From Brachycybe producta (Eukaryota > Arthropoda > Diplopoda > Playtdesmida > Andrognathidae): a DNA stretch of 64,000 nt. Shown piece by piece: positions 1-64,000 of this stretch. The position numbers and the translations under genes were made by a program. The notes under the pieces are model-generated. The model was not told the DNA's origin. It was given only the letters and a program-made list of their open reading frames with translations, and did not search any database. Position 1 is the first letter of the stretch; each line of letters opens with the position of its first letter. Where the stretch lies: contig JAUPFP010000023.1 of the NCBI GenBank assembly GCA_036925085.1, positions 3,372,278 to 3,436,277 of the forward strand, written 5' to 3'.

Positions 1-591
1 TACTGAGAAAGTGTTCTCAGTATCCTCTTTTTGGGTATAAAAGGCCGTGTTTTTGTATGTAAGTTAGTTAGTTCTTAAATAACGAACCTATGCCCAATTC
101 TGGCTAGGTTTTTAGATATTATTTTGAATGTTATTATTTCTATGTGTTGTGTGCTTAAACCAGTTCGATTCGTTTAATGTTGTATCTACGAAATAAACAA
201 CGATTTTATATTTAACTTAAACAGTGGTGTTTAATTGTTTTCGAGTTTTAAATTCCGCGGTTGTGCATTTCATCATTGCAGCTCTTCACCTTTTTGGATA
301 CTTCGATGACCCAACAGGTGCAAACCTGCAACACAAGCGAGTGAGTATATTTTGCACGATTCTTAGGGCAGATTTACGGACGAAAGTCCGAGAGATACAG
401 AGATTAAAGATCCTCAAGACTGTGAAGTCTTTTGCCAGAGACTAGTGAGGACATAAAATAGACGTTATATTGGTCTAGTCCTCCCGGACCAGTAGAATTA
501 GTGGCCTAGCCAACCACTATCAATACGAGTGTAAACTCGCTCGTATCAACCTAAAAGAGCAGATTCTACTAGAGGAAAAAGGTCCGTCACA
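1..591 (+). repeat. 5' LTR (right part) of the Gypsy element
   Basis: Matches 8599-9189 base for base as far as read by eye. It contains a TATA-like GGGTATAAAAGG near 33-44 and ends CGTCACA at 591. The left third of the LTR lies before the window. Confidence 0.93.
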
Positions 592-765
592 ATATATGGT
601 GGAGGTGCGGGGTAGTTTATAAAACTTGCTACCTCGTTTTGCCCTAAGAAACGTGTTGAAAAACACGAAAAATTATCGTAATTCAATTGTACAAACAATT
701 TTGAAACAAAACAAAATTTTTCGAAACACTTTTACGTTTTTTATTGACACAAATTACGATACATA

Positions 766-2235
766 ATGATGAATACCAACGGAATAACCGCAAGGTTCTC
801 CCAGCAACTCCAATACAGACGCCGACGTGATCAGCTCGTAAAAGAACGAGCGAAAGCTCGGGAAGCACGCCGTGTTGCCCGAGAAACACGAAAGCAAGAG
901 AAGGAGGACAAGCTGAGGTCCCTTGCTGAAGAGAAGCGACTCCAGGAGGAAGAGAAACGCGCCGAAGAAGAAGAACGCAAAGCCGACGCCCGACTAAAGA
1001 TTGAAGCAGCATCTTCTGAAGCCTCTCAACGAAGCAACGAGCTGAAGATGGTCGATCGGTTTGCTGAACTCATGAAAGACGCCACTCCTGAGAGCCGAGA
1101 AGAATTGGTAAGACGGTTATGTGGAGAATCGACTCCACACCGCCTTGAACACACACATGAGAGAAATCTCAGACAACGAAGTAAATCACCGACAGAATCC
1201 GGGCGTAAGCTCAGGGCCGAAGCTCCTGAATGGACTCCGAACCTGGGACCCACGTCGTATTCTGAAAAGAATTCACTTCATCCACTTCAGGGTTTTCCAA
1301 AGTATGATGGATCTGAGAACATACTTCTTTATGTTGAAGAGTTCGAAGATATTGCGATTGCGCACCAATGGAACTCCCTGCAGCGATGCAGTCACTTTAC
1401 TGGTCTCCTTCGTAAACGAGCAATCAAATGGCTTGCTCGTTTTCGGTTGGAATATGGCGAAATAAATTGGCCTATGATGCGTAACGGAATTATAAATGAA
1501 TTTCTGTTACCTGACCAAAAAGTGAGAATGAAAAATGAGCTGTCCGCAAGGACCCAAAAAGATAATGAAACTTTTAAGGTCTATGCAGAAGAGTATGCAG
1601 AGATGTATCGAAGGATACATCCCAATGATGACGACTCTTTGCTGATTTCGAGCCTGAGGAAAAGTCTTTTACCATCTTTGAAGCTGCATCTGTTTGGAGC
1701 ACCGAAGGACAATCTTTACGACTTCGTCAAGTTTGCCGCCCAGACGGAGGGAGAGCTGATAGAAGAGAATATGTTGACGTACAAGACGACTACTGGTAAC
1801 CAGCCGGCCCAGCAGCAGAAGCCTCAACAACCGAAACAGCAGCAACAGCAGCAGAAGAAACAACAGACGTGGACGAACAGGAACACGGCCACGTCTGTAA
1901 AGACGCAGGACACGAAGACAAATCAAGATGGTGGACAGAAATTCCAGCAGAGAAAAAGATCTACTGGACCACTCATCTGCTATCAGTGTCAGGAGCCTGG
2001 ACACAGAGCGTTCCAGTGCACCAATGAACCGAAACCGAGGAAGGAAGAGAACAAGACGACTCCACCAACTCCAGTCAACCGAGTTGATGAACCGTCGGAA
2101 ACGACGGCGCCGAAAATCTTCTGCGCTGACGAAATCCACGTTCTCCCGAATGGGATGAAAATGGTACCGGTATTAATTAATAATCAAACGCACTATTTTC
2201 ATTTCGAAAACCACCAGAAGGCTTTAAACTACTAG
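766..2235 (+). CDS. gag: Gag polyprotein of the Gypsy element
   Basis: A 489-residue reading frame. Residues about 20-85 are very rich in Arg, Lys and Glu and look like a long charged coiled coil. The central part (about 160-340) has the spacing and aromatic pattern of a retrotransposon capsid. A Gln-rich stretch (about 345-370) follows, and then one CCHC zinc knuckle, C-x2-C-x4-H-x4-C, at about residues 405-418, which binds the element RNA. Family knowledge: Gag forms the virus-like particle. The pol frame lies in the -1 frame relative to gag and is open across the gag end, which fits the -1 frameshifting many Ty3/Gypsy elements use; I did not identify a slippery site. Confidence 0.9.
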   Translation: MMNTNGITARFSQQLQYRRRRDQLVKERAKAREARRVARETRKQEKEDKLRSLAEEKRLQEEEKRAEEEERKADARLKIEAASSEASQRSNELKMVDRFAELMKDATPESREELVRRLCGESTPHRLEHTHERNLRQRSKSPTESGRKLRAEAPEWTPNLGPTSYSEKNSLHPLQGFPKYDGSENILLYVEEFEDIAIAHQWNSLQRCSHFTGLLRKRAIKWLARFRLEYGEINWPMMRNGIINEFLLPDQKVRMKNELSARTQKDNETFKVYAEEYAEMYRRIHPNDDDSLLISSLRKSLLPSLKLHLFGAPKDNLYDFVKFAAQTEGELIEENMLTYKTTTGNQPAQQQKPQQPKQQQQQQKKQQTWTNRNTATSVKTQDTKTNQDGGQKFQQRKRSTGPLICYQCQEPGHRAFQCTNEPKPRKEENKTTPPTPVNRVDEPSETTAPKIFCADEIHVLPNGMKMVPVLINNQTHYFHFENHQKALNY

Positions 2236-2258
2236 GGGCGCCACTCGCACCCAAAGTA

Positions 2259-5200
2259 GTGACGCCCGGAAAAGATGTTGAAGAGAGACCACAAGAAGAG
2301 GAGTTGCCGAAACCTGAAGAAGTGGACGTCAAGGTTCGACGGGACCGGATAACGAGAGAATCTATTGGGATGGCTGCGGTCAACCATGCGGGGATGTCTC
2401 CAGGTCTGGGTAGCCCGTGCCAAAACGCCGACAAAGAAGAGGAATCGACAACACCTGAGCAGAGCTGTGCTGCGGTACAGCTAAAGGACTCTCCGACGCA
2501 TAAAGCAGACTTTGGAGATGGGATCCAAATCCGTACTATCTACGAAGATGGGAGCCGGCGGAAACCACTGCAAAGTGGGGCCTCTACGTCGTTTGCAAAA
2601 ACGAACGACGCCAAGATGTCCAACAAAGCAGAACAGTGTGTGGCGAAAAAGGGAGTAACCACACCTGTTAAAACTCAAGCAGAGCAAGTAGTAGTCTCGA
2701 GAGAGGCTACTCTTGTTAAAAATAAAGCAGAACAGTGTGTGGCGAAAAAGGGAGTAACCACACCTGTTAAGACTAAAGAAGAACAAGTAGTAGTCTCAAA
2801 AGGAGCTACTCTTGTTAAAACCCAAGAAGAACAGTGTGTAGTGAAAACGAAAGTAGCTACTCCTGTTATTAAGCAGGGGCAGACTGTGGCGAAAACCAAA
2901 GAAGTACCCACACCTGCTCAAAAATATAAAGCAGAACATGGAGTAGTGAAAGAGGGAGTAGCTACACCTGTTAAGGGTTCAACTGAAGAGTCTAGTCTTC
3001 TCTATCGGTTGCAAAACCCGTGTTGTACACAAACGATTCGAGATGTTTGGACCAAGTTGACTGAGACAGTCACGCCTCGTGAACTTCAAGTCCAAAATCA
3101 AGACGAGCAGACGGCACCTAAAGTTCGTGTGAACTTTGGAGGTCGTGAGTTAGAAATGACTGCCGACAGTGGCGCCGAAACGTCTGTCATCAGCGAGTCA
3201 TTAGTGAAAGACATGAAGCTCATTGTGGATCCACTTCCGTTCCCGCCAAATCTGACTGGTGCCGGAGGTAGCCCACTGAACATCATGGGACAAGTCATCG
3301 TGCCAATTCAGGTCGCCGAAAAGCTTGTCAAAGGAAAGGTGATTGTCATCAATGGACGACGTGAGGCCTTGCTGGGGAACGACCTCGGAAAAGATCTCAA
3401 CCTTTGCTTGGACATGAACAACAAGAAAGTCTACTTCAGAGAGGAACTGTTGCCGGACACTCTCCAAAAGCAGCAACAAGCAGAAGATTTCATTCAAAAT
3501 CTTAGAGATCAAGAGGAAGAGGATCTACAAGAGAAACTCCTGAAGAAGGGGCCAGCAAAACTACGCCTGGTCCAGAATCTCGTGTTGGATCCAAAGAAAG
3601 CTGCAATCGTCGAGGTCAATGCTCCTGATGATCTACAAGAAGGTAGTCTCCAGTTCATCGACTCGTGCGAAAGCACGCTCCAACAGAGAGGAATCAAAGT
3701 TTCTCCTGGGATCATTGAAGGAAGAGGAAAGTCTATCCTTCAAATCCAAATCTTCAATCCATCTGGAGAGGTTATGCACCTCGGAGCCAGAGAAACGATC
3801 GCAGAGATCGAGGATGTCGTCACAGCTCTTGATGTGCCTGTGGGCCCCTCGATTTACAAAATTGAAGCTCAAAGTGACCAAGTGAGATCCAAAGAATATG
3901 TCGAATTTCAAGACAGTCTTAACGTCAATCCGAATCGTCCAAGAGAAGAAAAAATGGCGATTCGGAAGCTTCTCGGAGAATTCAGAGATATTTTTGCCTT
4001 CAAGACCTCCGACTTGAAAGAGACAAACTTAACGAAACACGTGATTGACACGGGTGCAAACCCGCCGGTTCGAGAACCGCTCCGGCGTACTTCACCTGCT
4101 CAGAGAGAGATCATCAAGTCGACACTACGTGATATGTTGGACGCCGGCATTGTAAGCCCATCCAAAAGTCCGTACGCAAGTCCGGTGGTGATTGTCAAGA
4201 AGAATGGTCAGCATCGATTTTGCGTCGATTATCGCAAATTAAATGCTCAAACCAAACCTGACCAATATCCGTTACCCCGGATAGATGACGCTTTCGACTC
4301 ACTTTCAGGAGCCACGATTTTTGCAACCTTGGATTTAATATCAGGTTATTGGCAATTTCCGGTGGAAGAAAGAGATCGAGAAAAAACGGCTTTCGTATGC
4401 ACAAATGGCCTCTACGAATTTAACAGAATGCCGTTTGGTTTGATGAACGCACCTGCAACGATGCAGCGTGCTTTGGATTTGTTACTGGCAGGCCACAAAT
4501 GGGAGACCTGCCTGGTCTATTTAGATGACATTGTCATCTTTGCGAAAGACTTCGAAGAGTTCATGAAGAGATTGAGAGATATCTTGGTGCTCATCCGGAA
4601 TGCCAATTTAAGCCTTCAACCAAGTAAATGTTTCTTTGGAGGAGACGAGATCAACTACCTTGGCCACAAGATCAGTGCCCTTGGTATTCGACCTGATGAA
4701 GAAAAAGTGCAGACGATTCAAGGATTTCCTGCACCGAAAAACGTGACTGACGTCAGAAGCTTCCTTGGGATGACCGGCTACTACAACCGTTTCATCGAGA
4801 ATTACTCCAAGATCGCCAAACCAATGCAAGCCCTAGTCAAGAAGGACCTGGACTTCAAGTGGAATGACGACTGCGAGGTCGCTTTTGATGGTCTGAAGAA
4901 GGCTCTTTGCTCCGCTCCGATTCTAACTTTGTATGATCCGGAGGCAGAAATTGCCTTGCACACTGATGCTTGCGATTACCAGATTGGTGTCATAATTTAT
5001 CAGTATGCGAAAAACGAAAAGAAACCTGGAGTTCTAGGTTACTACAGCCGAAAACTCCAGGGAGCAGAACGAAACTACGGAACGACTGAAAAAGAATGTC
5101 TTGCAATCGTTTATGGCATAGAAAAAGCCAGGCCGTATGTTTTCAACCGGAAATTCAGAGTATTTACCGATCATAAGGCCCTGTGCTATTTAAAAACAGC

Positions 5201-8030
5201 ACAGAATCTAGATGGCCGATTGGGTAAATGGCAGATGAAACTACAGCCATATGATTATGAAGTAGTTTACAAGAAAGGTAAAACGCACGTGGACGCCGAT
5301 TGTGTCTCACGTTACGAGAGCAACGTTCCTGCTAATTGGAAGCACAAGAATGGGGAGATGGAAGCTCTCGAAGACCTTCACATCTTTACTGTCTACAACG
5401 ATTTCCAGTGGGAACGGGAGCAATCCCTTGATGAAGAACTTCTCCTCATCAAAGAATCACTCCAGCAAGATCGACTGCATCCCTATCACAAAAAGTTTGC
5501 GATAGTGGATGGCGTTTTATACCACCTGAAGTATGAAGACACCGTGCCAGTACTAACGTGCACTGTGCCCCGACAATTGAGAATTGGGATTCTCGAGATG
5601 CTCCATGATGTGCCTGAGGCCGGACATTTCGGATTCACCAAAACGATGAAGAGAATCCAGAAGAGATTCTATTGGAAAACAATGAAAACAGACGTCGCCG
5701 ACTATGTCAGGTCGTGCCACATCTGTCAGAGAACCAAACTGTCGCACCAAAAAGTACCTGGATTGTTACAACCAATCATTGTGGGAAAGCCGACAGAGTG
5801 TTGGGGGATGGATTATGTTGGTCCTCTTCCGAAGTCAATCGGAGGAGTGCAACATATTTTGATTGCAGTGGATTACGCGACGAAGTATTGCATCGCCAAA
5901 GCAGTGGCAAGAGCAACCGCTCAGGCAGCAATTGCCTTCGTCAAGGACAAAATTGTGAACGAGTTTGGAGTTCCTCAGAAGATCATCACTGATCGAGGAC
6001 CCCAATTTTTGAGTAATGAAACTCAAGCGTTTTTCAAGACCTACGCAATCCAGCATGCTGCCACGACAGCCTATCATCCTCAAGCTGATGGGTTGGCAGA
6101 GAGAACAAACCATACAGTCATGGAAGTGGTGAAACGTCACTTGGATGTCCTTCAGCAGCAGGCTGACTGGAAGAAGAAATTGGGTGACGCGGTTATGGCC
6201 TACAATCTGGTAGAACATAACTCAACGAAATTTTCACCATATCGATTGATGTTCGGGCGCGAGCCCAGGACCACGTTGGATAACATGATGCCATGCGCTC
6301 CTATCGTGCCACCGCCCATAACAGACGAAGCAGAGCAGTCCGATCCAGCTCTGGATGCTGCTAAAAAGAATATCGAAGCTGCCCAGGAGGTGCAGAAAAG
6401 AAAGTACGACGAAAAGCATCGTACGATTCCGGATTACAAGCCGGGTCAGAAAGTATTGATAAGAGATCGTGTGCCAAAGCCAGGAATGGCTCAGAAACTT
6501 ATCTGGCCATACAAAGAACCTTGCATAGTCACGAAGAAACTAACCGATCTAGTCTACGAGATCGAGTACGTTACTCGATCTGGTTTGACTATGAGAGATA
6601 CTGTCAATGTTCAACAGATGAGACCCTACTACGAGGCCAATGACCTGAGGGCTCCTCAAATGAACTTATCTGACGACATCGAAGAAGTTGCCAGCGCCAA
6701 GGAAGAGTCCGACGCTGATGAAGAAATTATCAACGAAGCAGACGACAACTTACCTGTTGAGAGTACTCCAGACGTTCGTCGTAAAGAAGAAGAAGAAGTT
6801 ATCCCCGATGCCAGCCAAGAAACTCATCTGGAAACTTCTGAAAAAGAAGAAGAGGAAATTCCAGAGATGCCACTGGAACCACCTAAAAGAAAACGCGGGA
6901 GACCAAAGAAAACTGCTCCAAAAGAACCAGTCCAATTGGATTCCCGTGTGCAAACACGTGGTGGAGAGAAGAAAGATTATGCAAAAGCTAATTTACCACC
7001 TAGATGGGCGAAATTTGGCATTAAAACGGCCAAATTAGACCCAGAGAGTCAAAAAGAAGCATCGTATGATGCTGAAATTCGAATTTGCCGCCTTGCGCAG
7101 CGCCGCCTGGTGGGAGAAATTCAGAGAAGAGAAAAAGAAGAGAAACCGAATGTTGTCATTAGCTCCACTTCTTTGCCGGAACTAAGACTTGTCAACCCCT
7201 TAGAACCACATGGGGAAGCATCCGCCATCTTTGATGCCACTTTCAAATCTATTTTGACACGTGAAAGATGTCAAAAGTTTTCCAAAGGAATTGTACGAAT
7301 TTCTAAACTGTCAAGTGATCAAAAGTTTATTTCTAAAAAGGAAATGCAACGATCATCTGAAGAAGAATCAAACAGCAGCGAGGCTATGGACCTTTCGGTC
7401 TTCTGTAATGAAGACACCATAATCCTCGGAGATGAAAAGAAAGAAACAAAGAATGGAGACACCGCCATTGCAGAGAAGCCTTCTGGCAGCAATGCCCGGT
7501 CGACCCAGAAAAATGAACCGGATTCAGGCAACTCTTTTAAGAAACGTAAGAGCCCCGAATCAGGAGAGGAAGATGCCAAAGACGACGATGCCAAGGATAA
7601 GGAAAATCTTCCCGGCAGCAATGCCGCATCGTCAGCATCTCAACAGAGAGAAGACTCCAGTGAAAGAAAGATCCTGGACGTAGAAAACGAGTTCTACGAT
7701 ATCCTCTCACAAATGAACGCATCGACATCGAGACCTAGCGATTCCGAGATGGAAGGCCGGATCGCAAGACGGCAAAGCCAGGAGGCTTGGAGGGAAGCAT
7801 CACCCGAGGGTCCTGTAATTATGATCCCAACCACCTTCACCGAAAAAGACCTCCGCCGGGATCAAGAGACTTCGCCGCCTCGACCAGTCATGGATGTCCC
7901 GAAGTCAAGGAGAAGAAGACGACGTCACCGACCCAGCACCAACCGAGCCCGGAACGAGTCCCGAGTCGCCAGGTGTTGGCAACCCGTAAGTCCTGAGATG
8001 TCCGAGGGAACAGAATCGTCGCCGGACTAG
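2259..8030 (+). CDS. pol: Pol polyprotein of the Gypsy element (protease, RT, RNase H, integrase, long tail)
   Basis: A 1923-residue frame. In order: an N-terminal stretch with near-repeats of about 33 residues built on EQCVAKKGVTTPVKT (nt about 2625-2960); an aspartic protease motif DSGAET near residue 304; reverse transcriptase with YLDD near 753; RNase H with HTDACD near 900; an integrase zinc motif HHCC (about 1115-1160) and catalytic DDE (GMDYVG near 1184, TDRGPQF near 1245, GLAERT near 1280, about 35 residues after the second Asp). After the integrase come roughly 500 more residues: an acidic, Glu-rich linker, an AT-hook-like KRKRGRPKK near 1544, and a Ser/Glu/Arg-rich tail. The listed start is a GTG; the frame is open further upstream into gag, so the true junction is unknown. 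The long tail is unusual for a Gypsy pol and may include extra domains I do not recognise. Confidence 0.9.
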   Translation: MTPGKDVEERPQEEELPKPEEVDVKVRRDRITRESIGMAAVNHAGMSPGLGSPCQNADKEEESTTPEQSCAAVQLKDSPTHKADFGDGIQIRTIYEDGSRRKPLQSGASTSFAKTNDAKMSNKAEQCVAKKGVTTPVKTQAEQVVVSREATLVKNKAEQCVAKKGVTTPVKTKEEQVVVSKGATLVKTQEEQCVVKTKVATPVIKQGQTVAKTKEVPTPAQKYKAEHGVVKEGVATPVKGSTEESSLLYRLQNPCCTQTIRDVWTKLTETVTPRELQVQNQDEQTAPKVRVNFGGRELEMTADSGAETSVISESLVKDMKLIVDPLPFPPNLTGAGGSPLNIMGQVIVPIQVAEKLVKGKVIVINGRREALLGNDLGKDLNLCLDMNNKKVYFREELLPDTLQKQQQAEDFIQNLRDQEEEDLQEKLLKKGPAKLRLVQNLVLDPKKAAIVEVNAPDDLQEGSLQFIDSCESTLQQRGIKVSPGIIEGRGKSILQIQIFNPSGEVMHLGARETIAEIEDVVTALDVPVGPSIYKIEAQSDQVRSKEYVEFQDSLNVNPNRPREEKMAIRKLLGEFRDIFAFKTSDLKETNLTKHVIDTGANPPVREPLRRTSPAQREIIKSTLRDMLDAGIVSPSKSPYASPVVIVKKNGQHRFCVDYRKLNAQTKPDQYPLPRIDDAFDSLSGATIFATLDLISGYWQFPVEERDREKTAFVCTNGLYEFNRMPFGLMNAPATMQRALDLLLAGHKWETCLVYLDDIVIFAKDFEEFMKRLRDILVLIRNANLSLQPSKCFFGGDEINYLGHKISALGIRPDEEKVQTIQGFPAPKNVTDVRSFLGMTGYYNRFIENYSKIAKPMQALVKKDLDFKWNDDCEVAFDGLKKALCSAPILTLYDPEAEIALHTDACDYQIGVIIYQYAKNEKKPGVLGYYSRKLQGAERNYGTTEKECLAIVYGIEKARPYVFNRKFRVFTDHKALCYLKTAQNLDGRLGKWQMKLQPYDYEVVYKKGKTHVDADCVSRYESNVPANWKHKNGEMEALEDLHIFTVYNDFQWEREQSLDEELLLIKESLQQDRLHPYHKKFAIVDGVLYHLKYEDTVPVLTCTVPRQLRIGILEMLHDVPEAGHFGFTKTMKRIQKRFYWKTMKTDVADYVRSCHICQRTKLSHQKVPGLLQPIIVGKPTECWGMDYVGPLPKSIGGVQHILIAVDYATKYCIAKAVARATAQAAIAFVKDKIVNEFGVPQKIITDRGPQFLSNETQAFFKTYAIQHAATTAYHPQADGLAERTNHTVMEVVKRHLDVLQQQADWKKKLGDAVMAYNLVEHNSTKFSPYRLMFGREPRTTLDNMMPCAPIVPPPITDEAEQSDPALDAAKKNIEAAQEVQKRKYDEKHRTIPDYKPGQKVLIRDRVPKPGMAQKLIWPYKEPCIVTKKLTDLVYEIEYVTRSGLTMRDTVNVQQMRPYYEANDLRAPQMNLSDDIEEVASAKEESDADEEIINEADDNLPVESTPDVRRKEEEEVIPDASQETHLETSEKEEEEIPEMPLEPPKRKRGRPKKTAPKEPVQLDSRVQTRGGEKKDYAKANLPPRWAKFGIKTAKLDPESQKEASYDAEIRICRLAQRRLVGEIQRREKEEKPNVVISSTSLPELRLVNPLEPHGEASAIFDATFKSILTRERCQKFSKGIVRISKLSSDQKFISKKEMQRSSEEESNSSEAMDLSVFCNEDTIILGDEKKETKNGDTAIAEKPSGSNARSTQKNEPDSGNSFKKRKSPESGEEDAKDDDAKDKENLPGSNAASSASQQREDSSERKILDVENEFYDILSQMNASTSRPSDSEMEGRIARRQSQEAWREASPEGPVIMIPTTFTEKDLRRDQETSPPRPVMDVPKSRRRRRRHRPSTNRARNESRVARCWQPVSPEMSEGTESSPD

Positions 8031-8259
8031 TAGCGCGATTAATTTCATAAATTTCTAATTGTATAAAGTGATTTGTTCTTTTTCGTTTTTTTTAGAAATT
8101 TTGTATTTTCCAAAATCTGTATAAGTCGATTTTGTTTTATTTGATATTTTGTATACCTGTGATACCCCTGGGTCTCTGTGTTTAGATCCAGTCGGGGGGG
8201 AGGGGGATTTTTAAGAAAATTCTTGAGAAGTAGGGTACTTCCCGCTTAGTCGGGGGGAG

Positions 8260-9189
8260 TGAGACGTTTTGGGGCCGCCGCTATTTTATTAATTTAGCGC
8301 CGTTTTGTTTTCTTTAATTTTGTAGGCACTGTGTATTTTGTAGCTTCTGGGCCACTCGGTACTAATAGGTACCGATTGACCCAGATTCTATTTTTAGCTT
8401 GACCTTATCGTTCTCCCCTCTCTACCATTGTATTATCCTTCCACATGAGTGGATTCTTATCATTTTAATTCGAAGTTGTTTTCGTTTTTTCCCCCTGTTA
8501 ATTAAAAGGGTGACGTGTCTAATATTTTGGTGACCACTGGTCAATCACTTTTGATTGGCCAGTTTGGTTTTTACTTTTGTTTTTGCCCAATCAGGGGCTA
8601 CTGAGAAAGTGTTCTCAGTATCCTCTTTTTGGGTATAAAAGGCCGTGTTTTTGTATGTAAGTTAGTTAGTTCTTAAATAACGAACCTATGCCCAATTCTG
8701 GCTAGGTTTTTAGATATTATTTTGAATGTTATTATTTCTATGTGTTGTGTGCTTAAACCAGTTCGATTCGTTTAATGTTGTATCTACGAAATAAACAACG
8801 ATTTTATATTTAACTTAAACAGTGGTGTTTAATTGTTTTCGAGTTTTAAATTCCGCGGTTGTGCATTTCATCATTGCAGCTCTTCACCTTTTTGGATACT
8901 TCGATGACCCAACAGGTGCAAACCTGCAACACAAGCGAGTGAGTATATTTTGCACGATTCTTAGGGCAGATTTACGGACGAAAGTCCGAGAGATACAGAG
9001 ATTAAAGATCCTCAAGACTGTGAAGTCTTTTGCCAGAGACTAGTGAGGACATAAAATAGACGTTATATTGGTCTAGTCCTCCCGGACCAGTAGAATTAGT
9101 GGCCTAGCCAACCACTATCAATACGAGTGTAAACTCGCTCGTATCAACCTAAAAGAGCAGATTCTACTAGAGGAAAAAGGTCCGTCACA
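8260..9189 (+). repeat. 3' LTR of the Gypsy element
   Basis: The start is placed at TGAGACG (8260), directly after the purine run at 8252-8259, because it mirrors the end CGTCACA (9183-9189) with one mismatch. That gives an LTR of about 930 bases. Only 8599-9189 can be compared with the other LTR in this window. The upstream purine-rich run at 8194-8206 is an alternative polypurine tract. Confidence 0.85.
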
Positions 9190-9900
9190 AAATTACCATT
9201 TTTTTTTAAATTTAAATTACCATTTTTATTTTATTTAAATTACCATTTTTATTTTATTTAAATTACCATTTTTATTTAAATCAAAATTAACCTATTATTT
9301 AAATTACGAATTTCTTTTTAATTTAAATGACTTTTAATTAAAAGAATTTTTTTTATTTAAATTAAGAATTTTTTATTTAAATCAAATTTGTTATTTAAAT
9401 TAAGAATTTTTTTATTTAAATTACCAATGTAATTATTTAAATCAAATTTATTTATTAATTAAATTAGCATTTTTTAAATTTAAATTACCGTTTTTTTTTA
9501 TTTAAATCAAAATTAAACTATTATTTAAATTACGATTTTTTTTATTAAATGACTTTTTTTTAATTAAAAGAATTTTTTTATTGAAATTAAATTTTTTATA
9601 TAAATTATGAATTTTTTTTATTGAAATTAAATTTTTTATGAATTAATTTTAAAAAACGATCAATTTCTATGAACTAATATTCAACTCTTAATCAATAACA
9701 TTTTAACTCTTGACTTTTTAACTTAAAAACTTTTCAAATTTTTCTTCCAACTTTTTTAAAAAAATAAAATCTCGAATTTTTTTAGGGGATATTTAAAAAA
9801 AAAACGTAAATCACGTGATTTTAAACAAATTCATCCTGTGTATATAAGTGTGATTTATTTCTTATTTAAATGTATTTCAATGGTGTGTGTATGTGTCATA
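9190..9900. repeat. AT-rich low-complexity stretch in the PDK intron
   Basis: Very AT-rich. From 9190 to about 9600 it is built of irregular repeats of ATTTAAATTA(C/A)xATTTTT, about 20-30 bases each. No reading frame or RNA gene is visible. It abuts the right LTR directly, so the element appears to have inserted at the edge of, or within, this simple-sequence tract. Confidence 0.7.
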
Positions 9901-9916
9901 GAACTAATCACAGTAC

Positions 9917-12590
9917 CAGCTCCGTACGTGTCCGACGGATGGCATTCGAAGTAGGTTATCTGGTAACAGATGAATTTCCTGCATTATGTTAGCCAGACGA
10001 ACCGAAAGTTCGTTACGAAGGAACAAAAACGATTGCTTCTCGCAAGCATTTCGGCCTGAAATAAGACACACAAAAGAAAAAACTCCATTCATTAATTATT
10101 TTATTTCTTCTTCATAATTAACAACGTTGTAAAATAAATAAAGGAGAATAATTGGGAAAAAAAATAATTTTTGTTTATTTTGCATTTTGAGGAGCAACTG
10201 AAGAGTAAACGAATTTTACTTTGTTTTGTTTTTTTAAAAATAAACATTTTATGAAAATTTCAAGTTGAAGCCAAAATGAGAAAGAGAGAAAAAATGTCTG
10301 TAATAACTTGCCATAAAAAGTTTATTTTTAAAGATATGAACATAAAAAACCCTTAAAATGTTTTTTTTTTATGAACAGCTGATTTTTGAACACTGGTTAT
10401 TTTTCTGTGTTTTCAGAAAAGCAACAACACCAATGAAAATATTAGAAACTAGAATGACAGATGAAATTGCTTAATTCATATTGTGATATTTTTCAAAAAT
10501 TAACCTGTTACCCTTCTACTTTCTAAAAAAGGGACAGACTAATGGTAGATCACTAGGTGACCTACACAGGCATCTGTAGACAGCTTCAGAATTTCTTTGG
10601 CTCCACCCTTTTATAAGCGTCAGTTCAAATATCAACCAATTAGAAATAAAAAGGGCGGGGCATGTGACATCAAACCCAGTAACAAACCAATTAGAAATTG
10701 ATGACTCTCATAAAAAAGGGCGGAGCCAAAGAAATTCTGAAGCTGTCTACAGATGCCTGTACAGAACAGGCATTTAGAAATCGGGACGAACACAAGTTGG
10801 CTCCGCCCTATTTATGACGACCGGCAACTTCTGATTGGTTTGTTGTGTGGTTCGACGTTGAAAAGGGCGGAGAATGTGACGTCAGACTACATAACCAACC
10901 AATTAGAAGTTGCGCGCCGGTCGTCATAAACAGGGCGGAGCCAACTTGTGTTTGTCCCGATTTCTAAATGCCTGTCTGTACAGATGCCTGTGTGACCTAC
11001 ACTTCCAGATAGCTATTTGGAGAAGAACTGTGGGTCACTCAGTGACCTACTGACGTACACCACCCCTGTAACCCCACCTAATCACTGGTATATATAAGTG
11101 TAGGTCACCTAGTGACCTACGATTAGTATGTTCCCCTTTCTAGAACACTTTCAAGTTTTAGATTCTAAAAACAAAGTAGTAGAATGTCAGAGTTCAAGGG
11201 GCGTTTACACAAGCTGAAGTGATTCATTCTACTGCCTCATGAGTCATTAGACTCATTACAAAAGTCATAAAACTGTGACAATCATACCTTATGATATCAC
11301 TGCTTGTGAGCTATTACTTTATGACTACTGTCATAATATTTCTATACACCAATCAATGGTAGTCATATGACAATATTTGTCATATTTTGTAATTTGTTTT
11401 TGTGACTTAGTTATGAGCTTATACATGTCACAATTTACTGTCATATGACAATTTTATTTTATTTGTGTAAATGAGGCTCCTAGTCTCTTAAAACACATTC
11501 AAAACAAAAATATTAATAACGAAATAAACATTTTTATTTTAATTATTTTGTTTAATAAAAAAAATTATAACTGAAGGGTTCTCAAAAACTGGCTCGCATT
11601 TCAATACAAAAACTAGTATGAAATGGCTCGCGAGCCACTGGTTAAAAACCACTCCCGCCACATATATTTGATATAAAATGTCATTTTGTAAAAAAAAATT
11701 TAACGAGTTTATTTTAATATTTATAATAAATAACATCCGGACCCATTTTATAGGCGATAATAATAATAATAATAATAATTTATAGATAACATAAAAAAGA
11801 TATTTTTGCTATTGTTATTAACGTCTATTAATGTTAATGTCGCAAAAGAGCAAAAATCTGCTTCTTATTTCTCCCGATCAATTCTTCGTTATATGGATCC
11901 GTAAGATTCGCAAACTCTTGTTAAGAGATGACACCATTTGTAGAGATGAGAACGGTGTGCGACGTAACCGCATATGTTTACAAGCACCGCACGATCTGTC
12001 TACAGCGAGTCCATTCCATACTTAATGAAGAGGGGTGTGGTGCGCTTTCCAGCCATACATTCGCCTCGAAAAAGAGACTCAAGGTCGCGATAAAGTCAAT
12101 CACGAGTTAGCCTCACTCGCAGTCCCCACTTTTCACTTATTTTTTTTTTTTCCCCAATAGGATCTTTATAAATTAATCGTCATGAACTTTAAAAGACTAT
12201 GTTTTAGAGGCTATAATTATAAAGACACACCCTTTTTTTATTAATACTAAAAAACCTATTATTATTTTTTAAGATAATGACGTCAAAGAAGAAAAAAAAA
12301 ACGCGATTTGTAAACAAGTTCGTCAAATAAATTTGCATTTATCATCAAATAAGAGATTTCTCAACCTGTTTTCGATAATAATTAATAAAGTTAAAGACTC
12401 TTAAAAAAGATATGAAATTAAGCCTGAAATATTGCTCTTAATTTTTTTTTGTGCTTTAAAATAGTATTAAACAAAAAAAAAACATACCGAAGTCAATAAA
12501 TTGTCTGATTGACACTGGAGATGGATGAAATTGTGAATAAAAGTCCAACATCTTTCCGATGTTTCTTAAACAGTTGACTGTCAGCTTCAT
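9917..12590 (-). CDS. PDK: Pyruvate dehydrogenase kinase, first two coding exons (rest beyond window)
   Basis: Exon 1 is 12590-12488 (starts [10 protein letters not shown], contains [19 protein letters not shown]) with donor GGTATG. Exon 2 is 10055-9917 ([20 protein letters not shown], then [15 protein letters not shown] and [10 protein letters not shown]) with acceptor TTTCAG and donor GTACTG. The phases join G|GC and leave TG for a split Trp codon. These blocks match the N-terminal helical bundle of mitochondrial pyruvate dehydrogenase kinases (human form: FSPSPLSMKQFLDFG, NACEKTSFMFLRQELPVRL), not the branched-chain kinase. The enzyme phosphorylates and switches off the pyruvate dehydrogenase complex in the mitochondrial matrix. 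The catalytic GHKL domain is not in the window; the downstream intron runs left into the Gypsy element. Start chosen as the only ATG in frame before the conserved block; the short leader may serve as targeting sequence. Confidence 0.85.
10566..10991. mobile_element. MITE with ACAGGCATCTGTA ends and 9-bp target duplication
   Basis: Begins ACAGGCATCTGTAGACAGC and ends with the inverse; direct repeats GTGACCTAC flank it exactly (10557-10565 and 10992-11000). Arms of about 60 bases contain GGCTCC(G/A)CCCTTTTAT. Non-coding, so it depends on a transposase elsewhere. A 9-bp duplication suggests a Mutator-like source, but GTGACCTAC also occurs in the surrounding foldback arms, so part of the match could be older sequence. 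A second MITE is inserted near its right end. Confidence 0.75.
10766..10975. mobile_element. MITE with ACAGGCATTTAGAAATCGGG ends, inserted in the previous MITE
   Basis: A 210-base foldback with inverted arms of about 70 bases (GACGAACACAAGTTGGCTCC, then GCCCTATTTATGACGACCGG). Flanked by perfect 9-bp direct repeats CTGTACAGA (10757-10765 and 10976-10984). Related copies with the same arms are at 23102-23308 and 59780-59986. Confidence 0.82.
11220..11480. repeat. Dispersed repeat shared with 52040-52250
   Basis: Contains ACCTTATGATATCACTGCTT, ACAATATTTGTCATAT and other TCATATGACA-type short inverted motifs. A recognisable relative lies at 52040-52250 and a shorter one near 61770-61890. No coding potential; probably an old non-autonomous DNA element. 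Confidence 0.5.
11481..12487. other. Rest of PDK intron 1, no gene seen
   Basis: AT-rich intron sequence with an ATA/AAT microsatellite at about 11757-11780. Short open frames near 11831-12110 have no recognisable protein character. Nothing else supported. Confidence 0.5.
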
Positions 12591-13521
12591 TTTTATGAAA
12601 CTTAATTAACAATATTAAATTATATTATAAAAAATACTTTCTTCTTTCTGATGATGATGATTATGATTGATCTCAAATGTATCAGAATATCAACAAAATT
12701 AGAACATCGCGGATGAAAAATGACTTTTTTTTTTCAAGATACAGAAATATTTAAAAGACGTCAGACTTTTTTAAAAGAAATTAAACAACCGAATTCTTGT
12801 CCTTCACTTTATAAACTGTGCAGACACTGCAGAAGAAGAAAACAAACCCCAAAAAAATTCGTTTTCACTTAAAAAAAAACAACCAAAACAACTGCCAAGG
12901 TTCATGCTGTTTTAATGACATCCAATATGATGCTATTGATCCGCCATATTGAATTATGACGTCATGGCCAATCTCAAACTTCATTCGTCTATTTTTCGTA
13001 GAAAGAGACCAATGATTGGCCGTAGGTCAATTAAAATTGACGATGTATATGGCGCCATCTGTTGCTTTTATTTGATATCTTATTATCATTCACAACAAGA
13101 AATAAGACGACATCAAGACACTTGAGTGCAATTCAAATGTTATATTTTGAAGCCTTGTGTTTTAACTGGAATGACTATTAGGTTGAACGAGAAAGAGTAC
13201 CAATATGGTGTTGTAAAAACTGTATTGTCATTGTGAAAGTGGACTTCATAATCATGACGTAATGTCAATTACGCTGTTTTTGTTATAATTATAAAACAGA
13301 ATTTAGATTTTAACCAATCACAGCGAAGGGATATATCTGTTCCTAAGCTCATATTTTCGGCTAATGCGAGCGGCTAACTGTATTAGCGGCTTGAAAATTG
13401 AAATTAAATCCTTTTCGTTTCGTAGGTGTGAAATTTGCCGTATTTAGAGCATATTTTACGCACTTTATACCTGTAATAATCTAATTATTGTATTCTTTTA
13501 GTATTTTTTCATTAGGAAGAG
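12591..13521. promoter_or_regulatory. Divergent PDK/CDV3 promoter region
   Basis: About 930 bases separate the two start codons of oppositely oriented genes. Visible: a perfect CRE palindrome TGACGTCA at 12957-12964, followed by GGCCAAT; GACCAATGATTGGCC near 13009; a half CRE TGACGTAA near 13255; and AACCAATCACAGCG near 13312. No clear TATA box for either gene. This layout fits a bidirectional CCAAT/CRE promoter; transcription starts are not fixed by the sequence. A GTATTTTTTCATTAG acceptor-like site just before 13516 could mean a 5'UTR intron in CDV3. Confidence 0.5.
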
Positions 13522-14809
13522 ATGGCAGATACAAGTCTAGATGATTTCTTTGCTAAAAAAGACAAAAGTAAAAAGTCTAAAACAAAGAAATTGACTTTTA
13601 CGACTGAACAAATGGCGAAGAAACCAGAAGATGGAAAAAAGCCGCCTCAACAGCAGAATGTAGATAAAACGATGAAAAAAGACAAAGATAAAGTGATAAA
13701 TACATCATCATCAAGTGGTTACGCGACGATTCAGAATTTGGAACAGGTAAAATGTGTTTTAAAATGTTCCTTTTAATTTTTGTGCCGGTCGAAAAGCTTC
13801 TTGATGACGTCAGCTTTTAACCTTTTTAATCATTTTTGGGCATTTTCAAAGGCTGATGACGAGTGGAATGAAGTTGAAGTCCAGGAGGAAAAGGATTATT
13901 CTGGTTTAAAGATTCAAAACTTACAAATCGGGTATTCATATGGATTTTTTCGGAAACTCTAGTAAAAACAGAAATTCTCTAAATCTAAAATCAGATGATG
14001 TTTTAAGTTGAATGCAGTTTTTTTTTCTTCAACATAATCTACAGATTTTGTGATTTTTCTAATGTTGCTTGCTGTTTTCATACGTTTTCACAGATTTTTT
14101 TTTGGCCAGAATTTCTGAGTTGTAGTGAGAAATGTTTGTTTTAGTAAGAAACTTGTTTTATACATTTACTTTTTTTTCTGTTTTTGAGCAGAGATTTGCG
14201 AGATGAAGATCAGGATCGCGATAGATTGGATGATCAATCTGAAGACGGCGATTCTCTTAGAAATAAAGAAGGTTATGGACCATGGAACAAAGGAACGGCC
14301 GTTTTGACACCCTCTGTTCAACAACAGGGTAAAAACGCGTCTCAGATCGTATCTTATGTTTTGTTTTACGAATTTGTTTTCGTTTTCAGAAGTTCCTGTT
14401 GTAATTGAGAAGGTGGAAGAGAAAAAAACAGAAGGAAAAAAGTACGTTGCTCCCGGAATGCGACAGGATCGAACGGCAGGGTCATCAGCATTACCTGGAT
14501 CACGAACTAAAGTCAAATCAGCTCCTAAGTTAGACAGTGAAGAACATTTTCCATCGCTTTCGGCTGCAGCCGAACCGAAACCATTGCGTAAAGGGTAGGT
14601 TGTGCATTACTTAACTTTACGTTAGAGGTCGCTTCGTAGGTTTAATTATTATCGGACTTTTTTTCTTTTGCAGAGCCGTTTCTCCGGATGTTAGTTTCGA
14701 AACTGTAAAACGTGGTTCTCGTGTTGGAACCGAAGATCTGAGCAATCAGTCGTCTACGTTGGTGTTAGGTAATAAGTTTGATGCATTGAGTCAGGGTAAC
14801 GAAAGCTGA
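13522..14809 (+). CDS. CDV3: CDV3 homolog, complete, five exons
   Basis: Exons 13522-13746, 13852-13931, 14192-14328, 14390-14594 and 14674-14809 join in phase to 260 residues, close to human CDV3 (about 258). Matches to the family in order: start MADTSLDDFFAKKDK (human SLDNFFAKRDK); Lys-rich low-complexity stretch; DEWNEVEVQEEKDYSGLKIQ (human DEWKELEQKEVDYSGLRVQ); GYGPWNKG; KYVAPGMRQ; DSEEHFPSLSAA (human YSDTQFPSLQST); FETVKRGSR; and the C-terminal GNKFDALSQ. All introns are GT-AG and short (55-260 bases). CDV3 is a mostly disordered, highly charged cytoplasmic protein first noted as raised in carnitine deficiency; its molecular role is poorly known. A poly(A) signal AATAAA may be at 15140-15145, though that lies in a dispersed repeat. 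Confidence 0.92.
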
Positions 14810-15380
14810 GAATGGTAAACAATTAGAGAGAAAAAAAACGAACCCAATATGCTTTTTTGTTTGTTTGTTCTTCTATTTTCTTCGTTATGTAAACCACAAA
14901 AAAATGAAAGTTAATTTACATTTTATGATGAAAATTATTGGTTCTTCCCCTTTTTTTTTTACATCGTTGCGTTTCTCATAATAATTTCAGCTTCCCCAAA
15001 AAAGCTTTCATTTATCGTTTAAATTCACTTAAATTTTGCTTAAAAATTTGTTTTTTACGAAAGTTCTGGTTTTTTTTTTACAATATAAAGGCTCGTGTCA
15101 CGATTTATCCCCCGCCCTATGTTCAAAAACGTTGCTTAAAATAAAGCTAAGCTTAAAATACAGCATAAGAAAAAATTCTTCATAGCAACGTTTTAGCGAG
15201 TATATGAGAATTTTTAAGTGTTTCTTTGTTTAAACTTTGCTTTGTCTTAAATAATGTTTTAAAATATAGTCATTAATCGATGATTACTGATAGCTAAGGC
15301 AACTAGAAAAACGTGGTTTTTTTTTCATTGAACCTAGTTAAAGGCTAGACATTAAATGAGCATCTACAACTAGTCTTGCC
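14810..15380. other. CDV3 3' region with dispersed repeat
   Basis: No gene seen. 15120-15270 shares GTTGCTTAAAATAAAG(C/T)TTAGCTTAAA with 56320-56420 and is foldback-like, so it is probably an old MITE supplying the candidate AATAAA. Confidence 0.45.
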
Positions 15381-15576
15381 CAAGGTCCGTAGACTAACAG
15401 GTTGGCCGAGAACCAAAGGAATTCCCCCTTACCCCCAAAGCCATTGCTATGGAATGAGGATGCACGGTGACATAGGCATGTATCACTCGCCGTATTGCCT
15501 ACGTCACCATGCATCTCTATCCCTAGCAACGGGTTGGTGGAAGGTTACCAGTCAACCTATTAATCTGCGGACCTTG
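15381..15576. mobile_element. Foldback MITE with CAAGGTCCG ends
   Basis: Nearly the whole 196 bases folds on itself: CAAGGTCCGTAGACTAACAG at the left mirrors CTATTAATCTGCGGACCTTG at the right, and GATGCACGGTGACATAGGCA mirrors the TGCCTACGTCACCATGCATC beside it. Flanks AGTCTTGCC and AGTCTTACA are 9-base near-repeats, consistent with an aged 9-bp target duplication. Non-coding. Confidence 0.72.
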
Positions 15577-15916
15577 AGTCTTACACAGACAAAAAACGCG
15601 AGCCTCGAAACAGATTCTTTGATTGAAAAATACATTTTTCTGGTTGCCTTATTGATAGCAATTGAATATTATAACAACTAACTGAGGAAAGGGACTTGTT
15701 GGGCCACTTTTATCTACGACACATCTATTAATCTACTCCCGATCTTCGGTTGGAATTTACGATAAAAAGTTTTCATTCTGAACAGGATTCCAACATAGAA
15801 ACCCAAATTTTAATTGAGTATCGTTGAAAAGTGTTTTTTTTTTCTATATTGGAACCCTGTTCTGAGAGGGTTCAAGTTATGTCCTTCTTCAGGTGAATTT
15901 TGAGACAAGTTACATA

Positions 15917-16087
15917 TAATTTATATTCGCCTCACAGTAATTTGAAGCTTGTGATGTCAGAGCGGTTGATCAAAAACCTATGATTGGCTTGTTTTCTTAT
16001 TGCAAGAATGTCTCTTAATAGCTTTTTTATGAGACAAAGACCCCTCTGACGTCACAAGTTTTAAGTTATAGTGAGGCGACTATAACT
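15917..16087. mobile_element. Foldback MITE with TTATA(T/G)TCGCCTCAC arms
   Basis: Left arm (TTATATTCGCCTCACAGTAA and GCTTGTGATGTCAGAG) is mirrored by the right arm (CTCTGACGTCACAAGTTTTA, AGTGAGGCGACTATAA). About 170 bases, no reading frame. Family not recognised. Confidence 0.65.
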
Positions 16088-17189
16088 GGGTCCTTTTTGA
16101 ACCTTAACCCATCTAACAGTAAATATATGGATAATATTCAACTACTACTTGAAATGTCCAGTAAATTTGTTTTTTTTTGTGAAGTTTTTCAGCGCCCTCT
16201 AGAAATCTCAAACTGTTTTAAGAAGTTGCTTTATGAAGGAAGTTCCTTTTTTGTGTTATCCTATGCTTTTGTAACAAAAACTTTTGTTTTTCCAATTAAC
16301 TATTAACTATAGTGTTTGTATATCTTAATATGAAAACTAATTGCTTCAAAAATGTGGAAGCCAATTGCGATAAAACTCTGTTTAAATTACTTGAAATACT
16401 TTTGTTCTTTTCTCATAATTGATGAGGTGATCGTATGGATGAACATTACATTCACTTACAATTAAAACATTTCTCTTTTCCAAAATACAATCTTACATTT
16501 TATAAATTAACATTGTTTGTGATGGGGGGGGGGATGTTTCTTTTACGTTAAAAATTACATTCCAGGAGATTTTTATTTTTCAAAACTCAATAATTCCATA
16601 TTTTGGTCAAACCTATTTTATTGCTGTTTTGTAAACAGTTTTCAGAGCTGAGTTGATATATGTAATCTTTTCTTTTGTTTTCAAAAGTAGAAAAAAAAAC
16701 TCAAAGTAAAAGCCAATACAAATTCAAGTTTTCTATCTCGTATACATGTAAATGGATTCAGTTTTTGCGTTTCTTGAACAATTTAAGTAACTGGACTTAA
16801 TGAGTTTAAAAAAAAAAAGATTCTCATTTAACTGATGATTACAAAAAGAAACAAGTTCTTGTTTGACAAATCACAAATCCATACAATGGATAGTTGTTTT
16901 ATCTGTGTTGCATTTGCAAAGAACAACAGTAAGAAGAAATTGAAAGTGTTATAAACTAGAAGAGTTTGGAAAGAAATCACATACACAGGAAAAACACCAG
17001 AAAATAGAATTAGAATAGTCTTCCGTTGCACTCAAAAGATATATGGTGCTTTTGGTAAATTCTTTATGAAGTGAAATTCGGTGGGATTTTATTCAGCATG
17101 TGTGATTCTTCCCTAGTATAGTTCATAAATAGTATTTTTATATTAACATCTTTCAAAATAAACATTTTATAGACAAATATTAGAAACTA
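16088..17189. other. Intergenic sequence, no gene seen
   Basis: AT-rich, with homopolymer runs including a G run near 16525-16534. Short open frames on both strands lack recognisable protein features. Confidence 0.5.
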
Positions 17190-17533
17190 GTGGGGTAACC
17201 CGTCATAAATGACGGGAGCAAAATTAACAGGCAATTATGCGCATGCGCGTCGTTTTTTCCTTTTTTTACTCCTTTCATTTCAATTTTCGTCACCCCCTCC
17301 CACTTTTCTCTCCCCCCCCCTCTACACTTTTCAACCTTTTCCCCCTCTCCAATTTAATATCATGGGGTTTTTGGATGGGAAGGGTGCAACCTATAGTTGA
17401 CCTTGAGAAAAAAAAACAGTTCATTTATTCAAATTTATATAAATTCCGATGTGCTTCAATGGTTGTACAGCGTTATCGCAGAAAGAGAGAAAGATGACAC
17501 ACAGATACACAGACCTGGCAAAATATATATATA
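17190..17533 (+). repeat. GTGGGGTAACCCG repeat, copy 1 (short form)
   Basis: Starts GTGGGGTAACCCGTCATAAA with the small palindrome CCCGTCATAAATGACGGG, continues through ACAGGCAATTATGC, GCGCATGCGCGTCGTTT, a CT-rich tract, ATCATGGGGTTTTTGGATGG and TTGACCTTGAG, and ends ACACAGACCTGGCAAAATAT plus a TA run. Four more copies are at 33927, 35014, 45610 (minus) and 49023. Fixed ends plus a terminal microsatellite are reminiscent of Helitron-like or SINE-like non-autonomous elements; I cannot assign the class. Confidence 0.7.
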
Positions 17534-17664
17534 ATTATTGTGTGCTTAAAGTTGGATCATTTTCAAACTAAGATAAAAGCTTAATTTAAATGGCATAATA
17601 CATAAAAATACTCTTAGTGATTGAGATACCCTTCTAATTTCTAAAACACTTTCAAGTTTAAGTT

Positions 17665-17867
17665 TAGAAACTAGAATGGTACCTGAAATCACTTAATATT
17701 ATTTTTGCGTTCATATATTTCAAAATTAACTTTTTAGATAAAAATTTAAAAAAAAAATATCGGCTATTTAAATTTGGGTCGTTTTCAAACTGGCGTAAAA
17801 GGCTTATTGTAAAATAATAGCAACATAAAACACCCTTAAGTAATTGGGCTAGCCTTTCTAGTTTCCA
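17665..17867. mobile_element. AGAAACTAGAA foldback MITE, copy
   Basis: Left arm TTTAGAAACTAGAATGGTAC, CACTTAATATTATTTTTG and AAAATTAACTTTTTAGA; right arm the inverse, ending GGCTAGCCTTTCTAGTTTCC. The centre carries TTTGGGTCGTTTTCAAACTG. This is the commonest repeat of the window, with other clear copies at 18913, 20585, 26368, 54401 and 63432 and many single arms. Confidence 0.65.
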
Positions 17868-18254
17868 TTAATACTTTCAAATTTCTCTTAAAAGACAAAA
17901 TAACCAGAATTTGAAGGGCGTTTACACTTTAAACCACCTTAATAACTAATTATGCAATACTACTACACCTTTGTAATATTTTCGTTTGTTTTTAGTTTTA
18001 AGACAAGAATACTTGTTCTACTTTTTTTCTGAATATCTTTATTAAGAAACTGATTATGAAACTTCCACACGAAAAAATATGCTTTCAAACCAGAATTTAA
18101 AATTCCAATTTTTAACTTTGTTTTACTTTTTAAAAAAAATGATGAATTGGACGAAAATATAATTCATATATATAATTATAATAATACTAAAAATATCAAA
18201 TGAACTTTAAAAATATTTTTTTATGTTGAAAGATTGAGATTTAAAATCGAAGGT
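17868..18254. other. CDK2 3' flank, no gene seen
   Basis: AT-rich. On the minus strand an AATAAA poly(A) signal (plus-strand TTTATT at 18038-18043) lies about 210 bases after the CDK2 stop and is a plausible 3' end. Confidence 0.45.
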
Positions 18255-21536
<3,282 letters not shown>

Positions 21537-21810
21537 TTAAACCCTTAGAGACCAGGAGAGTCTTAAGTCTCTAAACTAAGTTAACTAACTACACGCCGGC
21601 TTAACCATACGTTTAACCACCTTTTTTTAACTTTAAACTTCTTTAACTTATGTATATAGTTAATTTTATGTAACATGGAGTGACGTAACCATAATAAACA
21701 AAACAAAAATAACCGGTATTCAGGAGAAATTTCCCGCGCTTTTCATGACATCACAAAACACTTCCCGCTAAATATCGATAATATCGATTTGTGTGTGCAT
21801 GGTTTTTGTA

Positions 21811-22040
21811 ACAAGCATTAGCCCATTAGAATTTTTTATAGCGCATGCGCATTGCCGCCCATCGTTTTATATAGGAAAGTGATGACAAGTAAAAACTACC
21901 CCTAAGTGAATGTCTCTTCGGCAGGTTTCATTGGTGATCAATAGATGGCGCTGCTATCGCAAATCTGCAATACTGTTCCATATAAAACGATGGACGGCAA
22001 TGCGCATGCGCTATTAAAAATTCTAATGGGCTAATGCTAG
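21811..22040. mobile_element. Foldback MITE with AGCATTAGCCC ends
   Basis: Arms of about 65 bases: AGCATTAGCCCATTAGAATT, then GCGCATGCGCATTGCCG, then CATCGTTTTATAT, all mirrored at 21978-22037. Flanks both contain GTTTTTGTAA as a direct repeat (21802-21811 and 22043-22052), probably the remains of a target duplication. Confidence 0.75.
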
Positions 22041-22364
22041 TGTTTTTGTAAACATGTGCTGCTATCTTGTGTTCAATTTTGTAATCAAAATTGACAATTT
22101 TCAATTAGAAATTTACAAGAGGGCGGACATTGGCGGATGAATCTCGTACGATATGACATGCTGTTTTTATCCGTGTTTTCCCGGATTTTCAGATTTTAAT
22201 TCTATTCTGGGAATCCAGTAAAACGCGGATAAAAATAAATAAAATGGCTTTCCATACGTACTATCTGTTTGAATCTTTCTAAATGTTAGTGAATCTCGTA
22301 CATGATTTTCTTTAATGTCGGCTCCCTCGGAAATTTACATACGAGTGTATACGTGCCTAATCGT

Positions 22365-22570
22365 AAGACGTTTGTGACGTCATACGGGTTAACATAAAAT
22401 TTAGCATTTGTGTCATTTAGTCAGATGGATAAGGAATTATAAAAAATAATCTCAACAGTTTAAACAAAATAGTTCTTGTATTTTTCTTTTCTTATTATTA
22501 CTGCTTGTTTATTAGACAAGATGGCACAATCCTAAATTTCGTGTCAACCCGTATGACGTCACAAACGTCT
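22365..22570. mobile_element. Foldback element with AAGACGTTTGTGACGTCATACGGGTT arms
   Basis: AAGACGTTTGTGACGTCATA and CGGGTTAACA at the left mirror TGTCAACCCG and TATGACGTCACAAACGTCTT at the right. The arms carry perfect CRE palindromes TGACGTCA, so the insertion adds two CREB-type sites to the CDK2/X promoter. Confidence 0.7.
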
Positions 22571-22767
22571 TGAACTTCTTATGATGAGGCCGGTATACCT
22601 AAATTTCTAATGACATTTCACAGTCGTTGTGAAAATACACGTGTTCGTCAGTGATTTTTTTTTTGTCATTGTTTTTAATTTCAGTTATTATTGTATAAAA
22701 AATATGTCAGTAGTAGTAAATAGTGCTTCTATCGAGTGTCGTTGATTGGAAACAAAGAATTAATAAA

Positions 22768-25700
22768 ATGGTAAGAAATGCATGAAAGTTATTTTAAAAA
22801 TGTAATTAAATGATTTATGAACAGCTGATTTTATAGAAATCTTTATTATTGTGTCTTTCAGGAGCAAAACATTCAGGAGAAACTAGTAAGTGTTTTAAAA
22901 ACTAGAAGGGTAAATCACTGAAGTATATTTTCATGTGGAGGGGGGGGGGGGGTGTTGTTTCGAATAGTGCTTACGTTAAGGTATGTCGCTACAGATAAGA
23001 CGATTTTGTATAGTACTACGGTAACTATACCTTAGGCAATTGCTCTTGGTAATATTTTTAAGCCTCTAACGAGGTCTCGATCTATACTTGACTGATAATC
23101 GACAGGCATTTATAAATCGGGAAGAACTTCAGTTAGCTCCGCCCTTTTTATGACGACCGGCAACTTCTAATTGGTTGGTTATGTAGTCTGACGTCACAAG
23201 CGCAGACCCTTTTCAACGTTGAACCACACAACAAACCAATTAGAAGTTGCCGGTCGTCATAAAAAGGGCGGAGCCAACTGCAGTTCTTCTCGATTTCGAA
23301 ATGCCTGTGATAATTGTCGTCAAATAATTGAAATTACTAAAATATGATACACGAAGTCATATTGACATAATCCTATTTTAATAACTTTCCATTGTTTTAA
23401 TCTCTGCCAAACCCCCCAAAATGGACTTTTTTTTAATCTAATCAAATTCTTGTAAATTAAGGTTTGTGTGGTTTTTTTCATGTTGATATAAAAATGGTGA
23501 TAACATTATTTTAGAATCGGAAAATCAATTTAAGAGCCTAGATCCACGTCCATCTTGTTGTTTTGAGCAGACGACAACGAGACAAATGAGTGTTCTTATA
23601 TGGTGTTAATAAAACTGCAAGAAATCGCCTCACAATCGCTCAATTAAAATACAGTAAAGCGCAAAATGCAACAAAAAGTATTGTTCTTCACGTGCTCGAT
23701 TTATATAATTTTTGAAAAGGTCCTTCTATTTTTAAACAACGTTCAAAGTCGTTCGTTTTTTCAACCCCATGTTAAATCACATAGGATCAAAAACAGTCTC
23801 ACAAACATTTGAAAAACTCTCGTTAAAAACGATTTAAAACAATAACAAAATAATTAGCACATACATTCATGTATTGGCTTCACGATGTTTCCTTTTTATA
23901 AATTTTGAAAAGGTCCTTCTATTTTTTTAATAACGTTTAAAATCGTACGTTTTTAAACTCCATGTTAAGTCCCATAGGACTAAAACACCGTCCAACAAAA
24001 GTTAAGAGAACTCTCATTAAAAATGATTTAGAGCAATCAGAAAAATTAGCACGTACTTACACGTGTTTATTGCCTTCAGGATTATTCCTTTTTCTAAATT
24101 TTAAAAGGGCTTTCTATTTTTAAATAACATTTAAAATCTTACGTTTTTTAACTCCATGTTAAGTCCCATAGGAGCAAAAAACCGTCACCCAAACATTTGA
24201 AGAACTCCCGTTAAAAACGACTTAGAACAATCACACAAAAATTAGCACGTGCATTAATCTATTGGCTTCACGATGTTTTCCTTTTACAAGGTTAGCACGC
24301 GAAATTATTTTTCTATTAATTATTATGTGACTTCAAACCGAGAGAAAAAACGTTAAAAAACCGTTTTTCAATCAACAACGATCACAGCGCCTACATTCGG
24401 AGAAATTTTGAAATAAACGCTGTATCTAGGCTCTTAATGTTTTATGAACAGCTGATGTTTAGAAGAAACGTACCTCAAGGGTTTTTTTCATCTTCGTATC
24501 TTTGAAAATTAACTTTTTATGAACAAAATTTTTTAAAAAAAAATATCGTCTGTTTAAACAATTAAACTTAAAAAAAACCTGACATAAAAAGTTAATTTTA
24601 AAAAATATTATATAGTTCAACATAAACATTTTATAGACAAAAAATTTACAAAATATCTTCTGCTTGAATTAGGATCATTTTCAAACTCATATAAATGTTT
24701 ATTTTTCTAAGATATAAATAAACATGAAAAATGATTGAGCTACCCTTCTAGTTTCTAAAACGCATTCATGTTTCTTTTCATTTTGCTCTTCTGAAAGACA
24801 GAATAATTAAGAGTTCAAGAGGCGTTTATCCATTGTAAGCAATGTTAAAAAGATTAATTGAAGTGTGCATTTCCAAAACGTTGTAGACACCAAAAAATGT
24901 AACCAAACTACATTAAAGATATAAAATATTGTAATACGATTTACAGAATGCGAAGAAATGAAGCGAATGTATTAAAAATTATTAATCAGTATTGGAATAT
25001 TTTTTATAAAAATTTTAAACTTCACTTCAGTTTCAAAAAACGTTGTTAATGCCAGCATGCAACATATGCTCACAAGTTGTCACTATAGTGACACTAATGG
25101 CGTTTACAACGTGACCATAGTAACTAAGTGACTGGCCGTGTTGCCACTCGAATTGCTGCTATTAGCTGTTACAACGTTATGACTTGCACAACAATTTTAC
25201 TTCAGTTTTTTACGACTAGAAACAACACTATTGTGACAAGCAAAATTCCCTGCAGAAAGCATGGCGTTTACAATCCATTATCGATTTTTAAAAAAAACGT
25301 ATTTTACCCTTATATGGCATTTACAACGTTATGGAAATGCACGCCTTAATTATTAAAGATTAGCAACCATCAAGTTTAATTGTCTAAATATAAATCACAA
25401 CAACATTTTTTGTTTCAAAAATATGAATTTGCCTTTTATTAATTAAATAATTAAATTATGAATACATTATTGCGATAAAATAATAAATAATAAATAATCA
25501 CAAAATATCGTGCGAATCTTTGTCTCGAATTAAATTAAATATTTTCGCAATTGCCGAGATCATCACTGAAATTGACAAATAAAAAGTTAGATTAGTTCAA
25601 AAAATAACTTTTGAGAGAGTTCACAGACCTAGCGACTTTTAGTGTTTTAGATGAACTGCAAAAAGTGGTCGTGTAAAATCGAGTGGTCAGTTTTTAGCCA

Positions 25701-28700
25701 CAAGCCGACCACTCTTATGAAGTTCGTTTTGACCACTAAAAGTCGCCCAAGTATTATTTTGTTGGTTTCATTTCTTACTGTTTGGAGTATCGCAGTCCGT
25801 GATCTCCGTACGACGAATAGTTGTCGATAAACGGCATTTCTAACATTTCCGGTTTGTATTTCTTTAAGAAATAAATCCAACACGACAGTACATCTCCGGA
25901 ATCGTCCGTAAGAATTACGTCTCGTTGAATACGTTCGTATAAGTCGGGATGACATTCCAATTCGTCCATCACTTTCAACATTTCGTCGTCGATTTCATAG
26001 ATTTCTCCAACTATGTTCTATAAAAACCAAATTAATTTAAAATTAGTTTCATTTATTTCAAGTCGATTTTTTTGGTTTTGAATTTTAATATAACTCACTT
26101 TTCCTATGCCTTCGTTATACATTAAAAAGGGTACGTTGAATTTGGATGCGATGACTAGTGGCCACTTATCAACGGTTTTGGCACTTCCTACGAAACGAGC
26201 GTAACCGTTCCCTTTCTCGGTTAGCAAATTATGGTTCGGTTCTTCATTTTTCAGTGTTCCGTAAACGAAAAGTCTATGTACGACCATCTGGAAGAGAAAG
26301 AAACAAAAATTAAATTAGACAAATAAACATAAAAGAACGAAAATTAATGAAAACAAATTTAAAAAATGTTTTAGAAAACTAGAAAGGTAGCACGAATTGC
26401 TTAATGGTATATTTTCATGTTGATATAGTTTAAAATAAGCTTTTTTAAAAAGTTTCTTCTGAAAAAATATCAGCATGAAAATGTTGTAAAAGTGATAGAG
26501 TATCACAGACTACCGTTCTAGTTTTTAACACACTTTCAATTTCTACTTACTGTTGCTCCATTATAAAACATAAAAGAAGAAAAGAGAAATATTCAGGTTT
26601 ATTTCTTTTAAATACGTTTTTTTTACTCTGTATATTTAAATAAATAAATTAAAAAGAATATAATTTGAATTTTGTTTAAATTGATAAATTTTAAAATAAA
26701 CTATTCGGTTAATTACAATTCATGCAATCATTAAAAAAATGTTAAAGAAAATTATTTCAAGTTATTATGATCATTGTTGTAAAATAAGTAAATTTTACAA
26801 CAATTCTTCATATGTATATTTTTTACCTCAATTTAAAAAAAATTTAAAATTTATATTAAAGAAAAATTTAAAAGCAATTTTAAAATTTTAAAAACTTATA
26901 AATAATATAATTAAATAATAATATAAAAAAATTTTAAGTCTAAACTTACTTTTGGTTGTTATTGTAGTTTTATTATTTGTTGTTTGTTGTTGATACTCAA
27001 GTAAGCTCTCAAATGAATTGAATGAAGATTTAAAGAAATTTATCTCGATATATATACAATAATTTCAGGATATACAAATTAATTTCTCAACTTTGAAGGA
27101 AAGATGAAGAATAACATTTTTTCCTTGCTATACAAATCAAAAAAAAAATGAGTCAAAACAAAATTACTTTTGTGTTGTGATATATTTGTGCGTATGTTAG
27201 TATAATTTTAGCAGGATAATCATTTTTATTATCTTCCTCAATGGGAACATTGGGGAAGTACACGGATTACATTCAAAGTGAGTTAAAAAGTGGGCAAGTT
27301 TTCCCGCGCTTTTTATGACGTCACGAGGCACTTTCCCGCCAAATATCGATTTTTTTTAAATATAGTTTGAAAAACATGACTTGCCATCTTTTGATTAAAT
27401 ATGTCATTATAAATTAAGAATTTTTTAATGACATAATTACGGGTGTGCGATAATTGTCATTTCACCATTTCACAGAGCTCTCTGTTGTAAAGCTGTTTGT
27501 TTGTCTGTGATTTTTTTTTGTCATTCTTTTTAATTTACTGTATAAAAGTATGACGGTCGTAGTAAATAGCGCATCGATAGAATTTCATTGATTGAAAAGT
27601 TGGAAACTAAAGAATTAATATTGTATGAAATGCATAAAAGTTCGGGTGTAATTCTTTCGAAGAGCGCCTACATTAAGGTATCCCGCTTCAAATAAAAGTT
27701 TTTAATTTTAATAGCTTAGTGGGAACGTATGTCTCCACCTCTAACGCTATTACTTAGGGGTATTTTGATCGTTATTTAATTTATATTTCAAAATAAACAT
27801 TTTATAGACAAAAAATTAAAAAAATATCGTCTGCTTGAATTCGGATTATTTTCAAACTCACCTACATGAAAATGATTGAGCTACCCTTTGTGACACCCTG
27901 TATCTACAGACTTGTGGAGCACCCCGTAGAAATTCTTTTCTGTCAGCATGGCACCCCTTGCTACACAGATGTCCAGACTTGGGTGGCCCGAATTCTTAGT
28001 GAATTCGAGGAACCAAGTAGAACCGTGAGAAATTGGGGAAAGAGTCCCAAAATACCTTTCTTTATAAGGTAATAATCTCAGCCCAGGGCAATGATTGGCC
28101 CAGTTGGTCAATCATTGGGCCCTGAGGTGACAGTTTCTCCTTCCAGGAGACCGAATGAGAGGACCGTGCCACTTATGTGTGAGGACAGTTTGAGACAGAG
28201 TTTAGAGAGTAAGTTTAAACTAGAGTTCGAGTTTACAGTTCGAGTTTAGAGTTCAAGTTTGTAACCAAAGAGATATTTTCTAAAATATATATAGAAATAC
28301 GCACAACAATGTAACCGTGAAATATGTAAACGAACAGTAAAGAGTTTTATCTACCTCAAGAATTGTGGGTGCAAGTGTTTTGTGAGTTTAATTCTCTCTA
28401 CAGCGAATAACAAATTGAGGAGCTTTTGCCAGCAATTATCACCACCGGTAGAGGCACTTGGAAACTTTCCAAGTCCTTGTGTTCGGTGCCTTCAACAAGG
28501 CCAAAGTAGGACAGAGGAGGTTGGGCGTGGTTATGCACTGTACAAAAGATTCCTAAGGAGTAGTCTTTTTGTGGGCTATTCAAGTATACAACTGATCGCG
28601 AGAGGACTGTATTGTTTGGTACTAGCGACCGGGTTAGTATGAGATGTTGCTACCTTAAAATCAGGGGCTGGTCTGCAGCCCGCACCACCCCAAGCGGGCG

Positions 28701-31700
28701 GTGCTAGAAGGCCAGCCGCGTCACACCTTCTAGTTTCTAAAACACATTCAACTTTCTCTTCATGTTTCACCTTAAAGACAGTATAATCAAGAGTTCGAGT
28801 CATATGTTGACATTAATTGTAATTTAATAATTTTTCAATGTTGCCAAATAATAAAAATGGACTTCTAATCTAAACGAATTCTTGTAAATCCAGGTTTGTG
28901 TGGGTTTTTTTGTTGTTGTTATTGATATAAAAATTGTGATAAAATTCTGTTTGAATCTGAAAACCACTTTCAACTAAAATTAAGTGAAACTTAAAATTTT
29001 CTCTGAAAATATTTTAGATTAGAAAGTCACTTATACCTAGTACACACCTGATAATTTAAATGCATTTAAATAATAAATGTGTTCTACAGAGCCACTGTGA
29101 AGGACAAACAAACAATATGTCAAAGTCAATTTATTTAGTTAATCTCAAAATATTGAGTTAATACTTAAATATAACATATAAACTATTGACAAATATTGAT
29201 TTAGTATTTCAATTTAAAATATTAATAATATGACACCCCCTGCACATGTGTCGCGTGCACACATGTGTGATGGATGTCGCTAACTAGGTCTTCTGAAGTT
29301 TGACCACCCCTTTCTTTGGTCAGAAAGGTTTCCCATAAAGACAGTGTCCAAAATACGAAAAGATATTTCTTTTCGTCGGCACATATGGATGCAATTAAGA
29401 AGAGGAAATCACTTTTCCTCATGTCCAGTGACACTGGACTGGCCCAAATGACTTCTACGAAATCATTTGAATATTTCGCAGAAATGAATTCTAAAAAAAG
29501 AAATATTTTGGGACCAGAGATCGCCATTGGTCAGCACAACCTATGGGCGGCTGCTGGTCACGAGTGGGCCCCTCTCAAGGGCCAGAGTAATAAAACAAGC
29601 ATGCGAGGTACCCTCAGGAGGACAGTAGGCAAAAAGTTGCAGGAGCAGAATGTTTCCCTCCTCGTTGGAGAGTAGAATATTCTAAGTATAAAAACCTAAC
29701 CTAACCTTTTCTACAAGTTTCAGTTGCTTATGTCGTAACCATTCGCTTATGTATTCGTTTATTTTCATTTGTATTATGTATCAACAAACGTAAAATAAAT
29801 TCAGTTTGTATCATAATAAGAAAAGCCGTTTTTCTTATTTGTGAAGTCGTCACTTTTTCTTTAAAACGTGGGAACTTTGAGTCTCGTACACACGGAACGC
29901 AACACAGATCGACATGCCACGGAGTCCTACTCCTACCAGAGGCGAGGACGACCAAGGGCCACGCATCCAGGTCATCAACTCGACCTGGATCACCCGGCAG
30001 GTCACAGAGCTCGAGCTCGGAGTGTGGAGCTTCACACAACCCGGACCCGATTGGCTGGCACTGGGCGAGCCACCCAACAAAGAGAGAGACCAAGCTGGAC
30101 CGAGTCTAGCATCGTTACAGAAGGACAAAAAGACAAGCAACCGCCTATACAACAGGGTTACAATAATAAAGTATATTTTTATTTGGGTTTATGTCCTTAA
30201 CTGGATTCCGTATAATTCACCTAAGCACATTTAATTTGAATTCATTTAACTATGTGTGTACAAGGTATTAGCCTCTAAGTTAAGATGTGACCATTAGGTT
30301 TTTATTAGAATTAATTACAAATGATGCCACTAGATGGAGATATAGGAATTCATGTGAACACGCCCTTAGATCTCTGTGTACGCGGCTAAGTTCAAGGAGC
30401 GTATTTACTGCTACCAGTATGGAGGTTTTTAAAAGCATTTATTGAACAAAACTCTAGTGATGTGCCATTGAAATATTTCACATGACATGAGTTTGAAATA
30501 TTTCAAAAAAATGTGAAAATTATTTCAAAAAACTGTAAACGTAAAAAATGGTGATTGTAATTGGTTCATAGGAACATGTTTAATTTTACTATTTGTGTCG
30601 TTTTTGTGTCAATTTTTGTTCAAAGTTTTTGAAATCTTGTTTCCTTTTCTTCAATCATTTTTGAATAAATGGAAATTTTTAATGTTCCATTTTGTAAAAT
30701 TATTATAAGTAACTTTATTCAAACACTTTGTCTAATTATTCTACAATCATTAGTCACATTATGTGAGAAATAATTATATATACTATTAGTATATAAAGTT
30801 AATGAAAACTTATGCAATTTTATATCTTGTTTTATTTTATGGATTTCAATTTTACAACTTTTCATAAATTTCATGAACTATTTCAACAAAATAAATTTCA
30901 TGAAATTGCCCTTCACTTATAAAATATTGTAATACGATTTACAGAATGCAAAGAAATGAAGCGAATGTATTCAAAATTATTAATCAGTATTGGAATATTT
31001 TTTATAAAAATTTTAAACTTCACTTCAGTTTCAAAAAACGTTGTTAATGCCAGCATGCAACATATGCTCACAAGTTGTCACTATAGTGACACTAATGGCA
31101 TTTACAACGTGACCATAGTCACTAAGTGACTGGCCGTGTTGCCACTCGAATTGCTGCTATTGGCTGTTACAACGTTATGACTTGCACAACAATTTTACTT
31201 CAGTTTTTTACGACTAGAAACAACACTTTTGTGACAATCAAAATTCCCTGCAGAAAGCATGGCGTTTACAACCCATTATCGATTTTTAAAAAAACGTATT
31301 TTACCCTTATATGGCATTTACAACGTTATGGAAATGCACGCCTTAATTATTAAAGATTAGGAACCATCAAGAGTAATTGTCTCTAAAATATAAATCACAA
31401 CAACATTTTTTGTTTCAAAAATATGAATTTGCCTTTTATTAATTAAATAATTAAATTATGAATACATTATTGCAATAAAATAATAAATAATAAATAATCA
31501 CAGATATTTTTTTATATTTGGAAAGTTTTCAAATAAAAAAAACTCCAATGTTAGCTTCAGTGGAATTCCAAACACAATTAAAACTCGTGCGAATCTTTGT
31601 CTCGAATAAAATTAAATATTTTCGCAATTGCCGAGATCATCACTGAAATTGACAAAGAAAAAGTTAATTAGTTCAAAAAATAACTTTTGAGAGAGTTCAC

Positions 31701-34700
31701 AGACCTAGCGACTTTTAGTGTTCAAGATGAACTGCAAAAAGTGGTCGTGTAAAATCGACTAGAGTGGTCGGTTTTTAACCACAAGCCGACCACTCTTAAA
31801 GTTCGTTTTGACCACTAAAAGTCGCCCAAGTATTATTTTGTTGGTTTAATTTCTTACTGTTTGGAGTATCGCAGTCCGTGATCTCCGTACGACGAATAGT
31901 TGTCGATAAACGGCATTTCTAACATTTCCGGTTTGTATTTCTTTAAGAAATAAATCCAACATGACAGTACATCTCCGGAATCGTCCGTAAGAATTACGTC
32001 TCGTTGAATACGTTCGTATAAGTCGGGATGACATTCCAATTCGTCCATCACTTTCAACATTTCGTCGTCGATTTCATAGATTTCTCCAACTATGTTCTAT
32101 AAAAACCAAATTAATTTAAAATTAGTTTAATTTATTTCAAGTCGATTTTTTTGGTTTTGAATTTTAATATAACTCACTTTTCCTATGCCTTCGTTATACA
32201 TTAAAAAGGGTACGTTGAATTTGGATGCGATGACTAGTGGCCACTTATCAACGGTTTTGGCACTTCCTACGAAACGAGCGTAACCGTTCCCTTTCTCGGT
32301 TAGCAAATTATGGTTCGGTTCTTCATTTTTCAGTGTTCCGTAAACGAAAAGTCTATGTACGACCATCTATAGAAGAGAAAGAAACAAAAATTAAATTAGA
32401 CAAATAAACATAAAAGAACGAAAATTAATGAAATAAAATTTAAAAAATGTTTTAGAAATCTAGAAAGGTAGCATGAAATGCTTAATGGTATATTTTCATG
32501 TTGATATATTTTAAAATAAGCTTTTTTAAAAAGTTTCTTTTGAAAAAATATCAACATGAAAATGTTGTAAAAGTGATACACAGAGTATTAGAGACTACCG
32601 TTCTAGTTTTTAACACACTTTCAATTTCTACTTAATGTTGCTCCATTATAAAACATAAATGAAGAAAAGAGAATTATTCAGGTTTATTTCTTTTAAATAC
32701 GATTTTTTTACTCAAATTATATTATTTTTTATTTATTTATTTAAATATACATATTTAAATAAATAAATAAAACATAATATAATTTGAATTTTGTTTAAAT
32801 TAATAAATTTTAAAATAAACTATTCGGTTAATTACAATTCATGCAATCATTAAAAAATGTTAAGCAAAACTATTTTAAGTTATTGATCGTTGTTGTAAAA
32901 TAAGTAAATTTTACAACAATTTTTCATATATATATATATTTTTACCTCAATTAAAGAAAAATTTAAAAGCGATTTTAAAATTTTAAAAACTTATAAAAAA
33001 ATAAAATATAATATATGTATTAATATATAATGTAAAATAAAATATAAATATTATGAAATCTTTTTAAGTCAGAACTTACTTTTGGTTGTTATTGTAGTTT
33101 TGTTATTTGTTGTTTGTTGTTGATACTCAAGTGAGCTCTCAAATGAATTGAATGAAGATTTAAAGAAATTTATCTCGATATATATACAATAATTTCAGGA
33201 TATACAAATTAATTTCTCAACTTTGAAGGAAAGATGAAGAATAAAATTTTTCCTTGCTATACAAATCAAAAAAATGAGTCAAAACAAAATTACTTTTGTG
33301 TTGTGATATATTTGTACGTATGTTAGTATAATTTTAGCCGGATAATCATTTTTATTATCTTCCTCAATGGGAGCATTGGGGAAGTACACGGATTACATTC
33401 AAAGTGAGGTAAAGTGGGCAAGTTTTCCCGCGCTTTTTTTGACGTCACGAGGCATTTTCCTCCAAATATCGATTTTTTTTTTAATATAGTTTGAAAAACA
33501 TGACTTGCCATCTTTTGATTAAATATGTCATTATAAATTTAGAATTTTTTAATGACATAATTACGGGTGTGCGATAATTGTCATTTCACCATTTCACAGA
33601 GCTCTCTGTTGTAAAGCTGTTTGTTTGATTGTGATTTTTTTGTCATTCTTTTTAATTTCAGTTAATTACTGTATAAAAGTATGACGGCCGTAGTAAATAA
33701 CGCATCGATCGAATTTCATTGATTAGAAAGTTGGAAACTAAAGAATTAAAATGGTATGAAATGCATAAAAGTTCGGGTGTAATTCTTTCGAAGAGCGCCT
33801 ACATTTAGGTATCCCGCTTCAAATAAGAGTTTTTTTTTATTTTAATAGCTTAGTATTAAAATGTATGCCTCCTCTGCCTCTGACGCTATTACTTAGTGGT
33901 ATTTTCATCTTTATATTATTATACGAGTGGGGTAACCCGTCATATATGACGGGAGCAATATTCACAGGCAATTGTGCCCAGCATGAGAATTTTTTTTCCT
34001 CCGCCCTTTTATGACGTCAGACCCAAATAACAAACCAATTATAAATTGATGACGTTCATAAAAGGGCTGAGCAAAAGAAATTCTAATGCTGGGCACAATT
34101 GCCTGTGATAAACTGTAGTTTAATTTTGCTACTATTATCCCCTCCCCTTTTTATATTTGAAAGAGAAAATGAGTTTTTCATTTTCTCTGGTGTGCGCATG
34201 CGCGTCGTTTGTTCCTTTTTTACTTATTTCATTTCAATTTCAGTCACCCTCTCCCACTTTTTCCCCCTCCACGTTTCTCTCTCCCCCCTCTACACTTTCC
34301 AACCTTTTCCCCTCTCCAATTTAATATCATGGGGTTCTTGGATGGGGAGTGTGCAACATATAGTTGACCTTGAGAAAAAAGTGGTTCATTCATTTAAATT
34401 TATATAAATTCCGATGTTACACACACACACACAGACCTGGCTTAATATATATAATAATATTTCAAAATAAACATTTTATAGACAAAAAAATTAAAAAAAA
34501 TATCTTCTGCTTGAATTCGGATCATTTTCAAACTCACATACATGAAAATGATTGAGCTACCTTTCTAGTTTCTAAAACACATTCAACTTTCTCTTCATGT
34601 TTCACCTTAAAGACAGAATAATCAGAGTTCGAGTCATATGTTGACATTAATTGTAATTTAAGAATTTTTCAAAGTTGCCAAATAAAAAAAGGACTTCTAA

Positions 34701-37700
34701 TCTAATCGAATTCTTGTAAATCCAAGTTTGTGTGGTTTTTTGTTGTTGTTATTGATATAAAAATTGTGATAAAATTTTGTTTGAATCTGAAAATCACTTT
34801 CAACTAAAATTAAGTGAAACTTAAAATTCTCTCTGAAAATATTTTAGATTAGAAAGTCACTTATACCTAGTACACACCTGATAATTTAAATGAATTTAAG
34901 TAATAAATGTGTTCTACAGAGCCCTGTGAAGGGCAAACAAACAATATGTTGAATTCAATTTATTTCGTTAATAATCTCAAAATATTGAGTTAATACTTAA
35001 TATATAAATACTAGTGGGGTAACCCGTCATAAATGACGGGAGCAAAATTCACAGGCAATTGTGCCCAGTATTAGAATTTCTTTTCCTCCGCCCTTCTATG
35101 ACGTCAGACCAAGTATCAAACCAATTAGAAATTGATGACGTTCATAAAAGGGCGGAGCAAAAGAAATTCTAATGCTGGGCACAATTGTCTGTGATAAACT
35201 GTAGTTTAATTTTGCTACTATTATCTCCTCCCCTTTTTATATTTGAAAGAAAAAATAAGTTTTTCATTTTCTCTGGTGTGCGCATGCGCGTCGTTTGTTC
35301 CTTTTTTATTCCTTTCATTTCAATTTCAGTCACCCTCTCCCACTTTTCCCCCTCCACGTTTCTCTCTCTCCCTCTCTACACTTTCCAACCTTTTCCCCTC
35401 TACAATTTATTATCATGGGATTCTTGGATGGGGAGTGTGCAACATATAGTTGACCTTGAGAAAAATAGCGGTTCATTTATTCATTTAAATTTATATAAAT
35501 TCCGACGTGCTTCAAGGTTTGTACAGTGTTAATCACATACACACATACCTGGCTTAATATATATATAAAATATAACTATTGACAAAATATTGATTTAGTA
35601 TTTCAATTTAAAATATTAATAATAAAGTCGATTTTTATTTGGTTCATGTCCTTAACTGGATTCCGTATAATTCACCTAAGCACATTTAATTTGAATTAAT
35701 TTAACTATGTGTGTACAAGGTATTAGCCTCAAAGTTAAGGTGTGACCATTAGGTTTTTATTAGAATTAATTACAAATGATGCCACTAGATGGAGATATGG
35801 GAATTCACGTGAACACGAACTTAGATCTCTGTGTATGCGGCTAAGTTCAAGGAGCGTATTTACTGCTACCAGTATGGAGGTTTTTAAAAGCATTTATTGA
35901 ACAAAACTATAGTGATGTGCCATTGAAATATTTCACATGACATGAGTTTGAAATATTTCAAAAAAATGTGAAAATTATTTCAAAAAACTGTTTCCAAGTA
36001 CTGAAACCATAAACGTAAAAAATGGTGATTGTAATTGGTTCATAGGAACATGTTTAATTATACCATTTGTGTCGTTTTTGTGTCAATTTTTGTTCAAAGT
36101 TTTTGAAATCTTGTTTCCTTTTCTTCAATCATTTTTGAATAAATGGAAATTTTTAATGTTCCATTTTGTAAAATTATTATAAGTGTAACTTCATTCAAAC
36201 ACTTTGTCTAATTATTCTACAATCATTAGTCACATTATGTGAGAAATAATTATATATACTATTAGTATATAAAGTTAATGAAAACTTATGCAATTTTATA
36301 TCTTGTTTTTATTTTATGGATTTTAATTTTACAACTTTTCATAAATTTCATGAACTATTTCAACAAAATAAGTTTCATGAAATTGCCCTTCACTTATAAA
36401 ATATTGTAATACGATTTACAGAATGCGAAGAAATGAAGCGAATGTATTAAAAATTATTAATCAGTATTGGAATATTTTTTATAAAAATTTTAAACTTCAC
36501 TTCTGTTTCAAAAAACGTTGTTAATGCCAGCATGCAACATATGCTCACAAGTTGTCACTATAGTGACACTAATGGCATTTACAACGTGACCATAGTCACT
36601 AAGTGACTGGCCGTGCTGCCACTCGAATTGCTGCTATTGGCTGTTACAACGTTATGATTTGCACAACAATGTTACTTCAGTTTTTTACCACTAGAAACAA
36701 CACTTTTGTGACAAGCAAAATTCCCTGCAGAAAGCATGGCGTTTACAACCCATTATCGATTTTAAAAAAAACGTATTTTACCCTTATATGGCGTTTACAA
36801 CGTTATGGAAATGCACGCCTTAATTATTAAAGATTAGGAACCATCAAGTTTAATTGTCTAAATATAAATCACAACAACATTTTTTTGTTTCAAAAATATG
36901 AATTTGCCTTTTATTAATTAAATAATTAAATTATGAATACATTATTGCAATAAAATAATAAATAATAAATAATCACAGATATTTTTTTATATTTGGAAAG
37001 TTTTCAAATAAAAAAAACTCCAATGTTAGCTTCAGTGGAATTCCAAACACAATTAAAACTCGTGCGAATCTTTGTCTCGAATAAAATTAAATATTTTCGC
37101 AATTGCCGAGATCATCACTGAAATTGACAAAGAAAAAGTTAATTAGTTCAAAAAATAACTTTTGAGAGAGTTCACAGACCTAGCGACTTTTAGTGTTCAA
37201 GATGAACTGCAAAAAGTGGTCGTGTAAAATCGACTAGAGTGGTCGGTTTTTAGCCACAAGCCGACCACTCTTATGAAGTTCGTTTTGACCACTAAAAGTC
37301 GCCCAAGTATTATTTTGTTGGTTTCATTTCTTACTGTTTGGAGTATCGCAGTCCGTGATCTCCGTACGACGAATAGTTGTCGATAAACGGCATTTCTAAC
37401 ATTTCCGGTTTGTATTTCTTTAAGAAATAAATCCAACACGACAGTACATCTCCGGAATTGTCCGTAAGTATTACGTCTCGTTGAATACGTTCGTATAAGT
37501 CGGGATGACATTCCAATTCGTCCATCACTTTCAACATTTCGTCGTCGATTTCATAGATTTCTCCAACTATGTTCTATAAAAACCAAATTAATTTAAAATT
37601 AGTTTAATTTATTTCAAGTCGATTTTTTTTTTCATTTTTAGTTTTGACTTTTAATATAACTCACTTTTCCTATGCCTTCGTTATACATTAAAAAGGGTAC

Positions 37701-40700
37701 GTTGAATTTGGATGCGATGACTAGTGGCCACTTATCAACGGTTTTGGCACTTCCTACGAAACGAGCGTAACCGTTCCCTTTCTCGGTTAGCAAATTATGG
37801 TTCGGTTCTTCATTTTTCAGTGTTCCGTAAACGAAAAGTCTATGTACGACCATCTATAGAAGAGAAAGAAACAAAAATTAAATTAGACATATAAACATAA
37901 AAGAACGAAATTTAATGAAAACAAATTTAAAAAATGTTTTAGAAAACTAGAAAGGTAGCACGAATTGCTTAATGATATATTTCCATGTTGATATATTTTA
38001 AAATAAGCTTTTTTAAAAAGTTTCTTTTGAAAAAATATCAACATGAAAATGTTGTAAAAGTGATACACAGAGTATTACAGACTACCGTTCTAGTTTTTAA
38101 CACACTTTCAATTTCTACTTAATGTTGCTCCATTATAAAACATAAATGAAGAAAAGAGAATTATTCAGGTTTATTTCTTTTAAATACGATTTTTTTACTC
38201 AAATTATATTATTTTTTATTTATTTATTTAAATATACATATTTAAATAAATAAATAAAACATAATATAATTTGAATTTTGTTTAAATTAATAAATTTTAA
38301 AATAAACTATTCGGTTAATTACAATTCATGCAATCATTAAAAAATGTTAAGCAAAACTATTTTAAGTTATTGATCGTTGTTGTAAAATAAGTAAATTTTA
38401 CAACAATTTTTCATATATATATATATTTTTACCTCAATTAAAGAAAAATTTAAAAGCGATTTTAAAATTTTAAAAACTTATAAAAAAATAAAATATAATA
38501 TATGTATTAATATATAATGTAAAATAAAATATAAATATTATGAAATCTTTTTAAGTCAGAACTTACTTTTGGTTGTTATTGTAGTTTTGTTATTTGTTGT
38601 TTGTTGTTGATACTCAAGTGAGCTCTCAAATGAATTGAATGAAGATTTAAAGAAATTTATCTCGATATATATACAATAATTTCAGGATATACAAATTAAT
38701 TTCTCAACTTTGAAGGAAAGATGAAGAATAAAATTTTTCCTTGCTATACAAATCAAAAAAAAAAATGAGTCAAAACAAAATTACTCTTGTGTTGTGATAT
38801 ATTTGTGCGTATGTTAGTATAATTTTAGCCGGATAATCATTTTTATTATCTTCCTCAATGGGAACATTGGGGAAGTACACGGATTACATTCAAAGTGAGG
38901 TAAAGTGGGCAAGTTTTCCCGCGCTTTTTATGACGTCACGAGGCACTTTCCCGCCAAATATCGATTTTTTTTTAAATATAGTTTGAAAAACATGACTTGC
39001 CATCTTTTGATTAAGTCATTATAAATTAAGAATTTTTTAATGACATAATTACGGGTGTGCGATAATTGTCATTTCACAGCTCTTGTTGTAAAGCTGTTTG
39101 TTTGTCTGTGATTTTTTTTTTGTCATTCTTTTTAATTTCAGTTAATTTCTGTATAAAAGTATGACGGTCGTAGTAAATAGCGCATCGATCGAATTTCATT
39201 GATTGAAAAGTTGGAAACTAAAGAATTAATATTGTATGAAATGCATAAAAGTTCGGGTGTAATTCTTTCGAAGAGCGCCTACATTAAGGTATCCCGCTTC
39301 AAATAAAAGTTTTTAATTTTAATAGCTTAGTGGGAACGTATGTCTCCACCTCTGACGCTATTACTTAGGGGCATTTTCATCTTTATATGATTTTATATTT
39401 CAAAATAAACATTTTATAGACAAAAAATTAAAAAAATATCGTCTGCTTGAATTCGGATTATTTTCAAACTCACATACATTAAAATGATTGAGCTACCCTG
39501 TATCTACAGACTTGTGTAGCACCCATAGAAATTCCTTTTTTTCAGCATGGCACCCCTTGGTGCACAGATGTCCAAACTTGGGTGGCCTGAATTCTTAGTG
39601 AATTCGAGAAACCAAGTAAAACTGGGAGAAATTGGGAAAAGAGTCCAAAAATACCTTACCTTATAAGGTAATAATCTCAGCCCAGGGCAATGATTGGCCC
39701 AGTTGGTCAATCATTGGGCCCTGAGGTAACAGTCACTCCTTCCTGGAGACCAAATGAGAGGAACGTGCCACTTATGTGTGAGGACAGTTCGAGACAGAGA
39801 GTTCAGAGAGTATGTTTAAACTAGAGTTCAAGTTTAGAGTTCGAGTTTGTAACCAAAGAGATATTTTCTAAAATATATATAGATATACGCACAACAATGT
39901 AACCGTGAAATATGTAAACGAACAGTAAAGAGTTTTATCTACCTCAAGAATTGTGGGTGCGAGTGTTTTGTGAGTTTAATTCCCTCTACAGCGAATAACA
40001 AATCGAGGAGCTTTGGCCAGCAATTATTACCACCAGCAGAGGCACTTGGAAACTTTCCAAGTCCCTCTGTTCAGTGCCTTCAACAAGGCCAAAGGAGGAC
40101 AGAGGACGTTGGAGTGGTTATGCACTGTACAAAAGATTACTAAGGAGTAAAGTCTTTTTGTGGGCTATTCAAGTATACAACTGATCGCAAGAGGACTGTA
40201 TTGTTCGGTACTAGCGACCAGGTTAGTACGAGATGTCGCGACCATAAAATCAGGGGCTGGTCTGCAGCCCGCACCACCCTAAGCGGGCGGTGCTAGAAGG
40301 CCAGCTGCGTCACACTTTCTAGTTTCTAAAACACGTTCAACTTTCTCTTCATGTTTCACCTTAAAGACAGAATAATCAAGAGTTCGAGTCATATGTTGAC
40401 ATTAATTGTAATTAATAATTTTTCAATGTTGCCTAATCTAATCGAATTCTTGTAAATCCAGGTTTGTGTGGTTTTTTTTGTTGTTGTTATTGATATAAAA
40501 ATTGTGATAAAATTCTGTTTGAATCTGAAAACCACTTTCAACTAAAATTAAGTGAAACTTAAAATTTTCTCTGAAAATATTTTAGATTAGAAAGTCACTT
40601 ATACCTAATACACACCTGATAATTTAAATGCATTGAAATAATAAATGTGTTCTACAGAGCCACTGTGAAGGACAAACAAACAATATGTCGAATTCAATTT

Positions 40701-43700
40701 ATTTAGTTAATCTCAAAATATTGAGTTAATACTTAAATATAACATATAAACTATTGACAAATATTGATTTAGTATTTCAATTTAAAATATTAATAATATG
40801 ACACCCCCTGCACATGTGTCGGGTGCACACATGTGTGATGGATGTCGCTAACAAGGTCTTCTGAAGTTTGACCACCCCTTTCTTTGGTCAGAAAGGTTTC
40901 CCATAAAGACAGTGTCCAAAATACGAAAAGATATTTCTTTTCGTCGGCACATATGGATGCAATTAAGAAGAGGAAATCACTTTTCCTCATGTCCAGTGAC
41001 ACTGGACTGGCCCAAATGACTTCTACGAAATCATTTGAATATTTCACAGAAATGAATTCCAAAAAAAGAAATATTTTGGGACCAGAGATCGCCATTGGTC
41101 AGCAAAACCTATGGGCGGCTGCTGGTCACGAGTGGCCCCTCCCAAGGGCCAGAGTAATAAAACAAGCATGCGAGGTACCCTCAGGAGGACAGTAGGCAAA
41201 AAGTTGCGGGAGCAGAATGTTTCCCTCCTCGTTGGAGAGTAGAATATTCTAAGTATAAAAACCTAACCTAACCTTTTCTACAAGTTTCAGTTGCTTATGT
41301 GGTAACCATTCGTTTATTTTCATTTGTATTATGTATCAACAAACGTAAAATAAATCCAGTTTGTATCATAATCAGAAAAGCCATTTTTCTTATTTGTGAA
41401 GTCGTCACTTTTTCTTTAAAACGTGGGAACTTTGAGTCTTGTACACACGGAACGCAACACAGATCGACATGCCATGGAGTCCTACTCCTACCAGAGGCGG
41501 AGGACGACCAAGGGCCACGCATCCAGGTCATCAAGTCGACCTGGATCACCCGGCAGGTCACAGAGCCCGAGCTCGGAGTGTGGAGCGTCACACAACCCGG
41601 ACCCGATTGGCTGGCACAGGGCGAGCCATCCAACAAAGAGAGAGACCAAGCTGGACTGAGTCCAGCATCGTTACAGAAGGACAAAAAGACAAGCAACCGC
41701 CTATACAACAGGGTCCAAGCACGTTACAATAATAAAGTATATTTTTATTTGGGTTTATGTCCTTAACTGGATTCCATATAATTCACCTAAGCACATTTAA
41801 TTTGAATTAATTTAACTATGTGTGTACAAGATATTAGCCTCAAAGTTAAGGTGTGACCATTAGGTTTTTATTAGAATTAGTTACAAATGATGCCACTAGA
41901 TGGAGATATGGGAATTCACGTGAACACGAACTTAGATCTCTGTGTACGCGGCTAAGTTCAAGGAGCGAATTTACTTGGTACCAGTATGTAGGTTTTTAAA
42001 AGCATTTATTAAACAAAATTCTATGAGATGAGTTTGAAATATTTTAAAAAAATGTGAAAATTATTTCAAAAAACTGTATCCAAGTACTGAAACCATAAAC
42101 GTAAAAAAATGGTGATTGGTTCATAGGAACATGTTTAATTTTACCATTTGTGTCGTTTTTGTGTCAATTTTTGTTCAAAGTTTTTGAAATCTTGTTTCCT
42201 TTTCTTCAATCATTTTTGAATCATCATCATTTCCTGTACCTTATCCCGCAAGCAGCAGGGTCGGCCTTGCTGGTTCTAACTCTCCACTTGTTCCGATCTT
42301 GCACCAAGCTCCCAGTGACCCCACATGCCTCCATATCCCGTTTTACTACCACATCTCAGGTTTGCTTGGGTCTTCCTCTACCCCGTTTTATTCCCAGGTC
42401 TAAGTTCATTGCCTGTCTCAGCAGCCCATCTTCTCCACTCCTGAGGACATGCCCAAACCACCGTAGCCTATTTTCCTGCATCTTTTCGACTATATTTGTC
42501 ACCCCTACACTACCCCTAATAAAATCATTTCTAATCCTATCCCTTCTGGTCACCCCACTCATAAACCTTAGCATCCTCATCTCAGCTACCTGCATTCTAT
42601 CCTCATGCACCTTCTTGATTGCCCAACATTCTGACCCATACAACATAGCTGGTCTGACAACTGTTCTATAAAACTTTCCCTTCAACTTTATAGGTAACTT
42701 CCTGTCACATAAAACCCCACTAGTCTGCCTCCACCTATGCCAACCTGCTTTTATCCGGTTTGTGATGTCTAAGTCTAAGCTCCCATCATCTTGCAGCACA
42801 GATCCTAAATATTTGAAGTCATGCACCTGCTGCATTAAACTGTCCCCAAGTCTAATCCCCTCATTCAACTGTTCTTTCCCATCCCACTGAAATTTCATGT
42901 ACTCTGTTTTTGCCCTGCTTATTTTCAACCTCTTTGATTCCAAGGCATTCCTAGTCTCCTCTAACCTTATCTCGAGTTCCAATTTGGATTCCCCAACTAA
43001 GACTATGTCATCTGCAAACAGCATACACCAGGGGACCTCCTGCCTCACCCCTGCCAGTAACTCATCCAGGACCAAAATAAATAGATATGGACTAAGTGCT
43101 GAGCCCTGGTGCACCCCAATCCTAACACGAAAACTGTCAGAGAACCCCCAGGCAGTCTTAACGCTTGTCCGTGCATCCCTATACATGTCCCTCACCATAT
43201 CTATATAACTCTCACTCACCCCCTTCTTCTGTAAGACCTCCACAATAACGTCCGTGGTACTCTGTCATAGGCTTTCTCTAGATCTATAAATACCATGTGT
43301 AACTCTTTCTTGGCAGCTCGAAACTTCTCAATAACTTGCCTTACGGCAAAAATAGGGTGCATTGTGGATTTTCCTGGCATAAACCCAAACTGACTTCCCC
43401 CAATTGCAGTTTTACCCCGTAGTCGCGCTTCAATTACTTTCTCCCAAAGCTTCATCGTATGACTCATCAATTTAATACCTCTATAGTTCCCACATTCCTG
43501 AACATCACCCTTCCCTTTGAAAATAGGCACTAACCAGCTGTCCCGCCATGCATCTGGCATTCTATCCCCCATAGCCAATCTATTGAATAACTTTGTGAGC
43601 CAGGAAATGGCAACATTCCCCAAGACCTTCCACACCTCTACTGGTATCCCATCTGGCCCTAAAGCCTTCCCTAGCTTCATTTTTCGCAATGCCTGAACAA

Positions 43701-46700
43701 TTTCCTCAGCCCTAACCTGCTCCACTTCTTCTCTATCATTATTTCTTCCAGTGAAAGGCTCCTGCTCTACCCCCTCATTCATAAGCTTACTAAAATATTC
43801 CCCCACCTGTTCCGTACTGGCTCCCTACCCCACAATACTTTGCCCCCATTATCCTTAACACTCACCACCACATCTCTGCCTTTATTCTCCCGAGCCCTAG
43901 CTATTCTATATACTGCCATTTCTCCTGCTCTGGTACCTAACTTGGCATACATGTCCGCATATTTCTTATGCTTTGCTAAGGCTACCTGCTGCTTGGCCTC
44001 TATCTTGGCACGCTTGTATTCTATCTGGGCCTCCCTGCTTCCATCGTGCCACCAAGTCTTGAAAGCATCTTTCTTCTTTTTAACTGCCATCTGTACCTCC
44101 TCATCCCACCACCAAGTTTCTCTGTCTAATCGAGACCCCCTACTCGTACTGTCCCTAGTACCTCGTTTCCACAATCACGGATCTGTTGTGCTACCCTTGT
44201 CCACAGCTCTCCTGCAGTGCCATCTAAATCCCATGCTATCTTACCTGCCATTTTCTTAAACTCTTCCACCTTGTCTGGTAATGCCCACCACCTAATTGCT
44301 GTCTCTCCTCTATGTCTGACCACCTGTTTTGCACCCCTAGGTTTTAGGTCTAACACTACTAGCCTATGTTGTCCCGCTAAGTTTTCACTCGGTATCACCT
44401 TACAATCCTTGCACTCGTTTCTATCCTCACTCCGAATCATGAAGAGATCAATCTGGGATTCTCCTGCCCTGCTCTTAAAAGTAATCAAATGTTCCTCTCG
44501 CTTCTGGAATAGTGTGTTTGCTAAAATTAACTTATGTGCCACTGCTGCCTCCAGGATACTCTCCCCTGCTTTATTTCGCTCTCCATAGCCCCACCCACCA
44601 TGTACCTCTTCATACCCTTCCCTACCTCTACCTACATGTCCGTTAAAGTCCCCACCAGTTATGACCCGTTCCTTCCTACTCAGGCCCAACATTAGGTCAT
44701 CAAACTGTTCCCAGAATGCTAGCTTCCTGGCTGTATCTAATCCAACCTGGGGGCCATATGCACTAACTACATTTATAACAATGCCACCCCAAACTACCTT
44801 TACTACTAACAGCCTACTATTTACCCGCCTAACCTCAACCACACTATGTCTGAGTTCCTGATCCGGGACAATTCCCACTCCATTTCTACCCTCCTCACTA
44901 CTTGCATAAATTAATTTATACCCATCCCCAATGTCCCTGGATTTATCCCCTTTCCATCTTGTCTCCTGCAGACATGCAACATTTACCCTCCTAGCCTTTA
45001 GAACACTAGATAACTCCCTAGTCTTCCCTGTCAAACTCCCTATATTCCAGGTGCCAAACCTAAGTTTAGTACCTCCACTTCTACCACTACTTCCAAGACC
45101 TCCTTGTTGTTGATTAAATGGAAATTTTTAATGTTCCATTTTGTAAAATTATTATAAGTGTAACTTTATTCAAACAATTTGTCTAATTATTCTACAATCA
45201 TTAGTCACATTATGTGAGAAATAATTATTATATATATATTTTGCCAGGTCTGTGTCTCTTTCTACATGTATATATATATCTTTCTCTCTTTCTGGGATAA
45301 CGCTGTACAACCATTGAAGCACATCGGAATTTATATAAATTTGAATAAATGAACTGTTTTTTTTTTCTTTCTCAAGGTCAACTATATGTTGCACCCTTCC
45401 CATCCAAGAACCCCATGATATTAAATTGGAGAGGGGAAAAGGTTGAAGTGTAGAGAGAGGGGGGAGAGAGAAAGTGGGGGGGGGGAGAGAGAAAAGTGGG
45501 AGGGGGTGACGAAAATTGAAATGAAAGCAGTAAATAAAAGGAAAAAACGACGCGCATACGCACAATTGCCTGTTAATTTTGCTCCCATCATTTATGACGG
45601 GTTACCCCACTAGTATATACTATTAGTATATAAAGTTAATGAAAACTTATGCAATTTTATATCTTGTTTTATTTTACGGATTTCAATTTTACAACTTTTC
45701 ATAAATTTCATGAACTATTTCAACAAAATAAGTTTCATGAAATTGCCCTTCACTTATAAAATATTGTAATACGATTTACAGAATGCAAAGAAATGAAGCG
45801 AATGTATTCAAAATTATTAATCAGTATTGGAATATTTTTTATAAAAATTTTAAACTTCACTTCAGTTTCAAAAAACGTTGTTAATGTCAGCATGCAACAT
45901 ATGCTCACAAGTTGTCACTATAGTGACACTAATGGCATTTACAACGTGACCATAGTCACTAAGTGACTGGCCGTGTTGCCACTCGAATTGCTGCTATTGG
46001 CTGTTACAACGTTATGACTTGCACAACAATTTTACTTCAGTTTTTTACGACTAGAAACAACACTTTTGTGACAAGCAAAATTCCCTGCAGAAAGCATGGC
46101 GTTTACAACCCATTATCGATTTTTTAAAAAAACGTATTTTACCCTTATATGGCATTTACAACGTTATGGAAATGCACGCCTTAATTATTAAAGATTAGGA
46201 ACCATCAAGTTTGATTGTCTCTAAAATATAAATCACAACAACATTTTTTGTTTCAAAAATATGAATTTGCCTTTTATTAATTAAATAATTAAATTATGAA
46301 TACATTATTGCAATAAAATAATAAATAATAAATAATCACAGATATTTTTTTATATTTGGAAAGTTTTCAAATAAAAAAAACTCCAATGTTAGCTTCAGTG
46401 GAATTCCAAACACAATTAAAACTCGTGCGAATCTTTGTCTCGAATAAAATTAAATATTTTCGCAATTGCCGAGATCATCACTGAAATTGACAAAGAAAAA
46501 GTTAATTAGTTCAAAAAATAACTTTTGAGAGAGTTCACAGACCTAGCGACTTTTAGTGTTCAAGATGAACTGCAAAAAGTGGACGTGTAAAATCGACTAG
46601 AGTGGCCGGTTTTTAGCCACAAGCCGACCATTCTTATGAAGTTCGATTTGACCACTAAAAGTCGCCCAAGTATTATTTTGTTGGTTTCATTTCTTACTGT

Positions 46701-47747
46701 TTGGAGTATCGCAGTCCGTGATCTCCGTACGACGAATAGTTGTCGATAAACGGCATTTCTAACATTTCGGGTTTGTATTTCTTTAAGAAATAAATCCAAC
46801 ACGACAATACATCTCCGGAATCGTCCGTAAGAATTACGTCTCGTTGAATACGTTCGTATAAGTCGGGATGACATTCCAATTCGTCCATCACTTTCAACAT
46901 TTCGTCGTCGATTTCATAGATTTCTCCAACTATGTTCTATAAAAACCAAATTAATTTAAAATTAGTTTAATTTATTTCAAGTCGATTTTTTTTTTCATTT
47001 TTGGTTTTGACTTTTAATATAACTCACTTTTCCTATGCCTTCGTTATACATTAAAAAGGGTACGTTGAATTTGGATGCGATGACTAGTGGCCACTTATCA
47101 ACGGTTTTGGCACTTCCTACGAAACGAGCGTAACCGTTCCCTTTCTCGGTTAGCAAATTATGGTTCGGTTCTTCATTTTTCAGTGTTCCGTAAACGAAAA
47201 GTCTATGTACGACCATCTGGAAGAGAAAGAAACAAAAATTAAATTAGACAAATAAACATAAAAGAACGAAAATTAATGAAAACAAATTTAAAAAATGTTT
47301 TAGAAAACTAGAAAGGTAGCACGAATTGCTTAATGGTATATTTTCATGTTGATATATTTTAAAATAAGCTTTTTTAAAAAGTTTCTTCTGAAAAAATATC
47401 AACATGAAAATGTTGTAAAAGTGATACACAGAGTATTACAGACTACCGTTCTAGTTTTTAACACTTTCAATTTCTACTTAATGTTGCTCCATTATAAAAC
47501 ATAAAAGAAGAAAAGAGAAATATTCAGGTTTATTTCTTTTAAATACGATTTTTTACTGTGTATATTTATTTAAATAAATAAAAAATAATATAATTTGAAT
47601 TTTGTTTAAATTGATAAATTTTAAAATAAACTATTCGGTTAATTACAATTCATGCAATCATTAAAAAATGTTAAGCAAAATTATTTCAAGTTATTGATCA
47701 TTGTTGTAAAATAAATAAATTTTACAACAATTTTTCACATATATATC

Positions 47748-47809
<62 letters not shown>

Positions 47810-50800
47810 CAATTAAAGAAAATTTTAAAAGCGATTTTAAAATTTTAAAAACTTATAAAAAAATAAAATATAATATATGTATTAATATATAATGTAAAAT
47901 AAAATATAAATATTATGAAATCTTTTTAAGTCAGAACTTACTTTTGGTTGTTATTGTAGTTTTGTTATTTGTTGTTTGTTGTTGATACTCAAGTGAGCTC
48001 TCAAATGAATTAAATGAAGATTTAAAGAAATTTATCTCGATATATATACAATAATTTCAGGATATACAAATTAATTTCTCAACTTTGAAAGAAAGAAGAA
48101 GAATAAAATTTTTCCTTGCTATACAAATAAAAAAAAAATGAGTCAAAACAAAATTACTCTGTGTTGTGATATATTTGTGCGTATGTTAGTATAAGTTTTT
48201 ATAATTTTCTTCCTCAATGGGAGCATTGGGGAAGTACACGGATTACATTCAAAGTGAGTTAAAAAGTGGGCAAGTTTTCCCGCGCTTTTTATAACGTCAC
48301 AATGCACTTTCGTGAAATATTTCACATGAGATGAGTTTAAAATATTTTAAAAAAAATATGAAATTTATTTTTAATAATCTGTTTCCAAGTAGTGAAACCA
48401 TAAACGAAAAAAATGGTGATTCTAATTGGTTCATAGGAACATGTTTAATTTTACCATTTGTGTCGTTTTTGTGTCAATTTTTGTTCAAAGTTTTTGAAAT
48501 CTTGTTTCCTTTTCTTCAATCATTTTTGAATAAATGGAAATTTTGAATGTTCCATTTTGTAAAATTATTATAAGTGTAATTTTATTCAAACACTATTCTA
48601 CAATCATTAGTCACATTATATGAGAAATAATCATATATACTATTAGTATATAAAGTTAATGTAAATTTATGCAATTATATCTTGTTTAATTTAATGGATT
48701 TCAATTAATTTTACAAGTTTTCAATATATTTCACAACTTTTCATAAATGTCATGAAATATTTCAACAAAATAAATTTCATGAAATTTTGCCCATCACTCA
48801 TTGTCTTTTCGAAACTTGTTGAATATATGATTCCAAGGAACCGTTTTTTTGTGACGATCTGTTTGTAAATATTTATTCAATAAGAGTTTTATATTGGGGA
48901 TCTTTGCTATTTAGTTTTTTTTGTTTTAGGGGTACGTGATCAAAAGTTTGGAGACAACTGGTGTACTAGTTAGAAAAGGATGGTACCCATGTGACCAGTA
49001 CGGACTACTTGATTGTTGACTAGTGGGGTAACCCGTCATAATTGATAGGAGCAAAATTCACAGGCAATTGTGCCCAGCATTAGAATTTTTTTTCCTCCGC
49101 CCTTTTATGACATCAGACCAAGTAACAAACCCAATTAGAAATTGATGACGTTCATAAAGGGGCTGAGCAAAAGAAATTCTAATGCTGGGCACAGTTGCCT
49201 GTGATAAACTAGTTTAATTTTGCTATTATCCCCTTCCCTTTTTATATTTGAAAGAGAAAATGAGTTTTTCATTTTCTCTGGTGTGCGCATGCGCGTCGTT
49301 TGTTCCTTTTTTACTCCTTTCATTTCAATTTCAGTCACCCCCTCCCACTTTTTCTCCCTCCACGTTTCTCTCCCCCTCTACACTTTCCAACCTTTTCCCC
49401 TCTCCAATTTAATATCATTGGGTTCTTGGATGGGGAGTGTGCAACATATGACCTTGAGAGAAAAAAAGCGGTTCATTTATTCCTTTAAATTTATATAAAT
49501 TCCGACGTGCTTCAAGGTTTTTGTCCTTGTTTGTACAGCGTTAATCACACACACACAGAGACCTGGCTTAATATATATATATATAAAAGGTTAACTTATT
49601 AATCAGCAGTGTGTGTTTTACTGTATCAAAACCTTTTGCAAAGTTCAAAAAAATATTAAGTCAACTTCAGATTGATTATCTAGTTTTGAATGAATGTCTG
49701 GTAATATACAGTGCCGACTGAGTGTCACATGATCGTCCTTTTCTATAGCCGTGCTAATTTTCATTGATTAGATTAGTTAATTAAATGCTTCATTGTGTAA
49801 GAATAGATAATATGTTCACAGAGATTTACAAACGGTAGGTGTTAAAAAATATGGTTTAATAATTAATTGGCAAATTTTTGTCACCAAGATTTATAAACTG
49901 GACAAATATTTGGGGGCTTCCAGGCTTGTGGCAGTATTCCACTAGTTTTGGGACAATTCTTTCAACACAGAATAACAAGTAAATTTGAAAATGAGTTATT
50001 TACAAAACAAATATACTTTATTTTAAGAAATATTCAAAGAATGGTCCGTCAAGTTTTTTTAAAGTAAAAATAAAAATCACAACAACGTTTTTCACTTTTA
50101 AAAATATGAATTGTTTTTTATTAATTAAATTACGAATACATTATTGCAATAAAATAATAAATAATCACAGGTATATTTTTTATATATTTGGAAAGTTTTC
50201 AAATTAAATAACTCGAATTTTAGCTTCAATGGAATTCCAAACACAATTACAACCCGTGTGAATCATTGTCTCGAATTAAATTAAATATCCTTGTAATTGT
50301 CGAGATCTTCACTGAAATTAACAAAGAGCAAAGATAGAAAAAAATAGATTAGTTCGAAAGGTTAACTTTTAATTTTTGTACTATTTTGTTGGTTTAATAA
50401 TATCTTACTGTTTGACATATCGCAGTCCATGATCTCCATACGAAGAATAGTTGTCTATATAAGGTAATTCTAACATTTCCGGTTTGTATTTCTTCAAGAA
50501 ATAAATCCAACACGATAATACATCTCCGGAATTGTCCGTAAGAATTACGTTTCGTTGTACGCGTTCGTAAAAGTCGGGATGACATTCCAATTCGTCCATT
50601 ACTTTCAACATGTCATCGTCGATTTCATAGATTTCTCCAACTATGTTCTACAAAAAGAAATTTAATTTAAAATTAGTTTAATTTATTTATTTCAAGTCGA
50701 TTTTTCTTTTCATTTTTGGTTTTGACTTTTAATATAACTCACTTTTCCTATGCCTTCGTTATACATTAAAAAGGGTACGTTGAATTTGGAAGCGATGACT

Positions 50801-53713
50801 AGTGGCCACGTCTCAATGGTTTTGGCACTTCCTACGAAACGAGCGTAACCGTTCCCTTTCTCGGTTAGCAAAGTATGGTTCGGTTCTCCATTTTTCAGTG
50901 TTCCGTAAACGAAAAGTCTATGCACGACCATCTATAGAAGAAAAAGAGATAGAAATATAATATTAGGCAACTAAATGCAAAAAAAAAAAATACAATACAC
51001 CTCTTATAAGCAATTGTTACAAACTAAAAATAAAGTTTTATAAAAATTAGATTTATTTAAGTTTGGTTTTAAAGTGTGAACAAGTCTCAAACTCTGATTA
51101 TTCTACTCTTCAGGGGAGTAAAAAATTAAGAGAAACTTGAATGTGTTTCGGAAACTATAAAAAAATTATTCAAATCAGCTGTTTCTAAACAAAAATCTCA
51201 ACGAAATTAAAAATAATATAAATATAAATTTTGTTTAAATTATCAATTTTAAAATAAACTATTCAGTTAATTATTTTAATATTATATTTTTAAAGCAAAA
51301 CTGTGAATCGAACATTGGGGTATTAAAATAAGTAAATCTTAGAAGATGAAATTTTTTTTTTCATATTTTTTTTAAATCGGAATTAGAGAAAATTTCAATT
51401 TGTTTCTAATAAAAATTGGAAAAGAATTATAAAGTAAAATATTATATAAAATCTTCTTTCGTAAGTCGAAACTTACTTTTGTTATTTGTTGTTGATACTC
51501 AAGTAAGCTCTCAAATGAATTGAATGAAGATTTAAAGCAATTTTATCTCGATATATAATATATATATATATATAATAGTTTCAGGATATACAAATTAATT
51601 TCTCAACTTTGAAGGAAAAATTGAAAATGAAAACTTTCCTTGCCGTAGAAATCGAAAATGAGTCAAAAATTGCTTTGTGATATACTGTATGTGTTAGTAT
51701 TATTTTATAGCAGGATAATCATTTTTATCTTCCCCATGGAAATTACATTGTATAGTATATATTATAATCAAAAGTGAGAGGTAGAAGGTGATAATTTCTC
51801 ACGCTATCTAATTCGGGGGGGGGGGGGGGGGGGGGATAGGCAACTTGTGGCTCTTCTGAGATTTTTTTTCTTCTTCTTGGTAACAAATTTATCACAAATT
51901 AAACAATGTTGTAAACGAATTTCCATAGTTTTTCTATTTGTTTTAACAACTGCCCCTGTGTTTTAACACTATACTCACAATTACTTCTTATAAGGAATTT
52001 ATTTTCTCTTAAATACCTGAGACCTGATTACATAATATAAACAAATGTGACCATTATACCTTATGATGTCATTGCTTATGATCTATCATTTTATGACTTT
52101 CATATTATTGCTTTACTACACTCAATGGCAGCTAAAAAAAATATTATACACATCTGACAATATTTGTCATATAATACTTTTGTCGTTTTATAATTTGCTT
52201 TTGTGACTGTCACAAGGTTAGACATGACAGTCATTATTTTTATGTAATGGTCTCCTGAATAGAAAGATAGACAAGCTTTATAACAACTATTTTAATTTAT
52301 GAGGCAATTTATGTTAATTGAATTTTGTAGTGAAACATAATTAAAGACATAAAACGGAACTTTTGAAAAACTTGGATATTTTCAGGAGCCAGACACAAAA
52401 TTAACATAATAAAAATGCAAATTATTGTGACTCCTAGATACTTTGAGATATTGTGGCGCCTGGTGTTTGCCTTTTTCATTTAAATCAATAAGAAAATTAA
52501 AAATAATTACGTCAGTTTTTTTTTATTTATTGTATAAAGTCATAAGTAATGAGAATTAGAAATATATTATAAAAAATATATGTACAAACTTGACTAAAAT
52601 TGTGACTTTTTGAGGTCCCAAAAAAAAATTAGGGGCCCTAGGTGGGTACGAATGTCACATTACAGTAAATTGCTAATAATCTTAAAACTGTTACAAAACA
52701 TTTATTAGACAAAAAATTTATACTGTTACAGGTGTAGCATATATTTCTGACTGTCACTGACTGGCGTATAGCATGATATATGATTGTCATATAATGATAG
52801 ATAATTTGAATCTGGAAAATTACTCTGCAGGCAGCCCAAAGGGCCTGTGACAGAAGGATTATTTAGTCCAAAAGAATTATAAGTAATATTCACATAACAA
52901 ATTATGATTATCACAATTTCGTGAAATTTTTTCTTTTTTTTGGATAATGAGGCAAGAAATCTTAAAGATAATCTTGTAGATAAAAATGATTTTGATTTGT
53001 AATTTCTCATATTTATTAAGTTGTGATCTTGAAAGAATCGATTCAATTATATTTATTATAGTTTACAATATATTAAATTTCTGTATAGGGCCTGCAAGTA
53101 TTTTATTATGTTAATTTTTGTTGTAATTCCTGAAAATTTTTAAATATTTTATAACTTTCTTTTTTCTTGTGACAAAAAAAATGGCTTTTTTTTTGCAAAA
53201 AAAGGTTGCCAACCCTTTGATTTTAATCTTATTCTGATTGGTATGTTTATTTATTTATTATTATACATTGTAGGTGGTTTGACGTAATCGTCATAGTTGT
53301 GTGTAAGTACATTTTGTAATATATGTTTAGTGATGGTACGTTTGACACATGGTTCATTAATTTTATATGTACGTCATTTTTTATGTTTGTTTCCTTATGC
53401 AGGAAACTCAGTGGATGCTACAAACACGGTTAAAAAAAATTGGACTTCCCATTGAAGGTCAGTCTTCTTAAAAGTTTTTAGCCTCCTTTCTTATATTTCA
53501 TGAATGATATCTTTAAAAAAAATTGTACTTTTTTGCTTCAATGTAGTATCTAATTGCAGGATTATTGCTCAATGCAACAAACAGTTTCAGAAAAGAGAGA
53601 GAGAGAGACTCCAGTGTTCGTGAGTTTGCTCTTGAACGGATTTACGAACAGGTGGTTGGTTTTTCACATCATCAAGGAAAAAAGTGTAAAGGAGGAATTA
53701 AGAGAGTGAAAAA

Positions 53714-53717
<4 letters not shown>
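22768..53717 (+). CDS. Unidentified small gene X, four exons around a 30-kb intron (tentative)
   Basis: Proposed exons: ATG 22768-22770 with donor GTAAGA; 22862-22885 (EQNIQEKL) with acceptor TTTCAG and donor GTAAGT; 53403-53457 (ETQWMLQTRL, KKIGLPIE) with acceptor TTATGCAG; 53560-53717 (LLLNATNSFRKE...SSVREFALERIYEQVV...KRVKK, TGA). Every junction keeps phase and the joined frame is 79 residues with no internal stop; its amphipathic, Leu/Glu/Arg-rich makeup looks like protein. The TGA overlaps the xylulokinase ATG as ATGA within the same exon, so X would be the upstream cistron, or a long upstream reading frame, of the XYLB transcript. I do not recognise the family. The link over 30 kb is inference: the two exon pairs could belong to different transcripts, and the right-hand pair alone could be 5'UTR exons. 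Confidence 0.35.
23102..23308. mobile_element. MITE of the ACAGGCATTTAGAAATCGGG family, copy 2
   Basis: ACAGGCATTTATAAATCGGG with GTTAGCTCCGCCCTTTTTAT, and the mirror image ending CGATTTCGAAATGCCTGT. Flanks GATAATCG and GATAATTG are a diverged duplication. Same family as 10766-10975. Confidence 0.75.
23534..24433. mobile_element. TTAA-flanked non-autonomous DNA element holding three ~192-base direct repeats
   Basis: Short inverted ends GAGCCTAGAT (23534-23543) and ATCTAGGCTC (24424-24433), each next to TTAA (23530-23533 and 24434-24437). TTAA on both sides is what piggyBac-type insertion leaves. Inside, a block containing TTTTGAAAAGGTCCTTCTAT, CTCCATGTTAAGTCCCATAG and TTGGCTTCACGATGTT repeats three times with a period of about 192 (about 23700-24290). 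No transposase frame is visible. The other units do not have it. Confidence 0.6.
24438..25630. repeat. Foldback-derived and unit-specific repeats left of GGACT copy 1
   Basis: 24440-24830 contains several arms of the AGAAACTAGAA family, including TTGAGCTACCCTTCTAGTTT near 24740. 25030-25350 is a block with repeated GGC(G/A)TTTACAACG(T) motifs, conserved in units 1-4 (31030, 36500, 45860) and able to fold. A 73-75-residue frame crosses it but differs at its end between units, so I do not call it coding. Confidence 0.5.
25632..25746. repeat. 115-base inverted-repeat element just 3' of GGACT copy 1
   Basis: Starts GCGACTTTTAGTG and ends CACTAAAAGTCGC (13-base perfect inverted ends), with inner GTGGTC/GACCAC arms. 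It lies about 30 bases past the stop codon, so it would form a hairpin in the mRNA 3'UTR. Present after copies 1-4 (near 31709, 37182, 46544), absent after copy 5. Confidence 0.65.
25775..26287 (-). CDS. GGACT: Gamma-glutamylaminecyclotransferase, copy 1
   Basis: Coding exons 26287-26099 and 26017-25775 join in phase 0 to 143 residues (human GGACT 153). Motifs: substrate-loop VYGTLK at 8-13 (human VYGTLKRGQPNH; here VYGTLKNEEPNH), WPLVIASKFNVPFL (human YPLVIAGEHNIPWL), VGEIYEID, the catalytic-Glu block ELECHPDLYER (human FESCPALYQR), and C-terminal DNYSSYGDHGLRY (human DSYDSEGPHGLRY). The family frees lysine and 5-oxoproline from gamma-glutamyl-epsilon-lysine left by breakdown of transglutaminase cross-links. 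The acceptor CTTCCAG directly precedes the ATG, and a 5'UTR exon with donor at 26950 lies beyond a TATATATA run at 27048-27056, giving an intron of about 660 bases that contains a MITE. First of five tandem copies on this strand. Confidence 0.9.
26368..26532. mobile_element. AGAAACTAGAA foldback MITE in the 5'UTR intron of GGACT copy 1
   Basis: TTTTAGAAAACTAGAAAGGT...GTTGATATAGTTTAAAATA mirrored by AAAATATCAGCATGAAAATG...CCGTTCTAGTTTTTAACACA. The same insertion is at the same place in copies 2, 3 and 4 (about 32447, 37936, 47297), so it predates the duplications. I do not see it in copy 5. Confidence 0.65.
26950..27060 (-). promoter_or_regulatory. Promoter and 5'UTR exon of GGACT copy 1
   Basis: Minus-strand TATA-like run at 27048-27056 lies about 100 bases before a GTAAGT donor (exon end 26950). 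Between them is a conserved leader (ATTTGAGAGCTTACTTGAG, then CAACAACAAACAAC). The same arrangement is kept in copies 2 (donor 33079), 3 (38566), 4 (47941) and, with changes, 5 (51476). Confidence 0.5.
27889..28725. mobile_element. Solo LTR A in unit 2
   Basis: TGTGACACCCTG...GCCGCGTCACA with inverted TGTGAC/GTCACA ends, flanked by CCTT on both sides (27885-27888 and 28726-28729). The empty site CTACC(C)TTTCTAG is seen in unit 3 near 34558, which confirms an insertion. Length about 837, with no internal region; size and a 4-base duplication suit a Ty3/Gypsy LTR left by LTR-LTR recombination. Not related in sequence to the Gypsy element at 1-9189 as far as I can see. Confidence 0.75.
28726..29230. 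other. Unit 2 sequence between the two solo LTRs
   Basis: Conserved unit sequence (TTCTTGTAAATCCAGGTTTG; GTACACACCTGATAATTTAA) also found in units 3 (34560-35010) and 4 (40320-40798). No gene seen. Confidence 0.55.
29231..30162 (+). mobile_element. Solo LTR B in unit 2
   Basis: TGACACCCCCTGCAC...ACAGGGTTACA, about 932 bases, with ATAATA on both sides (29225-29230 and 30163-30168). Unit 3 has the empty site (ATTAATAATAAAGTC near 35624). Inside are a TATA-like AAGTATAAAAACC near 29687 followed about 100 bases on by AAATAAA near 29791, which suits an LTR read on the plus strand. Open frames inside are not conserved protein. Superfamily unassigned (Gypsy or BEL/Pao). Confidence 0.72.
30163..31700. 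repeat. Unit 2 right part, no gene seen
   Basis: Contains the repeated GAAATATTTCACATGACATG block (30470-30900) and the GTTTACAACG block (31030-31350), both shared by the other units. A 75-residue frame at 31126-31353 is the unit 2 version of the frame in unit 1. Confidence 0.5.
31854..32366 (-). CDS. GGACT: Gamma-glutamylaminecyclotransferase, copy 2
   Basis: Coding exons 32366-32178 and 32096-31854; 143 residues. The protein is identical to copy 1. The acceptor before the ATG reads CTTCTATAG here, where copy 1 has CTTCCAG. The 5'UTR exon ends at 33080 with donor GTAAGT. The 3' inverted-repeat element is present. Both key motifs, VYGTLK and ELECHPDLYER, are intact. Confidence 0.9.
33927..34455 (+). 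repeat. GTGGGGTAACCCG repeat, copy 2 (long form)
   Basis: As copy 1 but with an extra foldback block at 33964-34106, ACAGGCAATTGTGCCCAGCA to TGCTGGGCACAATTGCCTGT, plus about 80 more bases before GCGCATGCGCGTCGTTTG. Ends AGACCTGGCTTAATATATAT. Confidence 0.7.
35014..35568 (+). repeat. GTGGGGTAACCCG repeat, copy 3 (long form)
   Basis: Long form with the inner foldback at 35051-35192. Inserted in ATATAAATACTA of unit 3; the corresponding place in units 2 and 4 has none. Confidence 0.7.
35569..37180. repeat. Unit 3 right part, no gene seen
   Basis: Same GAAATATTTCACATGACATG and GTTTACAACG blocks as unit 2. No supported gene. Confidence 0.5.
37331..37853 (-). CDS. GGACT: Gamma-glutamylaminecyclotransferase, copy 3
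   Basis: Coding exons 37853-37665 and 37573-37331; 143 residues. Differs from copies 1, 2 and 4 by one residue (LTDNSGDV for LTDDSGDV). Acceptor CTTCTATAG before the ATG as in copy 2; the intron between coding exons has an extra TTTTTCATTTTTA-type stretch shared with copies 4 and 5. 5'UTR exon end 38567. Catalytic motifs intact. Confidence 0.9.
39499..40314. mobile_element. Solo LTR A in unit 4
   Basis: Counterpart of 27889-28725 at the same site, so it was copied with the unit. Slightly less complete at its left end. Confidence 0.72.
40799..41728 (+). mobile_element. Solo LTR B in unit 4
   Basis: Counterpart of 29231-30162 at the same site with the same ATAATA flanks. The two copies differ at scattered positions, so the duplication is recent but not brand new. 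Confidence 0.72.
42221..45114 (-). mobile_element. RTE-like LINE, nearly full length, frame-broken
   Basis: Read on the minus strand from about 45114 to 42221. The apurinic-type endonuclease comes first (TWNIGSLTGKTREL, CLQETRWKGD, GGDFNGHVG, SQIDLFMI, GQHRLVVLDL), then the reverse transcriptase (PDGIPVEVWK, PIFKGKGD, FGFMPGKST, VFIDLEKAYDRV, FADDIVLVGES) and a C-terminal RWFGHVLR block. The 3' end is an ATGATGATGA tail, typical of RTE. It splits unit 4 inside CATTTTTGAA|TAAATGG, intact in the other units, with almost no target duplication. The frame changes near 44150, 43790 and 43230 (44126-45034, 43779-44174, 43216-43806, 42356-43243), so three frameshifts leave it inactive. The first in-frame residues run to the left edge of the element, so the 5' end is probably slightly truncated. 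Confidence 0.9.
45228..45610 (-). repeat. GTGGGGTAACCCG repeat, copy 4 (short form, reversed)
   Basis: Reads on the minus strand from CTAGTGGGGTAACCCGTCAT (45612 leftward) to ACAGACCTGGCAAAATATAT. Short form like copy 1. Inserted into the TAATTATATATACTATTAG site of unit 4. Confidence 0.7.
45611..46540. repeat. Unit 4 right part, no gene seen
   Basis: TTCATGAAATTGCCCTTCAC and GTTTACAACG blocks as in units 2 and 3. Confidence 0.5.
46694..47216 (-). CDS. GGACT: Gamma-glutamylaminecyclotransferase, copy 4
   Basis: Coding exons 47216-47028 and 46936-46694; 143 residues, the same protein as copies 1 and 2. The acceptor before the ATG is CTTCCAG as in copy 1, while the intron between coding exons matches copy 3, so the copy is a mosaic of copy-1-like and copy-3-like segments. 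5'UTR exon end 47942. Upstream is a long AT dinucleotide run. Confidence 0.9.
47736..47806. repeat. AT dinucleotide microsatellite upstream of GGACT copy 4
   Basis: About 70 bases of nearly pure TA repeats. The matching place in copies 2 and 3 has only a TATATATATA of about 10-14 bases. Confidence 0.9.
49023..49585 (+). repeat. GTGGGGTAACCCG repeat, copy 5 (long form)
   Basis: Long form with inner foldback at about 49060-49202 (ACAGGCAATTGTGCCCAGCA to ACAGTTGCCTGT). Ends GACCTGGCTTAATATATATA. Confidence 0.7.
50405..50931 (-). CDS. GGACT: Gamma-glutamylaminecyclotransferase, copy 5 (most diverged)
   Basis: Coding exons 50931-50743 and 50647-50405; 143 residues. About 13 residues differ from copies 1-4 (for example KNGEPNHTLL for KNEEPNHNLL, KTIETWPLV for KTVDKWPLV, LELPYIDNY for LEMPFIDNY, end RYVKQ for RYSKQ). 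VYGTLK and ELECHPDFYER remain, so it should be active. Changes are conservative and the frame is clean. It lacks the 3' inverted-repeat element and the 5'-intron MITE of copies 1-4, so it may represent the older state of the locus. The 5'UTR exon donor is GTAAGT, with exon end 51477. Confidence 0.88.
51721..53402. other. Intergenic or X-intron sequence with a 21-base G run
   Basis: An uninterrupted run of 21 G at 51815-51835. 52040-52250 is the relative of the repeat at 11220-11480. No convincing coding exon; a short AG...GT-bounded stretch near 53273-53302 is noted but unsupported. Confidence 0.5.
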
Positions 53718-58754
<5,037 letters not shown>

Positions 58755-59779
58755 GAAATAATTTGACTTGAAAACATTTTTTTTATTAAACAAATTATAT
58801 TTTTACATAGAAAAGATTTTAGATAATATATTTTTTATTCTTTTATTGTGTCATCAATTCAATAGTATGAAATTACTACGAATATTTTACATATTATGGT
58901 ATTTGTGTCCTCATTTGGACAAATGAAAGAAAAAAATAATAAAATTTTAATTTGAAGAACTATTCAAGAATTAATTAAGCGTTTTATTAAATTTTTATGT
59001 TCCATTTTAATTAGACATTGTTGTGTGCTGTAGAAAAATATTTTGCATTTTTTATTGGCTTTTGTGTTCTAATTGCATAAAATGCACAATTTCCAACAAA
59101 AAAAAAATGTGCAATTTTTGAATTTTTATTTATGGAATACAGAAGTTTTGACCTTATAATAATTTACAGTGTAATATTATGTATTCACCACTGTGATCTT
59201 ATTCTTGATTCCATGATTAAGGCCAAAACTTTGCATAAAATGGACAAAATGCTTAATGGAAGTACCAACCCCTTTTGGGTACACTTATTATACCCAATGT
59301 GAAATAATAATTAGTTTAATCTAAAATAGAAATGCATACAAGCATAAATTGCATTTATAATTTATTTTGGAAATATGTCTAGAGTTGCTTAATTGCACTT
59401 TTTGTCTACAAAAGATTTCTTGAAACGTTGAAACGTTTGATTTAGACAGTTTCTGAATACTTGTAGGTATTAATTGCTTGAAACAATTAATTATGTTGTT
59501 GCTATAAACCAGTGATTCCCAAAGGGTGTGCCATATGGCACACTAATGTTCTATGAGTTTAGCTGAGTGTACTGTGATATTTTTGTATGTTATATTGATT
59601 GAATGTGTTATAATATAATATTTAAATATATTTTGACATTATTCAAAAAAGCTAAATAAAGGAAAAAACGTCCTGTTTAACACTTTTTCACTAAACCAGT
59701 GGTTTTCAAATGGTGTCCTGGGGTACACTAGTATGCCGTGAGCAAAAAAAAAAAAGCTTGGGAACCACTGCTATGTTTT
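58755..59779. other. XYLB 3' flank, no gene seen
   Basis: AT-rich. Beyond the poly(A) signal, two segments near 59505-59545 and 59690-59770 both read like CCAGTG(G)TT(T)TC(A)AAA plus GTGCC, partly inverted to each other (GGGAACCACTG), probably an old MITE. Confidence 0.45.
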
Positions 59780-59986
59780 ACAGGCAATTAGAAAACGGGA
59801 TGAACATATTAGTTGGCCCCGCCCTTTTTATGATGAACGGCAACTTCTAATTGGTTTGTTGTGTGGTCCGACGTTGGAAAGGTCGGAACATGTGACGTCA
59901 GACTACATAACCAACCAATTTGAAGTTGCTTTCGTCATAAAAAGGGCGGAGCCAACTTCTGTTCATCCCGTTTTCTAATTGCCTGT
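59780..59986. mobile_element. MITE of the ACAGGCA family, copy 3
   Basis: ACAGGCAATTAGAAAACGGG with GTTGGCCCCGCCCTTTTTAT, mirrored at the right end (CCCGTTTTCTAATTGCCTGT). Both flanks contain TATGTTTT, likely the target duplication. Same arms as 10766-10975 and 23102-23308. Confidence 0.75.
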
Positions 59987-60006
59987 ATGTTTTTATAAGC
60001 AATATA

Positions 60007-60150
60007 CAGTAAAACCTGGATAAAACGGAATCCTATATGGTTCCAATTTTTTTCTTTTCTAACAGTTTTCCGTTATATAAAGGTATTTAAAACACAAACG
60101 TAATAGGTTAAGTTCCCAGATTTTTTTCCCGTTTTATCTAGGGTTTACTG
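60007..60150. mobile_element. Tc1/mariner-pogo type MITE, TA target site
   Basis: Inverted ends CAGTAAAACCTGGATAAAAC and GTTTTATCTAGGGTTTACTG with TA on both sides (60005-60006, 60151-60152). 144 bases, non-coding. Confidence 0.75.
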
Positions 60151-60386
60151 TATAATATTTTTTATTTGTATAAAACTTTTAAGTTTTCTTTCTTATTTTT
60201 TTTTTGGGGGGTGGGCTTTTTTTCTAATTGCGTAAAATGCAAATTTTCTATAAAAAAAAAACAATTTGCATTTGTCTTAAATTTTTATTTTCCTAAATGT
60301 TTTAGTCAAAGGGGCTTTGGCACACGAACCACTTTTAAGTGATCTAATTCGACTGCAAAATGTAGTCAGCGTGTCGCTCATGCATA

Positions 60387-60414
60387 GCCACCTTATATTA
60401 TTATATAAGGTGGC
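60387..60414. other. 28-base palindrome GCCACCTTATAT...ATATAAGGTGGC
   Basis: Two 12-base perfect inverted arms around a TATT centre, about 490 bases before the ATG at 60903. A second GCCACCTT occurs at 60459. It could be a binding site or hairpin in the promoter of the following gene, or the core of an old element. Confidence 0.6.
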
Positions 60415-60902
60415 AATGGCTCATGTTTATAGATCCAGCGTCTTTTCAATAGAGGTCGCCACCTTCTCAAAGAATATAGCTATGGTTACACAACTAATCT
60501 TGTCTGCATTGCCTATGGGAGTTTTCTGCTTCTTTTTTCACCGTCACTTTCGCTCACACATTACGTATTGTTAACGCAATGGGTTGTTTATTTTTATCAC
60601 GTCTAACTTAAAAAAGTGCGTATAATATTAATATTATAGGCCTGCAAAGGAGCAACACTGCATCGGAAGAGGCAGCAGCTAAACATATAAACAACCTTCC
60701 TTTTTGTATTTACACTTTAAAAGCGCGGTTTAACAAAAGCAAGAGCACAGCTTATTTGTTGTTTCTGCATTTGTTTGTTTAATTGACATTTATTCCATCT
60801 GAGTGCTGCTAATCCGTTATTATAATTTTATTATATTGTATTACAAATATAATAATTTATAACAAGAATTCTAATAGGGAATAGCATTATTATTATTATA
60901 TC

Positions 60903-61030
60903 ATGGCTGAGGCACGCAGTGCAGTGGCCGAATTAAGGCTAATGAGGGATTTAGATGAACGTAAACCAACATGGAAAGATGTTTTCTACAGTTTAAGGAA
61001 ATCTGGATTTCGACGTTATTATAGGATAAG
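60903..61030 (+). CDS. Probable first coding exon of an unidentified gene (partial)
   Basis: ATG followed by 42 open codons (MAEARSAVAELRLMRDLDER, KPTWKDVFYSLRKSGFRRYY) ending at a GTGAGA donor at 61031, phase 2. The composition is protein-like and unlike the surrounding repeats; codon use resembles the CDK2 and XYLB exons. The following 3 kb shows no matching exon, so the rest lies beyond the window. I do not recognise the family. It could instead be a chance frame; the strong donor and the upstream GC-richer stretch argue for a real start. Confidence 0.5.
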
Positions 61031-61502
61031 GTGAGATAAAAAGTCCTTTTTTTCCATTGGGAATTATTTTTGAGTCATACGGAGGGTATTTTGTATGGTC
61101 ATTGTGATCGTTTATTGACTCGGTCTAAATCGAGTATGTATTTTTTTTTTAATCATATGTTTGCTTTTAGTGTATTGTTTATTTGTGCATTTCGTGCATC
61201 TTAACGATCAATGTTTTACTTGCCAAAAAAAGAAAAAAAAAAAGGTTATGGGTGTTTTTTAAAGTTGCGGACAAAAAAGACACGCTAAATTTCTTCTTTT
61301 ATTTAGTTTCTGTTACAATTAATTATGGAGGATTTATTATTAGAGAGAGAGAGAAAGAAAAAAAATCATAAATATGTAACTGACCTATCTTATGATAATA
61401 CTGATTATTAATTTATGATTTTATTATTTTATGAGGGTTTAGTATTTCCAGAAAACATTGCAATTGTTATTGGTTTTTTTTTAAATATCTTTGGATTTTG
61501 AC

Positions 61503-61785
61503 AATGCATTTTGCAAGTTGCATTTGGATTCATGTCGCTCTGCCACAGGCCTTTTTTTTTGGCAGTTTTCAGAGTATTTTTTTTAAAATTCAAATCTATT
61601 TTGTTAGAAAAAGCTGATGGCAGTCACAAAGTTATGATATGTACCTTTAGGTTTAAAAAAACAAACAATTCATGCATTTTGCAAGCTGCATTTGGACTCC
61701 TCTCCTTCTGCCATAGGCCTTTTTGGCCTTGTTGTCAAATATTTTGTTGTTAGAAAAGCTAATGGCAGTCACAAAGTTATAATAA
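61503..61785. repeat. Two direct copies of an ~165-base block
   Basis: CATTTTGCAAG(T/C)TGCATTTGGA, CTCTGCCACAGGCCTTTTT and GATGGCAGTCACAAAGTTAT occur at 61503-61640 and, with changes, at 61674-61785. Short open frames across them are not supported. Confidence 0.6.
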
Positions 61786-62348
61786 CACATGTGGCGGTAT
61801 TTGTCATATAATGACTGTTTCTATCATTTACATAAGTGATTATTACAAGCTGTTATGAGCTATCTTAGCTAGATATAACAATTGACTAGTCATATGACTC
61901 TCTCTCTCTCTCTCCCTCTCCTCCTTTTCTTGGTTTTAATCTGCGTTTTAAAATTTTACAACACTTTATACCTACCTTGCTACACTTAAAAACTAAAATT
62001 GCATTCAAGTTAAATGTGTTTTTAAAGTCGAATTATACGGAGTTCAGTTAAGGACATGAACAAGATAAAAAATTAACGTTATTACTGAGTATCTGAACAA
62101 AATGGAAAATTGGAAATATTAAATCGATAATCTTATATGGAAATAATAAATGAATAAATTGAATTTTGACATTTTGTTTGTTTTTGTCTTTAACATGGTT
62201 TCTGTAGAACGTGTATATTTAAATGTATTTAACTTATTAAAGGAATATTTAAAGACAAAAATGAAAGTGTTTTAGAAAGCGGAAGAATTAACTGAATCAG
62301 ATAACGTGTGACAAACTAGTAGATTGTAGATAACAGTATGTTGATAAT
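61786..62348. other. Intron-like sequence, no gene seen
   Basis: AT-rich, with a TC microsatellite at about 61894-61920 and a fragment of the 11220-type repeat (ATATGACTCTC region). Confidence 0.4.
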
Positions 62349-62735
62349 GAACAAATTTCAAAAATGAATAAATTTTAGTTTTTTTTGGTCATTTTTTCGT
62401 TCAAAATGAAACAAAATATTGCTATTTTAAGGTTTTATTTTGAACAAATTTCAAAAATGAATACATTTTACAGTTTTTTTGGTCATTTTTTCGTTCAAAA
62501 TGAAACAAAATATTGCTATTTTAAGGTTTTATTTTGAACAAATTTCAAAAATGAATAAATTTTAGTTTTTTTTTTGGTCATTTTTTCGTTCAAAATGAAA
62601 CAAAATATTGCTATTTTAAGGTTTTATTTTGAACAAATTTTAAAAATGAATAAATTTTACAGTTTTTTTTGGTCATTTTTTCGTTCAAAATGAAACAATA
62701 TATTGCTATTTAAGGTTTTATTTTTTTTTTAAGTT
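62349..62735. repeat. Four tandem copies of a ~94-base unit
   Basis: Units start GAACAAATTTCAAAAATGAA at 62349, 62442, 62536 and 62631 and run through GGTCATTTTTTCGTTCAAAA and CAAAATATTGCTATTTTAAG. They are nearly identical apart from T-run length, so the array is recent. Confidence 0.9.
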
Positions 62736-63431
62736 ATGAACATGAAATTTATTTACTCTTCTAGTTTCTTAAAATTTATTCAAGTTATTTGTTAATTAAT
62801 ATTGGTACTATAGAGACATGCAAAATTGAACAGAGGGACACCTTTTTTTTAAATTTAGGCCAAAGTCTATTTATAACACGTCTTAATTTGGTCTTAATTT
62901 CACATACAACTTAACCTTACATATTATTTTTTTAAATATTTCATAATTTATATAAAATTGGAATATTTAGATCAATGTTAGTTACATATATTTTAAAAAA
63001 ACAAAATTACTTCATTCGATTACATATATATATATTTATTATTGACCTTATTTCTGAAGATCGATTGTCGTCTTGGTGTTTTTTTTTTGTTATAACCGGT
63101 TATTATTATAATTATTAAATATCGACCTTCACTTAGTTTTCTTTTACTATTATTATTATTATTATTATTATTGAAAACTCGATTTCAATTGATTTTTTTA
63201 AAAGGTAAAGTTCACAACTTCTTGTTAGAAATTTGCTGAAAGCGGGTTCAGGTAACTTAAAAATTCGAAGTTTGTTAGAAACTAGAAGAGTAGGCCAAGT
63301 TCAGTACGTTGTTACAAAATTATTTTCATTTATTATTGTGACAACTGACAAATTATCTATTAAAAAGTGTAATAAACAGTCTTCGAACTCTTCAGAAGGG
63401 AGCAGCAAAATTAAAGGAAACTTTTAAATAG
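62736..63431. other. Non-coding sequence with single foldback arms
   Basis: TTCTAGTTTCTTAAAATTTA near 62760 and GTTAGAAACTAGAAGAGTA near 63277 are arms of the AGAAACTAGAA family. An ATT microsatellite is near 63148-63172. No gene seen. Confidence 0.45.
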
Positions 63432-63650
63432 TTTTTTTAGAAACTAGAAGGGTAGCTCAGTCACTTAAAAACATTTATTTTCATGTTGCTATCTTTTAAA
63501 ATAAGCTTTTTGTCATTTTTTATGTGTTCAGTTTGAAAATGACCCATTTTAAAACAAACGTTTTTAATTTTTGTCTTTTCAAAAGTTTATTTTGAAAATA
63601 ATTATGAAATCATTCCGGCTCAGCTGCTACCGTTCTAGTTTCTAAAACAC
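63432..63650. mobile_element. AGAAACTAGAA foldback MITE near the window end
   Basis: TTTTTTAGAAACTAGAAGGG...CATGTTGCTATCTTTTAAAA at the left; right arm GCTGCTACCGTTCTAGTTTC. The centre has GTTTGAAAATGACCCATTTT. Confidence 0.65.
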
Positions 63651-64000
63651 TTTCAATTTCTCTTTTAATTGTTGCCAAAGAGTTCGAAAAAATAACTATT
63701 CATGAAACATTTTTAGAGCAGTTAGAAAAATAATTTTTCATTAAACGGTTTATTTTAAAATATTCAAATTGAATTATTTTCAAAACTTGTTATAAAAAAT
63801 TCATTATTATTAATTATTTTAATGATAAACTATTTACTATTCTAGTTTTTTAATAACAAACTTAATTAGTTTTTCTTTGTTTTATCGGGAAAAAAAACGA
63901 ACGAAAATTTTAATGCTTAAATTAAAAAAGATAATTTCCGGATTAATTATGCTAATGAGATTAATTCGCTTACATTGACGTCACAGGCGTCGTCTGATCA

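Follow-up and report, generated by a model that had tools for sequence, protein, structure and literature searches.

Five tandem GGACT-family genes beside CDK2 in Brachycybe producta: a seemingly ordinary gene amplification, unusual in the control-like block it shares

Introduction

Did the run of genes for gamma-glutamylaminecyclotransferase (GGACT) found beside the cell-cycle gene CDK2 in Brachycybe producta arise by genuine amplification, and how did its units come to share a promoter-like block with CDK2? GGACT degrades gamma-glutamylamines, the end products of transglutaminase cross-links, and if all copies are expressed, the capacity of this lineage to degrade these compounds would be raised. 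The shared block offers a clear test case of whether control elements of a cell-cycle gene can pass to a neighbouring metabolic gene by tandem duplication. Here we describe the analysis of the whole stretch of 64 kb, referred to as the window.

Results

Organization of the array

The array is located between CDK2 and a xylulokinase-like gene. The CDK2 gene, for the product of which the best solved relatives are CDK2, starts with the first coding exon at 21384..21521 on the minus strand and runs leftwards to about 18285 (exon pieces by tblastn at 21521-21384, 20102-19986, 19882-19697, 18825-18715, 18625-18416 and 18356-18285). The sequence TTTCCCGCGC was found five times in the 64 kb, always on the plus strand, at 21730, 27300, 33424, 38915 and 48276, against a chance mean of 0.05 (five occurrences in 0 of 100 shuffles). 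Each match is the start of one of five head-to-tail units, and each unit carries a single intact minus-strand GGACT gene; the spacing between block starts is 5570, 6124, 5491 and 9361 bp, and the last unit extends for about 3550 bp up to a G run. The first-pass annotation had proposed this layout of units starting at the block and ending in a minus-strand GGACT gene, and it is confirmed, with the block start at 21730 retained and the last four each corrected by one base. A self-comparison, of the kind suggested there as a check, made collinear units visible, with qualifications for units 1, 4 and 5: in unit 1 the left half (21.7-24.9 kb) matches other spacers piecemeal (67-89% alike), unit 4 contains a LINE of 2.9 kb, and the match of unit 5 to other spacers is limited to a small part. 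The amplified GGACT array is confirmed as real on the given sequence.

The GGACT genes

Every copy consists of 143 codons in two coding exons of 189 and 243 nt separated by a GT-AG intron, all on the minus strand: copy 1 at 25775..26287 (exons 26287-26099 and 26017-25775), copy 2 at 31854..32366 (32366-32178 and 32096-31854), copy 3 at 37331..37853 (37853-37665 and 37573-37331), copy 4 at 46694..47216 (47216-47028 and 46936-46694) and the divergent copy 5 at 50405..50931 (50931-50743 and 50647-50405), with ATGs at 26287, 32366, 37853, 47216 and 50931, respectively. The first stop comes no earlier than codon 144 in all five, and copies 1, 2 and 4 encode the identical protein, so that the five intact copies with three identical products noted at first pass are borne out; copy 3 differs by one residue (D to N) and copy 5 by 13 (5 of 63 plus 8 of 80 residues). 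The three distinct proteins match PF06094 with 90.8 (copy 1), 90.1 and 90.2 bits, above the curated cut-off of 22.8 bits. By sequence, the array genes belong to the GGACT family, with putative cyclotransferase activity. No GGACT or CDK2 fragment beyond the five genes and CDK2 was detected by tblastn of the window (E<=1), and the GGACT protein had no relative among the viral contigs searched.

Upstream of the coding region of copy 1, a 5' UTR intron is predicted at 26288..26949 (minus strand; donor GTAAGT, acceptor AG abutting the ATG), preceded on the same strand, at about 26950-27056, by a predicted UTR exon with motifs resembling an initiator and a TATA box, all from the sequence and its conservation among the copies, copy 5 included. 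The exact initiator-like motif is present in four of the five copies, copy 4 being the one without it.

Insertions and the integrity of the assembly

The locus is rich in transposons. A LINE-like element of 2.9 kb (42222..45106, minus strand), carrying endonuclease and reverse transcriptase (RT) in several frames (PF00078, PF03372), is inserted in unit 4 only, and the sequence is uninterrupted at the insertion point in units 2 and 3; likewise, MITE-like and other insertions are present in some units and missing at the same place in others. A Gypsy RT piece is also present. Neither this piece nor the LINE RT piece had a relative among the genome contigs searched, the Gypsy piece had none among the viral contigs searched, and Rfam gave 0 matches at the gathering score. 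These private insertions, together with the 1.5-4.5% divergence among copies 1-4, make it very improbable that the array is an assembly artefact, in which haplotypes or repeats were joined end to end. A run of 21 G (51815-51835) at the right border could be the site of an assembly fault and speaks for such an artefact, but five copies instead of two and a dS of about 0.2 to copy 5 speak against it.

Mosaic ancestry and constraint

The 23 two-against-two sites and indels among copies 1-4 show that their grouping shifts along the unit: copies 1 and 3 group at 24.95-25.39 kb (plus a one-base indel joining copies 1 and 4), copies 1 and 2 at 26.07-26.08 kb, copies 1 and 4 at 26.29-26.77 kb, and at 27.25-27.29 kb one site joins copies 1 and 3 and two join copies 1 and 4. 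GGACT copies 1-4 are recombinational mosaics. Same-orientation collinear units and recombinant ancestry, the marks of a tandem array formed by unequal exchange, are both found here.

Copy 5 stands apart, with dS to the other copies of 0.20-0.22, supporting that copies 1-4 are young relative to it. The very recent amplification offered as one possibility at first pass holds for copies 1-4 and fails for copy 5. One window of copy 1 (26813-26948) is 26-28% different from copies 2-4, and therefore part of copy 1 is not young.

Copies 1-4 differ little from one another within the exon windows (0.45-1.3%) or the predicted UTR exon (1.3%), and more in the surroundings. Between copies 5 and 3, 130 of 141 positions are identical at the predicted UTR exon plus core promoter, against 46-78% in intron windows. 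The coding changes among copies 1-4, four silent and one replacement (P=0.013, five changes being a small count), suggest purifying selection on the GGACT copies, and dN/dS to copy 5 is about 0.2; of the selection for dose supposed earlier, it is this constraint that finds backing. It could be argued that the amplification was neutral: the copies would be young, gene conversion would maintain their similarity, and dose would not have been selected, as would fit the exchange of segments, the low divergence of copies 1-4 and the abundance of transposons. The excess of silent changes, the low divergence of the exon windows, and the intact copy 5 with its low dN/dS are against this, and we regard it as unlikely.

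The block shared with CDK2

The CDK2-side block (21730..21779, plus strand) contains, by motif scan, the E2F-like TTTCCCGC, the CRE-like TGACATCA, the near-match CTTCCCGC and the DRE-like TATCGATA. Its plus-strand counterparts lie upstream of GGACT copy 1 (block 2, 27300..27350; 44 of 51 columns identical, E 1.9e-9), copy 2 (block 3, 33424..33473; 40 of 50, the lowest by percentage, with the second E2F-like site lost), copy 3 (block 4, 38915..38965; 44 of 51) and copy 4 (block 5, 48276..48320; 37 of 46, with the right half changed and without TATCGAT). E2F, CRE and DRE motifs are known promoter elements, and independent sites might in principle have arisen in the two promoters; given this identity, the same motif order and spacing, the six CDK2-to-block 2 substitutions that are all transitions, and further matching stretches to the right at 22050-24819, we hold such convergence to be the least probable of the readings considered. 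Among these stretches, those near 24.5-24.8 kb look like an interspersed repeat, because they also match 54.4-54.7 kb. By sequence comparison, the block next to CDK2 and those of the array are homologous, as the first-pass annotation had stated.

The E2F consensus TTTSSCGC is found near the gene start in the CDK2 block and upstream of four of the five GGACT copies, copy 5 being without it. The sequence TATCGATA is confined to the CDK2-side block and is found near the gene start of none of the five GGACT copies; TATCGATT is found at three of the five. The block sits about 230-245 bp upstream of the TATA-like motif of GGACT; we infer that it would drive GGACT, and cell-cycle-linked GGACT expression is possible.

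Origin of the block

The homology of the CDK2 flank to the array starts exactly at 21730 and continues from the block rightwards only; the left flanks are unrelated (their score was reached by 714-943 of 1000 shuffles). These observations would fit a special form of gene amplification in which the breakpoint of the first duplication lay within the CDK2 promoter, so that new GGACT copies gained the E2F/DRE block and became cell-cycle linked, with copy 5 keeping the original upstream region without the block. The combination of E2F and DRE is in the style of replication-gene promoters and suits CDK2 better than GGACT, DREF binding promoters of replication and proliferation genes (PMC6179265), and the restriction of TATCGATA to the CDK2 side points the same way. 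Against this, copy 5 seems to keep a decayed start of the block (51795..51810, plus strand), followed by the G run, together with the preceding 62 bp: the score of the 62 bp joined to the first 16 bp of the block was reached in 0 of 1000 shuffles, that of the 62 bp alone in 2-7 of 1000, and that of the block alone in 122-390 of 1000, which is not significant and falls short of a clear block homologue. When the CDK2 flank was compared with copy 5, the values were 7 of 1000 with the 16 bp of the block and 692 of 1000 for the flank alone. As significance is confined to the joined stretch and, at a weaker level, to the 62 bp, the trace upstream of copy 5 is probably a decayed block. Since copy 5, the most diverged, probably retains this trace, the block may have been upstream of GGACT before the array was formed, and array duplication from CDK2 is not required as its source there. 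We consider the capture of the CDK2 promoter as a tentative alternative, and its extension, in which an S-phase module (E2F, CRE, DRE) moved from CDK2 to GGACT by tandem duplication, the chimeric copies were amplified and GGACT in this lineage became linked to the cell cycle, as improbable.

A divergent promoter between CDK2 and a gene X lying on the right-hand side of the block, proposed at first pass, is not supported, because no gene X was found among eight stop-free spacer ORFs, a minority of those listed and all outside unit 1. No Pfam match was obtained for 29225-29530, 29731-30105, 41298-41723 and 29304-29672 (E<=0.1), nor for 30283-30438, 28401-28649, 29865-30197 and 28295-28639 (E<=0.01). 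A 13-codon ORF at 22704-22745 recurs in units 2-4 and terminates in a stop.

Discussion

The GGACT array has the look of an ordinary gene amplification; what is unusual is the control-like block shared with CDK2. The reading we favour, and consider probable, is a real head-to-tail amplification by unequal crossing-over and gene conversion that raised the dose of the enzyme. The left half of unit 1 and copy 5 would go back to an old duplication; the units would later have undergone unequal crossing-over and gene conversion, yielding five units with copies 1-4 homogenised. Pairing between blocks could have seeded the first unequal exchange, because the unit borders fall at the block, in the same orientation, at CDK2 and copies 1-4; the block could also have become the unit border by an accident of breakage. 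With five intact genes and changes of the purifying type, the likeliest effect would be more of the same enzyme, bearing in mind that gene conversion alone would likewise keep the copies alike.

Among the matches listed (titles and abstract beginnings, for the GGACT name and AIG2-like expansion), none described a multi-copy GGACT locus, which is a weak absence. As for the enzyme itself, the array proteins match the solved GGACT/A2LD1 structures (3jub, 1vkb, 2kl2) over residues 5-141 of 143 (E 5e-36 to 6e-29). The catalytic site of mouse A2LD1, as given in PMC2954230, is formed by Tyr7, Gly8, Thr9, Leu10, Ile50, Glu82, Tyr88, Tyr115 and Tyr143, of which eight of nine are identical in copies 1 and 5 when the aligned proteins are counted by eye, including the YGTL motif and the equivalents of Glu82, Tyr88, Tyr115 and Tyr143. 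The array differs from this system in that Ile50 is replaced by Val, as aligned in copies 1 and 5 and likewise in the other copies, and in having five tandem genes. Another arthropod with neighbouring GGACT-family genes is Drosophila, where CG2811 and Tina-1 are two adjacent, diverged members of the family, whereas here there are five, four of them near-identical. Tandem gene arrays in general expand by unequal crossing-over with gene conversion, and the GGACT array resembles them in its head-to-tail units, mosaic ancestry, mixed ages and unit-specific transposon insertions, but differs in that its unit border is a promoter-like block common to the neighbouring CDK2.

Organization of the GGACT array

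Five minus-strand GGACT genes (copies 1-5; ATGs at 26287, 32366, 37853, 47216 and 50931) were found between CDK2 (minus strand, 21521 to ~18285), the left neighbour, and a xylulokinase-like gene (plus strand, exons at ~55-58.5 kb), the right neighbour. The intron-containing genes of the window are those of a eukaryote, probably an animal. The sequence TTTCCCGCGC occurs five times on the plus strand of the window (21730, 27300, 33424, 38915 and 48276) against an expectation of 0.05, and five occurrences were reached in 0 of 100 shuffles. Each occurrence opens a block of about 50 bp (blocks 1-5), and each of the units 1-5 thus begun ends with one stop-free GGACT gene, in good agreement with the five-unit array proposed by the first-pass annotation. 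Every copy is composed of a 189-nt and a 243-nt coding exon separated by a GT-AG intron of 81-95 nt, with no premature stop, and the three distinct proteins score 90.1-90.8 bits to PF06094 (cut-off 22.8). The proteins of copies 1 and 5 align to solved GGACT proteins over almost the full length, and of the nine catalytic-site residues, taken from PMC2954230, 8 are identical in both as counted by eye, Ile50 being replaced by Val.

Unit 1 is 67-89% identical to pieces of the other spacers in its left half (21.73-24.87 kb), and from ~24920 onward its identity to the other units is 97%. In unit 5 the alignment passes from the block directly (48313) to the equivalent of position 30469, and most of the spacer seems to have been lost. 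A 2.9-kb LINE (42222-45106) and a MITE-like piece (~45235-45613) are carried by unit 4 only. Units 2 and 4 share insertions absent in unit 3 (27888-28728, 39497-40315, 29174-30160 and 40798-41728), one of 0.8 kb being missing from the corresponding place there; among the ORFs tried these insertions gave no Pfam match, and they are probably non-autonomous transposons. The divergence between units and the unit-specific insertions point to an old duplication followed by a later burst, and make a simple assembly artefact unlikely as the source of the array.

A run of 21 G (51815-51835) lies at the right edge of the array and may be either an assembly join or the scar of a true breakpoint; the window has five other G or C runs of at least 9, all shorter. 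Elsewhere in the window, a Gypsy-type LTR retroelement (1-9193; LTRs 1-595 and 8599-9193, 99.8% identical) has a single long ORF in which Pfam recognizes protease and integrase, and is a young insertion. MITE-like imperfect palindromic repeats are located at 10566-10983, 23102-23308, 59780-59990, 33962-34108, 35049-35194 and 49058-49204, and a 95-bp repeat forms four tandem copies (94% matches) at 62348-62724. Exons at 13516-14595 on the plus strand presumably belong, by resemblance, to a CDV3-like gene, the one exon tried against Pfam giving nothing above the cut-off.

Exchange and constraint among GGACT copies

Copies 1-4 differ mutually by 1.5-4.5% over 2.4-2.6 kb, and a stretch of copy 1 (26813-26948) is 26-28% different from copies 2-4. 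The 23 two-against-two sites and indels among copies 1-4 switch their grouping along the unit (16 join copies 1 and 4, 5 copies 1 and 3, and 2 copies 1 and 2), indicating that segments have been exchanged among these copies. Between copy 5 and copies 1-4, 30-31 of 429 coding sites differ (dS 0.20-0.22, dN ~0.04). The sole replacement in copy 3 is the residue present in copy 5, which fits either exchange or shared ancestry.

With copy 1 taken as the centre, copies 1-4 show four silent coding changes and one replacement (P=0.013 at a neutral replacement fraction of 0.763), and between copies 1 and 5, 16 of 30 differences fall in replacement codons (P=0.005). The silent-change excess is not accounted for by gene conversion alone, though conversion lowers divergence, and the coding sequences indicate constraint on the GGACT copies.

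Predicted start of the GGACT genes

In all five copies the ATG immediately follows a pyrimidine-rich AG acceptor, and a GTAAGT donor is located upstream of it (~660-725 bp in copies 1-4, 545 bp in copy 5). Immediately 5' of this donor, 130 of 141 aligned positions are identical between copies 3 and 5, while windows of the intron upstream of the ATG are 46-78% identical (a window of just 7 aligned positions is omitted from this range). The conserved pre-donor stretch contains a TATA-like motif in 5/5 copies and an exact initiator-like motif in all except copy 4. From the acceptor, the donor and this conserved stretch, a non-coding first exon is predicted. In copies 1-4 the TATA-like motif lies ~230-245 bp downstream of the block start.

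The block beside CDK2 and upstream of GGACT

Alignment of the CDK2-side block (block 1) with block 2, upstream of copy 1, gives 44 identical columns out of 51 (E 1.9e-9), and its score of 186 compares with at most 86 among 500 resamplings. Blocks 3 (40/50) and 5 (37/46) are less similar to block 1. All five blocks contain the E2F-like TTTCCCGC. The CRE-like TGACGTCA is found in blocks 2-4, and blocks 1 and 5 have variants of it; another TTTSSCGC is present in blocks 2 and 4, block 1 having CTTCCCGC instead, and TATCGATT is carried by blocks 2-4. Confined to block 1 is the DRE-like TATCGATA. DREF is described in an abstract (PMC6179265).

The CDK2-side homology to the array begins at the block and continues to the right as separate stretches, those at 24.5-24.8 kb resembling an interspersed repeat; left of the block it is absent, the score being reached by 714-943 of 1000 shuffles. 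Upstream of copy 5 the block alone is not significant (122-390/1000), but the 62 bp preceding it are homologous to copies 1-4 (2-7/1000), and these 62 bp joined to the first 16 block positions were matched in 0/1000 shuffles. By this homology, GGACT probably already had the block upstream of it when copy 5 split off, or else a further unit once lay to the right of copy 5.

The duplicated segment had been proposed to include half of a divergent promoter shared by CDK2 and a hypothetical partner gene X. The homologous CDK2-side block agrees with this, but no gene X was found among the ORFs searched. Under either reading of the copy 5 homology, spreading of half of such a promoter by the array is no more than possible. 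A short ORF, M-VVVNSASIE--stop, was read by eye in units 1-4 (22704-22745, 27550-27591, 33681-33722 and 39161-39202), with differences largely at third codon positions; in units 1, 3 and 4 it follows TTTCAG. It may be a divergent-gene relic or chance.

Origin of the array and comparison with known systems

Unequal crossing-over between two direct block copies flanking GGACT would generate exactly such units, and so would a chance break with microhomology. The sequence itself establishes the array, the exchange among copies and a signal of constraint; a role for the block and a benefit of GGACT dose we infer. Tandem amplification is common, and in Drosophila two GGACT-family genes lie side by side. 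Among the matches listed, titles and abstract beginnings include no report of five GGACT copies, and a table row in PMC6837289 names one Anopheles gene with GGACT activity.
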